Origin: Euborellia annulipes
Taxonomy: Eukaryota; Arthropoda; Insecta; Dermaptera; Anisolabididae
NCBI GenBank assembly: GCA_023213315.1
Contig: JAKCPI010011772.1
Span: forward strand, 1 to 64,000
Length of the DNA: 64,000 nt
Direction of reading: 5' to 3'
Shown here: positions 1 to 64,000 of the stretch, piece by piece
Numbering within the stretch: the stretch's first letter is position 1
Layout: every line of letters starts with the position of its first letter
The notes under the pieces: model-generated
What the model saw: the letters and a program-made list of their open reading frames with translations, nothing else
Databases searched by the model: none
Told to the model about the DNA's origin: nothing
Translations under genes and position numbers: made by a program

Positions 1-123
1 ACCCTTCCTTGATAAATTGTTTAATTATATTAAAACCGATTTTGAAAAAGAATCATGAGATTCTTTTTGATTAAGATTTATAAAAAGAAACATGAAATGA
101 AAAGAGAATTTTGTAGGATCTAC

Positions 124-253
124 CTGATGAAATTCCTGTGATGATGTCGATGACGGATTTCCTTTTGCAGAAACATTACAAATTCCACGAGGGATGAACG
201 TTTTGTAATCGGATACAGCTCCAAGTAGATCAGTTGTTTGGCCCCAATCACAT
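124..253 (-). CDS. Internal exon of an unrecognised gene (CD module, most intact copy)
   Basis: A 130-nt open segment bordered by TTTCAG (acceptor) and GTAGAT (donor) on the minus strand. It reads CDWGQTTDLLGAV, then SDYKTF, and continues to EFHQ. Diverged copies of its first half, with the same acceptor, recur at about 3444, 6550, 17811 and 19092. In the frame used here two copies keep a related peptide: STDMIGALTEHN at 6.5 kb and STDMFGAR at 17.8 kb. Retention of TD-(M/L)-x-GA supports this as the true reading frame. I do not recognise the family. The exon must join a neighbour ending in phase 2, and none of the nearby modules clearly does. The gene continues left of the window, so this may be the live end of a decayed array. 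Confidence 0.45.
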
Positions 254-288
254 CTGAAATTCAATGAAAATACTTGTAAAAAATTATC

Positions 289-328
<40 letters not shown>

Positions 329-577
329 TAAAATTAAGTGCAGTGAGAGTTATAGGTGGTTTCTTTTCACGGTCGATTGACGGATGTTGGGTCAGGTTTT
401 AGAATGATCTGAAGCTCGGTGGTTTTTTCTTTTGATAAAATTGGAAAAAACTAAAAAAAGTATTAGGTCTATACCTCAATACAGTACTCAGGGCCGGATC
501 TAGGGAGGGGCAGTGGGTGCGTGACATGAGGGCTATTAATTATTAGGAAAATAGGATTTTCAAAATAATAAACTCAC

Positions 578-641
578 CAAATGACGGCCACGAGATGACG
601 ATGAGTTCATCATTAATGATAGATGCATCCTGGGGAATATT
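578..641 (-). pseudogene. Exon-like module M1, copy 1
   Basis: A 64-nt segment on the minus strand between TTTTCAG and G|GTGAGT. It is homologous to the copies at 1344-1410, 3039-3114, 15747-15821 and 18533-18599. It is open as NIPQDASIINDELIVISWPSFG in one frame, but that frame is not the one open in the best copy at 15.8 kb (YLPRCHYEVDSRNPD). Lengths differ between copies (64, 67, 76, 75, 67 nt), so coding frame is not conserved. It is a splice-bordered paralogous module, either non-coding or decaying. Confidence 0.4.
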
Positions 642-855
642 CTGAAAATAAAAAGGAAAAAGTTCAATTATTAATCAAATAAGAGAAAATATTTAGATTT
701 AATACAGAAAGACATAAGATGAAGTAAATGTTTTCTTTTGACAAATGGGGGCTTTCTGAGTTTTCTGAGATAAAGTTCTTTTATATTTTTTTAAATAGAA
801 AAATAATTTTATTTAATGAAAGGTATTATTCTGGTATTTTTTTTTTTTAACTTAC

Positions 856-913
856 GTGTTATTAATTCGAGATGCCTTCCGTCGACAAAACCGATGATTG
901 ACATACGAGGATC
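856..913 (-). CDS. Possible 58-nt internal exon (DPRMSIIGFVDGRHLELIT)
   Basis: The minus strand shows TTTGTTTCAG, then 58 open nucleotides, then GTAAGT. Frame 0 reads DPRMSIIGFVDGRHLELIT; a second frame is also open. It lies between two M1 modules and may belong to the same left-running gene as the exon at 124-253. No second copy was noticed. The product is not recognised, and splice phase with the neighbouring modules does not resolve cleanly. Confidence 0.35.
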
Positions 914-1343
914 CTGAAACAAAGAAAAATTATTTAATTAGTATATAGAGATTAAAAGATTTGTATTTCTGTCATTACGAGATATGTATTTAAATATTTA
1001 ATAAAGTTTTTTTTATATATGGTTGTTTTTCTTATTAAAATAAAATTTTTAAATCTCCAATGATCTAAAAAAAATTTAGAACTTCGGACTGTTAAGTATG
1101 AGGTTTTTTTAAATTTTTGGAAAAATTTGATTTAAAATGTAAAAATTTATTCTAATAAAGCCAATGATGAAAAATGCAATGCAAGTAGACGATATTAAAA
1201 TCGAAAAAAATATAAATAATAATTCCGTCGGTCAGAAATAAGTAAAAAGATAACAAAAAATTTTAAATCAAGCGTTAAGTCGAAATTATGCTCAGAGCCT
1301 TGGTACTAATTATTAAAAAAATTGATTAAAATAATAAACTCAC

Positions 1344-1410
1344 CAAATAGGAACGTGCGATGTCATTGAGTTCAGCCTGATTCACGATAAGATGCATCTT
1401 GGAAGAAATT
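1344..1410 (-). pseudogene. Exon-like module M1, copy 2
   Basis: A 67-nt copy with TTTCAG acceptor and G|GTGAGT donor intact on the minus strand. The frame reading ISSKMHLIVNQAELNDIARSYL is open, but it is not the frame of the other copies. The flanks (an AATAAACTCACCAAAT block on the plus strand and a CTGAAAATAAAAAGG block) are also shared with copy 1, so the duplicated unit is larger than the exon. Confidence 0.4.
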
Positions 1411-1810
1411 CTGAAAATAAAAAGGAAAAAAAAAATATAATTAGCAAATTTGGGAGAAAATAATCTATATTTAAATAAGAAAAAAAAATATTAAATTTTT
1501 GATTTTCATTTAAATAAAAAAGAATCTATACAAATTTTTTGGTCTTTTTTCACCCGGAGTGATTCATAGACTTAGGAAAAATCATAAGGATTAGCAAAAA
1601 AAAAAAAAAAAATCAAATATGAAATTAGATTAGTGTGATATAAAAAATCTAGATTAAAAAAAATAAATAAATTAATCAATTATTAAATCAATTCGATAAA
1701 GTTAGATTTAAAAAAATACTTTATTCCCTCCTCTCGATTAATTAAATTAAAATTAAATAGGATGGCGCGCTGGACAAGAGAATTGTTGAAATAAAACTTG
1801 TCTATACTAT

Positions 1811-2905
1811 TTCAGGGCTAACGACGGATGCATCCCTTCGTTTTGGCCATAAAAGGGCGTGCATCAAGCCATGTCTCTTCATCTGTTGATTCAGATGTAT
1901 ATATATATATATATTTTAGAAAACATTTAGATATAGAAGAATTTTTCTTTTCTTTTTTGTGCTATTTGTTTTTTTTTTGTTTTTTTATTAGCTACAAGCC
2001 TTAATTTTTCAGAATGGTATTTTGTCAGAATTTTTTAATGTATAAATTAACTAGAGATTATATTTGATGCCTTGCTGTTTTTCCGTTTTATTGTCACTTT
2101 TTATTTTTTATTTTTAACCCAAGGTTCGATTCCCGTTTGCAAATCTCAAACTTGAGAAATCTAACTCTATTTTTAATTTTTATAAAATCACCTGTCAACT
2201 GAGCTTAACAATACATTAATGACAAGAGATTTTATAAAAATAAAAAATAGAGATAGATTTCTAAAGATTGAGATTTGAAAACGAGAATTTAAAAATAAAA
2301 AGTGATAATAAAACGGAAGAACAGCAAGGCGTTGAATATAATCTCTAATCAATTAACATATTAAAAAATTCTGACAAAATACCAAATTAATGAATGTAAT
2401 AAATATTTATTTATTTATTTATATATGATTCCTTTCCCTCCCCTTCTAGAGGTTTGGGATACTAATGAATGTAATATAAAAAACAAACAGCAAAAAGAAA
2501 GATTCATGTATAACATAAAATTTTAATTTCAAAACGTTTCTAATTATATATATATATTTATTATATATTAGAAAATCTGGTGTGACTTATGATGGAAATG
2601 GAGTTATAGTCTATATATACACTCACGAGCAAAGAAATTGAATCACTCTCTTTTCATTAATTTAATGATAATTTTTATTTCTTTAAAATTTATAAGAAAT
2701 TTAAATCTATCAAAGTAATGATGACCTCTTAAGGGAGATGATTCCATTTCTTTGCTAAATGTCCTAGAAGGTTTATGTGACCAGGCCGTATGCGAAGATA
2801 AGTTTTCTCGATTAAAGTCGCGTTCAACAGATGAAGAGACAAGGGTTCGATGAAGACCGTCATACAGCCGTAACGAAAGGGATGATATCTGTCGTTAATC
2901 CAAAA
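1811..2905. repeat. Foldback region with inverted arms and an internal palindrome
   Basis: The sequence at about 1811-1893 reappears inverted at about 2827-2905 (the shared core includes CAACAGATGAAGAGACA). Inside lies a second, tighter palindrome: about 2022-2172 against 2229-2372, sharing the blocks GATTATATTTGATGCCTTGC and GTCAGAATTTTTTAATGT in opposite orientation. The short open stretch on the minus strand at 2729-2941 lies over the right arm and is not a convincing gene. No transposase is visible. Confidence 0.55.
2622..2757. repeat. Short inverted-repeat element (MITE-like)
   Basis: The left end contains GAGCAAAGAAATTGAATCA. The right end contains its complement, TGATTCCATTTCTTTGCT. 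About 130 bp of AT-rich DNA lies between. The small size and terminal inverted repeats resemble Tc1/mariner-type MITEs; no coding sequence is present. Confidence 0.45.
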
Positions 2906-3038
2906 AAGGTCGGTGAAAAAAAATTGACAAGTTTTCAACAATTCTCTTCTCTCTCTTCCTTCTTAGAGAGCTAGAAATTTCCTTCTTTATAGTAAATGTT
3001 AAGTGAAAAAAATAAAGTGAACAAAATAAACAACTTAC

Positions 3039-3114
3039 CAAATAGCAAAGCGAGATGATGTTGAGTTATCTGGATTAGAAGAGTCTGCTGCATAATGACA
3101 TCTTGGAAGGTATT
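3039..3114 (-). pseudogene. Exon-like module M1, copy 3 (frameshifted)
   Basis: Closely related to the copy at 15747-15821 but one base longer (76 against 75 nt). In the frame that reads YLPRCHYEVDSRNPDTQHY in the 15.8-kb copy, this copy reads YLPRCHYAADSSNPD and then shifts because of an extra A in the GATAACTC segment. Splice borders TTTTAG and G|GTAAGT are kept. Confidence 0.4.
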
Positions 3115-3210
3115 CTAAAATAATATAAAAAATATATATATATTTAGCATAAAAGAAGAAGTTTTTAGTATGTAATTTAATAAAAAATTCAATGGATTAA
3201 AGCATACCAT

Positions 3211-3875
3211 TTTGACGATATTTAATCATCCTTGAAATAATCAGTTATAAAACAGAATAAGTTTCATCTTCTTTTTTTTTTTTTGGATAGATAATTCCAT
3301 TTCCCTTAGGTATCATAAAGAATAAAAAAAAAATGCAATTAGATTGCAATTATTTGACATATATATATATGATCGATGGATGTTGTGTTCCCTCAGAGCT
3401 CCAATTATATCAGTTGAAGTCAAGTTCTTTGGACGAAATCACATCTAAAATAAAATATATCAACATTAATAAACACATAAATAAATATGATAATGAATTA
3501 AAATTATGAGTTTTAAAAGATATTTAAAAAAAAAAAAAGATGGGATTCAATGAATTTTATAATCTGCTTGGAATGACACTTAAAAATTTCAAAAATAATT
3601 TATAATATGAAAAGCTTCTAGACTAAAATATTGCATAAAATATTTCAATGTAATTTTTTGAATTAGTTAATCTCTAGATAAAGGGTCAGATAATGTTTTC
3701 TCCCTATTCACTATCCATTATCTGTCTCTTCTTCTAAAGTTCAACTAGAAATTATTAATTTTTATAAATTCATTAAATAATTTGGTTTATAAAGTCAGAA
3801 TATTCGAAAAAGGTAAAAATAATTTAAAAGAAAACATATTAATAATTGAAAGTGAAAAAATTTATTTGACAAAAT
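3211..3875. repeat. Segmental duplication, left copy (partner 6311-6985)
   Basis: About 660 bp beginning TTTGACGATATTTAATCATC, repeated nearly base for base exactly 3100 bp downstream. Differences are scattered substitutions, homopolymer changes and TA-repeat length. The segment contains the CD-type exon module (acceptor side at 3444) and the intron sequence around it. The high identity suggests a recent event compared with the other module copies. Confidence 0.75.
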
Positions 3876-4069
3876 GGTTAATCTGCAGAATAAAGTGCCA
3901 AGCTCTCGCACTGGCTGACTAGTTCACTCTTTTGACATTAGCTTAACATTCATGATTCTTTCGTTCTTTTCATTTGCGCGCGCTATTTGTTTTGATTCTT
4001 TCGTTCTTTTCAATCAGGCGCGCTATTTGTTTTCTCACTAAGGCCGGAATTTCCTAGTTTTTTTTTTAA

Positions 4070-4440
4070 TTTTTTTTTAATCGAGGAAACCGAACTGCAA
4101 CCAGAAGGACCGAAACAATTAGGTCGTGATCCCTGAAGTTGTTTTGTCACTAGTGTCGACTTCGGTTCGGTTTCGGTTCGGTTCGGCTCGTCTCAGTTGG
4201 TTCAAACCATCCGGTTCGAAGCGAATCGGTAGCCCTTAAAAAAATTTTTCGGACCCTTCGGGCCCGAAAATTTTTTTTAAAAAGCTACCTATTCGCTTCT
4301 AACTGGATGGTTTTGAACCGAACTGAGCGGGCCTTTTCAGACCGAAGCCGAGAATTCCTAGTTGTTTTTAATTTTTTTTCTAAAAATAAAAAAGAACCGA
4401 ACTTAAAACCGAAGGTCGGGACCCCTGCAAGTTGTTTAAA
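4070..4440. repeat. Foldback element with CGGTTC-rich arms
   Basis: A near-perfect palindrome centred at about 4262. The arms share GGTTCAAACCATCCGGTTCG against CTGGATGGTTTTGAACCGAA, and AAAATTTTTCGG against CCGAAAATTTTTTTT. Just upstream (3953-4032) two tandem copies of a roughly 40-bp unit carry CTTTCGTTCTTTTCA and GCGCTATTTGTTTT. Coding reads through the arms are low complexity and not supported. Confidence 0.6.
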
Positions 4441-5373
4441 AAAAAAAAAAAAAAAAGATTCTTACCTGCCGAAATTAAAATGCCGAAAAAATGGGAATTC
4501 CAGAGAGCCAAAAATGGCAAAATGGCAAAAAAACAATAGGCAGGGGACGTCTTCAATGAAGGGAAGTCCAGGAGATGAATGTAAAAATGTCGTCTTATAA
4601 AAATGAAATAGTGTGAACGAATCCCAAAAGAAGAACGAAAAGAAAAACAAATGAATCACCTCAGCGCCCTCTAGGTGGCCTGGCATGGCCAGGGGGGACA
4701 AGCCTATGGAAGAATTTGGAGTGCTTTTAGAGATTTAGTTCCTATGTTCAGAATGAATTAATGAACGACAACCTTATTCTGAGATGGGGCTAGTGTCGCC
4801 TGCTTGGTTCGCGTGAGCATGCGCACTAGGCACCAAGCCTCAAATAACTGGCAAACAACAACACCCCATATCGGCCATTTGTAAAAAAAAGTGTCAACAA
4901 CGTGTTTCTGCTCCCTGACCAGAAGTAAAATCGATCGAAATTCTCCAAAAATACAAAATCAGGTTGGTTTTTTATTTCATTCCTAATAATACTAAACAAA
5001 ATATATATTTTTTTTAATATATTGTAATTTTTTTTACAATTACAATTGAGATGAAATAGAATTTTTCCTTGATTCACTCTTTTGGCATTTAAAAAAATAT
5101 TAATTTGTTTTTATATTTTTTGCAGCATTGTCCTGAAGAAAAGATGCCGCGCTGCAAAAATGGGTTTCCAGAATCAGAGAATTGAGAAAATGAATAAAAC
5201 AGCACGGCTATTTTTACTGTAATAGCTGCCAAATTTCCCTTGATATTGAAAAGCGTTTATAAAGTTCATAATTATGCTCATTTACAAATGCTTTCACTTT
5301 ATTTTAAATCTGAATTATATCCAAATACTGATAGATATGACATCAACCCTTATTTTTTTCAAATTCTTTTTCT

Positions 5374-5380
<7 letters not shown>
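4441..5380. other. No gene seen
   Basis: AT-rich DNA with poly-A and poly-T runs and a short GC-rich patch at about 4660-4850. Short open stretches on both strands have no splice support and no recognisable family. Confidence 0.4.
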
Positions 5381-5404
<24 letters not shown>

Positions 5405-5405
<1 letters not shown>

Positions 5406-6077
5406 GGTTCAATTTTTGGACTTTTTCCGAATTTTTTCGACTCTAGTCGTAAATCGGTTACAAATAAATATATAAAAAAGAATTTCTGCCAAATTTCAAC
5501 TCTTAATATTAATATTAATTAACCCCGTCCCCCAAGGCAGCCAAAGTTCTAATTTTAAATGGGAAAAGTTCTTTTGTGTCTTAAAAATTTTGTAACTCAT
5601 CAACGGAACAACTTCTTGGTAAGATCTTAATAAGATATTCTTATAGAAAATTTAACGCTCTACAAAAAAAAAGGTCTCCTATGATTTTTGAGTTACTCTA
5701 CTGGTTATTCTAGGTCAAAATTGAAGTTATAGTCAATTTCATGGTTTTTTTATTCAAATTAGTCCTCGAAAAACTTTTGAACCAGTAAAGGTAATCCCAC
5801 AAATCATAAAAGACCTTTTTGAAGAGTTTTAAATTTCCTATAAGATATGTTATGTTATGGTCTTAGCAAGAGGTTGTTCCGTTGATGAGTTACAAAATTT
5901 TAAAGACACAAAAAGAAAGCTTTTCCATTTAAAATGATAACTGGCTGCCGTGGTGGGCGGCCTAATAATTAAGAGTTGAAATTTGGCAGGGAATTTTTGT
6001 TTATATATTTGTAACCGATTTAGGACTAGAGTCGAAAAAATTCTAAAGAAGTCCAAAATAAAGACCTCTCTAAACAT
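5405..6077. repeat. ~670-bp foldback element flanked by (TA)n
   Basis: The two halves are inverted copies. The left arm carries GACTCTAGTCGTAAATCGGTTAC and GTAACTCATCAACGGAACAAC. The right arm carries the complements GTAACCGATTTAGGACTAGAGTC and GTTGTTCCGTTGATGAGTTAC. The element sits precisely between two (TA)n tracts (5380-5404 and 6078-6093), suggesting insertion into or mobilisation with a TA repeat. No transposase is seen. Confidence 0.65.
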
Positions 6078-6310
6078 ATATATATATATATATACAAAAT
6101 TCATAACTTATTATTTTTATGATATTTATTGTTAACTTGAAAATCTGTCTTTTATTGAAAGGTGTTAAAAAGAGGAAAAGTATTTTGTCCTTTTTGTTAA
6201 ATTTTTGTTTTTTTTTAATATGTTAACAAATATATTTTTTTTTAATTGAATTTGTCCAGAGGAAAAATATTGTTTACTTTATTCATCTTAATTTTAATTA
6301 AATATGTATG

Positions 6311-6985
6311 TTTGACGATATTTAATCATCCTTGAAATAATCAGTTATAAAACAGAATAAGTTTCATCTTCTTTTTTTTTTTTTTTGGATAGATAATTCC
6401 ATTTCCCTTAGGTATCATAAAGAATAAAAAAAATGCAATTAGATTGCAATTATTTGACATATATATATATATATATGATCGATGGATGTTGTGTTCTGTC
6501 AGAGCTCCAATCATATCAGTTGAAGTCAAGTTCTTTGGACGAAATCACATCTAAAATTAAAAATATCAACATTAATAAACACATAAATAAAAATATGATA
6601 ATGAATTAAAATTATGAGTGTTAAAAGATATTATAAAAAAAAAAGGTAGGATAGATTCAATGAATTTTAAAATCTGCTTGAAATGACACTTAAAAATTTC
6701 AAAAATAATTTATAATATGAAATGCTTCTAAACTTAAATATTGCATAATCATATAATTATTTGAATTGGTTAATCTCTAGATAAAGGGTCAGATAATGTT
6801 TACTCCCTATTCACTATCGGCCATTATCTGTCTCTTCTTCTAAAGTTCAACTAGGAATTATTATTTTTTTAAATTCATTAAATAATATTGTTTACAATCT
6901 CGAAGTAATCGAAATAATAAAAATAATTTAAAAGAAAACACACATTATTTTTTAAACATAATTGAAAGTGAAAAAAATTTATTTG
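6311..6985. repeat. Segmental duplication, right copy (partner 3211-3875)
   Basis: See the partner at 3211. This copy carries the CD-type exon module starting at 6550 on the minus strand. In the conserved frame its distal part reads TSTDMIGALTEHNIH, closer to the intact exon at 124-253 than the left copy is. Confidence 0.75.
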
Positions 6986-7199
6986 GCAAAGTTCAATTAT
7001 TAGTGATTGTGAATGAATTAAAAAAACGAATGAATAATCTATTACTCTATATAATGTGCATGTCAAAATTAAATTAAAAATGAAAATAAAACGATTGAAA
7101 GAGATGAAATATTAAAAAATAAGAATAAAATTTGTCAGTCAGGCAGGCAGAGGTTATTCTGTTGAATCACGAGTTTATAATATTTGATTTGTTTTATTT

Positions 7200-7930
7200 A
7201 ATGAATTTATTGAAAATAATAATTCTGAACCAATTAAACAAATATTTAAATGCATTACTGACCTTATAAATGAAAATAGATGAGATGAAATAATAATAAA
7301 TTAGTCGATGTGATGACATTTGTGAGTCGAGACTTGTTGCTGGGCAAAGTCATGGATGAGATTAAGAGACGGTGCATGCCGGCTGCCTGGCAGCTGATAT
7401 CTAGCAGCCAAGCCTGGCAGCTGATGTCTAGCAGCTGATGCACAGCAGCCCATAACGAGCTGCCTGGCTTATGGCGAAATTTATTGAAAATAATAATTGT
7501 GAACCAATTAAACAAATAATTAAATGCATTACTGACCTTAATAAATGAAGATAGATGAGATGAAATATTATTTAGTCGATGTGATGACATTTGTGAGTCG
7601 AGACTTGCTGCTGGGCAAAGTCATGGAAGAGATTAAGAGACGCTGCATTCGATCTCCTTTTCAATGCGGCCAAAGAGGCTTCGATGTTTTATTACTATTT
7701 GGGAAAAAATTTTAATTAAAATAAAGATAATTGGTCGAACCGGAGATGTGGAGGCCGATTTGGGTCAAGCTAGGGGAGGGACGAGTGGAGATAAAGTGCA
7801 TGCCGGCCAGGGGAGACCCAAGCCGTGCATTGCGGCTGAAGCCTAGCGGCTGATGTCTAGCAGCCAAGCCTGGCAGCTGATGCCTAGCAGCCAAGCACTG
7901 CAGCTGATCCAGCAGCCCAACACGAACGAA
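7200..7930 (-). repeat. First-exon-like module M4, two copies, plus CAGCTGATGTCTAGCAGCC minisatellite
   Basis: Two tandem copies (about 7200-7340 and 7480-7620) share a block that on the minus strand reads ATGTCATCACATCGACTAA and ends at AAG|GTCAGT, like a first coding or 5' UTR exon with a donor. A diverged copy lies at 19615-19790. The reading after ATG differs between copies because of indels, so coding is doubtful. Between and after them runs a 27-bp minisatellite of CAGCTGATGTCTAGCAGCC type (7370-7450, 7845-7915). The 7628-7905 part is repeated at 11426-11670. Confidence 0.45.
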
Positions 7931-8095
7931 AATTCTAATAATTAATATAAATAATAAAATGCAAGTGGAAATTTTTTATTTCCATAAAAAATTTTTTTTT
8001 ACCTATTTTAAATAATTTTAATTAATTATTTTCCCAAATATGTAGATCTATATTAATAAATAACGGATATCGTCAAAGTCTTATTAGGCCTGAGT

Positions 8096-8360
8096 TCATG
8101 GGCGTAACTAGGGGGTGCCGGTGAACCCCCCCTCTCCCCCCCCCAGAAAGCTCCCGACCCAAGAAAAATTGAAAAAAAATATGGGGAATTTCAGACCCCC
8201 CCGGAGGATAGCCGATCCAATGGATTTTATGCCTTTAATTCGAAAGCTTTTCCCCTCTATATAAAAAAAAAAAGCTGTCACAATCTGGACGGCTATGATC
8301 TGCCTCCCCCCTGGAAGACCATGTTCTGCCCCCCTCTAGATTTGATCTTGGGTACGCCCT
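8096..8360. repeat. GTTACGCCC-end repeat fragment
   Basis: Begins GGGCGTAACTAGGGGGTGCC and ends near GGGTACGCCCTTGA, with poly-C and poly-G tracts. A related inverted fragment lies at 11660-11810 (ending CCCCTAGTTACGCCCAT). It is similar in ends to the hAT elements at 27415 and 57241, and probably non-autonomous. Confidence 0.45.
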
Positions 8361-8362
8361 TG

Positions 8363-11170
8363 AACGTTAATCCTATATTAAATAATTAGGTCTCGGCTTA
8401 GAATGAGGTAGAAATTTTATATAATAAAAAAAAAGAGATAACTTTAGATATATGAAAATTTTTATCAAATTTTATTAAAACCAAGCGAAATTCTTCAAAG
8501 AGAGTATTTTTCCCAATTAATAAACGTTATTAATATATTAAATAATCTGGTCTCGGGTTCGAAAGAGGTAGAAATTTTATATAATCAAAAAATAAAAAAT
8601 GACATTTGGATATTGAAAATTTTATAAATTTTATTAAAACGAAGCGAAGTTATTCAAAGAGAGTATTTTTCCCAATTAATAAACGTTAATAATATATTAA
8701 ATAATCTGGTCTCGGCTTTGAAAGAAGTAAAATTTTATATAATCACAAAAATACAGATTATATATATATATATATGTATATTTTTGATAAATTTTAGCAA
8801 AAGCAACCAAGATTATTGAAAGAGAATGTTTTTTCCAAATAAAAGACGCTGATAATATGTTAAAAAATCTAATTTAGTGTTCTAAAAAAGTAGAAGAATT
8901 TTATTTAATCAAAAAATAATAAATGACATTAGGTTATGAAAATTTTTATCAAATTTTATTTAAACCAAGCGAAATTCTTCAAAGAGAGTATTTTTCCCAA
9001 TTAATAAACGTTATTAATATATTAAATAATCTGGGCTCGGGTTCGAACGTGGTAGAAATTTTATATAATCAAAAAATAGCAAATGACATTTAGATATGAA
9101 AAATTTTATCAAATTTTATTAAAACGAAGCGAAGTTATTCAAAGAGAGTATTTTTCCCAATTAATAAACGTTAATAATATATTAAATAATCTGGTCTCAG
9201 CTTCGAACGTGGTAGAAATTTTATATAATCAAAAAATAGCAAATGACAATTAGATATGAAAAATTTTATCAAATTTTATTAAAATTAAGCAAAATTATTC
9301 AAAGAGAGTATTTTTCCCAATTAATAACCGTTAATATTATATTAAATAATCTAGTCTCGGCTTTGAAAGAAGTAAAAATTTTATATAATCACAAAAATAC
9401 AGATTATATATATATATATATATAGTATATTTTTGATAAATTTTAGCAAAAGCAACCAAGATTATTGAAAGAGAATGTTTTTTCCAAATAAAAGACGCTG
9501 ATAATATGTTAAAAAATCTAATTTAGTGTTCTAAAAAAGTAGAAGAATTTTATTTAATCAAAAAATAATAAATGACATTAGGTTATGAAAATTTTTATCA
9601 AATTTTATTTAAACCAAGCGAAATTCTTCAAAGAGAGTATTTTTCCCAATTAATAAACGTTATTAATATATTAAATAATCTGGGCTCGGGTTCGAAAGAG
9701 GTAGAAATTTTATATAATCAAAAAATAGCAAATGACATTTAGATATGAAAAATTTTATCAAATTTTATTAAAACGAAGCGAAGTTATTCAAAGAGAGTAT
9801 TTTTCCCAATTAATAAACGTTAATAATATATTAAATAATCTGGTCTCAGCTTCGAACGTGGGTAGAAATTTTATATAATTAAAAAAAGCAAATGACAATT
9901 AGATATGAAAAATTTTATCAAATTTTATTAAAACTAGAGGTGACCGAAACAAGATTTTCGCCGAAACGAAAGAAACCGAATATTCGGCTCAGTAGTTTCG
10001 GCCGAACGAACAGAAAGAAACTTGTATTTCCTAAAAAATTTTTCATTTTACTTTTTTTTTTGAATTTTTTCTCCCGGAAAATCATTTTACCTTTAGGGAG
10101 ACAAAATTTTTTCCCCTCAAGAGCAAATTAATTATTTGCTTTTTTTTTTGCATGGAGTCTCATCCATTTTCAGACTCTGGTTTCGGGGCGAAAGGTTCGA
10201 CTTTTTGGAAACCGAAACTAGGAAACATGAGGCGAAACTGCGAAACTAACGAAAAATATTGGTGGTTTTATTAAAACTAAGCAAAATTATTCAAAGAGAG
10301 TATTTTTCCCAATTAATAAACGTTAATATTATATTAAATAATCTAGTCTCGGCTTTGAAAGAAGTAAAAATTTTATATAATCACAAAAATACAGATTATA
10401 TATATATATATGAATATTTTTGATAAATTTTAGCAAAAGCAACCAAGATTATTGAAAGAGAATGTTTTTTCCAAATAAAAGACGCTGATAATATGTTAAA
10501 AAAATCTAATTTAGTGTTCTAAAAAAGTAGAAGAATTTTATTTAATCAAAAAATAATAAATGACATTAGGTTATGAAAATTTTTATCAAATTTTATTTAA
10601 ACCAAGCGAAATTCTTCAAAGAGAGTATTTTTCCCAATTAATAAACGTTATTAATATATTAAATAATCTGGTCTCGGGTTCGAACGTGGTAGAAATTTTA
10701 TATAATCAAAAAATAGCAAATGACAATTAGATATGAAAAATTTTATCAAATTTTATTAAAACGAAGCAAAATTAGTCAAAGAGAGTATTTTTCCCAATTA
10801 ATAAACGTTAATAATATATTAAATAATCTGGTCTCAGCTTCGAACGTGGGAGAAATTTTATATAATCAAAAAATAGCAAATGACAATTAGATATGAAAAA
10901 TTTTATCAAATTTTATTAAAATTAAGCAAAATTATTCAAAGAGAGTATTTTTCCCAGTAAATATTATATTAAATAATCTAGTCTCGGCTTTGAAAGAAGT
11001 AAAAATTTTATATAATCAAAAAAAAAGCTGATGACATTGACATATGAGAATTTTTAATAAATTTTAGCAAAATCAACCAAGATTAATAAAAAAAATTTTT
11101 CCTAATAAAAGACACTGATAACATATTGAAAAATCTGCCCTCGGCTTCGAAAGAAGTTGAAATTTTATAT
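8363..11170. repeat. ~162-bp satellite array with 4-monomer higher-order repeat
   Basis: About 16 tandem monomers marked by TTTTTCCCAATTAATAAACG and the block TTAAATAATCTGGTCTCGG. Successive markers fall at about 8513, 8674, 8836, 8996, 9157, 9318, 9480, 9643, 9804 and onward, a spacing of 160-163 bp. Monomer subtypes recur every four units: the (TA)n-bearing subtype with GCAAAAGCAACCAAG appears at about 8797, 9440 and 10430, the last displaced by a 329-bp insert. That gives a higher-order unit of about 645 bp. No gene is present; short reads through the monomers are not coding. Confidence 0.85.
9937..10265. mobile_element. Non-autonomous element inserted in the satellite (CGAAAC-rich)
   Basis: 329 bp flanked by a perfect 14-bp direct repeat, TTTTATTAAAACTA (9923-9936 and 10266-10279), which occurs only once per normal monomer. 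It begins AGAGGTGACCGAAACAAG and is rich in CCGAAAC and its complement. Relatives lie at 53046-53420 (+) and, truncated and inverted, at about 23325-23460. It has no coding capacity. Confidence 0.65.
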
Positions 11171-11189
11171 AATAAAAAAAAAAAAAATC

Positions 11190-11400
11190 AGATGTATGAC
11201 AAATATGGTCTCTATATATTTATATATATACAAATCAAACCTGGAAGATTACTACTTAATAAATAGCAAGTTCTTAAAGCAATATTTCAATAAAAAACAC
11301 AAATATTTTTCATTTTCAGGATTTTTTATTCAGTCATCAAATGAATAAATGAATAAAAAATCCTGAAAATGATAAAATCTTCCAAGTTTGATTTGCATAA
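11190..11400. repeat. Short palindrome
   Basis: AAATCAAACCTGGAAGATT on the left and AATCTTCCAAGTTTGATTT on the right form the stem ends. An inner stem, TTTTCAGGATTTTTTATTC against GAATAAAAAATCCTGAAAA, sits near 11315-11370. A hairpin element or foldback remnant. Confidence 0.5.
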
Positions 11401-11425
11401 GATCCTCTTGCAACCTCCAATTATT

Positions 11426-11670
11426 GATAAAGAGAGGCTGCATTCGATCTCCTTTTCAATGCGGCCAAAGAGGCTTCAATGTTTTATTACTATTTGGGAA
11501 AAAAATTATAATTAAAATAAAGATAATTGGTCGAACCGGAGATGTGGAGGCCGATTTAGGTCAAGCTAGGGGTGGGAAGAGTGGAGATAAAGTGCATGCC
11601 GGCCAGGGGAGACCCAAGCCGTGCATGGCGGCTGAAGCCTAGCGGCTGATGTCTAGCAGCCAAGCCCTGC
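11426..11670. repeat. Direct copy of 7628-7905 on the other side of the satellite
   Basis: Begins GGCTGCATTCGATCTCCTTT and continues through GGTCGAACCGGAGATGTGGA to the minisatellite start. It is nearly identical to 7628-7905 and in the same orientation, so the satellite array lies between two direct copies of the M4 module. Confidence 0.7.
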
Positions 11671-11879
11671 TTGGCTTGAGAAAATATGGGGCTTTCCAGG
11701 CCCACCGGAAGATAGCTGGTCCCATGGCCCCCCCTTTAATTTTTCTTGGGGCAAGGGGCTTTCTGGGGGGGGGGCAGGCCCCCCTGGCACCCCCTAGTTA
11801 CGCCCATGTTTCTAAGCTTTTACTTGACGCTTCAAATTCTTCAGTAGTTGAATACACAACTAATTTCTAATTTTTTCAG

Positions 11880-12770
11880 GATAAATGGAATTTTCTCGAT
11901 TTTCATCACCTCTAACTATTATTATTATTATTTTTCTTCAATTTTCTAGAATCTCAGTCAATCCTGGAAGCATTTAAGAGCACCATCATGATAAATAAGC
12001 CGAGAAAAAAAAATTTTTTTTTTCAAAAATAAAAAAAAAATAGAACGCGAAATAATCCCACTCTGAAATTTTCAGAGCATTTGTAGAAAAAATCAAAGTT
12101 TTTTATAAAAAAAAAAAAATTAAAAAAAAAAGTGTCATTCATCCCGAAATTTTTGTTTTTTTCCGAAAATGTCAAAAAAAAACGTTCAAGATGAATCTTT
12201 AAAATTTTGTCATATTTTTTTCTGAAAAGTACATTTAAAGACAAAAATTTCAAAAAAAAAATCGTCCCGATAAGTTAATTTTTGACAGTTTTACGGTTAT
12301 TTAAAAAAAAATCGATGTTTTTTGAAAATGCTATAACATTTTTTTGGCTGGGTCGAAAAATCTGAAAAAATTCTCAAACACGTTTTCAATAGGGTATAAA
12401 AAGATAACAAAGTTTCAGCCAAATCAAAAATGGTCGGGTTCAAAAGTGGTCGAGTTGGCTAATTACCTTCTCCTGCTTTAAATACCAGAAAAAAACTTAA
12501 AATAAACGAAAAAATACCAATTAGATACATATCACATTAAAAGAACAATAGTGGAGTAAAGAAAAATTAAGAAAATTTACAAATAGTAGAAAATATATGA
12601 AATATTTCATAGTTCAGGAAGGAAGTAATAACAAAATTTGGCTCCAATCTTATTTTTTTCTTTAGCCAGCCTTGTTGAAGTTTGTATAAGATTACAAATA
12701 TAGAATAGAATAAAATTGGAAGCCAATTTTGATATTCCTTTTATACAGAACTAAGAATTTCCTACTTTAT
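11880..12770. other. No gene seen; repeat-derived AT-rich DNA
   Basis: Long A and T homopolymers, and a block ending GGTCGAGTTGGCTAATTACC typical of dispersed invertebrate repeats. No supported exon. Its right end is the target site of the hAT element at 12774. Confidence 0.35.
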
Positions 12771-12794
12771 AGTCAGCGCCGGATTGGCCGGTCG

Positions 12795-13470
12795 GGAGAA
12801 TCGGGAATTTCCCGAGAGGCCGCTGGCTTTTTGAGGCTGAGAGGCCGCTGCCTTTTTGGGGCCTCGAACTTTTAGAAGCCATTGGCTTTAAGAGGCCGCA
12901 GTCTTTTCGGGGCCTTGGTGGGCTTTTCGAGGCTGCGTGCTTTAAGATGACAGTAGCTTTAAGAGGCCGTTTGTTGGCTTTAAGAGGCCGCTGGTTTTTT
13001 GGTGCCTCGTGCTTTAAAAGGCCGCTGACTTTTTGGGGCCGCGGGCTTTTCGAGGCTGCGTGCTTTAAGATGACAGTAGCTTTAAGAGGCCGCAAGTTTT
13101 AGAGGCCGTTTGTTGGCTTTAAGAGGCCGCTGGTTTTTTGGTGCCTCGTGCTTTAAAAGGCCGCTGACTTTTTAGGGCCGCGGGCTTTTCGAGGCTGCGT
13201 GCTTTAAGATGACAGTAGCTTTAAGAGGCCGCAAGTTTTAGAGGCCGTTTGTTGGCTTTAAGAGGTCGCTGGTTTTTTCGTTCCTCGTGCTTTAAAAGGC
13301 CGCTGACTTTTTAGGGCCGCGGGCTTTTCGAGGCTGCGTGCTTTAAGATGACAGTAGCTTTAAGAGGCCGCAAGTTTTAGAGGCCGTTTGTTGGCTTTAA
13401 GAGGCCGCTGGTTTTTTGGTGCCTCGTGCTTTAAAAGGCCGCTGACTTTTTGGGGCCGCGGGCTTTATTT
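12795..13470. repeat. GC-rich 139-bp tandem repeat
   Basis: Units contain GGCTGCGTGCTTTAAGATGA at 12931, 13054, 13193 and 13332 (spacing 123, 139, 139) and many AGAGGCCGC motifs. The minus strand stays open through part of the array (12751-13095) as a Lys/Pro/Ser-rich repeat, but this follows from the repeat and shows no gene signals. Confidence 0.8.
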
Positions 13471-14123
13471 ATTATTTATTTTTCACCCTACAGCTAGCTG
13501 TCAACCATTTACAGGAGAGTGTACAATGATTCAGTTGTATAATTAACATGCACTAGGTCATGGGGCAGGCTTGTTTGTATAGATCTGATCCAATGATTTA
13601 GGCGGTCTGAAGAAAAGATTTTCTACATTTATTAGGCCCCTAATATTTATTTTTTAATAAATCAAGCTAAGTTTGATAATATCTCCTGTTGAGAATCATA
13701 GTGGTGTAAGTCCGAAATTCAACAATTGGAGAAAAGACGTTTGAAAGTTTAATAAATCCCCATTGATTTATCTATGCATTTAAATACGGCAACAAATGAA
13801 TAGGACAGAATCAATAGAAAAGGATGGAAATATATTTTCACCACTTTGGCACTCAAAATAGACGTTTGGTAGGCTTAACTCGAAAATTGAATTTACCGAC
13901 TTTCGCCACTATGATTCTCAGCAGGCGATATATTTCATCGTCTCAGGATAGCTAAAAAAGCAGTTTTCACTGCCTAATTTTCAAAAAATTTTCCATGCCC
14001 CCCCCCCCCCAGAAGTTGTCTGTCCGAATCTGGCCTTAATAAATTATGGAATACCTACCCATGGGGGAGGCAGAGTAGAACAAACTCAAATCATATATAC
14101 ATATATTTATTTAAACAATAATT

Positions 14124-15231
14124 ATTATATGAGGGGGTGTCAAAAAATAACAGAAATTATTTTTTACTAGAAAATTCCGCTTACTTTTATTCAAATTCCA
14201 GTACAGACCTTCAAAGTAAACTCCCGCGTACAAATTACAACGATTTCAGCGTTCATTCCATAGTTCAAAACACTCCCTGATGCCCCTTTTTGATAGTCTG
14301 TTAAGTACACCAGAAATCTTGTTGTTTAGCTCTCGATCACTCTAAAAATGACGACCCCGAAGCTATTTTTTCCACTCCAGGAAATGGGTGCCCCCCAGAA
14401 GTTGTCTGTCCGAATCTGGCCTTAATAAATTATGGAATACCTACCCATGGGGGAGGCAGAGTAGAACAAACTCAAATCATATATACATATATTTATTTAA
14501 ACAATAATTATTATATGAGGAGGTGTCAAAAAATAACAGAAATTATTTTTTACTAGAAAATTCCGCTTACTTTTATTCAAATTCCAGTACAGACCTTCAA
14601 AGTAAACTCCCGCGTACAAATTACAACGATTTCAGCGTTCATTCCATAGTTCAAAACACTCCCTGATGCCCCTTTTTGATAGTCTGTTAAGTACACCAGA
14701 AATCTTGTTGTTTAGCTCTCGATCACTCTAAAAATGACGACCCCGAAGCTATTTTTTCCACTCCAGGAAATGGGTGCAAGTCACAGGTCTCAAGGTCCGG
14801 TGAATAAAGATGGATCACCTCAGTGCCCAATTCAGTGATTGTTTTTTGAGTCCTGATGGCGCGATGTGCCGATGCATTATCGTGGGAAAGGATCCAATTG
14901 AGCAAGATTGTTCTTGCTGGTCTTTATGTTGCAATTTTCCTTTTCAATGGCCCTTCAAAACTTCACAAAAGTAATTCGCAGTAACAGTACTTTGCTTATC
15001 CACCGCGTGATCGAGAGCTAAACAAGAACATTTCTGGTGTACTTAACAGATTATCAAAAAGGGGCTTCAGGGAGAGTTTTGAACGGTGGGCTGAACGCTG
15101 GAATCGATGTAATTTGTTCGAGGGAGATTATTACTTTGAAGGTCTGTAATGGATGTAATGGAATTGGAATAAAAGTAAGCAGTTTTCTAGTAAAAAAATA
15201 ATTCAGGTTATTTTTTGACAGCCCCTCTTAT
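14124..15231 (-). mobile_element. Mariner element relic with a duplicated end
   Basis: Terminal inverted repeats: GGGGTGTCAAAAAATAACAG on the left and TTATTTTTTGACAGCCCCTC on the right. On the minus strand, 14905-14723 reads WILSHDNASAHRA and later YSPDLETCD. These match the mariner transposase segment with the second catalytic Asp (HDN-x-x-AH) and the YSPDL-x-x-CD motif holding the third. The reading is broken before and after. A ~382-bp segment including the left TIR is duplicated in tandem (14010-14391 and 14392-14773), so there are two left ends. Inactive. Confidence 0.75.
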
Positions 15232-15374
15232 GTTCTATAAAATTTTAATTTTTATTTAAAAAAAAAAATCAAATTTTAATGTTTTTTTTTGTGTATTATG
15301 GAAAAGTAAATTATTTTGCCTTAAATTATAAATAGAATTATCTCACTTAAAAAAGTATCAAAAGATGAATAAAT

Positions 15375-15530
15375 TAACTAGCCTCAGACTATGAGGTAGA
15401 GCATTGGATTCTGATTCCAAAGAGGGTTGCATACCGTCTCATACGACAAAAATTTATTTCAAGATTGGCTACCAATCCAACTGAAATAAATAGAGACGGG
15501 GTCTCTCCTGGACCCCCTCAGCTCACAAAG
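15375..15530 (+). repeat. tRNA-derived SINE-like fragment
   Basis: A box-A-like stretch (AGACTATGAGGTAGAGCATT) is followed by GGGTTGCATACCGTCTC and then ATTGGCTACCAATCC, the same tail motif seen in the SINE at 61389-61548. It lacks the tRNA acceptor stem, so it is not a tRNA gene. Confidence 0.4.
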
Positions 15531-15746
15531 TCCTCTATAAGACTGCAAAATTTCGTTTCAAAATTCCAACGGGAAGTTGGTCAAACAGAGTGTGAAAGGT
15601 GGACGGACAGACGGACATTCCGCGATTATAATATATAATATACTATAGATGGGGCCGGTCGAGCTAGAATTTTCCCGGGCCGCTGTGACTTCCCAATCCG
15701 GCGCTGTTTATAGTATTAATTAAAGTGATCTAAATAATAAACTTAC

Positions 15747-15821
15747 CAAATAGCAAAGCGAGATAATGTTGAGTATCTGGATTGCGAGAATCGACTTCAT
15801 AATGACATCTTGGAAGGAATT
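15747..15821 (-). pseudogene. Exon-like module M1, copy 4 (best preserved)
   Basis: 75 nt between TTTCAG and G|GTAAGT on the minus strand. It is open in the phase-1 frame as LPRCHYEVDSRNPDTQHYLA and three further residues. It lies 33 bp from the target duplication of the 2.9-kb hAT element. Whether any transcript still uses it is unknown. Confidence 0.4.
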
Positions 15822-16000
15822 CTGAAATAAAATAAATAACATATAATTATCATAAAAGTGAAAGTATTTGTAAATTAGTAGAAAATCATTTCAATCAATT
15901 CAAAGCATAAAAACTCAATTTTGACCCCGGTGAAGATTTGGTACCTTTTCATGTGGACGGTCACTATGATACTGAAAAGGTAAGAAACTAAATAAACTCA

Positions 16001-16190
16001 CTAGATGAGAATAACAAGAATTGCAGATTTATTTCCTCTTCGCTTCTCGTAGTCATAAGCGTCAAGTTGACGTGTCATGGTAAATGGAAAGATCGTTTTT
16101 GCATCCGTCAGACGCCATTCCTCTCTATTCAATGCCCTCGGTTTTGAAACCCGAAGCGGACTGCCTGTGAATAATTTCATCTGGTCGATC
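16001..16190 (-). CDS. Possible exon of an unrecognised gene
   Basis: An open minus-strand stretch ends LDAYDYEKRRGNKSAILVIL followed by a GTGAGT donor at about 16004. Base composition is less AT-rich than the surroundings, as expected of coding DNA. Upstream on the same strand (to 16395) the frame breaks. It lies between the M3 and M1 modules and may belong to the same repeated gene. The family is not recognised. Confidence 0.3.
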
Positions 16191-16397
16191 CATGGTGATC
16201 TGCCTGGTTTTTTCCCTGAACTTTTCTCTCTATAATGATCTTTTCGAGGGCAATTTCTCTGAGCATTATGCAGGTTGGAAACAATTGGAAACAATTGCCT
16301 CCAGGCTCATTTTCACCCCCAGCTCCTCGAGGATAGAGCTATTGGTGCGATGGGCCGTCCAACGAATCCTGAGCAGTCCTCTCCAACGCCACATTTA

Positions 16398-17407
16398 GGC
16401 CCGGCGCACATTGAACGCAGCAGAGGCGCAGCCGAGGTGGAGTGGAGGCGCAGCAGAGGAATAGGCCTCTGTCAGGTCAGCGCACATTGAACGCAGTACT
16501 GCGTTGCCTCTGTTGCAAACATGTCATTTGAAATGGAGGAAAAAATCTTAAATATTTATGAATTTTGTTTTAAAATTGTATTTTATTTCAAGAAAAAAAA
16601 ATAATAATTTTAATATATTGAAATTCAATCATTGCATTTGAGAATTAAACATATTAAAATGAAATTCAATCACAAAATATTTAGTTTTCGTGTTAAATTT
16701 AAATTATTAGCATAATTATTATATATATATTATCATATATTATTAGCACAATTCATGTTGAGGAGGCCAATCGAGAAGATTCAGAAGGATTCAATTTTAT
16801 TTTATTTGTTTTTGTTTTATAATTCTTATATTATCTAAAAAAAAGTTTCTCCACTTTAAGTTTCTTGGAGGGGAGAAAAAATTTTGCCCCCCCCCCCCCA
16901 AGCAGATATCCTGGCTACACTACTGTGTTCTATTATACAGTTTCAAACTCGCCCTTCCTCCCCCTATCCCAAGATGTCTAAAAAAATTTAATTATGTTAA
17001 ACTAATAAAAGTTTTCTCACCATACGTAAAATTTAGCTCTGAAGCAATCTTATCCCACAGATCATCCTTCAATTTTGTCCGCATGTAATCCGGGTGGGTT
17101 GTATCGTACAACACGGGATGATCTTGGACTAATTGGATTAGTTGTTCCATACTATTAACTTATAAAAAGCTAATAAATCAAATAAAAATAAATAAAAGTT
17201 GAAGTTAAAAAGCTCGCAGAGGCGACAGAGGACGTAGGAAACTGTGTTGCTACCACAACCAGACAGAGGCTCTGCAGAGTTATTCCTATGCTACGCCTGC
17301 CCTCTGTCCAATGTGCGCTGCCCTATTGAAACGCGTGTATTACAAAAAGACCTCTGTCTATGCTCTGCCTCGGCTGCGCCTCTGCTGCGTTCAATGTGCG
17401 CCGGGCC
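16398..17407 (-). mobile_element. PIF/Harbinger element relic with MADF exon
   Basis: About 40-bp terminal inverted repeats begin GGCCCGGCGCACATTGAACG and end CGTTCAATGTGCGCCGGGCC, with a 3-bp TTA target duplication (16395-16397, 17408-17410). TWA duplications are standard for PIF/Harbinger. At 17150-17021 on the minus strand an open exon begins MEQLIQLVQDHPVLYD and continues through HPDYMRTKL and DDLWDKIASEL to a GTGAGA donor. This is the MADF (Myb/SANT-like) DNA-binding pattern carried by the second protein of Harbinger elements. The DDE transposase is missing, so this is an internal-deletion derivative. Confidence 0.75.
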
Positions 17408-17644
17408 TTACTGGTAAAAGACATTTATGCGGTCTCGGTTTTTTCTTCTCTTGGTTTTTTCTTAGAACACGTCTCGGGCCTTTACAAAAAGATGGAAAAT
17501 ATCAGTGTTTGCAGCAGTCTAATTTTACTTGCTTTAACTACTACTACACGGAGTTAATTTAAATTTAAAATAAAAAATTCGTTTCGTTTTTTCATTTTTT
17601 TATAACTGTTGATCAAATTATTGTATTAGATTATTAAGGTGTAC

Positions 17645-17689
17645 CTTGTTTCATTATATTTCATCTCGCTGCGTTTTCTTTGAAACATT
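17645..17689 (-). pseudogene. Exon-like module M3, copy 1
   Basis: 45 nt between TTAACCCAG and AAG|GTACAC on the minus strand, open as MFQRKRSEMKYNETR in one frame. A related 40-nt copy lies at 18897-18936 (MFQRKCKRLTLNK). The length difference is not a multiple of three. Confidence 0.35.
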
Positions 17690-17748
17690 CTGGGTTAAAA
17701 CAGCTCAAGATTTTTATCATTCTGAAAATTTCTTGATATATATATATA

Positions 17749-17811
17749 TAGTGTTCTCTCCGAGCTCCAAACATATCAGTTGAAAGGAATGTCTTTTGAT
17801 CCGAATCACAT
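17749..17811 (-). pseudogene. CD-type exon module, copy at 17.8 kb
   Basis: Starts after TTTTAG as TGTGATTCGG and reads CDSDQKTFLSTDMFGARREH, in the same frame as the intact exon at 124-253. It is cut on its far side by a (TA)n tract and has no matching donor. Confidence 0.4.
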
Positions 17812-18042
17812 CTAAAATAAAAAATTAAATAAATAATTATAAAAAGATTTAAAATATCTGGTAGATTTTAATTTAATTTCCACCTTTCTCTCAATAAATT
17901 ATATTAGAATTATATATATAAAGATAAAATATTTATAATTAGTATACTGGAGTATAGGAAATTTAATTATTAGATTATTATATTAGAATTCTATATTTAT
18001 ATAAAATATTTATAATTAGTATACTGTAGTATAGGAAATTTA

Positions 18043-18276
18043 ATTTGCTCAGGGGCCCACATCTTGTGGGGAAGTGGATGGCGACCACGAGCTACCCGAG
18101 CTGGGACTGACAGTCCTTCTATTCTTTACATGTCAGTCTCTTCCTTTTATATTTTCAAAAGGCGTCAGACCGTGCGATGGGCCGGCCTGTTCTATTTCTT
18201 CCGATCCCAAAAAAACCCATTCCACCGACCCCTGCACCGCCGACCCGAATAATAACGGCAAAGAAAGAAGAAGAAG
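18043..18276 (+). mobile_element. Short LINE-derived non-autonomous element
   Basis: The first ~210 bases match the 5' end of the RTE-type LINE (inverted at about 22800-22968), including GATGGCGACCACGAGCT and CGTCAGACCGTGCGA. They are followed directly by an (AAG)n tail like the LINE's 3' end. A 15-bp duplication AGTATAGGAAATTTA flanks it (18028-18042, 18277-18291). The structure 5' end plus tail without the body suggests mobilisation in trans by the LINE. Confidence 0.7.
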
Positions 18277-18532
18277 AGTATAGGAAATTTAAGAAAATTT
18301 GCAAATTAATAGATTAAAGAAATTAAAAATTTTATTTTTCCTAAAATAAGTTATTTTACGTTTCAAAAGTCAAGAAATAAAAAAAATTTGTTTTTTAGAT
18401 AAAGAAATAATTAAAAATAGAACCCAAATTTTATCATTTCTTGACTCATGGACCACCTAGCTATAAAGACATAATAGTTACTAATTAATAATATGATTGG
18501 AAAATTAGAGTGATGAAAATAAATAAACTCCC

Positions 18533-18599
18533 CAAATGGCAAAGTGAAATGACGTTGAGTTAACTTTGATCAACGACAAGAAGAATCTTGGAAGGTATC
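18533..18599 (-). pseudogene. Exon-like module M1, copy 5 (donor lost)
   Basis: 67 nt related to the other M1 copies. The acceptor (ATCAG) is present, but the donor G|GT has become GGGGAG, so it is unlikely to splice. Confidence 0.45.
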
Positions 18600-18896
18600 C
18601 TGATATAGAAATAAAAAAATGAATCATACTTTTTGTTGCTCTCAAATGACAATTCAAATAAAGATTTCCATAAAACCAAAGTTATCCTAAAAAAAATAAA
18701 TAAATTCAGTTTGGTTTTTGATATTTTAAGAACTGTCGATCAAGAAAAATCCCTTGAACTTTGTTAAATTCTTTATTTGAATTGATTTAGAAATGTTTTT
18801 CTTAAAAGATTAGTCCCTGACTCCCAGTGTTAATTTAAAATTAAATAAAAATTTGTCTCGTTTTCATTTTTTTTATATTTGTTAATCAAGGCTTAC

Positions 18897-18936
18897 CTTG
18901 TTTAATGTTAATCGCTTGCATTTTCTTTGAAACATT
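18897..18936 (-). pseudogene. Exon-like module M3, copy 2
   Basis: 40 nt beginning AATGTTTCAAAGAAAATGC after a CCAG acceptor and ending AAG|GTAAGC. It lies between the M1 copy at 18.6 kb and the CD-type copy at 19.1 kb, in the same relative order as around 17.7 kb. Confidence 0.35.
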
Positions 18937-19021
18937 CTGGCTTAAAACTGCTGAATTATTTTCTCTCCTTTTTTTTTTAATATTATCAGTAATTTCAATA
19001 TATATATATATATATATATGA

Positions 19022-19092
19022 TGCCGGATATTGTATTCCTTCTGAGTTCCAAAAACATGCTTTGAAGAGAAGTCTTTTGGACCAAATCACAT
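19022..19092 (-). pseudogene. CD-type exon module, copy at 19.1 kb
   Basis: Reads CDLVQKTSLQSMF from the conserved TTTTAG acceptor and ends against a (TA)n tract (19000-19018), exactly as in the other truncated copies. Confidence 0.4.
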
Positions 19093-19805
19093 CTAAAATG
19101 AAAAATAAATAAGCTTAATTCATTTAATAAAGTTGTACTTAAATAATTACAAAAAGATTTAAGATGAAGAAGATAACTAAAATATATTTTAAAACAGGTA
19201 GGTAAAGATTCTGTTTATATCTATTTATATAAATACTTCTAAACATGTGATTTAATCACACACAAATCCAGTAAATAATAATTTTAAATACTAGGAATAA
19301 TTGAAAAATATTTTAAAACAAAACACCTAATTATTTAAACAAATTAAAAATAAAGGAAAAAGAAAAAAATTATTTGTCAAAGTGAAGGAAATAGTAAATG
19401 AGTTAATAAAACGAATAATCTATTTAGTTTATATAATGCAGATATTAAATTAAAAATAAATATTAAATAATTAAAAGAATAAAGGAAATGAAATATTAAA
19501 TAAATATGAAAATAAAATTTGACAGACAGACACATTTAATCACGAGTTTGGAATATTATGAATTATTTAATTTATTGAAAATAATAATCCTGAAATAAAT
19601 ATTTAAATGCAATACTGACCTTAAAAAATAGAAATAATTAAGATGAAATATAAATAATTTGATCTAATAACATTTGAGAAATATTTTAGCCAAAGTCTAT
19701 TCCCTGGCCAAAGTCATGGATGAGATAAAGAGACGAGGCATTCGATTGAGTTTTCAATGGAGTCAAAGTCAAAGCAATCAAGCTTCTTTTGAAAAAAATT
19801 ATTAT

Positions 19806-22800
19806 CTTCTTCTTCTTCTTCTGTCCACACCATTATTAATCCCGCGGTGCGGGGTCGGCGGACTTACTCTCCCCCTCCACTCTGCCCTATCCAATGCTGT
19901 TGTCTCCGACAGGCCAAGCTCGGTCATGTCTCTCCTGATCCGATGAAGCCAAGTCATCCTAGGTGCTCCTCTGCGTTGTCGTCCGAGGAGCCCCATATTG
20001 TACTCTGCCCTCGCCACGCCACTGCTCTCTTGGCGTACGACATGTCCAAACCAGCGGAGACGCCATTCGCGCATTTTGTCAGTGATTGGCGCTATGCCAA
20101 ACCTGCTCCTAATGGTATCATTGGGGATGCGGTCAAGTCTGGTGACACCAAGTGACCACCTGGCCATCCGCATCTCCATCACATGCAGTGCCGATTCGCT
20201 TCTCTTCGTGGAGGCCCATGTCTCGGTCGAATACAGAGCAACCGGCCTCACGACCGTCCGGTAGATTGCCGACTTCAAATAAATCGGCATCCGTCGGTCG
20301 CAAAGGATTCCGGAGCATTCTCGCCATTCAAGCCAACTGGCATTTATACGCCCGGCAATCTCATCCATTGGTTCCCCATCATCAGCGACCCTCGACCCAA
20401 GATAGCGAAAACTGCAACATTTAGGAAGCGCCTGGCCATCAAGTATAACTTGATCTGCAGTTTGTTGAAAGTACTGCATGTATTCGGTCTTGCGTAGGTT
20501 AATACGCAGACCGTATTGAGCAAGGCGATTCTTCCAGATGTTTACAGAATTTTCCAATTTGTCGCGAGTTTCCTCACTCAGCACCTCGTCATCGGCGTAA
20601 AGGAGGCACCACGGGTGGGGTCTTTGAAGATCCCGCGTGATGACATCCATACAGACGATGAAGAGCAGCGGTGAGAGAGCTACCTTGGTGGACGCCATCC
20701 GTAATGGGAAACGGTTCGGAGACTCCTGCCGGACATCTGACTCTGCTTTATGTTCCCTCATACAAGTTCTGTAGACGGACATATTCCTCAGGGACATTGG
20801 ATTTCCGCAAGCTGTGCCAGATGAGCTCACGCGGTAGCCTATCGAACAAGGTCGAGGAATGCGACGTGCAGCCCTTTCTGCCCAGCTCGCGCTTTTTCCA
20901 TCAGTTGACGTAATGCAAAAAGAGCATCAGATGTCCCTCTCTTCTGTACGAATCCACACTAGTTTTCACTCACATTGACAATAGAGCGAAGGCGATGGTC
21001 GACAATCCGCTCCCATATCTTCATGGTGTGCGAAAGAAGACGGATTGGGCGATAGTTCTGGCACTAAAGTATGTCGCCTTTATTTTTCCAGAAGGGAACC
21101 GTGACACTGGTTGCCCAGGCCTTCGGCACCCTGCCTTGGATAATCATGGCATTGAAAAAGCGACAGAGCCACTCATGTGCCAAGGGTCCAATCGCCTTCC
21201 AGACTTCGACAGGAAGGTCGTCAGGGCCAGGGCATTTGCCGTTCTTCATTTTCATAAGAGCCTGTTTCACGTGTGTTTGTGTGTGATTGGCTCAACAGAT
21301 CCATGAGTTGGCGGTGTCGGTGATAATGGTGGGTGGGGGAAGTCTTCACAGCTGATTCCTGCATAATGGTGTTTCCATCTATCACAAATGTCCACATCAT
21401 TTCTGATGATGGACCCATCTTCTTTCTTGACTTGTTTAACAGCTGTGATGGGTTGGCTTCTTCGTTGACGGTGTTTTGCCAAACGGAAGACAGACATTTC
21501 CCCCTCACGAGTGCCAAGACGGGAATAAAGTTCATTAAAGAACTCACTCTTCGCCTCGGCCACCGCCTTCTTTGCAGCCCTTTTTGCCTCACAGTACGAC
21601 CTTCTGTCATCATCAGATTGTGATGACTGCCAAAGGCTGAATGCATCCTTCTTCTCCCGCAGCTTTTCCTGAACCTCCGGCTTCCACCACCATGTTTCCT
21701 TTTCGATCTTGCGCACTCCAGGCTTTGTGACATCGCATACGTCAGCTCTACCCTCTCTGAGTCCAAGGACTGTTCTGTCCCAGAGTGTATCAATATCTGA
21801 CACATCCGAGACAGGGAGCAGGGCTGAGGCAAGACGCACTACAACTTCTCGGATTCTTTTCAGTTTCCACCACTTAACACGCTGAGAAGAGGTTTTCTGA
21901 ATCGGGTGAGCGGGACAGAGATATCGAGAATAACCGGACGATGTTGAGAGGTAATTGATTCACCCGGCTGTACCTTCACATTCTTAGATAACCCAAGCTG
22001 TGGGCGCCTCATTAGCCAAAAGTCGATTAGGGAGGCCCCCCCCCCCCCCTGAGCAGTAGCTGATGGTCTGCGATTCTCTTTTAATAGAAGGTTTTTGTAG
22101 AAGGTATTGGTCACCGCGAGATCATGTGCTGAAGCCCAATTAAGGAATTAGGTCCCCTCAGCGTTGATATCGCCATAATCGTGCCTCCCGTGGCTTCTCT
22201 CGTACCCAGTCCTATTCCGCCCGATATGGGCTTTGAAGTCACCCCCAATTAATACAAGGTGGTCGTCGGGCACAGATCGTATGTGCTCATCCATTTGGTC
22301 CCAGAAATCCTGCTTAGCGTCGGTGGAACAGCCCACTTGGGGAGTATAGCAGCTGATAATGTGGAGAATTTGTTCTCCAGTATCAAGGGCAACACCCAAG
22401 ATACGGTCCGAGATATTATGGACTGATGTAACCTTATCAACTAGCTCCTGGCACAAAACGACTGCGATGCCATTCCTGGAGGAGGAGGTGCCATGGTAGA
22501 TAAGTCGGTAACCAGCTCCTATATCCTTGGCCTTAGATCCATTCCATCTCGTTTCCTGCAGGCATCCTATGTGGATACGTCTGCGTTCCATGAGATGGGC
22601 GATTTCTCGTCGGCTTCTACCAGAGAGCCGACATTGAGCGTAGCCAGTCGGAGAGTTTGGGCTCGCCTCTTTAATCCGATGCCGCCCGAAGAACACCGGA
22701 ACCCTTGCCCATTTCTCACACCTTGTGGGCTACGGTGCGCGTCGCTTGCAGGGGACCGCCCTAGCCATTACCGTATTCCTAAAATGTGGCATTCATGATT

Positions 22801-22968
22801 TTTGCGACCGAGGAAGAGAAGAATAGGCCGGCCCGTCGCACGGTCTGACGCCTGTTGAAAATATAGAAGGAGAGAGACTGATATGCAAAGAACAGAAGTA
22901 CTGCCAATCCCAGCTAGGGCAGCTCGTGGTCGCCATCCACGTACCCACAAGATATGGGCCCCTGATCT
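19806..22968 (-). mobile_element. RTE-type non-LTR retrotransposon (LINE), broken
   Basis: Minus-strand order: a 5' region from about 22968 (GGGGCCCATATCTTGTGGG); an AP-type endonuclease at 22696-22148 with IGCLQETRWNG, IGAGYRLIYHG and later LVLIGGDFKAHIG; a linker at 21839-21267; the reverse transcriptase start at 21270-21064 (MKNGKCPGPDDLPVEVWKAI); and an RT core from about 20830 down to 19802 with the catalytic YADD at about residues 78-81. The C-terminal part ends in a WRLRWFGHV motif typical of RTE-like elements, then a (GAA)n tail. The single long ORF expected is split by several frameshifts, so this copy is inactive. Target duplications were not clear. Confidence 0.85.
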
Positions 22969-23040
22969 AAGTTTATTATATTTTAAGGTTATGGAGAAAG
23001 AAAAACCAGCGAATGCTTTCCACGTTAAAATAATTTATTC

Positions 23041-23085
23041 GCAGATATTTCGGTAAGCCTAACGCAAACCATCCTCAGTGCTTCA
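23041..23085 (-). ncRNA. Hammerhead ribozyme motif (CTGAGGA core)
   Basis: The minus strand reads CTGAGGA (23078-23072), a helix II closed by TGGT and ACC, then GAAA (23051-23048) and TATC. All conserved hammerhead core positions CTGANGA and GAAA are present. Helix III is the self-complementary ATAT and the putative cleavage triplet is ATC. Helix I is short (GCA with TGC). A minimal type I form like those in Penelope-like elements. Confidence 0.55.
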
Positions 23086-23478
23086 AATTATATGATTGTG
23101 GAGCGTTTAATAAACTCATAAAATGCTTGAGAAGCCATTCTATATATGGAGGGGACAAAATCGTATGAAGCAAGTCACTGAGAGAAAAATAGCATCTATA
23201 TACATAAGACACAATCGAATTTTTGTATGCTTTAAGATAATTTCTCACAGTGACCCACCAGGCGCGTGTACTTTCTAATACAACTCGCATGCAAAAAATA
23301 AAAAAGGTCAACTGATTTGCACTTGAGGGAGAAAAAAAAATTTAGTCTCCCTAAAAAAAAAGAAAAGGTAAAATAATTTTCACGGGAGGGGAAAAAAATT
23401 CAAAAAAAAAAAAAAAGGACTAAGGTAGAGGCTAAAAATCTTGTTTCGGTCGGACCCTAATTATAATAACCCTATGAC

Positions 23479-23848
23479 CAGAGTTGGCAAGTTTTATCCC
23501 GCCGAGTATAATACACGGTTTTATACATGTATAAAACTATCGCGGATAAAACTAGGCCGATGTATAAAAAGTATAAAACTTTGTAAAAAACCAACCCCCC
23601 TGAAAAAACAGCTTAAAAGCTTTTCATATTTTATAATGTTTTAAAGCATTGACGATGTTGTTTGCTTTTTATTTAGTGAATAACATAATGAAAATGGTAA
23701 TAATTGAAAAATGAAATTTTATTTGAATTTCCTTTCTAGTCGGGTTTGCGCATGCGCATTCAAGTATTATACATTTTATACGTTTTATACAAGTTTTATC
23801 CGTGATTTCTGTATAAAACTGCAAAATCGTGTATAAAACCCAACTCTG
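23479..23848. mobile_element. hAT-type MITE, 370 bp
   Basis: Begins CAGAGTTGGCAAGTTTTAT and ends ATAAAACCCAACTCTG. The interior is rich in GTATAAAAC motifs in both orientations. Flanks CCTATGAC and CCTACTGA form an imperfect 8-bp target duplication. No coding sequence. Confidence 0.65.
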
Positions 23849-24195
23849 CCTACTGACCCAAGAAAAATCTATAAAAACCAAAAATTTAATTGGCTACCAA
23901 TAAATTGAAATAAATAGATATGGATTCTAAATTCCGAAAAATATCTTAAATAAATTTAAAAAAAAAAACCTCTTTGATTTTTGATTTGTTTTTCTTTCAC
24001 AATAATGTCATCTCACTTTCCTACTCTCTGATTTCAAAGAAGTTTTCATGGTTTTATAACATAACCTAATTCTAACCTCAAAATCGAATAAAATATAAAT
24101 AAGTTCAAAACATAGATATATGGTTCAAAAGGAAGGATTGTTCTATAATTTTTAATTAATTAAATGAATATTTGTGATTATATTTATTATTAAAA

Positions 24196-25636
24196 ATGTC
24201 ACTAATGAATTATAGTTATTTAAGAACATTAAAGGTATAAAAATTAGAATTTTTTTTTTAAATACTTATCATAATTTTGAATTTTATTTTTAGATATCTT
24301 ATAAAAATGTTCTTCCTCTGCTTCAAATCCCTCAAATAAATCTTGAAAGTGTAAGACATCGAACTCAGAAACATTGGAATCAAAAATATAGGAAATTAAG
24401 ATCTCAAAAAGTACTCAAAATTGACATCCCGGATTATTATCGACATTTAATTGGCAATAAAATAACACCAGAGGAAGAGAGGGCAAAAATGAAAGAAAGA
24501 GGACTTCAGCCACGCATGTAGATAACAATTTAATTTAAAATCTTTCTATTTAAGATTAAATATTCATCTAAGTACACTTTGTTATATTTTGCAGAATATT
24601 TAGTAATTCATAATTAACACTTAATGCGTATTGTTCATGCATGATGTTAAATCACTACCATATATATATATATTTGTATATTTAATTTTATTTTACAAAA
24701 TGTCCCAACGAGATCTGAGTTTGAATTTTTTTATTTGTTCTTTATAGGCCGTGGATTGAAAAACCTTTTTATTTAAGTTGTACTGGAGCTATTTTTGAGC
24801 CTTATGTGCCTCCCGAAGGAGATGGAAAAAAATCTGCTATTACTCTTCCGGTATTTATTATTATTTCACTAATTATCATTTTCTTTATATTTTAAATGTA
24901 TGAATTTTTTTAGGGTGCCAAACAAAAATATGAATTCTTAGAAAAAAAGAGTAAATCATATCTTGCAATTCGTAAAATAAAAACATTCGATGAGGATTTT
25001 AAAAATGAAGAATTTTTAGATCAAGCACAAGAAACTTATATTAAATCACATGAACTTTTAGCCGAGTATGTAATTTAACTTGTGGATTATTTATATATAA
25101 TATCATTTCTAATATATAAATGTAAAATAAACATTTAAGGATTCTTGCTGTGTAGAGATTATTTCTAATTGATTGAAGGATTCAGGATGTCATAGCGACT
25201 CTTGATGAAGGTGAGTGTATATGGGTGATTCTACGCTATTTGGATTTTTTGTGTCCAGAAACCAAATATACTCTGTTCAATTTAATATTCATGATTTCCT
25301 TAGTTGAATATACTTTTATAATGTTTTTTCATTAATTATGTTTTTGGGTTTATTTATGTTTATAATTATGGTAAAAAATATTATGTCAAGTTAATAAATA
25401 AATGAGAGTCGAACAAAACTAGTAAAAAAACTAGAAATGGGACACCCAGAATACTATACATTTATGACTATTTTCAACTAATAATTCCTAAAAATGAAAC
25501 AGTTATCGTGAATTAACTAAATGGCCCCAATAAAACACGATATTCTTTATTATTTAAGAATACAGTATCAATGATATAATTATTTTAACATATATTTTTT
25601 CCACTGACCAATAAAATTCAAATAGCGTAGAATCAT

Positions 25637-25682
<46 letters not shown>

Positions 25683-28600
25683 TAAAAAGTGTTTAATTTA
25701 TCAAGAGTCGCTGTGACATCCTGATTCCTTCAATCAATTAGAAGTAAAATAAGACTGTTCTTAAAGTCTAATATATCTAAAAAAAGTTAGATTTTACTTT
25801 ATAGTTTGGAGATTAAGTAGGCGTGAGTGTGATTATATATATAAAATAATTAAATTATCATCTGATTATGGATAAATAAAACCAGGTTAAGTTTCAAAAG
25901 GATTTTATTTTAGCTTACCAATGCCTCATCTTCATAGCTATGACGTATTAACGTCGAAATGCGCATAAGCTAAAATAAAATCCTTTGAAACTTAACCTTG
26001 TGTTAATTATGTAAGTGTAGACGAAGCAAACTTAACTGTATTTGAATCACAGCTTACTCAACTAAAACAAAATTCATTATGTATCAGATAGCCCACAAGT
26101 ATCTTTAATTTTAACAATTCCTTTATAAATATTAATTATAACATTTTATTTTCTAGTAATAATGATTATGACTCGATGAAAGATTCTCTAAGAGATTATG
26201 TCACCGAAAAAGCTTTACTAGTAAGTGAATTGATAAAATCTGAAAAAGTCATTTATTATTTTAATCTAAAATTTGTAATTTTTTTTTTAGGATATGATGA
26301 ATAACGTTTTTTATAAAACAATTCGTTGGAAATTTCTTAATTCATTAGAACCTCCTAGAATTGTTCATGCCAGATGTACAAGTCTTATAACAAAAGAAAA
26401 CGTTTATGCCCAAATCACTGTACGATTTCATAGTCAACAGGTAAATTTCATTATAGTCATCTTATTCTAATTCAACAAAATTTCGGCACCAAATTACACC
26501 ATTGAAATATCCTCTCTATTGTTTGGTAGGATTTTAGTTCTGCTCACTAACTAGGCTGGTTTCCATTCATATCTATGACAGTTATGGCCAGCGTTGGGCG
26601 AATTGTCTACTTTATTTCGTCTACGCAATTTTCTACGCGTAGACAATGTATGTAGACAAATGAACAATATCCATGTAGACAAAGTAGACAGTGTAGACAA
26701 TTAAAATTTAAAAATTTGGCGGGACTAACAACACCATAATTTTTTATATATCGTCATAAATATAATTTTTTGATACTAATATACACGACCTCAATAGGTA
26801 AAGAGTGATTTTACAATTTTTCTATTGCACTTTAAAGCGAGAATATTGGAGTAACGAACACTAAATAAATTGTATATATATATATAAAATTTAGTGTTCG
26901 TTACTCCAATATTCTCGCTTAAAGTGGAATATCAAATATAGCGAGATATTGGGTGAAAAAGAAACATCTGCCAGCGTTGATAATGGCGGTATTCTTAATT
27001 TTAAGTGACTTTTATTTGAATTAGATATTAGAAGCTGTATTATGCAGGGTTTTTTTGCAAAAAGACACACTGCAACATATTTTTCATTTTGTTTCCCTAA
27101 TTCAAATTTTAATTCATTAAAATGTCTGTTTATTGGTCTTCCGCGTTTAGACATTTTTATGTATATGAATTTCTAGGCTGTTTCTAGAAATGACAGATCT
27201 GAGCCTGATCTGACAAGGGGAGGGCACGACCTTGGCATTTCATTTTGGGATGAAACTTCGGGTGATGATTGTAGACCGTTAGGGGGTTCACCCCTTGAAA
27301 TAGTAACGCGCAACGCTCAATAGATACGGAGAAAATGACGTTTAAAAAATTCAAAGTTCGCTTATATACTAGTTAGGCTTTTTATATGACAATGGCGACA
27401 ATAGTCTAGCAGCAGCGGCGTAACCAGCCTTTGAGGGCGGGGGGGGGGGCGAAGCTCAACTAGGGCGCCGATTTTCCAGGGGCTCCGCCCCTGGACCCCT
27501 TGCTCGCCTTCGGCGAGCAATTGCCCGCCTTCGGCGGGCAAATTTCTTGCATCCTGTAATTTCTTCAGCGAATTTGTGAAACAAATGAATTTGTTTATAT
27601 TTACATGTTTTTTAATGACACCTGTATGATTTTGTTTTGATTTTTTATCAAAATTAACGAATATTTTCTTTTTTTTCTTTGATTATTTCAAAAACTATTC
27701 AGTTTTCGAAAAAATGTCAAAGAATAAAAACTTTTTAAAATAGTGTAATTTATCATAATATAACAAAAAAATTGAAAACTTCAAAATTTTGGAAAAAACT
27801 TTTTAAGTAAAGTACTACTTCCAAGTGACGTATTTACTCCAAAAGTTGATAAAAATCTACAATTTTAGTGTAAGGAGCATATACCAACTTTCATCGATCT
27901 AGCTGCTTTGGTTTTTAAGCAATCGTGTTCACACCCACACACAGACGTAATTCCAAAAGAACATACGAGAAAGTCTCGGGGAAGTCATTCCCCATTTTTT
28001 TTTTAACACACACTTTTTTCCCATTCACACTCACACTCACACACACATGCACACAGTCTTTTCGGCAACTTAGGCCATATAAGACTTTGACTTTGACATT
28101 TGGTATCCAAATGGCTTCAATAAAATCATCAGACTGCCTGATCCCAGGCCCGAACCCCCGATTAGAGCCCTGCACGGGTACGGGTTGGCCCGTAGGCCCG
28201 TTACCTACCCGGCCCGCGGACCGGGCCGGGCGGGCTTTGGAGGCCATGAAAAAATTACGGATGGGTACGGGCGGGTAGCAAGTCTAAATAAACGGGTTCG
28301 GGCGGACGGGCATGCAAATGAAATTTTATTTAAAAATTGCTAGGCATTCGTTCATTCATTCATTAAATCTCGGGCGGGAATGGGCGTGTTTGAAAAAATT
28401 CCGGGCGGGCTCGAGCCGGCCTGAAGAATGGTAAAAGCCCTTTCATTTTGAGAAAATCGAAAAAAACTGAAAAACTACATCAGTAAAATACTAGTACTTT
28501 TTGGCCGATTTTGATTAAAAGCTTATTTTCACGGTCCCGGGGGTGTTTAACTTAAATATAACATTTCAGTCTCATAGCTCAATTCCTTCATGCTTAAAAA

Positions 28601-30808
28601 AAGTTTTGAATTTCAACAAATTAAATATTAAGGCTTATACGAATCCTGAGTAATTCTCCACAGCCATAAAACATCAAATTAAGGCTTATATATTGCAAAA
28701 TAAAAAAAATTTTAATTATAAAGCCTCTATATACGTTATTTATTATTTTTGGAATTAAATTCATTTAAAATAGTAGAATTCAAGTTGTAATATAATTTTA
28801 AAAGAAAACAATCTATGAAAAGAATATGATAAAATCACATTCGCTGGGCTATATCTTAGAGGCCGTAGGGCGCCAATGCCGGTTTCGGGGGGCGCCAAGG
28901 GCTCGATGCGCTTGGGGCGGGGGCTCGAGCCCCCCCCTCGCCCCCCCCCCCCTGGTTACGCCACTGTCTAGCAGGTAGCGTGTCTACCCCCCAAACTGGC
29001 GCTTGGGGTTCGAATCTCGCCTCGACTTATTTTTTTTTTTTTTATTAAATTATTTATTTTATTGTTTTTATAATTAAATAAATTGATTATTTAATATTAT
29101 AGATTATTTATTAATAGAGAAATTTTTGTGAACGTAAATGATGTTTGTCTGTTTTCCAACTGATCTTTTAAAAAATAATTCATTGTTCTTGTAAAAATTA
29201 TTCCGCTTTAATTAATTGTGCTAGATGCCGAAAAAATTTTTGTTTCAAATGTTTTTATGATGATTATCATTCAGTCTCACGTTTGTAATAAAAAAGTATA
29301 ATGTATAAATGCTTATAATGTAAAATCAAGAAATAAGATTGAAACTTTTTACTTATTAATAGCCTAAATTATAGTATTTTGAATAATAGTTTATTAAATA
29401 ATAGTGTATTTATTTGGTAGTTATTTAAAATATTGCTATTGAATATAATTATGATTTAAAATTTAGTCTTTTTTTTGTTAGCAAAATAACACTATAGTTA
29501 TTTATTAATAAATAATCTTTAATATTAAATAATAAATTTATTTAATTGTAAAAACAATAAAATAAATATTTTAATTAAAAAAAAAAACAAGTCGTGCACG
29601 GGATTCGAACCCCAAGCGCCCATTTGATAGGTAGACACGCTACCTGCTAGACTATTGTCGCCATTGTCATATAAAAAGCCTAACTAGTATATAAGCGAAC
29701 TTTGAATTTTTTAAACGTCATTTTCTCCGTATCTATTGAGCGTTGCGCGTTACTATTTCAAGGGGTGAACCCCCTAACGGTATACAATCATCACCCGAAG
29801 TTTCATCCCAAAATGAAATGCCAAGGTCGTGCCCTCCCCTTGTGAGATGAGAGCGAATGAAAACAAGCGCTGAGCCATTTGTCTACATTGTTTACATTGT
29901 CTACTTTGTCTACGCATTTGTCTACGTCATGAAGTAGACAAATCAAAATATGCTTAATTTGCCCAACACGGGTTATGGCAGATTAAATTAATTAAATTCA
30001 GACTTTTTATCTTATGTGAAGATATTACGATCCATATAGAAGTTTATTATCTATTCTTAAGCATCTATCGCTTACTAAGAATCAACATGTATTATTCAAT
30101 TTAATTAATTTATCATCTAATTATAGATAAATAAAAAACGAGGTTAAGTTTCAAAAGGATTTTATTTTAGCTTGATGCGCATTTAGATGTTAGTTTGACG
30201 TTAAACGTATTAACGTCGAAATGCGCTTAAGCTAAAATAAAATCTTTTTGATCATCTAATTATAGATAAATTACGAGGTTAAGTTTCAAAAGGATTTTAT
30301 TTTAGCTTATGCGCATTTCGACGTTAATTTGACGTCAAACGTCAAACTAACGTCGAAATGCGCATAAGTTAAAATAAAATCTTTTTGAAACTTAACCTCG
30401 GGTTTTTTATTTATCTATATAAATTTATTTATTTATTTAGATGATAATTTAATTAAATTTAAGAGTGTTTCAACTAGTTCCAACGGTGAATTCTAGGGAT
30501 TATATGTATTATTCAATTTCAGACTCTTGCAATTTATGATCGCTTTGGACGCCTTATGTATGGAAGTGAAATTCTAGCCAAGGATGTTTTAGAATATGTC
30601 GTTTTTGAAAGACATTTAGCAAATGTCTATGGTAAATGGAGATTACATGATAAAATAATTAATGATCAAACGTTAAAAAAATCAAGAGCCAGCAAATGTA
30701 ACATATATTGAAAAACCCGAAGAGGAAGAACAAAATACTGTTAAGGCCGAAAAAGAGAAAGAAGAAAAACAAAATCCAGAAGGAGAGAAATTAGCGGTTG
30801 TAACGTAG
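24196..30808 (+). CDS. MRPL45: Mitochondrial ribosomal protein L45 (mL45)
   Basis: A component of the large mitoribosome subunit; the family carries a TIM44-like domain near the exit tunnel and binds the inner membrane. Seven exons with GT/AG borders and matching phases: 24196-24234, 24294-24517, 24748-24850, 24914-25065, 26157-26220, 26291-26440, 30523-30808. Diagnostic stretches are [54 protein letters not shown] and [16 protein letters not shown], all matching animal MRPL45. Exon 1 encodes a short basic start ([13 protein letters not shown]), plausible as part of a mitochondrial targeting peptide. As written, exon 7 hits TGA at 30709-30711. Reading the A7 run at 30675-30681 as A6 continues into an acidic tail (EKPEEEEQ and onward) ending at TAG 30806-30808, for 338 aa. 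The animal family commonly has an acidic tail here, so I favour a one-base error or lesion. The 4-kb last intron is filled by transposons. Confidence 0.93.
25884..26001. repeat. Palindrome of the ATGCGCAT hammerhead-like family, copy 1 (MRPL45 intron 4)
   Basis: Arms AGGTTAAGTTTCAAAAGGAT and ATCCTTTGAAACTTAACCTT enclose GACGTATTAACGTCGAAATG and CGCATAAGCTAAAATAAAA. The + strand keeps helix II (GACGT/ACGTC), GAAA and the self-complementary ATGCGCAT, but the CTGANGA part has decayed to CTATGA. It lies in an intron. Confidence 0.6.
26838..26922. repeat. Perfect short palindrome
   Basis: AGCGAGAATATTGGAGTAAC on the left and GTTACTCCAATATTCTCGCT on the right, with a (TA)n loop. It lies inside the large hAT element. 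Confidence 0.7.
27415..28966. mobile_element. Nested hAT element, 1.55 kb
   Basis: Ends CAGCGGCGTAACCAG and CTGGTTACGCCACTG (one mismatch), with an exact 8-bp target duplication TCTAGCAG (27407-27414, 28967-28974). The insertion splits the left tRNA-like unit of the host foldback. The inverted partner at about 29640 is intact, so the empty site can be read directly. It contains a tail-bearing SINE on the minus strand and a CGGGCGGG-rich fragment (28167-28430). No transposase. Confidence 0.85.
27930..28160 (-). repeat. tRNA-derived SINE, 5'-truncated
   Basis: The minus strand carries GGTTCGGGCCTGGGATC (box-B-like), then CCGATGATTTTATT-type sequence, AAGCCATTTGGATACCAAAT, GGCCTAAGTTGCCGAAAAGA and a GTGTGAGTGTGAATG tail. 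Same family as at 31759, 57139 and 58609. It lies inside the nested hAT element. Confidence 0.6.
29580..29655 (-). repeat. tRNA-like unit (SINE head) with A and B boxes
   Basis: The minus strand reads TAGTCTAGCAGGTAGCGTG (box-A-like), then GGGGTTCGAATCCC (box B), then a poly-T run. The ends do not pair as an acceptor stem, so it is SINE-like rather than a tRNA gene. The inverted partner at 27390-29030 is interrupted by the nested hAT. Confidence 0.5.
30143..30400. repeat. Two palindromes of the ATGCGCAT family (copies 2 and 3, MRPL45 last intron)
   Basis: Copy 2 spans about 30143-30250 and copy 3 about 30276-30400, each with AGGTTAAGTTTCAAAAGGAT arms and GACGTT/AACGTC cores next to CGAAATGCGC. 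The CTGANGA part is lost in both. They lie ~120 bp upstream of the last MRPL45 exon. Confidence 0.6.
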
Positions 30809-30999
30809 ATGTTTTTGTTTTTTTTTAAGTATTTTTCGATAAATTTAATGATTTATTAAAGTTTTATTATACTAGATTTTTCTTTAAATAAAATTTATAA
30901 AAATCATTCTCTTTCCGCTCCATTTCCAATTTAATGTAAGTTAATTATGCAAGAATTCTTTTTGTTTTTGGGAACTGGTTGGATAAAGTCCGAAGACCT

Positions 31000-31480
31000 C
31001 TGATGACAGTGGTCACATACAAAACGGAAGCAAAAGCGTCAAAGGAGACACTCACCCTCTTTTCATTACAAAATATACTTTTACTCTCTCTTTAGAAAAT
31101 ATTGAATTCATGTCAAAAATTGGTGATGATGGAAATACACGTTATAAGGTCCCTTGAGTTCAAAAAAAGTGGGTCCTGCAAAATAATTTGTCTATCTGTG
31201 TGTGTGTCTGACTGTGTTCAATTTAAAGTGTAGGTGTAATCTCCTTAGACGTGAAAATCAGCTTTTAAATAAAAATAATCACTAAAGTACCAGAACTGCT
31301 CGATTTCGTTCAAAAGTTCGTGTTACATGCCAGGGGATATACCTAATTTAAATATCAAATTTCAACCTTCTAGTCGTTCTTGAGATAGGCAGGGCCTGCT
31401 CTGTGGAGGGGGGCAGTGGAGGCATGTGTATCCCGGGCGGCAGATATCAGGGGGAGGCAAATTAGGAAAAGTGATCCACA
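31000..31480. repeat. Dispersed repeat family R, copy
   Basis: Contains TTGAATTCATGTCAAAAATT, an ACACGTTATAAGGTCCCTTG segment and GTCTATCTGTGTGTGTGTC. The same arrangement (ATTCATGTCAAAAATTCGAT, ACACGTTTTGAGGACCCCTG, GGTCTGTCTGTCTGTGGGTC) recurs at about 39890-40100. Related blocks lie at 49780-50130, 56340-56570 (-) and 60040-60240. No open frame is supported. Confidence 0.5.
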
Positions 31481-31758
31481 AAAACAAAATGAAATTAGCA
31501 GGTACGGATTGAGGCATTTGCTGCCTCCAGGCAGAAGACTCTTTTGCTGAAATTAACAAATTCTTCTTAACTATCCACATAACACTGGAACGCCAAAAAC
31601 TCGAGGAGACTCCACCAGCGCCCTAAGAAAAAGTCCCTCGAAACGTTTCAGCGGGAGCGGACATTTCCATGTCCCAGGATCGATGCAGGAATGTCCCTCT
31701 TGGGGCTTGGACTTATATGCAATATTATTATACATAATATTGCAATATATATATTATG

Positions 31759-32180
31759 GCCCCCGGGTTTGGCATTGTAGGTAGCGTGCCTATCTCCTAT
31801 ACCAAACGTCACGGGTTCGGACCCCAGGCAGTCCGATGATTTTATTTAAGCCATTTGGATACCAGATAGCTTAAATAGAAAATAGCTAAATATTTTTCGA
31901 GATCTATATATTTGAATAAGATAATAGTATTAAAAATACCTCGATTCGGACTAAACTAGTCATAGATATATTTAACAAGACGTGAGTGTTTTTATGCTTG
32001 GCCTCACCAATAAAAAACACATGTCTTGTTAAATATTAAATAGAAAAGCCTGAACCCCCAATAGATATATTCATTACAACGGTTATCGTAAAAGTCTTAT
32101 ATGGCCTAAGTTGCCGAAAAGACTGTGTGAATGTGTGTATGAGTGTGAGTGTGAATGAGAAAAAAGTGTGAATGTTTTTT
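31759..32180 (+). repeat. tRNA-derived SINE, near full length with internal insert
   Basis: The head contains GTTTGGCATTGTAGGTAGCG (box-A-like) and CACGGGTTCGGACCCC (box B), then CCGATGATTTTATTTAAGCC and ATTTGGATACCAGATAGC. After an AT-rich insert follow GTCTTATATGGCCTAAGTTG, CCGAAAAGACTGTGTGAATG and a GAGTGTGAATG tail with poly-T. This is the most complete family member in the window. Confidence 0.65.
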
Positions 32181-32219
32181 TAAAAATATATATATATATA
32201 TATATATATTATGCATAAT

Positions 32220-33420
32220 AATTTATATTTATATGCTGATTCGGACGAGATAATTATTTTTAAGTTGACTATGCAGCTTCTTTCGTCTATGACTTAAGTT
32301 ATAAAGAACTGACGAACATGATTTTATATCGAAACTGATCTTTGTACAAGGCAGTTGACCATCAATAATATTAACTTAAAAATAAAAACTGTGTTTTTAT
32401 TGATTTTTCTACCAAACATCAGTCATAGACGAAAGAAGATGCATAGTCAACTTTAAATAATTTATAAATACATTCCTATTTCAAATTCCCACCCCCTCTA
32501 AAAAACAAGAATTACCATTATTCGTGTATATATGGTTAGATCCGTGATGCCAGGGCCTAGGGCGGAAAAATTTTAGAGGCGAGAAAATTTTAGACCTAAA
32601 TTTAAAGAAATATTAAAATTTTAAAATCAATTTGGCTTAGTTACAGTGACAGCGCGTGGGAAGGGAGGGGGCGGCAAATAAATTTTGCCCCTCGTAACAA
32701 ATTTCCTAGTTCCCTGTATATAGGTAAGAGAAAGTAAAAAAAATAGCGGTCCGGAAGATTGTTCTAATCTCGGGAGGATTAGCGCCTAGTTCCACTAATC
32801 ATAAGTTTTCCTACATTGGGATGACAAACCAATGTAAACAAACCATTTAGAGGAATCACTGACTTCTTCTACTGTCCAGCGACCATAATATCAAGATAAA
32901 AGTGACATCGCTGAGACAATTCTATGTTCCAATGATTGTAGGAATATCGTAAGAGACTGATCAATAAAGCGGCAATCGCGGCACAGAAGAATGCGAGCTG
33001 GGTTAGAAGTTAATGAACATCAACATAGGCTCTGGAGATGCAACCAAGTTTCCTACCAGTGGATTTGATGACTTAAGCAATTTGGTCATTCAAGGAAGAT
33101 TATATCGTAGGCTGAGCAGTGAGGGGTTGGAGCAGTTTATACCTCCGCCTGACATCTTTTATTTAGCAGTTATTTCGATGCACATGGCATGCATCATCTT
33201 CAATGCCATAAGGATATAAAAGGTGGGCTTAGTCAAATGGTTTCAAACGGCTTAGGGGCGTTATACATGTTTATATACGCCTTGAGAATATTTCATTATT
33301 AGATAGATGAAGCAATGTGTAAATTAAGGAGACGCGGAACAATTTCGATATATATTAGCTAAACCAAAAAGAAAGTTTGAATACAATAGAATAAAAACAA
33401 TGTATATATTTTAAATTTTA
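32220..33420. other. No supported gene
   Basis: Contains an inverted repeat around 32230-32460 (TTAAGTTGACTATGCAGCTTC against GATGCATAGTCAACTTTAA) and GC-richer stretches near 32560-32700 resembling transposon ends. A 68-codon open stretch on the + strand at 33013-33219 has an ATG but no recognisable domain or splice context. Confidence 0.35.
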
Positions 33421-33444
33421 TCAAGTTGGCTGCAGTTAAACAAA

Positions 33445-33531
33445 TCTGGTGTGACTGGTCGCACAGCACACAACTCTCTTACCTTCGGTAATCGAAAGTT
33501 GTGTTCTGTGCTTCTTACACCAGATTTTTTT
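33445..33531. repeat. Hairpin element with AAATCTGGTGTGAC ends, copy 1
   Basis: The stem has AAATCTGGTGTGAC on the left and CTTACACCAGATTT on the right, with an inner stem of CACAGCACACAACT and AGTTGTGTTCTGTG around a CTTCGGTAAT loop. A second copy, in opposite sequence order, is at 60440-60522. Confidence 0.65.
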
Positions 33532-33931
33532 GTGTCGAGATATATTTAGTTTCCACCGATATATTAGAATTCAGGAGGTAAAATTTATAAACATGGGAAA
33601 ATATTTATATTTTGTTACCATGGCAACCATTTCTTTTATCTTTCCTATGAAGTAGAAGAGTAAAGTGTGCTTCAAACAATTTTGATAGCAAAATGAGAAT
33701 ATACATTTGAAAGAGCATCTAAAAAATAATTGATTTTTGAACTTTAATCAAAATCGTTAGAGCGAATTTTGTGAAAATCGAAAAAAAAAACTCCGATCAT
33801 CAGTTTTTCAAATTGCATCTGTCCCGGAGTTGTCAGTGACTAAACTAGTTTATGAGCAACTCGCCCATAAATAGAATACATAATAAATGTATTGTGCCAA
33901 TTTGACAACTCTGGGACAGATCAAATTTGAA

Positions 33932-33973
33932 AGACTGATGATGGGAGAATAAAGTTTTCCCGAAACGTCTCTG
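33932..33973 (+). ncRNA. Hammerhead ribozyme motif (CTGATGA core)
   Basis: CTGATGA (33935-33941), helix II TGGGA...TTCCC, GAAA (33962-33965), then CGTC. All core bases fit the hammerhead consensus. The cleavage triplet would be GTC. Helix III is the self-complementary ACGT, and helix I begins AGA/TCT. A decayed inverted partner, containing the complement of CTGATGATCGGAG, lies at about 33795-33810, with inverted flanks GACAGAT / ATCTGTC. Confidence 0.65.
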
Positions 33974-34242
33974 TAATTGTAGTAAAATCGGATCTTTGAT
34001 TTTTGGTTGCTCCTGCTCCCTTCCTTGTGTGTAAATCAACATCCACGTACTTCATCGGTAATACTTTCTCTCTCTATATATTAACATATATAGAGGTTTA
34101 GAGAAAGTAAAAAGGAAAGAATAAGAACTTCCCTTGATAACGAGCCTAATGGTTTCTTTGACTTTAAAATTATTGTTGTGAAGTCAAAAATGGAGAGAGA
34201 GAGGTACAAAATTTGAAAACTAAACTAAAATTCGTTGTTTAT

Positions 34243-34297
34243 AGCTCCGAGGATGGCTTTGACCTGGCTTTGACCAAAGCCGAAACGTCAGCTGTTA
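34243..34297 (+). ncRNA. Hammerhead-like motif (CCGAGGA core)
   Basis: ATAGCT, then CCGAGGA (34247-34253), helix II GGCTTT...AAAGCC with a duplicated TGGCTTTGACC loop, GAAA (34282-34285), CGTC, then AGCTGTT pairing back as helix I. Same family as 52397-52442 and 52668-52712. Position 4 of the core is C instead of U. Confidence 0.5.
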
Positions 34298-35219
34298 AAA
34301 CTCCTTGGAAGCAGGCAACCCGCAACATAATTAGCATTTCAACATATTTTTATTATATCAATTTCAAGATCATCAAAAGGAAGGGAAAGGTGTAATCATA
34401 GTCGTGAAACTTTAACTTTATATATATACCTATATATAGAGCTCTAATAATTAAGTAACAATTTAAATACAATTGCTTACCTAACAATCAATCATGGGCG
34501 TTGAGCATTCAAAAGGAGAGGAATATGGCCGATATGTTGAATTCGTACAAGTATTAAAGGTGGTTTGCAAAAAATTCTGTGAAAGAAAAATTGTGTTAAC
34601 ATTTTACAATGAATAAATTAAATAAAAAAAAAACAAGTTGAAGAGCTTACAAATTTTTTTTTTTACTTCAAGTTTCACTCATAATGGTCGGGTAAGCTCT
34701 TTCAAAGAATATATTAGTTTGGTCGGGTAAGCTCTTTGCAAAGAATATATAATTAGTTTTACATGAAGCGATCAAGCATTCTTTTCAGAGAATATAAATA
34801 CAAGGATCTTTTCGAAAAATTTAAAATTTTTTTAATATTACCGAGAGATCATATTTATTACCAAATATTTGTTATATATTCAATAAAAGATTGCACAATA
34901 ATAGATTTTTATTATTCTATATTTTATAAACATATTTTAATTAGATTAAAATTTTCAAATTTAAAAGAGAATTTCCTTTATTTATATTTTTATTTATTCT
35001 TATTTTAATAGATTTTTTTTTTTATTTTTAAATTATTAAAAATTGTAAATATTTTAAAAATTCAAAATTACCGCTTCTTTGGTTAATTAAATCTGGGCAA
35101 ATTATAAAAGAAAGAAAAATAAATTAGTATATTATTTAATAATTCAAAATTAAAATTAAAAATTTTTAAAGATGTGAGTATAAAATTTTGATGTAATGTA
35201 AGAAATTTAATAAAATTTT

Positions 35220-35362
35220 AAGTAGTGCGTTTGACTAGCGTTGGAGAATTTCTTGGATCTGCTCTTCCGTCACACGTTGCTCAATATCTCAATTCGCTTC
35301 TTAACACGATTTATTAATCACTCCTTTGGGGTTTTATACTGCAAGTTTTAACAAGTTTCTTC
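35220..35362 (+). promoter_or_regulatory. Probable 5' UTR exon of the BZW gene
   Basis: A less AT-rich block ending AAGTTTCTTC|GTAAGTATC, a strong donor, 345 bp before the first coding exon, whose acceptor is TTTTCAG at 35701-35707. No ATG-led frame of use is seen in it. The start point is not determined. Confidence 0.5.
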
Positions 35363-35718
35363 GTAAGTATCTAATTTATTTTTAAAATAACACTTGCTTT
35401 CAATAAGTATAATTTTTTTCAAAAAAAAAATTATATATATTATTCACTTTATAAAAAATTAATAAGGTACTTTTCACTCAACTGGTTGGTTTCTTTTATC
35501 GGCATTGTTCTTGTTTCAATTTTCACTTATTTCCTCCATTAAGTATTTTTTTTATATTTCAATTTAATTTATATTTATTAAATTGTAAGAAAATTATTTT
35601 TTATGAAATTTTTTTCAACATGTTGAATAAATGGACATTGACCTTCTAATTTACATTGAATTTAAAAATGACCTAAATTAGTGATAATTTTTTTTTTAAC
35701 TTTTCAGCCAGTTATTGT

Positions 35719-38700
35719 ATGAGTCAAAAAACAGAAAAGCCAGTATTATCAGGTCAGCGCATCAAGACCAGAAAAAGAGGTATTTTTTATATTTTTTTCT
35801 CGTTTTTTTTTTTTTTTTTATTAAATAATTAAACGAGCTAAATGAAAAACATATGAAGCCCCAATGACTCATCTAACTTTTGAAACAAAGCCATCATATG
35901 TTATTAACTGATGAGTCAAGTAATTATACTTAAGATAATTCGGATTCTCTAAAGCCCTTTGTTATCCAGAGTTAAAATATTTTTTTTTTTAACTAATCCA
36001 TTCTATTATTATATGTCCAATATGTTTTGTTAATTTGTCATTACAAATCTCTAAAGTTTTATAAATTTGTGGATAGGAATTATTTTGACTAATTCAGATC
36101 CTTTGTTTCGCAACATGCGATCTTGATGTCGGTACAAAATAATTTGCAGACCTGTTAGCCAGCATATCGATTTCAAGACGATTTGAAACCAGATTTTATA
36201 ATGATTTCCTTATAAAATTTTGATTTGAATTTATAAAATCAGACTCGGATCGGGCTACATCGGATCTCACAGCAAAAACCCGCCGAGGACGTTCTCTTAT
36301 AAATTCTAATTACCCAAATTGTCTAATATCAAGCGACTTATAAAAGAGATTTTAAGCGGATTTCGCACTCTGATGCGTCCCGATTTGTGTCCGGATTTTA
36401 AAAATATGATTAGATTAATCGCCCAAAATCAAGTAGTACTTATATACTAAAAAACTTCCATTTTAGGTCAACAAAAATATAAGTTACTGATGGGCCAATT
36501 ACAACTAATAATATAAAAAAATTTTACCTTTTAGTTATTCGCATTCATTTTAGTTTTGATAACGATATGATCTATAAAATCTTAAGCTCTTTTATCATTT
36601 ATTTATTTATTTATTTTCAGAATACATAAAATAAAACAAAATAAATAAATTAAAGCTACAGAGAAAAAACTCTAAAACAGCCCTGATTGATAAAAAATTT
36701 AAATAGAAGTACTGTTTGGAGACAAAATATTGTAATAATCTTGAGAATCTTCTTAATTATAATTAGAGAATATAATGTTTTTATATTTTATCTCAAGGTT
36801 TCAAAATTTAGACTGAAAATCCCAAAATTGTCATTAAGTTTAGTTGGGTTATAAAGCGACCATATTTTGGATATCTAGATGTCACTTGCTATGAAAACTG
36901 ACTTCCTAGCCTCAAAATGCCAGTTATATGCCCCAGGAAGGGCCAGAGATGCCTCCAATTGGGTAAATTCACTATAATTAAGCGCCCAGATCTCTGGCAC
37001 TTCCAGGGGCATATTACTGGCATTTTGAGGCTAGAATAATAATAGAGTTATTGCACTTCTCAGGTTAATCACCACGGGAAACTTCCCACCCCAGGGATTG
37101 GGTTGGGGGGGAATGGGGGGGGGGAGGAAGGAGGAGAGAAAGAAAAAGACAGGTTTCATAGCATGTGACATCTCGTTATCCAAAAATATGGTCGCTTTAT
37201 AATCCATCTAAACTTACTGGCAATTTTGGGATTTTCAGTCTAAATTTCGAAACTTTGAGGTAAAAATTCTCACAGAAAATATTGTCCGATTTGAAAAAAA
37301 AATTTATATCTGTAATATGTCCATGTGGGTGGGGCACTTTTTCCGGGTATTACATTTCGCTCCGAAAAAAAGTGGCAAAACGATCCACCCTAACTCACAT
37401 CGACAACGTCTAAACTTGTGTTAAATTTGAAGAAAAAAAAAAACAGGAAGGTTGGAGCCAATATATTTTATAATCTCAACTCAGCCCTTGTTAAAACTAA
37501 TCTGTGAAATAGATCTAGAAGAATCAATTGAAAACTATTCTTATATATTTTTATAAAATTCCTAGACATTTTTAATCTCTTGAATAGAAGTTTAACCTAT
37601 TTTAGGCTCAGATATTCAAAAATTTCGATAACAAACTTATTTTTAATAGGATTTTTCCATAACATTTGAATTCAAAGATCAACTTTCATTAGTGAAAGGG
37701 AAACAAAACAACTATCTATATATATATATATATATTGAAATAGTTTACATATTCATTATCTTGACAAAAAATATTTTTATAAAACTAAAACTATTCTTAA
37801 TAATATTTTAAATAAAATTAATATTAAATATCTAAAAAAGATGAATTAATTTAAAAAAAACGTTTACCAAGGTCAAGTTTTATAGGACAAGATTAGGTCA
37901 AAGAGAAAAAAAATGATTTAGTAAATCACATTTAAAATTTATTTCAATTTGTGGAAGCAGAAAAATGGTATTTAATACGAATAAACCACTTAGAAACCGA
38001 AAATGTAAATTATTTATTAATGATGATCGGTGTAAATTCAAAATATCTTTTTTCCTATTTTTTTATAGGTTGTTTATTTAAATTTTTCTTCTCCAGATTG
38101 CTCTATCCTTTGTGCTCACTTTTATCTGCACTCCATTACCTAAGTAGCCTATTCCTTCTCTCTTCTCATTTCATGTTCTTATCATCTGAATCAACTCTCC
38201 TGTCAACTGTCATAGCATCAAAAAGATCCCTCCTAATGATGGCATTCTTCAGATCTTTTAAGTCCTTAATCCATCTCATCTTGTTATACCTAAACTCAAC
38301 ATCCAGCTTTCTCTTCTGTGTTTTCTTTAGCAGCCAGGTCTCACATTCATAGAACATTGCAGGTCGTTCTAAATATCATTCCTTTAGCCTTGTTCTCTTT
38401 ATCGTTTATCACTCAGCACCTCAGACTCTCTTCTCCAATTCCACCTTGAATCCTGTGGTCCATCAGAGTTCAAATTTATAAGAAGTCTTCATACCAGAAT
38501 TGATTCATTCTAAGCTCCCCATTTTCTGTTACTTTCTCAACTCTCTCGCTGCTCTCCTCCACTACTGATCAGCAAAGATTCCAGACCAAAACTTATTCTT
38601 TGACTTCCAATCACTAACACCTCGCACTCTTCTCCAATTCCATCTTGAATCCTCCGATCCAGCTCCCTCAGAGTTCAAATTTCTAAGAAGTCTTCATCCC

Positions 38701-41700
38701 AGAATTGAATTCATTCTAAGTTCCTCATTATCGGTTACTTTGTCAACTCTCTAGCTGCTCTCCTCCACTATTGATCAGCAAAGATTCCAGACCAAAACTC
38801 TACCTTATTCTTTGACTTCACTAACACCTCGCACTCTTCTCCAATTCCACCTTGAATCATGTGATCTTACTCCCTCAGAGTTCAACATCCCAGAATCGAA
38901 TTCAATCTAAGCTCCTCATTTTCGCTTACTTTTTCTCAACTCTCTCACTTCCACAATGTGATCAGCAAAGATCCCAGACCAAAAACTGCACCTCATTCAC
39001 ATTTTCTTTATTCAGTCTCCTGTGGCTTTCTTAATATCTGACTCAACCAAACTAACATGCAAAATCAAAAATTTAGATTACCCCAAATTATTCTGAAAAA
39101 ATAAGTTTTTTGATTTTATTTATATTTTAAATATGTCATTGTATTTTGTTTTAGATGAAAAAGAGAAATACGACCCTGCCGGCTTTCGAGATGCAGTTCT
39201 TCAGGGTCTCGATAAAGCAGGCACCGACTTAGATGCCGTCTATAAATTCCTGGATACTGCGGGATCCAAACTGGATTATAGGCGTTATGGAGAAGCATTA
39301 TTTGACATACTCATTGCAGGAGGACTATTAGGTATGTTTTCATTTTAGTGAAGGCGATCACTTCATCAATTTGGCATATTTTTATTAAAATTCCTCATTA
39401 AAATCAGAACGGGTAATTTTCTTGTTATTGAATGCTGCCCCTATTTCGTTGTTAGCTTGACTAAATTTGCTACTTGATCTTGAGTGAAGAAACGAGTAAT
39501 TGAAATGAGTTTAATTTTACAAAAACATTCGTCCAAGATGTCTATGCCTTTAGAGTTCACTTGTGAAAAACTTCAGGCTAACTGCTGTTGATCAATCGAA
39601 AACACTTCTTTCACATGGCATTCTTTAAATAATTAAAATAACGTGTTTTGTAAGAAGGCGAATACGCATGCAAAATGTTTATTTTTAGCAGTGTCCATTG
39701 GAAGTGTGGGCCGAGTGATGGACAAGGATAATCGTCATTATTTAAGTAACTCAACAAAATAAATCTATTTCGAGGAGAAAATTTTTCAAAAACTATTCTT
39801 TTTTTTGATCTTCGAATTCCGAAGAACTTAGTACTAAAAGCTGTAAAAAAATTAAATAGCTTCATTTTTTACTTTCTCTTACCTCTATAGGTTAATATCT
39901 AGAGAGGGAAAGTATTGGATTCATGTCAAAAATTCGATCTCGAGATTTTGATGGACATACACGTTTTGAGGACCCCTGAATCCAAAAAAGTGGTTTTCGC
40001 GACATGGTCTGTCTGTCTGTGGGTCTGTGAACAAAATATCTCAAGAACGAAAAGAGCTAGGAAGTTAAAATTTCATTCTTTATCATCTTTGAGCTTTAAA
40101 GCACTTCCATTAGTAAGCATCTCTCATAACGAGTAATTCGCATAACGAGAAAAACAAATTGTAAAAAAATGACTTGCTTAACGAGCGAGGTTTCTTATAA
40201 CGAGTGACGAGGAGAGGGGAAGTCCCAGATTGTGCTTTACGAGTATGATTCTGGAACGAATTATGCTCGTTAAGTGAGGTTATATGGACCCTGTTACGCA
40301 TTAGTGTGTCAGGCCTAAGAGTTTTGAGAAAATTTAATTTAGTGTTTTTTTTTTTTTGAAAAAAAAAAAATAAATTTTTTATTATAAAAAATAATTATTG
40401 AAAAAAATTTTTAGATATATCTTTGGGCCTTCTACCTACTCTAATCTCTATTCATTTTATAAATTATATACGTATATATATATATATATATATATTGTTT
40501 TGTTTTTTTTTTTTTCAGTGCCTGGAGGATCTATTGCTCAAGAGGGCGACAAGCTTTGTAAAACCAATGCTTGCGTCTTTGAAGCTCCCGAGGACATGGA
40601 CTCTTTGCATAACTACGAACAAGTATGTATATATTATTTATTTGTCGATTTATCACGAGTTATTTTTTTTTTTTTAATCAATTTTTATTTTTATAGGTAT
40701 TCATTAAATTGATGCGCCGATACAAGTATTTAGAGAAAATGTTTGAAGATGAAATGAAAAAAGTTTTGGTATTTATAAAAGGGTTTTCTGAATCGGAACG
40801 CATCAAACTCGCTAGGATGACAGCTTTGTGGGTTTCAAACGGCTCAGTTCCGCCCACTGTCCTCCTTGTTCTTATCAATGTAAGTTCCGGGTTGACCCAG
40901 ATAGAGCTCTTTTTTATTTTTTATTTTTGAAAAATTAAAAAAAACCTAAAAAGCATATCAGTAAAGAACTAGTACTCGAAGATTTTTAAAGAGGAGATCA
41001 AACGGAATTTATTTCGTATATCGCAAATAGTAAAAATATAAAATTTGAAAGAAATCGATAAAATAATTTCGAGAAAATGGGAAAAAAACTAAAAAAAGAC
41101 CTAAGTACTTGAAGTCCAAAGACGAGCCCTAAAGCAATTTGTTTTGTTTATCGGAAATAGTATATATTTAAAATTTGAAAGAAATCGTTGAACCATATTT
41201 TGAGAAAATTGGAAAAAACTAAAAAAGTACATCAGTAAAGTACTAGTACACGAATTTTCCCAAAGACGAGACCTAGAGCAATTTCATTTTGGTACCGGAA
41301 ATATATATATAAAATTTAAAAAAAATCGTTAGAGCCGTTTTCTAGAACTGATGTGCTTACAAACGTACAGTGCTCGTTTAATAGTATTAGATTAGATTAA
41401 TATCTTTTTTATTCTTTACTAATTGTATTTATTTATTGTATATTAAATAATCTAATATTTAATTTAAAATTGTCTTTATTTCATTATAGGAACATTTGAT
41501 TAAAGATAATCTTGCTCTTGATTTCCTAATGGAAGTTTTTGTAACCTGGAAACAAGAAAAAGGATTGCAAAGTCTTATGTCCGCTTTAAAAAGAGGAGGT
41601 ATCGAAAGCAGGTTAGATATTTGAACATTAAAAATTATATCATATAAATTATTTTTTTTAATTAAATTTTATTTTTTTGTCATTTAGACTCATGGAATTT

Positions 41701-43678
41701 GTACCATTAAATAAACGAACTGAAGAAAATTTTAGAGCTGCTTTTGAAGAAAAGGGTCTTGCTGATATCGTTAAATTACATAAGGCTCAAGTAAGAAAAT
41801 TTTTTATTTTTTTTTAATTAAAGGTATCCTGATTAATTTCCTTTTTTCGTTTCTGAAATATCAAATTTCTTTTTCCCAAAGACCGGCCTTTAAAAAAACT
41901 TGTTTGACAAAAATCTTTTGTCTTATAAAAGAAAGTTATGAGCAAAAAATATATCCTATTATACTAAGAAAAAAATTTTTAAATTAGTCTGGTTTAATTT
42001 ATAAAAACATCACATTGTCAAAGAATTTTTATAGTGTAATTCCGATCCAAAACAATTGATAGATCTAAAAAATGTTATATTTACATTTTTATTTTGATAT
42101 TTAGAACAATTATTATAGAATTATATTCATGATTTAAATTATTTTTTTAGGCGAGCCAAGAAGCTAAACGAGATTTACAGACTCAACTGGAAGAAAATCT
42201 TTCTGAAGGTCGATCTACTAAAGATTTAATCACCGAAGTTCGGGAAATGGCACAAAAGAATCTTATTCCGGAACATGAAGTCGTCCCATTGGTCAGTATA
42301 TAAAATACATAATAGCATTATTTAAAATCCATCTAAAGTTTCCAAAGGACTAGCTTAAAGGATTAATTTTATAAAACATTTCTATAAGTTCAAATTAACG
42401 CTTCTAAAAATAACATGGAGTAAAAAGTTTTTTTTTTAAATACGAGCGATGCCCAATTTAATTTTTAAAAAAGCATTGTTGGGAAATAATTGTTTTAAAT
42501 TTATTAAATTATCTATTCTTGCTCACTGTTTAGATATTTTCAAATTTCCCTTTGGTAGCGTACAAGTATTACGTAATGCAATTTGGGGGAGGGGGGTCTC
42601 GTAAAACGTTACCATGCGTTACAAGGGGGAGGTTGAACAACGCGTTACGTAACTGGTATTTTAACGACTTTCCGATATTTTGCGCAACATAGTTGTGACT
42701 TTTAGATAAAAATGGCCACTTGAGCGTTATGTAACTTCGTACGCTCCCTTTCTGACTTAAATTTTAAATTTCCCTCTCCCGCTCTACTTCCTGTGACTAG
42801 CCAATCAGCGCCCCGATAGGCACATACACATAGGGACAGGAAGTCAGCCACTAGCGCTTTATATTATAGTATGGTGATGATGATGATGATAAATCGCACA
42901 AGGTTAAGTTTCAAAATAATTTTATTTTAGTTTATGCGCATTTCGACGTTAATACGTCATCTTCGGAGCAAACTTGAGTTTGTGTAATAGCTTTCAAGAT
43001 GACATATTAACGTCGAAATGCGCATAAACTAAAATAAAATCCTTTTGAAACTTAACCTTGTGTTATTTATCTATCTATAATTAGATGATAAATAAATTTA
43101 AGAATGTTTCAACTAGTGCCAATTACAATTATATTAATTGTTTTAAACTTCTAGCTGTGGTCAACTGTCATGTCTCAAGTTGAATGGAACAAAAAAGAAG
43201 AATTGGTTGCTGAACAAGCGCTCAAACATCTCAAGCAGTACACCCCATTATTCGAAGCATTTACAACTACAGCTCGTTCGGAACTTGCCCTAATGCTCAA
43301 AATTCAAGAATATTGCTACGGGAACATGAATTTCATGAAAGTTTTCCACAAGATTATTCTTCTCTTTTATAAAAGTAATTATTTCAAAATTCATATCAAC
43401 GTTTTTATTAATTTATAAAATATTAATATATCTTGATCTTTTTTTAGCTGATGTCATTTCAGAAGAAGTTATTTTAAAATGGTATAAAGAAGGACATTCA
43501 GTTAAAGGTAAAATGATGTTTTTGGATCAAATGAAAAAATTTATTGAGTGGCTGCAAAACGCAGAAGAAGGTAAAACATTGAATCATCTAGTGATTTATA
43601 TATATATCTATAGATTGTTTCTAATATTTTTCTTTTTTTTTTTTTTTAGAATCTGAATCTGGGGAGGAAGAAGATTAA
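35719..43678 (+). CDS. BZW1: eIF5-mimic protein / basic leucine zipper and W2 domain protein (BZW1/2 family)
   Basis: A cytosolic translation regulator whose C-terminal W2 (HEAT) domain binds eIF2/eIF3 in competition with eIF5. Ten coding exons with consistent phases: 35719-35779, 39155-39331, 40519-40622, 40697-40879, 41490-41611, 41688-41790, 42151-42291, 43155-43374, 43448-43570, 43650-43678. Their total is 1263 nt, or 420 aa, the usual length for the family. The N-terminus reads [20 protein letters not shown]. Further hallmarks are [40 protein letters not shown] and a C-terminal acidic ESESGEEED after the W2 segment ([28 protein letters not shown]). No lesion is seen. Most insects have a single gene of this family (krasavietz in flies), so the BZW1/BZW2 distinction is not meaningful here. 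Introns hold a foldback, a LINE fragment and an ATGCGCAT palindrome. Confidence 0.95.
36720..37400. repeat. Large foldback in BZW intron 1
   Basis: The left arm (36780-37030) carries AGACTGAAAATCCCAAAATT and AGCGACCATATTTTGGATA. The right arm (37140-37270) carries AATTTTGGGATTTTCAGTCT and AAAAATATGGTCGCTTTAT. An inner stem pairs TAGCCTCAAAATGCCAG with CTGGCATTTTGAGGCTA. The outer right segment (37255-37400), with CTCCGAAAAAAAGTGGCAAA, reappears inverted at 45333-45475, downstream of the gene. Confidence 0.65.
38166..38360 (-). mobile_element. LINE fragment (C-terminal part of an RTE-like ORF)
   Basis: The minus strand reads [20 protein letters not shown] then YNKMRWIKD, matching the segment after the reverse transcriptase core of RTE/craft-like LINEs (the family pattern is YG-x-ETW-x-x-x-K). 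It is 5'-truncated and lies in BZW intron 1. Confidence 0.55.
38410..39000. repeat. ~200-bp tandem repeat, three copies
   Basis: The marker TTCTCCAATTCCA occurs at 38431, 38630 and 38838 (spacing 199 and 208). Each unit also has GATCAGCAAAGAT and TCAACTCTCT. It adjoins the LINE fragment at 38166-38360 and may be a multiplied piece of the same LINE. Confidence 0.6.
40100..40290. repeat. Short repeat with ATAACGAG motifs
   Basis: CTCATAACGAGTAATTCGCA, TTGCTTAACGAGCGAGG and TCTTATAACGAGTGACG repeat the AACGAG word. The right part has GAATTATGCTCGTTAAGTG in opposite sense. It resembles a Tigger/pogo-type MITE, but ends were not resolved. In BZW intron 2. Confidence 0.4.
42557..42745. mobile_element. 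Short TIR element in BZW intron 7
   Basis: AGCGTACAAGTATTACGTAA on the left and TTATGTAACTTCGTACGCT on the right form imperfect inverted ends. Flanks CCCTTTGGT and CCCTTTCTG suggest an imperfect target duplication. Non-coding, 189 bp. Confidence 0.6.
42901..43060. ncRNA. Palindrome with hammerhead-like motif and ATGCGCAT helix III (BZW intron 7)
   Basis: The minus strand at 42966-42930 reads CCGAAGA, TGACGT, ATTA, ACGTC, GAAA, TGCGCAT, AAACT. Helix II is GACGT/ACGTC. Helix III is the 8-base self-complementary ATGCGCAT. Helix I pairs AGTTT with AAACT. The plus strand at 42992-43025 holds a second, more decayed copy (TTCAAGA for the core). The outer arms (AGGTTAAGTTTCAAAAT...) define the palindrome. 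Core position 4 is C instead of U. Confidence 0.5.
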
Positions 43679-43679
43679 T

Positions 43680-44640
43680 AAATTCTAAAGGTAAACATAA
43701 TTTTAATAGATCTTTGTCATATTTGTTCTCCCACTAGAAGAGATTTAGTTTGAATTTACTAACCGTTTAGAAATCTGTATAATTCTTTTTATTTATTTAC
43801 ACATTAATTATTTTCTTAAATTTACATCTTCAATAAGCTAACAACTCGTTTATTCTCATGTGTTCGTGACCATTTTGTAATTCTTTTAACATTATAAGAT
43901 TTTACTCTTTTCTTTTTAAGAAATTCAAATAAAATCTGATTTGATGATAAATTAAATTGACAGATGAAGTTAGGGAACAGCCTGGTGAACAATATGATAG
44001 AGAAGGTTTCAATAATCAAACTAGGAGATGATAATCAGGCAAATTTATTTAGAGAAACTCCTGTTTCGAAGCACAAACGGCTTCTTCTTCACGACTTTAT
44101 AATTCATTATCAACATTGTTAAATATTATGACGAAATTGACGGGAAGGTGAGAAGGGTTTGATTATTGATACCGCATGGTGAGTTTACCATGAACCCATC
44201 TCTTTATGAATTACAAGTGGCAAAGCCCACCTTCGGCGGACTTTCTCGCTTGCCAGTGGACTGCGCCCCCTGGATCTCCTTGCTCGGCGAGCAAATTTAT
44301 TCTTGCTCTCTGTTTGGAAATTTTTCAATTGCTCGCCTTCGGTTTTAAATTTCCCTCCCTGACTCCACTTCCTCTCACTCTAATCAATCAGCGAGAGACA
44401 GTAAACAGGAACATAAAACGAAAGTCAGTTTTATATTATAAAAATATGATGATATATGACAGGGGAGGCCAAACTGCGGCTCGTGAACCACATGCGGCTC
44501 TCATAAATGTTACTGAGAGAGTAATACCATTCACCAAAGAAGTAGTGTTTAATTTTTAATATTTAAATTTAATACACGTATTGAAAAATGGCTCAGATTA
44601 TCAAGGAGCTTGACCACCCCTGATATATGATATGATAATT
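43680..44640. other. 3' flank of the BZW gene; no gene seen
   Basis: AT-rich with GC-richer repeat fragments at 44200-44400. A degenerate hammerhead relative (complement of GTGAAGAAGAAGCCG...GAAACAGG) lies near 44060-44100. Open stretches at 44166-44559 lie in these fragments and lack gene features. Confidence 0.35.
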
Positions 44641-44684
44641 GTATCATATAATGTTATTCATAATTTACTTTTAATTTCATGGTC

Positions 44685-44720
44685 CTGAAGAACAAGCCGT
44701 TTTTACTTTGAAATGTTGAC
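44685..44720 (+). ncRNA. Decayed hammerhead motif
   Basis: CTGAAGA (44685-44691) followed by ACAAGCCGTTTTTACTTT, GAAA (44710-44713) and TGTTG. It has the same flanks (CATGGTC before the core) as the motif at 60783, but helix II no longer pairs well. Confidence 0.3.
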
Positions 44721-44865
44721 TAGTAGCGTGAGGAGTTTCCCTACATAAAATGGTCTAGTTTACATTATTATTGACAACCTTCTCTATCAAATTAATTAAA
44801 GAATACAGTGGAGAATTGGAGGTATCAGCCAAATTGGGATTGTCCAGGTTAATAAAACTCCCAGG

Positions 44866-44910
44866 ATAAGACGTTTCGGCCTGAATTTATTTGGCCATCT
44901 TCAGTTATCG
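44866..44910 (-). ncRNA. Hammerhead ribozyme motif, best-formed copy
   Basis: The minus strand reads CCCGATAA, CTGAAGA (44904-44898), TGGCC...GGCC, GAAA (44877-44874), CGTC, TTATCCTGGG. Helix I pairs GATAA with TTATC, and CCC with GGG beyond a two-base bulge. Helix II is GGCC/GGCC around an AAATAAATTCA loop. The cleavage triplet is GTC and helix III is ACGT. All conserved core bases are present. Confidence 0.75.
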
Positions 44911-45027
44911 GGAATTATACACATGGTGCAAGTGCACATGTGATCAAACCAGGACTCGTCAATAATAAAATATATTTGCTTCATACAAAATTCTATGGTT
45001 CCTGTGCCCAAGCTCAGAGATAAACCC

Positions 45028-45072
45028 GAAAACTGAAGATGGCCAAATAAATTCAGGCCGAAACGTCCTTAT
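45028..45072 (+). ncRNA. Hammerhead ribozyme motif (opposed partner)
   Basis: CTGAAGA (45033-45039), TGGCC, AAATAAATTCA, GGCC, GAAA (45060-45063), CGTC, then CTTATCCTGGG. It is identical in core and helix II to the partner. Helix I is weakened by A for T on the 5' side and an extra C on the 3' side. Confidence 0.7.
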
Positions 45073-45332
45073 CCTGGGAGTTTTATTAACCTGGACAATC
45101 CCAATTTGGCTGATACCTCCAATTCTCCACTGTAATCACATCACAGCCACAATCTCAAAATCAATAAATTAATTAAAGAATGCCAAAGAGCTCTGTTCAA
45201 TTTGAGAAAATGGCATAAATTTATGTGATTTTTAAAGAAAACATTGAAATGCAGGCCCCGACATATGTAGCTCAGTACAGTTTCAGTGATTGTGAGAATA
45301 GAAACACGACCATAGCATAGTTCTGCACTAAG

Positions 45333-45475
45333 GTGGGTCGTTTTGCCACATTTTTTCGGAGCGAAATGTAATACTCGGCAAAAGTGGACTCCACCCAGAT
45401 GGACATTACAGAAATAAAATTTTTTTTTTTCAAATTGGACAATATCTTCTGTGAGAATTTTTACCTCAAAGTTTT
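45333..45475. repeat. Inverted copy of 37255-37400
   Basis: Shares GGTGGGTCGTTTTGCCAC, CGGAGCGAAATGTAATAC and ATTTTTACCTCAAAGTTT in the opposite orientation to the right arm of the foldback in BZW intron 1. Confidence 0.65.
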
Positions 45476-46964
45476 TCTACTTATTGATGTGGCCTTCGAG
45501 ACAAATATCGCGCATGCCACGTCTACAGCCCAATTCTGCTGCAACTCAAAGTGCGAATCCTAGAAACTATGCTACGTTTCTTATACCACCTGCATATCAA
45601 TGTGAACCTAGACTTAATGAACGGTTATCAAAAAAAAAAAAAATTTCTATACCTACTTTAAATTGAAATTCTTCTAATGGTTGACCCCAAATGACATTGG
45701 AATATATAAAATAAACTGTTTATTATTAATAATTAATGAGATTTTATTTTTTTTAGCATATTATTATTAAATGACCTGTGGAAACTACTAGAACATTCAT
45801 TTGGTGGCAGAAACCAACTATAAAGTCATTTTTCAGATATTAGCGACTTTTATTTTTTATTTTATTTTATTTTTTTTTTTAAATATTGCGAGATTCCCAA
45901 TTTTTTAGTTAAAAGAGAAAAAAAAATGATAAAAGATTGATCATCCCAATTATTAATTTTTTAATTAACTCTGGAATAAAAGTAATTTGTGTCAATGCAA
46001 AGGTCCGGACAGCTCCGACCCATCAGGTGCCTTAAAAAAAATGCCCCTATTTTACCTCTCCTCCCAAATTCTGTTTTTACTTAAAAAGAACTGTGACAAA
46101 TTGACTAAAAATTCATCACGTTTTGGTATGAATGAGTTCATCAATCATGTGATTTTTTTTCTTATTATTATTATTATATACAAATGCTATTTGACAAAAT
46201 TACAATAATTCAATTGATTTTTATTAATATTACTTTTTAAATCTCGCTCTTGTTAGAATTTATTGTATTTCTGTCAAATCAATGTATAAAAAAAAAACAT
46301 AACTTTCAAAATAGATCATAAAATATAACTCTGAGGAATCTCAACAAATCAAATCACATACCTCCTTTTTACCTTAATCACCAGAGTTAATAAAATTTTC
46401 ATCTGAATACTCTCATTTATAAATAAGTAATTTTTAATATCCCATAATATAAATTTCCCTGGGATTTCATATGTATATATATATACTATATGCATATATA
46501 TATATATACACACAAGACATTTTATTTTAATGTTACAATTTACCAGGAGCTGCCAAATAGATATATTATTACCAGTTATATATAAAATTATTTTATCTAC
46601 ATATTGGAAAAAAAATGAATGAACTTGTATATCCTAAAAAAAAAAACAAGAAATAATCATAGAATAAAATTTATCAAATTTATCAATGCATAATAATGAA
46701 AAAATTGCCTCATTCATCAGGTTTAGGTTTTTAATATCATCTCATTAAAGCTTTGTACTTTTTATAGAGTTCATTAATATGATAATTATTATATAAATAA
46801 TTACCAAGGTAAGAATATATAAGGTATTGTAATATGTTCAACAAATGGGGAAATAAAGTTTTTTTTTAAATAATTTTTCTAAATAGAACTATTTATTATT
46901 TTATTTATTTATTTTTTTTCTTTTTAAATAGAATTTATATTTATAAGTATTACAAATGAAATAT

Positions 46965-47632
46965 TTAGGAATCAGATTGAAGTATAGTTTTTGTTTTGGA
47001 GCCAAAGTCTTTAAAAGGTGGTAGATTTAGGAGTCTTGCACCTCCAAGGGCTACGAATCCTGAAAATTATAAAAAATTGCCAATGAAGAATTTTGTATTT
47101 TTAGTTGTCTCACAGGAGGTTAATATATTTCAATGCTAATAGGCTCAGAGACTAATTTATAAATTTGATCATTATCAAAGGTCAAATTGTATCAGAATTT
47201 TCTATTTCTGATGCTCTATTTCTTCTATACAAAATTCTGATTATAATTTATTTCTATTGGGTAAACAATAATTCATTTATCAATTTATTTTATAGATTTG
47301 GTTGAAGATTAATGATAAAATCCAAATCTTTCAAACTAGAGATAATAAAAAGAACAATTTGATTAAGACGAGACTTTAACGAACCATTGCATTTTAAGAT
47401 TAGTAAATAAATGATACACCCGTTGACATTGAAATATGTTAACTTAGTTTAATTCATTTTTTCTTTTATTACCGTAACCAAGTATCATTGTTAGTTTTTT
47501 ACCAGCTGGTCCTCCTGGTATTGGATTTTTCCTTGAATGTAATCCTAAATAAGCTCCAATTCCTATTAATCCAAGGCCGCCGACAATTCGACATGATGTA
47601 CAATCACGAGGGCGATCTGTCACAACGCTCAT
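46965..47632 (-). CDS. DMAC1: Distal membrane-arm assembly complex protein 1-like (DMAC1/TMEM261 family)
   Basis: The family assists assembly of the distal membrane arm of mitochondrial complex I. Two exons: 47632-47473 and 47059-46965, with donor G|GTAATA and acceptor TTTTCAG. Together they give 255 nt, or 84 aa. The N-terminus MSVVTDRPRDCTSCRIVGGL carries the C-x-x-C motif, then the hydrophobic GLGLIGIGAYLGL, a basic SRKNPIPG stretch, and a second hydrophobic segment across the splice (LTMILGYGFVALGGARLL). The layout of CxxC, membrane segment, short loop, membrane segment matches the family, which is somewhat longer in vertebrates (about 110 aa). Exon phases agree (1 nt + 2 nt making Gly). 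The ATG is the first in frame. Confidence 0.8.
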
Positions 47633-48049
47633 TTTTATTATCCTTTTAAAAAATAATCATTACTAATCTGATGCAATCAAGTTATATTTAAATGTCTTCT
47701 CTGAAATTTATCAAATCTAAAATTTATTAATAATATTAATTTAGAATGATCATTTAAATTGGAATTAATGAATATTTACCTTGATTCTAAAAAAATTTTT
47801 ATAATTTATATTTGGATTTCGAGTTAAGGTTAGGTTAATTATTTCAGTTTGCATTTGGATGAGTTCGCTTCAGTGCTGCCAACCAAAATTTCCAAAAAAG
47901 CCAGAGGAATTTTCTTTGAAAATTTCACCTTGGCAAATTTCATATGGTCTAAATCTAAATTAATTTTTATTTTCTAGGAAATAATAATTTTATTAAAAAT
48001 AGAAAATTATTAGACTTTCTCATCTGAAATTCAAAAAATAACTAGTCAT

Positions 48050-48510
48050 CTATCGTATCTATATTCACAGTTGGTATATTTTACCGCGCTGTCATTCTTT
48101 TTTGATATAAGTTTGATTTACGAATCCTATTTATTATTTTCTTTTAATGTAAGTAATACTATTTAATATATATTTTTAGAGTTACTAATAATTATTCTTT
48201 TTAATTTATAACAACAATAGTTCCCTGAGTATATCTAATAAAACAATAACCTTTAAATAATTACCTACTAGACAGAGCATACGTCAATATTTTTCCATAC
48301 AATTTTTAATCCCTTTTAAGAATTTGGTTTTATATTTTGATATAATCAATTACATAATATTCACCTAATTTCAATCCTATTTAATAAATAAAATTTACTT
48401 TCACCTAGGTTACACCTGCCGGAATGAAAAAGCATAAAGCATAAAGACCAGATTAACAAAGTCGGCTTTATTCATCTATTGGCAGAAATAGAAAATTAAG
48501 GTAAATATTT
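48050..48510 (+). other. Possible 5' exons of a + strand transcript
   Basis: A TTTTAAT|GTAAGT donor occurs at about 48149. An acceptor TTTCACCTAG at about 48407 follows, with a ~92-nt block ending AAATTAAG|GTAAAT. The block contains an ATG, but the frame closes quickly at TAA. A second frame reads KHKDQINKVGFIHLLAEIEN before stop. Given the duplicated CATAAAG in it, an indel is possible. It may be 5' UTR of a gene divergent from DMAC1. Confidence 0.25.
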
Positions 48511-49154
48511 CAATTCTTGAATCAAGATTATCGATTCTCTGTTACTCTATATTTCCATTCTCGAAATACAGAATATGTTTTCTAGTATATTACTATCATA
48601 AGTGGATGAAAGAATTCATTTAACAGTTTGATCGTTAAGATAGATCTCTACACTCCCACGAACATTGCTAACACTGTTCTCGAACAATGTTAGGCAAACA
48701 TTTAGGATCTACTAACAATGCTAGCTAACAAAAATGAATGTTCCACTCGAAGGGGGTAAAGATCAAAGAAATAGAATTTAATTGATATTGCTTTGTGAGG
48801 ACATTAGTAATAGTAATTTGTTCTCGTTTTTTATTTGAAAATGGAATGGTTTTTCAGTGCTTTTTTAAAGCGTTTGTAATTTTTATTCTTCCTTTAGTTA
48901 ATTCATATTTTACTTGTTATTTTTCTATTATAACAAGAATATATATTATTCTGAAAAGACCAACAATGTGATTGATTATCCCTCCTGATACCAGGGAACA
49001 TAGGAATCGACATCTTTCAAACAAACAATATTTAATTATGGCTTCAAAGTATACAAAATAGTTAATGTGAAAATGGCTGTATAGAATTGAATACCAGGAA
49101 TGAAGAGGAATGCAGCCAGATAGAGAACCTCTATTAAATCAAACTCCTTTGATG

Positions 49155-49197
49155 CAAAACATTTCGACCAATTTTATTGTGTCATCTTCAGATAGGT
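49155..49197 (-). ncRNA. Hammerhead-like motif
   Basis: The minus strand reads CTGAAGA (49191-49185), TGAC...GTC, GAAA (49165-49162), then TGTT. The CTGANGA and GAAA elements are intact and helix II (TGAC with GTCG) can form. The cleavage-site side has changed from ACGT to ATGT, so activity is doubtful. Confidence 0.4.
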
Positions 49198-49411
49198 TTC
49201 AGTTTTATTTTAGTAAGGGAATTATTGCAATCACATTTACCAAGTTTTTTCATTATTTAGTTTTTAACATAATCTGTCTATTTAACTGATAATAAAAATA
49301 GACAGAGTTTTTACAATCGATATATATATATATTTCTTGTTATAAAGATTCATTTTTTTTATTAACTATAATTATGTAGTATATATATTTAAATACATTT
49401 TTTTATTTTAG

Positions 49412-49579
49412 AACCTTATTTGGACTCATTTAATTGGAATCCTCTTCTTATAAATACATTCAAACCTCGAATTAGACCAAATCCCAGTCCTTCACTTTTC
49501 GTCGCCTTCAGTCAAATAAGTAATCCTCAGTTTGTGCTTTATAAATATCATCATCTGGTAAAAACAAATACAAATGATG
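49412..49579 (+). CDS. Internal coding exon, unrecognised protein
   Basis: 168 nt between TTTTATTTTAG and G|GTGAGT. It reads PYLDSFNWNPLLINTFKPRI, then RPNPSPSLFVAFSQISNPQF and VLYKYHHLVKTNTND. It needs a preceding exon ending in phase 1 and leaves phase 1. Composition and borders look genuine, but neither neighbour exon was found with confidence. It cannot join directly to the exon at 54121, because the joined frame stops after five codons. Confidence 0.5.
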
Positions 49580-49769
49580 GTGAGTTTATTAGTTTTAATC
49601 TTTGAGTATTTGCGTCAGCAAATTAAATTTGTCGCCCATAACACTATTTCCCAATTAGAATGAGTATCATCTAAGATATCAAAAAGCCAATTTTCTCATT
49701 TAATTGCTTCAATATTTAATAAATAAAAATCTCATATAAATATGAGAAATCAATCACATTTTACTTTCT

Positions 49770-50130
49770 ATTACCCCCTTGAATCCAAAAAAGTGGTTTT
49801 CGCAACATGGTCTGTCATGTTCACCGAATAATCATTATGTGAACAAGAAGAACGAAAAGAGCTAGAAGGTTGAAATTTTATATTTAAGTTAGGTACTTCC
49901 CTGGGATGTGACACGAAGCTTTTGAACAAAATCGGTCAAAAAGTACAAGTACTTTACTGATGTAGTTTTTCAGTTTTTTTCGATTTTCTCAAAATTCGCT
50001 CCAACGACTTTGTTTAAAATTCGAAAATCAATTATTTTTTACATCCTCTTTAAAATGTATATTCTCATTTTGCCCTTGAATTCTTTTGAAGCATAGTTTA
50101 CTCTTGTACTTCATAGGAAAGATTGGAATA
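49770..50130 (+). repeat. Dispersed repeat family R, copy
   Basis: CCTTGAATCCAAAAAAGTGG, ACGAAAAGAGCTAGAAGGTT, ACACGAAGCTTTTGAACAAA and GTACTTTACTGATGTAGTTT run in the same order as in other copies (39890, 60040). Confidence 0.55.
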
Positions 50131-50409
50131 TTTAAGCCATTTAGTATCCGATGGGCTCCTGAGCGATTTTTTAACATTTATTATATTATATATTTATATA
50201 ACAAACAACATTTTGATGAGTAATAATAATATGTAATATAATATTATTAAACACGTGTTATGATGCTCAAAGTTTGATGATACTTTGCAACACTTTTCAA
50301 GTAGTAAGCTGGTGGCTGGTAGTCTGTTGAAAGCTATATTTAAACTATTGTAATAAAACTGGCAAATAGAGCAAAGAAACACCTGTGTTTTGATCTATTT
50401 CTTAAATTT

Positions 50410-50485
50410 CTACTATGGCTATTAAAACCGGTATCCCGGTATTAAGATTTAAAAAATACCGAATACCGGTATTTAACTTTTGATC
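50410..50485. repeat. Small ACCGGTA inverted-repeat element
   Basis: AAACCGGTATCCCGGTATT and AATACCGAATACCGGTATTT face each other across a short AT spacer. MITE-like, non-coding. Confidence 0.4.
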
Positions 50486-50991
50486 CGACATTTCAATTCC
50501 TAGTTGGGATAAAAATGGATAGGCTTTTTAGCTAAAAAAAGATGGCAAAATTTATCAAAAGAATATTAGAATTTATTACAATAATACAGATAAAAATATT
50601 TCGGCTTTTAATAAATACATTAATTACAATAATATTTTTATTTAATAAATTCTTGATAAAAAAACTCACTACACATAAAATAGGTTTTTAAAAAAAAGTT
50701 TGGCAAAATCTTCAGGTAACGTGGACTAAAATGTTATCAAAAATATATAAAAATGATATTATCATAATAAAATGCGTGAAATCGAAAACGATCTCTATTT
50801 AAAAGGGAAAATTGAATTTTGAAAAGTATAGTTAGAATATTAAAAAAAAAAAAAATCAAAAATGGATTAAATTTTTCACTTAAGACCGGATCAAGAAAAT
50901 TTTGCTTATAATCTCCAATTCCTTGAACCGGCTCTGATGATTTTGATAAAAATATGAATAAATATAAATACACATTATATCTTTTCAATTT

Positions 50992-51620
50992 TCACCATAT
51001 TAACTCCTTCAAGTCTGTTAAAATAAAGTATATTAATAATGATTTCATTTCCTTATTCATTTCATGATGTGTTTTAAGATGCGTTTCTAGATTCTTGCAA
51101 TAATCTTCGGTATGTTCATAAGAAATTGGAGCAATTGTATAAAATGCCTTACAGCAAAATCTGGCCAAATCTGGACCTAAGAAACAAATTAAAAAAAAAG
51201 TTTATTACTTATTCCCGAATATAATAATAAAAAAAGAAACTGAAGAAATTATATATATATAATTACCTAGAGGAATATAAAACTTTTTAAACATTTTTTT
51301 GTTTAAATTCACCAAATCCTAAATTATGTGAAATAGAAATATGGCATGAATCCTAAAAAAAGGAATGATTTGGAAATGAATTTTACCTTTTTGAATTTTT
51401 TTTGTTTTTGAACAATAAACGTGAAGTTAACTGACAAAAAAAGCCTTGGAGCTAATAGCCAACATTATCAAGAAGAATCGATAGAATCTAGAAATTTTAC
51501 TTTTTTCACAATTTTATAAAAAATATTTAAGAACCAAATAATTTCAAAATTTCATAATTTTTTATTAAAACTAGATGGAACTTTCATTTGCCAAAAAGAC
51601 TAAAAAATATTTTAGATAAT

Positions 51621-51651
<31 letters not shown>

Positions 51652-51725
51652 CGGTATATATATATAGATTAAATATTTTAAAATAAGTTATATTTTATTT
51701 CTATAACCTGGTTTACTTCATCCAT
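50992..51725 (-). CDS. Small candidate gene, unrecognised (about 95 aa if an A7 run is A6)
   Basis: Three minus-strand exons with good borders: 51725-51708 (ATG start, MDEVNQ, GTTATAG donor), 51352-51267 (TTTTTAG acceptor, GTAATT donor) and 51176-50992 (TTTCTTAG acceptor, stop TGA). Exon 2 reads DSCHISISHNLGFGEFKQK, then stops because of the A7 run at 51294-51300. With A6 it continues MFKKFYIPL and splices in phase into GPDLARFCCKAFYTIAPI and on to KSLLIYFILTDLKELIW. Alternatively translation begins at the internal ATG at 51294, giving 70 aa. An upstream block at about 51783 (MWEKLLN with a GTGAGT donor) may be an extra 5' exon, but its phase does not fit. The family is not known to me. Confidence 0.45.
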
Positions 51726-52284
51726 CTATAAATAAAAAAAAACATTCTTTAAAAAAAAAAAAAAATGAAATTGAACTCACTATTTAACAATTTTTCCCAC
51801 ATTTTTTAATTTCATATATATATATATATATTTATATTTTGAATATATACAAAAAATATATTAGTTTAACTTTTTTAGATGTATTAATTTTAAAAAAATT
51901 TTAAAATAATCATAATAATTAATAATAAATATAAATCATCAAATTTTCTTGAATTTTGTTAAATTGCCAGTAAGATATTTCTCATTCTACTTTTAGATAA
52001 ATGAAATTTGGCTCTAGGTTAAATAAGTGAAACATCTTTAAATATTTATTTAAATCATAAGTCATTCTTTTACTTGTGTTTCGTAATTGTATTTTTCATG
52101 ATTTATTAATTTAAAACAATTAAATATTGATCGACAAGCGAGGTAATTCAACTTTTAGGTTATATTAACGTCAAATTTTGAACTTTAACATCATTTAGAT
52201 TTAAATTTGATTACAAAAATGTAATTGTTAATTCAAATAAATAATAATAGTGAGTTAAAATATTTATGATATATATATATATAT

Positions 52285-52321
<37 letters not shown>

Positions 52322-52396
52322 TTTCATAGTATAAGGGTATTTTATGGCTGGTGGAATTTGTATCAGGAATGAAAGTTAGAAGAAAAAATATATTTT

Positions 52397-52442
52397 AACA
52401 GCTGACGTTTCGGCTTTGGTCAAAGCCATCCTCGGAGCTGTT
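52397..52442 (-). ncRNA. Hammerhead-like motif (CCGAGGA core), left arm
   Basis: The minus strand reads CAGCT, CCGAGGA (52435-52429), T, GGCTTT, GACC, AAAGCC, GAAA (52411-52408), CGTC, AGCTGTT. Helices I (AACAGCT/AGCTGTT) and II (6 bp, GACC loop) are perfect. The only consensus departure is C at core position 4. Confidence 0.6.
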
Positions 52443-52667
52443 ATTGCTCATTATGTACATATATTTTGATTTGTATTTGGTATTAATTTAGGATATAACA
52501 AATCAGGATCAGGAAAAAAGTCTATATATATATATATACTGTATATATATTGTATTGGTGATAGAAGGAGGAAAAAGTTTTTCTCGAATTGAAGACTTTT
52601 TTTTCCTGATGTTATATCCTAAATTAATACCAATACAATTCAAAATATATGTACATAATGAGCAATA

Positions 52668-52712
52668 ACAGCACCGAGGATGGCTTTTACCAAAGCCGAA
52701 ACGTCAGCTGTT
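52668..52712 (+). ncRNA. Hammerhead-like motif (CCGAGGA core), right arm
   Basis: AACAGCA, CCGAGGA (52674-52680), TGGCTTTTACCAAAGCC, GAAA (52698-52701), CGTC, AGCTGTT. It has the same C-for-U change as the left arm. The helix II loop differs by one base. Confidence 0.55.
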
Positions 52713-53045
52713 AAAATATATATTTTTAAAGAAAAGATTTTGGCTGCGTTTTCTTTAAGGATAACAAAAAAGCTCTATTATCTGGCGGTGGGACATATTC
52801 GAATTTCTATATAAAATTGTTACAATTTTATTTTATTTTATTTATTTATTTATTTTTTTTTTTTGATCTAAAAAAAATTGAAATTTTGAGTTATGACACT
52901 CTTGAAAATGAGCGATATATATATATATATACTTACTCTATATACCTATATTTGGATACCTACATGGAATTTTTCATTATTTTGATTATCCTTTCTATTT
53001 TCCTTTCAAGATTAAGGACTATCGATTATTTCAATATATTAATTA

Positions 53046-53420
53046 GGGTCTAACTGAAACAAGATTTTCAGCCGAAACCGAATTTCGGCCTCAATCTTAG
53101 TTTCGGCCCAAACCGAAACTTGTATTTCCCTTACAAAATAGACAAAATTCATTTACCTTTTCATTTTTTAAGGAGAGGAAATTTTTTCCGGCTCTTCGGT
53201 CAGGCGGAAAATTTCCCCCATCCCGTGGTAATCAAATTTTTTCCTCCCCTTTCCAGGCTTGCAGCAAATTTTTTTTTTGTGTGCGAGTCTCATCCCATCT
53301 TTTCAAACTCAGGTTTCGGCTGGTTTTTGGCCTTAACCAAAACCACGACCGAAACCAGTATTTTTGGCTGAAACTGCCCTAAACCATAACCGAAACCGAA
53401 TATTCGGACGGTTCCTAATA
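53046..53420 (+). mobile_element. CGAAAC-rich non-autonomous element, copy 2
   Basis: Starts AGGGTCTAACTGAAACAAGA and ends with CCGAAACCGAATATTCGG. It is related throughout to the insert in the satellite at 9937-10265. A third truncated, inverted copy ends CTTGTTTCGGTCGGACCCTA near 23455. The ends are partly complementary (GAATTTCGGCC / CCGAATATTCGG). Confidence 0.6.
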
Positions 53421-54120
53421 TTAATACAAAAATAATACATTTCTGATATGCATATATACATTATAATAAAAAAAAATTAATATTTAGTAATTTCCTCAAG
53501 GAAAAATTTGCGAAACTTTTTAAATTCTTAACTTGAAAAACAAACATATTGCAGGGTGCGACATCCCCCCCCCCCCCACACCCTCACAAAATTTATCCCT
53601 TTGCTCTCCCTTTCTTTGGAAACGTTCCAGCAAACGCCCATGGTCTTTTGTTTAATGTTATCGAGCGCAAGTTGCACTTAGAATCTTAAAACGTATTATA
53701 CAATAACTGAAATTCTGATAAGAATCAGTCTGACAAATTAAGAGTCACGTTAATGTCATATGAAAGTATTAGCAAATTTGTAGAGAACGAATAAGTTATT
53801 AAAAACTCTATGTAAATAGATTAAAACGTGGGTAGTAAATTCGTAACAAGTTTGAGGAATAATATCAAATTCCAATTTTTCAAAGCACAACTGCTAGTAA
53901 CTAGAATTAATGAATTCAAATTTTATAAATTATTTCAGGTACTTTTACATATTAACAGCTTTTTTTCTGATAGCCCAGAAATTTTTTCACATTTTATTAA
54001 TTTAGTCTTCGATTATATTTTACAATTTCACTCCCATTTACTTGATTTTTATTTGATCATATATTTTGAACAATTTTCTCCTCAAGAATTCTCTAATTTT
54101 GGTTTCTTTTTTTATTTTAG

Positions 54121-54228
54121 AATGCACGACGAAATCGTAATTGATGGCAAATTGGATGAACAAGGGCAAAATATTCACCCGAATGATATATCAGCTTCGA
54201 AAAAATGGTACCGTGTAGCCGCTCATCG
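54121..54228 (+). CDS. Internal or first coding exon, unrecognised protein
   Basis: 108 nt between TTTTTATTTTAG and CG|GTGAGT. It reads MHDEIVIDGKLDEQGQNIHP then NDISASKKWYRVAAHR. The ATG is at the second base of the exon, so this could be the initiator after a 5' UTR exon, or an internal Met. The frame upstream of the acceptor is open by chance but AT-rich and Phe/Leu-rich like intron. A real exon in appearance; family not recognised. Confidence 0.5.
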
Positions 54229-54549
54229 GTGAGTGATATTTTCTATATCGTATTTTTATCTTATTTCTCTTCCTGCTTATTACAACATTGGATTATTATA
54301 TAAGCTTCAAATTCTTGATGTTTTTTAAAATATTTAATCTCTTATTAAACATTATTTAGTATTTTTTTTTCTCTCATTTTCTTATCATATTATATCGAGA
54401 ATAAAACAATTCGTCAGGTTCATATATATAATACATAGTCAATCACACATTAGAGCTTCGAGGACAGATCTTATCACTCTAATGTACGATAGGAATATAT
54501 GAAAGCATGAAATGGATTTTTCGCACTGGGATAATAACGGAGCCCTCCT

Positions 54550-54775
54550 AAATAGACGATGTTATGCATGAAGGAACCAAGCGCCATAAACCTAAAGGGG
54601 CACAATTGTAAACAAAACCAATGACAATGACTTTTATCTTGTTTTATACAAAAAAAAAGTGCAGAGAGTAATAATGTTGTGATTTAAATAAAGAGGTTGA
54701 TCTTTTTCCCTACAAGATGCCTCTCTTATCTCAATTTCGTTTGGTTCCTTTATGCATAACATCGTCCAGATATGA
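54550..54775. repeat. Inverted-repeat element (MITE-like)
   Basis: GACGATGTTATGCATGAAGG with AACCAA on the left and TTGGTTCCTTTATGCATAAC with ATCGTC on the right. About 220 bp, non-coding. Confidence 0.6.
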
Positions 54776-55367
54776 GTGCACACGTAATATATTCCATTAA
54801 AGTTGGCCGATTTTCTTATATATTGTATTTAAACGTTGATTTTCCAAGTTGAGCATAAATTAGCAGTCTATTTGTAATAGGATTCTAATGTTTTTATCAA
54901 AGAATTTCCCAATTAATGATTAGAATTAAAAATTTTTTGAATTCCCTTCCAAAGAACTTACCACTTTCAAAGAATAAATACAAACGACACCAGTGGGCTC
55001 TAGCGGAAGCTTATCCATTCAATCCAACTAGACCAAGTCTTGTATTTCCATTATTAGCAATTAGTTCTCTTTTGTTTTAACAAGTGACTCCCTCCACCCT
55101 TTAATAATTTATATCATTTAATATTATAATATCGTTAGTGAGTTTAATTTTATTGTGATATGTCTTCAAGTATTGAATTTCGCAGCAGCAATCACTTTTC
55201 ACTCCACTCGTATCAGGTATATTTCAAATTATTTTCTATTAATTATTCAAAGGCTAAAAAATCTCAACAACATGGCGGCTGCCTAAAAAAAAATGCCTAA
55301 AATTAAAATAATATTTATTAGCAATTAATTTATGGTGCTTTCGTTTTTGATCGGGTGATTGGTTAAA

Positions 55368-55404
<37 letters not shown>

Positions 55405-55536
55405 AGACTTGGCCGTGTTGACTGATGAACATATGACATCTGATGTGCAAATATTGTATTTTTATATAATTTTGAATATGTTTATATATAACAACTCTAT
55501 CTGCATCTCAATGGTGTACATCTTGAGATTGCCAAT

Positions 55537-55600
55537 AATCTCTTAAGAACTGATGATGGATTTATTTAATTAAAACCGAAACGTCTTCTGAATTGAGATT
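55537..55600 (+). ncRNA. Hammerhead ribozyme motif (CTGATGA core) with long helix I
   Basis: AATCTCTTAAGAA, CTGATGA (55550-55556), TGG...ACC with TTT/AAA pairing, GAAA (55578-55581), CGTC, TTCTGAATTGAGATT. Helix I extends over both AAGAA/TTCT and AATCTC/GAGATT blocks. Core consensus is complete; cleavage triplet GTC; helix III ACGT. Confidence 0.7.
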
Positions 55601-55760
55601 TTTATTCGATAGAAGCTCTCCTTTTGACTGACATCCTCTTTTCCTGACTAGCATTCTAAATTGATTCATCTCTGATCTTGAGCGCAGGAACAATATAATT
55701 TTGTATGAAGTAAATAAATTTTATTATTGACATATGATGAATCAATATATTTATAGTTTA

Positions 55761-55815
55761 CAATAACTGAAGATGGCCAAATAAATTCAGACCGTTTTAT
55801 TCTGGGAGTTTTATT
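55761..55815 (+). ncRNA. Decayed hammerhead motif
   Basis: CTGAAGA (55768-55774), TGGCCAAATAAATTCAG and then ACCGTTTTATTCTGGGAG. It is the same family as the palindrome at 44806, with the GAAAC segment deleted. Confidence 0.4.
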
Positions 55816-55894
55816 GAACCTCGAGCATTCCAATTTGACTGCTACGTATCTTCTTTTTTTGGAGTTTAGGCTTTCACAGTTGTTATCATTAGGA

Positions 55895-56105
55895 AAAGAA
55901 TTTGATTTTTTCGGTTTAACTGTGGTTTATTTGTAAAAATTACAACGTTTCGGCACACATTCTGTGGCCTTCTTCAATTCTTCTACAATTCAGCTAAGAT
56001 TATAACACAGATGTAACAACCTTTATAATCTTATCTGAATTTACCTGAAGAAGGCCACAAAATGAGTGGCCGAAACGTTGTAATTTTTGCCCCAAATATA
56101 TTAAA
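55895..56105. repeat. Palindrome with opposed hammerhead motifs
   Basis: AAAAATTACAACGTTTCGGC on the left and GCCGAAACGTTGTAATTTT on the right flank a ~100-bp spacer that is itself partly inverted (CTAAGATTATAA / TTATAATCTTA). The left-arm motif (minus, about 55977-55940) has TTGAAGA in place of CTGAAGA. Confidence 0.75.
56040..56086 (+). ncRNA. Hammerhead ribozyme motif (CTGAAGA core)
   Basis: TTAC, CTGAAGA (56045-56051), A, GGCCAC, AAAATGA, GTGGCC, GAAA (56072-56075), CGTT, GTAA. Helix II is a perfect 6 bp, helix I is TTAC/GTAA, helix III is ACGT, and the cleavage triplet would be GTT. The core is complete. Confidence 0.7.
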
Positions 56106-56339
56106 CTGAATTTCTTTTGAGTCATAAATTTGAACTAACCAAATTCGGAGACCATGAATTTATTGGTAATTATAATACTTACTACTTTAGTTTATTGATT
56201 AATTAATGATTGCGAGTTATCTCTATAAATAGAATACCAATTAAAACTTTGAAGGCGTCAGAGTCATTTATTATTTTCTATTATTAGGAACAAAAAAAAA
56301 TTTATCACCATGTTTTACAAAAACGTCATCCAAATAATT

Positions 56340-56575
56340 TTTCATTTGAAATATATTTTTTATACAAGTTATAGACGGGATTTCATGTTTGAACCAAGGA
56401 GTCAATAATTTAAATATAAAATTTCATCCTCGTAGCTCATTTTCTTTATGATTTATTTCAAACAAACATATCGACAAACTTTTTTGCGAGACCCACTTTT
56501 TTTGGACTCAGACCATATCGTCTATTTCCATCAAAATCTCGACATCGAAATAAAGTAAAATGTTGAAATTCAAGT
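56340..56575 (-). repeat. Dispersed repeat family R, inverted copy
   Basis: Contains the complements of the family landmarks (ACCCACTTTTTTTGGACTC, ATTTCCATCAAAATCTCGA). The overlapping minus-strand open stretch running to 56834 is not a supported gene. Confidence 0.5.
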
Positions 56576-57138
56576 AAAAATGGTAGTTAAACTCTATTGT
56601 CTCTGTTGTTCTGTTCTCTGTTGTTGTGAGCCATTCATAGATTTCCATTTTTTTGTCGTTAGGAATGGACTTATATATTTCCTTGGTGTCTTGCAATTTT
56701 TTATTGTTAACCAAGTCGGAGTCATTTCCATTTTTAAGGCACTTGGGCGTTTTGTGTCTGAGAAGTGAGACTTTCTGCCATTTTTCTACCCTAAAAGGAG
56801 AGAGACTTCGGCTATGTTGAATTATTTGCGGCAAGCTGGACTCAAACCCGAGTTGTGTTGAAACTTCCTCAGCTTATCCAGCTTACCCATTTGCCTCCGC
56901 GATAATCATGAATATTTTCAGTATGAATAGCTGGGAGCTCTTGTTGTTGAAGAAAACCGTATTGCAAAATGCTACTGTAGAGATGCTTTAGGTGACGAGA
57001 AATGACCTTATTCCTTATAAATAGTCTATGATCATTTTAATATTAATATCTTTATAATATGTTTTTTAAAAAACGAGGATTCTTGCCTTATTATCAAACT
57101 TATCAAGAAAATTTATAATATGATTAATCACCTGTTTT

Positions 57139-57625
57139 GGCCCTCGGGCTTGGTATAGGGGTTGGCGTGCTGGTCTTTTATACCAAGGGTCGCGGGTTCG
57201 GACCGATGATTTTATTTAAGCCATTTGGATACCAAATGGCCAGCGGCGTAACTAGCCTTTGAGGGCGGGGGCGAAGCTCAACTGTGGTGCCGTTTTTCGT
57301 TCGAGCTTTTTTTTTAGTAGGCTATACGAATCTCATTCGATCTTTTTTTTAGTATTCGAATCTCATTCGACCTTTTTTTTGTAATTTTTCTCCGAATTTG
57401 TGATATAAAATGAATTTATTATGGAATTTCAAAAAAAAAAGCTGGAGATTCCGGAAAAAAGCCGAAAAGCCTGATGCACTAGGGCGCCTATGTCGGTATC
57501 GAGGGGGGCGCCAAAGGCTTGATGTGCCTGGGACGAGGGGGTGGGGAGCGCTTCCTTCGGACAGTGTGAATGTGTGTGTGAGTGTGAATGAGAAAAAGTG
57601 TGAATGTTTAAAAAAAAAAACATGT
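57139..57625 (+). repeat. tRNA-derived SINE split by a hAT-type fragment
   Basis: The head GGCCCTCGGGCTTGGTATAG, box B CGCGGGTTCGGACC and GATGATTTTATTTAAGCC run to 57240. A hAT-type end then begins (CAGCGGCGTAACTAGCC, as at 27415) and continues to about 57560. The SINE resumes with ACAGTGTGAATGTGTGTGTG and a poly-A tail. The right hAT end is missing. Confidence 0.65.
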
Positions 57626-58192
57626 TTTTTGGAACATATTTGTTGAATTTGGGGACTCTTTAGATTGCGGAACCTTTAAGAATGTTGCACGGAACAGCAG
57701 GCTTCCTGGTTGGAAATAGCTGGTCTATTCACTGTGGACAAGTATAGAGTAAATTTTGACCTTGAAATTTGAATACAAAATTGTTGATTACTTAGCAACT
57801 AAAATTTCCGTTTTGAGAAAATGCAGCAGTTTATTTATTTTATTTCTTTTATAATAATGCCAGTCAATCGTTAAAATGGAAAAAATAACATATTTTCTTA
57901 TACTGGAATTACTCCAAAAATATAGGCTTGATATGATGTCTATTTTAATTTCTTATCAATAAAAATTCATTTTTCTTTTAATGAAATTATTTCTTAATTA
58001 ACAAGTAATATATAGGATATTTTTCTAAATAGAACATTCGATTAATTTGTTGCTTATCATTCATTGACTTGATGGCCCCTGCGTTGACATTGACCCGCGT
58101 TTCTCGTCATTCCGAATGAAACCTCTTGAGCTAAGCAAATAGTTGCATTGCGTTGAGCGGTGATCCACTCAGTACTAGTTGAACATTCAACC

Positions 58193-58416
58193 ATGCCTGA
58201 GGTATCACGCAGCATTTCTGAAGATGGTTCAGGTGGTCGTCGGCTCCGTTTCAGCGGACTTTCTGATCAACCATCACCATCTTCACAACCGGATGTATCC
58301 AACACTCTGACTACGTCCTCAAATCTAACTCGAAATTACGCTAGTGAAAATGAATTGGCTATGTTTGCTGAAGCCAATTCTGATCATTTCTCTGATGAAC
58401 GTGAATTATCTCATAG
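58193..58416 (+). CDS. First coding exon of an unrecognised gene (continues beyond the window)
   Basis: An ATG in good context (CAACCATGC), with an in-frame TGA about 40 bases upstream, opens 75 codons: MPEVSRSISEDGSGGRRLRF, GLSDQPSPSSQPDV, then NELAMFAEANSDHFSDEREL and SHR. They end at AG|GTAATT in phase 2. GC content is clearly higher than the flanks. The Ser/Asp-rich, hydrophilic segment looks like the cytosolic N-terminus of a larger protein. No domain is recognised. No second exon is evident in the next 5.5 kb, so the first intron is long. Confidence 0.7.
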
Positions 58417-58608
58417 GTAATTTAATATTAAATAAATATTTTTTTGTTCAATTTCCGCTAAATGGGGAAATTAATGTCCCAAAAAAAAAATTTACTTTCG
58501 TTCGGAACTTTTATAATAAATTAAATTTTGGTGAAGTCAATTATGTTGCATACTTCTTTTACGCGGAAATTGGATGTCTTTTTACAACAATACATCAGTC
58601 CTCCGATT

Positions 58609-58804
58609 CACACAGTCTTTCCGGCAGCTTAGGCCATTTAAGACTTTTACGATATCCGTTATAGAGATTAAAATACATATTAGGGGTCTAGGCATTCTTT
58701 TAGATACCAAATGGCTTAAATAAATCATCCTACCTGGGGTCCGAACCCGCGACTTTTGGTATACGAGGTTAGCACGCTAACCTCTACACCAAACCCCGAG
58801 GGCC
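58609..58804 (-). repeat. tRNA-derived SINE
   Basis: The minus strand begins GGCCCTCGGGGTTTGGTGTA and has GGTTAGCGTGCTAACCTC, box B GCGGGTTCGGACCCC, GATTTATTTAAGCCATTTGG and GGCCTAAGCTGCCGGAAAGA. Full head and body, in the long intron of the gene starting at 58193. Confidence 0.7.
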
Positions 58805-58829
58805 GTCCTCCGATTAATAGCACTAAACA

Positions 58830-60040
58830 AGACACAAAGGGTACAAAATTTTTTTTTCTATAATTAGAATTTAATTAAAAAAAAAAAAAAAAGTTTTCGA
58901 ATGAGAAAAAAATGTGTTTTTTTTTATAAAAAAAAAAAATTTCTTAATTGTTGTCGTATACCGTCAAGGTCTTTGTTTCATTTTTGAGGAACTTGTTCTT
59001 CTAGATCCCTTCAGATGGCACCATTCCTTTTAAAGTTTATATTTATAAAATTTATAAATTTATCACAAAGATTTTTCCTCCTACTTTTGAGAAATTTTTA
59101 CCTAAAACAACATAATTAATTGGTACTACAGTCTTTGCCGCTATCATTATCCGCTCAGATCCTCAGACAATAAAATCCTTTTTAGATAACACTTCCTACA
59201 TTTGAGCCTTTTGGTTGTCTAAACTCAAGGCGCAAGTCCTTCCCCTGGCGGTTAATATGAGCGCCTCATGCCTCATGCTATTTCCGTATATATGAGATGG
59301 ATTAATTAATCTTTGTCAATTTTTCACAAATATTTTATATTAATTCACCTAACATTTCACTTGCTCTTTTCCAATTCTTACTAATTCCACTAATTACAGG
59401 AATCTAGTATTTTGCGAAGGTGTCTTTTTTTAAATTTCTCAGGGGCAAATTGGCAATTATCTTCTGCCATTAAATATAATTCTAATTTACAATTTCAATA
59501 ACTAGATTACGAAATCAAAATTTCAGATTATATTATCTTGTTTTTTTAAATTCTTTCATAATAATATTGCGAAATTGAATATTTAATTTTAGAAAATTAA
59601 AAAAAATTTATATAATGCGCTGGAGATTTAGAGCTTCATTTATAAGTCTATTATTTTGCTATTTTATTGAGTAAGAAAAATATGCAAGTTTAGGCCTTCT
59701 GGACGCTATACTCCCCCTCTGCAGGACCCCTCCCTGATCCATTTGTTTAGTCTTATATGTGGGTTTATTATATGATAAAGAAAGTTTCTTTTGTTATAAT
59801 AAATTTATTAATATTTAATAGTCAATTAGGTAAAACATAAATTTTCAATTAAATTCAACTTTCTCTTCTGTTATTAACATATTTACTTTATTTTATGAAT
59901 TGTTTCAAAATTTATTATTTTATTTTTTTCAAAGCCTACCGCTTTTTCTTTCTAATAAATAATGTTTTGAGATTCTGTCCTTGAGCTTGGGTAGGTGGCC
60001 ATATTATAAATAAAATAGGGCGAATCCTTTCAATTCTTGT
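58830..60040. other. No gene seen (probable intron)
   Basis: AT-rich DNA with long homopolymers; no splice-bordered open segment of note. Confidence 0.35.
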
Positions 60041-60439
60041 AAATCTATCAGTGAACAAAATATCTCAAGAACCTAGGAAGTTGAAATTTTATAATGGCAC
60101 TGACACGAAGCTTTTGAACAAAATCGGCCAAAGAGTACTAATATTTTATTGATTTTTCAGTTTTTTTCGATTTTCTCAAAATTCGCTCCAACGATTTTGA
60201 TTAAAAATTCAAAAATCACTTATTTGCTCTTTAAGGTGCGCGTCTCGGGGTGGTAATTTTGGGAGATTTCAGCGGCCACAATTTTGAAGCTATCGACCAA
60301 AATTTTTTTTAAATTAAAGCTATTTAAAATATCTACAACTTATAGAAGCCCTTTTTTTGATTTTCGAAAAAATAAATTAAATATTCCGTATTAATTAAAT
60401 GTACCGTACTGTCGAAAATTAATCATATGTCGACACAAA

Positions 60440-60522
60440 AATCTGGTGTGACAAGCACAGAACACAACCTTCGATTACCGAAGATAAGAAAGTGTGCTGT
60501 GCGAACAGCTACACCAGATTTT
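60440..60522. repeat. Hairpin element with AAATCTGGTGTGAC ends, copy 2
   Basis: AAATCTGGTGTGACAAGCAC on the left and TACACCAGATTT on the right, with CACAACCTTCGATTACCGAAG in the middle. The interior is reversed relative to the copy at 33445. Confidence 0.6.
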
Positions 60523-60612
60523 TTTCAAATTTGTTTTAGGATCTTTAGACTTCATTCATATTTATTTCAAAAACATTGATAGCCAATTTAATTGAAATAT
60601 TGAAAAAGATGA

Positions 60613-60918
60613 AGATAAATAAAATCTAGAGACGATTTTCAGGCCAATTTATTTGGATTCAACGTTAACGTTTCTGAGTCCAAACGATTCTTTGTCGGGC
60701 CTCATTACCCTTGTGTATATGTGCACTAGCGATATAATTTCAATTTCTTAAGGGCATATTTGATTCTTAAGCCCGCATGGTCCTGAAGAAGAAGTCGTTT
60801 GGACTCCGAAACGTTGAGCAGCAACGTCACAGAGCAAAACGTCACAGCAGGAGGAGATAATCCAAATAAATTGGCCTGAAAATCGTCTCTAGATTTTATT
60901 TATCTTCATCCTTTTCAA
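60613..60918. repeat. Palindrome with opposed hammerhead-type motifs
   Basis: Arms AAATAAAATCTAGAGACGAT and ATCGTCTCTAGATTTTATTT, then CAGGCCAATTTATTTGGATT and AATCCAAATAAATTGGCCTG. The right arm carries the motif at 60775-60825. The left-arm motif is degenerate: GAAACGTT is present, the CTGANGA part lost. Confidence 0.75.
60775..60825 (+). ncRNA. Hammerhead ribozyme motif (CTGAAGA core)
   Basis: CTGAAGA (60783-60789), helix II GAAGTC / GACTCC around GTTTG with one mismatch, GAAA (60808-60811), CGTT. Core consensus is complete, helix III ACGT. Helix I pairing is weak in this copy. Confidence 0.55.
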
Positions 60919-61388
60919 TAATACCCACCAGGCTTAGGGGGTATTTTCATCTTAATTGAAATAAATTTTTCTAGCTTGGGACTTTTTTTTTCTTAGAATT
61001 TATTTACAAATAGGTATCTCAAATTTGCCCAAAAGATATTTAATTAATTTTTAAAATTTTTACAGTTTATACACCCAGAGATATATTTTGAAATGTTTTA
61101 TTTAGAATAGCCTAATATAAAATTTAAAAAAAGAGGGGGGGGGGGGGCAGATACCAAAGCAAGGCGAACCATGCAGAGGCGTCATTGGGGGGATGGGGCA
61201 AGGGGAGCCCCCCCCTCTGTTTTTTTTACATTTTATTTTATTTTAAATAAAATATTTCAAAATATATCTATGGTTAAATAAACTGTAAAAAATTAAAAAA
61301 TTAATTAAATTAAATATTTTATGGCCAAAAAAGTTGGCCTCCCCCCTCTTCCCAAGAAAAAGTTTTTTTTTTTTAATTTTGTTTAAGG

Positions 61389-61548
61389 ACTTTTTCGGCA
61401 TCTAAGGCCATTTAGACCTCATCCCTATTTATTTTAAATGATTGGTAGCCAATTCAAATGAATTAAATTTTTCTCGCTTGGGACGGGAAGCGAACCCGGG
61501 GCCCTAGGCACCATAAGCTAATGTCTTCTTTCTGAGCCACGGGCAAGA
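61389..61548 (-). repeat. tRNA-derived SINE of a second family
   Basis: The minus strand has GCCCGTGGCTCAGAAAGAAG (box-A-like) and CCCGGGTTCGCTTCCCGTCC (box B), then ATTTGAATTGGCTACCAATC. It shares the GGCTACCAATC tail with the fragment at 15375. The 3' end then joins GCCTTAGATGCCGAAAAAG. Confidence 0.6.
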
Positions 61549-61599
61549 AAAAGTTGACATGACGCCACTGAACCCATGACGATTTTTTCTCCAAGAGTC

Positions 61600-62470
61600 A
61601 CGGGTCATGGGCGAACTAGTCAGTATAACAAATGAGATGAAGGAAAATTGATGATAGATATTCAATCTTTGGAAACTTATATTTATATGTTATCATGCAG
61701 GTGCTAATAAAGTAAAGTTTTTATTAGTAAATTTGAATACCAGATTAAGTCAATATTTTTGGCGATCATACTAACTGAAGCCTAGCAAGATTTTTTTCTG
61801 TCTCTTTCAATTATGTAAAACCTAAGGTGTTGATTGGATTATTGGCCGACCACGTTTCTTTTTTTTCCTTCCATCTTTTGTTATTTCGGTGAATTACCTA
61901 CAGTGATGTGGAGGCGTTATTTGGTCTGGAGGCGTTTCACGTTGACAGTGTTCCAACTCTCCCGATGGCGCACCTACTCGTTTGAAGCCCTTTCATCAAA
62001 CTTTTTATCTACCAACAGGCTAGCTTGTTTATTTAATCTTAAATTATTTTTTTTTTCTTGAGTGAATGAATCTAATTTTATCAAATTTAGAGATTTAATG
62101 AATGAATCAGAAACAGTATCTTTTTATAACATAATCTTTCTAAAACTCTTTACTTCTTGGTGATGTTTATTCATTTGAAATATCTTTTAGAACGGATGAT
62201 TATTTTTAATTTTATGAGAAATTTGTGTAATTTATATTTTATTTTTGGGAGAAAATAACATTTCTAACTTCCAAGAAAATTTATTTTGTTGGTTGGGGAT
62301 ATTTACATTATTTAGTGAAAAGTTAGTTATCTTTCAAGGTTCTAAATTATTGATGTTGAAAAAACCTTGCCCAAGTCATTTCCCACGCGCTTTAGGCAAT
62401 CCTCCTGACACCACTGCAGCTCCGGTTGTCTATTTTTTTTTTTGCGCGTAAATTCAAGAGCTACGTATAT
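61600..62470. other. No supported gene
   Basis: Short open stretches at 61834-62061 and 62245-62451 are Phe/Leu-rich, lack splice support and resemble AT-rich intron. A somewhat GC-richer patch at 61890-62000 was inspected without finding an exon. Confidence 0.3.
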
Positions 62471-62479
62471 TCCAAATTG

Positions 62480-62700
62480 GAATTGCTGTGCAAAATAATC
62501 AATTAATTGATTAATTACCGATTATTTTCTTAAGAAATAATCGATTATTAAAAAAATATAATCGATTAATCGATCTAAAAAAAAGGTCGAATGAAATAGA
62601 TTTAATCGATTATTTGTCATAATCGATTAATCGGAATAATAGATCATTTTCCATAATCGATAATCGATTATTTTTTTCTATAATCGAACACCCTTAATTG
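62480..62700. repeat. AATCGATTA-rich inverted repeat element
   Basis: At least six occurrences of ATAATCGATTA-like words in both orientations, ending TATAATCGAACACCCTTAATT. The right end resembles an AGGGTGTTCGATTAT terminal repeat in inverted sense. Non-coding MITE-like element. Confidence 0.5.
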
Positions 62701-63242
62701 GAACTTCATTATAATATCGAAATATAATTTTTTTTTAATTTAATCTTCTATTAGAGTTAGGAAGAAATCTTTGATGGTTCACTTAAATAGTTATATGGAT
62801 ATGCATACAAGTGGGAATTTGATTATCTTTTTTTATTTCATTTATTTATTATAATAGGTATTTAATTATATTTAAAAAAAGGGGCTGTGGAATAATCGTG
62901 GATCAGATGATTAGCGCGCATTTTGTCATATTTTTTTATCTTACAAGTTCAACGCCCTTTATAACTTTTCTGATGATTATAGAGAATTTATTTTCCTTTT
63001 TTTTGGAATCTGTTTTTGCACAAATTACTTGACTGAGAAATTAAATTACATCATCAAATTGAATTAATCATACCAGAAAAGATGCATGTCATTATTGAGC
63101 AATGAAAATTGTAATATTGCTGCATTCCTTAATAAATGAGGAATTAGTTCGTGATTGGCGCTAGAAAATAGGCATTCCTAATGACCAAGGGATTTTTTGA
63201 TTAATCGAATCAGAGATAAGTTCTACCAATCCAAAAATGTTA

Positions 63243-63439
63243 AGGCGGCTACACACTCACCTGCAAACTTGACAAGTACAATCTTATTGTAGAAGCATGC
63301 ACAAATTCCCTTCGGCATCACAAGGCACAAGCATGCTTGTGCAAGAATCAGCTTTTAAAATTCAGTCGAGCATCAACCGGCTTGCACAATTAAAATGCTT
63401 GCGCAAAATTCTCCTACAGACGCTCCTGTGTAGCCGCCT
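63243..63439. mobile_element. PIF/Harbinger-type MITE, 197 bp
   Basis: Ends AGGCGGCTACACACTCAC and GCTCCTGTGTAGCCGCCT are inverted repeats, with TTA on both sides (63240-63242, 63440-63442). The interior repeats TTGTGCAAG and CTTGCGCAA. A TTA duplication is typical of PIF/Harbinger. Confidence 0.7.
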
Positions 63440-64000
63440 TTAGATTAATAAATTTAGTGTGATTCTCTGAACCAATTAATCGAAAAATATACTCTTAGTA
63501 CATCTTTGTTCAAACTTGGAATATTTTCTGCAGCTTTGTTTTTAAAATTTTTAAAGAGATACTAACATCGTGGTTTGAGATTACGTCAAGTATTAAAAAA
63601 AAAATTATTTTTAATAAATTTTGAAATCTTTTAATAATGCGTTTAGTCTGTCAATTTTTTTCATTGATTTATTAATCTTCTTTTTTTTAATAGCTTGAAA
63701 AATTTTCCGTCTAAAATTCAGGTTTTATGATTGATCGTTTTACATTTTAATCATTCGTGTTTTTTTTTTTTTTAATTATTTATTAATTTATACATCGAGC
63801 CAGACAGACACAGTTCACCTGATTGTATGTTCTGCCCACTCAAAATTCCACTTTTCAAATTGGATGGTGTCTGGATCTGTTTGTGTATGCGTGTGCGTAC
63901 TTTTTACAACTGTTTTAACAGCCCCAGTTTCATCAATGAAATTTGATACTAGAAACTTGTTTCTGTTAACGATTGTATTTAATAAATTTCACATTAAAAC

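Follow-up and report, generated by a model that had tools for sequence, protein, structure and literature searches.

The window, i.e. the whole 64,000-nt stretch of Euborellia annulipes DNA analysed here, is AT-rich and contains about a dozen short motifs that resemble minimal hammerhead ribozymes. Are they genuine, and what put them there? The original prediction regarded them as copies scattered through introns and intergenic DNA, and named Penelope-like elements (PLEs) and retrozymes as the elements marked by such ribozymes. Our analyses indicate that most of them probably occur in pairs and form the two outward-facing ends of short insertions, which are non-autonomous and were likely made by PLEs through priming on either side of a staggered cut.

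The real sites share a common form: CYGANGA, one unpaired A or T, helix II and GAAA, usually followed by a palindromic step (ACGT or ATAT), with helix I paired in most. Helix II is in register only if one base is left unpaired after CYGANGA, a point absent from the original prediction. In 53 of 62 distinct cores, a count that leaves out the longer-loop cores of loci L137, L138 and L140, the NN of GAAA-NN-T is CG or TA. An absent or reduced helix III and a self-complementary step permitting dimers characterize minimal type I hammerheads, and these cores show both. For a covariance model, R1, we took 26 copies that all lie outside the window in the same genome, and we ran it with the filters off; its E-values are rough because calibration was short. 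R1 recovered 10 of the 12 predicted sites at E <= 1.1e-5, and by their sequence these ten are real minimal type I hammerhead cores. The copy at 49155 scored weakly (E 0.035). Among the proposed CCGANGA variants, those at 34243, 52397 and 52668 match R1, but the one at 42930 (42933-42972, minus strand; E 0.25) is not supported: it forms an arm of a palindromic repeat unrelated to the hammerheads, with relatives at 25.8-26.0 and 30.1-30.5 kb. The sites and the elements to which they belong are as follows, with R1 E-values in brackets.

44789..45181: element A, a head-to-head hammerhead pair with a short left and a long right arm
44789-44804 and 45166-45181: 16-bp direct repeat of element A, AAATTAATTAAAGAAT, read as a target duplication
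44864-44910, minus strand: hammerhead of the left arm of element A (3.9e-11), predicted cut next to 44870
45033-45067, plus strand: hammerhead of the right arm of element A (4.4e-7), helix I broken
45108..45148, plus strand: tail hairpin of element A, GGCTG at 45108-45112 and CAGCC at 45144-45148
52383..52726: element B, a head-to-head pair with arms 96% complementary and the hammerhead type of loci L145 and L150; its centre is palindromic
52398-52441, minus strand: left hammerhead of element B (2.3e-10)
52668-52711, plus strand: hammerhead of the right arm of element B (1e-7), one helix II/loop substitution relative to the left copy
55935..56088: element C, a head-to-head pair seen as an inverted match
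55944-55976, minus strand: left copy of element C, decayed (0.015)
56039-56085, plus strand: right copy of element C (1.3e-9)
55544-55591, plus strand: minimal hammerhead (9e-10)
55761-55802, plus strand: decayed element A-type copy (0.015), in direct orientation after 55544-55591
60588..60963: element D, inverted arms 60598-60659 and 60859-60920 (98%), right arm long
60588-60599 and 60952-60963: 12-bp direct repeat of element D
60777-60821, plus strand: hammerhead remnant of element D (1.1e-5), helix I imperfect
60667-60674, minus strand: partner remnant of element D, GAAACGTT, CTGANGA box lost
44014..44723: an older pair from the element D family, arranged head-to-head, with an inverted match at 44014-44095 (minus strand)
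44679-44723, plus strand: hammerhead remnant of this older pair (6.3e-4)
33929-33975, plus strand: minimal hammerhead with a GGTTG tail (4.7e-10)
34241-34295, plus strand: element B-type hammerhead (2e-9) in which 11 nt of helix II/loop are duplicated
23038-23084, minus strand: minimal hammerhead (8e-9) with the second of the two palindromes (GAAATATC), upstream of a LINE copy
49152-49197, minus strand: decayed copy (0.035, weak), GAAATGTT, without helix I
33163-33209, minus strand: additional site (1.1e-4) with TTGAAGA for CTGANGA

The last of these sites was not in the original prediction and may be a decayed copy or a chance match; 44679-44723, 55761-55802 and 55944-55976 are likewise additions. 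No full partner accompanies 33929-33975, just a 23-nt inverted match nearby, and 34241-34295 and 23038-23084 have no partner within 2 kb. The decayed copy at 49152-49197 still has GGCTG...CAGCC in its tail. Helix II occurs in at least seven types among the window copies, and several of these types recur, exactly or nearly so, at other places of the genome, which supports the proposal that this genome hosts several distinct ribozyme-bearing subfamilies.

The pairing seen in the window is common in the genome. For 30 sites, taken as the first-listed places rather than at random, we examined 1.5 kb of flank: 22 have a head-to-head partner with tails outward, 7 have no partner in that flank, and one has only a tail-to-tail match 1.3 kb away; one other site, L160, has both a head-to-head partner and a short tail-to-tail match. 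Among 100 places in the matches listed, each of the 17 neighbours found within 700 bp is outward-facing, and those within 2 kb comprise 19 outward, 2 inward and 1 direct. The description of the copies as scattered has to be amended, as they are often the paired, outward ends of short insertions. That the dispersed copies are mostly not solitary is, on these sequence data, apparently new; a literature search that stopped short of Cervera 2014 and Lunse 2017 found no outward-paired hammerhead mini-elements, and we make no claim that they are unpublished.

Each element end consists of the hammerhead and ~60-85 nt of shared tail. Direct repeats of 10-16 bp bound 12 of 21 elements, two of the repeats being of low complexity (L164, L166), and repeats of at least 10 bp were found in only 5 of 408 mismatched flank pairs. 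This flank-swap control replaced an earlier comparison with random window positions, in which the target duplications were weakly significant because of AT repeats. The remaining nine elements have no direct repeat of at least 10 bp; they include element B, without a clear target duplication, and element C, for which none was found. In all 12 repeat-flanked elements, the distance from the shared arm out to the repeat is 20-33 nt on one side and at most 8 nt on the other. In nine of the 12, the additional 20-33 nt contain CAGCC, which would pair with the GGCTG of the shared arm to complete a hairpin; the short left arm of element A lacks this 3' half. Genome-wide, GGCTG..CAGCC occurs 10,198 times vs 60 in the control. 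The compensated form GACTG..CAGTC was counted 228 times vs ~46 predicted if the two sides were independent, a count that depends largely on a few families and includes some places twice. Among 68 tails, 36 have GGCTG and 19 the full GGCTG/CAGCC pair. The one hairpin region that was folded did no better than shuffled sequence (z +1.05). The elements show the pLTR arrangement of PLEs, with a hammerhead and an optional ~30-nt tail on one inverted copy.

A search of the E. annulipes genome with the strict motif returned 53,069 matches vs 5 in the reversed control, and the ACGTC form 31,308 vs 0. The motif is present in 18 of the 20 GIY-YIG regions examined. Six ORFs, all from regions pre-selected by a GIY-YIG match, were scanned with profiles: four match both RVT_1 and GIY-YIG (L143 has RVT_1 just under the cut-off), L138 matches RVT_1 alone, and L137 RVT_1 alone and below the cut-off. 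One RT/GIY-YIG family bears nearly the hammerhead of element B, while some PLE families have other stems, or several bases between GAAA and T (L137, L138, L140). As hammerheads of the same build lie beside ORFs for a reverse transcriptase and a GIY-YIG endonuclease, the window motifs can be assigned, on sequence, to the already known minimal hammerheads of PLEs, as had been suspected. The elements of the window contain no such ORF, and we thus file them as non-autonomous derivatives. Inspection by eye of the window ORFs of at least 75 aa likewise revealed none of the Penelope type, in agreement with the original prediction; profile searches covered three window ORFs, all of one LINE. The krasavietz exons in the window show 90-92% identity to an unnamed protein and to cockroach, termite and katydid proteins, as would be expected of a polyneopteran insect.

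In the cited parts of the sources, minimal PLE hammerheads share with those described here a type I core, no helix III, a location in pLTRs and dispersal by thousands (PMC6155905, PMC7761336). Documented here for hammerheads of this type are the nearly fixed unpaired A or T after A9, the palindromic ACGT/ATAT step and the frequent outward pairing. Two other Penelope systems offer parallels. In Anolis Poseidon PAc, the ORF starts at stem II and the cut falls 26 bp past the start codon, and two reverse-transcription start sites in an AC-rich stem loop define the tail, with both target strands cut, according to the sections cited (PMC11167929). Similarly, A9 of 52398-52441 in element B contributes to an ATG, the predicted cut being 26 nt from its A. 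PAc is autonomous; the sampled copies here are mostly short, with no ORF noticed in an unsystematic look at the examined flanks. We also considered the ATG formed by A9 and the additional T as a start codon. Several window copies have TAA at codon 4, A replaces T in many genome copies, and the L136 frame opens downstream of its hammerhead; thus, the additional base is not simply part of a start codon. A viroid hammerhead with an extra core nucleotide, also after A9, was reportedly described by De la Pena and Flores in 2001; it is said to have complete helices, unlike the window copies. Penelope of the rotifer Adineta vaga has inverted pLTRs, an optional tail of 31 bp on one of them and target duplications of 8-10 bp; the cited portion of that work reports head-to-head as the commonest inverted arrangement observed, and foreign DNA captured between solo pLTRs (PMC3846280). 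Rotifer Penelope differs in its low copy number and in that its authors favour self-priming.

We propose that PLEs of this genome would make the insertions by reverse transcription primed on each side of a staggered break in the DNA, their enzyme presumably acting in trans. The two arm ends would correspond to two reverse-transcription start sites at the GGCTG...CAGCC hairpin, one per target strand. The hammerhead would cleave and, as helix III is missing, would probably do so in dimers joined by the ACGU (or AUAU) palindrome; minimal PLE hammerheads (Cervera and De la Pena 2014; Lunse et al. 2017) are said in the cited parts of two papers to cleave as dimers (PMC6155905, PMC7761336). Published mutants, however, insert in vitro without hammerhead cleavage, as stated in the part cited (PMC11167929). 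If the proposal holds, most of the sampled dispersed copies each form one end of a small insertion with marks of PLE integration. The scattered ribozymes would then gain a testable origin, Penelope integration would leave a genome-scale footprint of two unequal starts per insertion at one hairpin, and what the ribozyme does could be tested on natural copies numbering in the tens of thousands.

A more speculative extension, to which we give only a small chance of being correct, is that the conserved task of Penelope hammerheads is to pair templates. A kissing contact through the ACGU/AUAU step would join two element RNAs, and the paired RNP would bring one template to each side of the staggered cut, one RNA starting in the hairpin loop and the other past the hairpin. 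If true, this would account jointly for the lack of helix III, the existence of two palindromes, the outward orientation of the pairs and the combination of one short and one long arm; the ribozyme would signal dimerisation, as is known from retroviruses, and its cleavage would be secondary.

The head-to-head form of the same elements might also result from snap-back, the strand priming itself at its 5' end and being copied back. Self-priming on an antisense template was proposed for rotifer Penelope because inverted junctions contain palindromes, according to the part cited (PMC3846280), and the palindromic centre of element B would agree with it. Nevertheless, snap-back predicts tails of equal length, and they differ in all 12 elements with direct repeats. 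These unequal tails favour two starts over self-priming, and we regard snap-back as unlikely.

Instead of PLE insertions, the elements might be DNA transposons of a MITE-like kind, with stems in their terminal inverted repeats that resemble hammerheads by chance. The insertions are indeed short and numerous, with inverted ends and flanking direct repeats. However, MITEs have equal terminal inverted repeats and duplications of fixed length, and here the arms are unequal in 12 of 12 cases, the repeats vary from 10 to 16 bp, and hammerheads of the same build adjoin RT/GIY-YIG ORFs, which makes such an origin very improbable.

Metazoan retrozymes, which are non-autonomous, non-coding tandem repeats of ~300 bp with type I hammerheads and spread as small RNA circles, resemble the window elements in the first two respects and in their ribozyme type (PMC7229834, in the part cited). 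They co-occur with PLEs in animal genomes, as the cited parts report (PMC7229834, PMC7761336), and one tandem run of three was found at C5140 among the matches listed. Nevertheless, retrozymes are arranged in tandem and have canonical loops (PMC7229834, same part), with repeats of 150-450 bp, whereas none of the 30 sampled sites has a tandem partner within the 1.5-kb flank, helix III is absent in most copies, and outward pairs take the place of tandem repeats. The retrozyme option of the original prediction can hardly be maintained.

That the motifs are short-core matches due to chance or low complexity could be argued from the AT-rich window and the silence of Rfam. Such matches are refuted for 10 of the 12 sites by the genome-wide excess over the reversed control, R1 E-values down to 3.9e-11 despite window-free training and covarying helices, and we give them practically no credence. 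Rfam hammerhead families found nothing in the window, even at E <= 10, and no gathering threshold was reached; by that search the motifs are at background, but not by the variant-specific R1. The Rfam control comprised 14 shorter phage loci from L006-L085, picked solely by CTGATGAGTCC..GGACGAAAC, the canonical hammerhead core. Only 1 of the 14 reached the gathering score, as did none of five phage loci with the additional T, and Rfam at E <= 5 found none in four of these five. Given this insensitivity, we discount the silence of Rfam in the window as evidence. CTGANGA...GAAA occurs 17 times in the window vs 4.67 expected, a number reached by 0 of 100 shuffles. A stricter motif (helices I and II each of at least 3 bp, GAAA-N(0-8)-T-H) has 7 window matches vs a mean of 0.12 and a maximum of 1 in 60 dinucleotide shuffles; one of the seven, at 20595, lies inside LINE coding sequence and is without the shared form. 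The 26-sequence alignment, which was selected for pairing, is 90.4% paired vs 58.5% when shuffled, with a covariation score of 0.846 vs 0.220 (0.09-0.21 in slid registers). Compensatory changes are also found among the 62 distinct cores, collected irrespective of pairing: covariation at pairs 1-4 of helix I and pairs 3-4 of helix II is matched by 0 of 2000 shuffles, as expected of a CUGANGA...GAAA core with two paired helices.

The original prediction placed about a dozen minimal hammerhead motifs in the window, as marks of Penelope-like elements (PLEs) or retrozymes; as an observation, this largely holds. The loose pattern CTGANGA(4-30)GAAA occurs 17 times there against 4.67 expected, a count reached in none of 100 shuffles. 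A strict pattern that adds helix II, a GAAA-N(0-8)-T-H step and helix I to this core gave seven matches against a mean of 0.12 (60 shuffles). In six of these, a single unpaired base separates CYGANGA from helix II, and GAAA is followed by exactly two bases and then T, a form present in no shuffle; the seventh, at 20595, is inside a LINE coding sequence. Using a covariance model trained on 26 genome copies, none from the window, 10 of the 12 predicted sites were recovered at E ≤ 1.1e-5; 49155 was weak (E 0.035), and 42930, which is within an arm of a MITE-like palindromic repeat, was lost (E 0.25). The model also detected four sites beyond these 12, two at E < 1e-3, one of which lacks the C of CTGA, and two at E 0.015. 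A CTGAAGA...GAAA match at 41720 was rejected as plain coding sequence of a krasavietz/BZW gene. Among the genome matches listed, we found the exact types of 44904 (44864-44910(-))/45033 (45033-45067(+)) and 55550 (55544-55591(+)), and near copies, with few changes, of 33935 (33929-33975(+)), 49191 (49152-49197(-)) and 56045 (56039-56085(+)). AATAAA is found in loop II of 33935, 44904, 45033, 49191 and many of the genome copies listed. It is shared by several families, placed either in loop II or in the stretch from hammerhead to hairpin, and is possibly a polyadenylation signal or a loop contact.

Pairing was analysed in cores from 50 genome loci and the window, collected without demanding it (70 cores, 62 with distinct helix ends). 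Helix I pairs 1 to 4 are formed in 89, 92, 81 and 68% (42-51% when shuffled). In helix II, pair 3 is formed in 87% and pair 4 in 82% (37 and 46% when shuffled). Each of these values was matched by 0/2000 shuffles; pairs 1-2 of helix II were partly forced by the pattern used to fetch 30 loci. Helix I pair 5 was matched by 1/2000 shuffles, and no pairing signal was found at pair 6 (425/2000). In a 26-sequence alignment selected for pairing, the covariation score was 0.846, against 0.220 shuffled and 0.09-0.21 slid. The NN step of GAAA-NN-T is CG in 47, TA in 6 and neither in 9 of the 62 cores, and with the A and T on either side both CG and TA make a palindrome. With these steps, helix III of a single copy is limited to one A-U pair at most, while two copies could form a common 4-bp helix. 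Two copies are predicted to act together via this step; the portion consulted of a published account of PLE hammerheads agrees with dimer action (PMC7761336).

In the 903-Mb assembly that contains the window (25,949 contigs), CTGANGAWGG(6-20)CCGAAANNTH occurs 53,069 times, against 5 for the backward-read pattern, and 31,308 times with ACGTC fixed (0 in the reversed control). With G or C in place of the extra A/T there are 306 matches, and the matching form without an extra base has 59 (0 in either control); by eye, several of the 59 look like local changes of the usual families. Based on these counts by base, the extra A/T is close to fixed among the forms counted, which excludes those lacking CTGA or the GG/CC start of helix II. 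This near-fixation appears to be new, while the motif class itself is known. In five phage loci, found by allowing any base (N) at this position, the extra base is T throughout and, as read by eye, the remaining helices are present (two of the five are near-identical); thus, the extra base occurs in complete hammerheads too. De la Pena and Flores (2001) reportedly described one more nucleotide in the core of a viroid hammerhead, following A9, the last base of CYGANGA. Hammerhead cores are common on phage contigs (L001-L005, L006-L085), and few phage loci tested passed the Rfam gathering threshold (1/14 and 0/5).

Six of the 10 well-supported window sites are held by head-to-head pairs, whose arms (hammerhead plus shared tail) are as follows.

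Head-to-head elements of the window
44789-45181: element A, two hammerheads (one with broken helix I), left arm short, right long, hairpin, 16-bp repeat
52383-52726: element B, near-identical arms; left arm has CAGCC, without GGCTG; no clear repeat
55935-56088: element C, decayed
60588-60963: element D, arms, 12-bp repeat, decayed hammerheads, without CAGCC
44014-44723: fifth, older pair

No full partner was found within 2 kb of 33935, 34247 (34241-34295(+)), 49191, 55550 or 23078 (23038-23084(-)). In 100 listed places, the first in contig order rather than random, neighbours up to 700 bp away are outward-facing without exception (17 of 17); up to 2 kb away, 19 are outward, 2 inward and 1 direct. 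With 1.5-kb flanks, 22 of 30 places have a head-to-head partner, seven have none and one has only a tail-to-tail match 1.3 kb off; since five pairs were seen from both sides, this amounts to 17 of 25 independent elements. A search of the flanks of 21 head-to-head elements, of which 17 come from the sample and 4 are window elements, gave direct repeats of 10-16 bp in 12, two of them low-complexity, as against 5 among 408 mismatched pairs of flanks. Every one of the 12 repeats starts 20-33 nt past the shared arm at one end of the element and ≤8 nt past it at the other. The outward-paired, unequal-armed mini-element is the usual home of sampled dispersed copies in E. annulipes, which appears to be new. 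Three hammerheads in direct tandem, 113 bp apart, are found at G000:C5140:26561-26819 of this assembly, an arrangement absent from the 30 sampled sites.

By eye, CAGCC is present within the 20-33 nt past the shared arm in 9 of the 12 repeat-flanked elements, and its partner GGCTG is ~20-45 nt earlier, in the arm itself. Genome-wide, GAAACGTC..GGCTG..CAGCC is counted 10,198 times (control 60), GGCTG..CAGTC 1,016 (control 40), GACTG..CAGCC 466 (control 5) and GACTG..CAGTC 228 (control 5). Independence predicts ~46 for the last, much of which comes from a few families, with some places counted twice. By eye, other families have other stems, GACTG/CAGTC in L138 and L141 and TTGAAAC/GTTTCAA in L137 (regions fetched around GIY-YIG matches) and AGCTG/CAGCT in L166. 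GGCTG is present at +20 to +90 in 36 of 68 tails and the full GGCTG/CAGCC pair in 19; the second half is expected to be absent from short arms, yet some tails lack both. Folding of one hairpin region was not better than that of shuffled sequence. As a common landmark, the hairpin appears to be new.

The Penelope link is borne out, as same-build hammerheads adjoin RT/GIY-YIG ORFs in this genome. We identified at least 118 GIY-YIG matches, a lower bound with 150 of 710 candidates scored, and a first scan found a hammerhead in 18 of 20 regions fetched around them; in L146 it is at the region's edge only. None was found in L142 (G000:C21118), whose 609-aa GIY-YIG ORF is bacterial UvrC-type by eye; its contig is possibly from a symbiont or contaminant. 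In a profile scan of six ORFs, those of L136, L139, L145 and L143 matched RVT_1 and GIY-YIG (RVT_1 just under cut-off for L143), that of L138 RVT_1 only and that of L137 RVT_1 only, under cut-off. Helix sequences vary between PLE families. The hammerhead 52435 (52398-52441(-)) adjoins GIY-YIG ORFs in L145 and L150, with RT by profile for L145 only; hammerheads that differ from it by one base adjoin such ORFs in L147, L152 and L153. Compared with it, 52674 (52668-52711(+)) is one base off in the core and 34247 has an 11-nt duplication. For 52435, the predicted cut is 26 nt away from the A of an ATG that A9 helps to form, like the 26 bp given for Anolis PAc in the sections consulted of PMC11167929. 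L139 has two 822-aa ORFs head to head and four hammerheads, two per orientation.

Based on the outward pairs, direct repeats, unequal arms and same-build hammerheads beside RT/GIY-YIG ORFs, we infer that PLE two-start insertion is the most likely source of the outward pairs. The PLE enzyme would cut both strands of an AT-rich target, and each free end would prime cDNA synthesis on an element RNA, beginning in its tail. One cDNA would start within the hairpin loop and the other past the hairpin, and their joining by the 5' parts would leave the tails outward, with a duplication. According to the consulted text, PAc has a stem loop that contains two RT start sites, and it cuts both strands (PMC11167929). 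For rotifer Penelope, with inverted pLTRs, one bearing a 31-bp tail, the authors favour self-priming in the part consulted (PMC3846280); the unequal tails in this genome favour two separate starts. Cleavage-less PAc mutants still insert in vitro, according to the same portion of PMC11167929.

The window also contains host-gene exons at ~39100-43600(+), coding for a krasavietz/BZW protein 90-92% identical to an unnamed protein and to those of cockroach, termite and katydid, in keeping with a polyneopteran insect as the likely source. A near-perfect, MITE-like palindromic repeat family is present at 42888-43071, 30100-30483 and 25848-26013, with a sub-threshold Rfam match to mir-7131 at 42931-43026. 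The long near-perfect hairpin at 26828-26926 matched several unrelated microRNA families, all below gathering scores. The 23038-23084 hammerhead is upstream of a broken LINE (~19802-22964(-)) with Exo_endo_phos (endonuclease) and RVT_1 (reverse transcriptase) matches, whose 5' part recurs at 18049-18184(+). Lastly, an inverted pair at 28966-29652 has by eye a tRNA-like B box (GGGTTCGAATC), and may be a tRNA-derived repeat present in both orientations.
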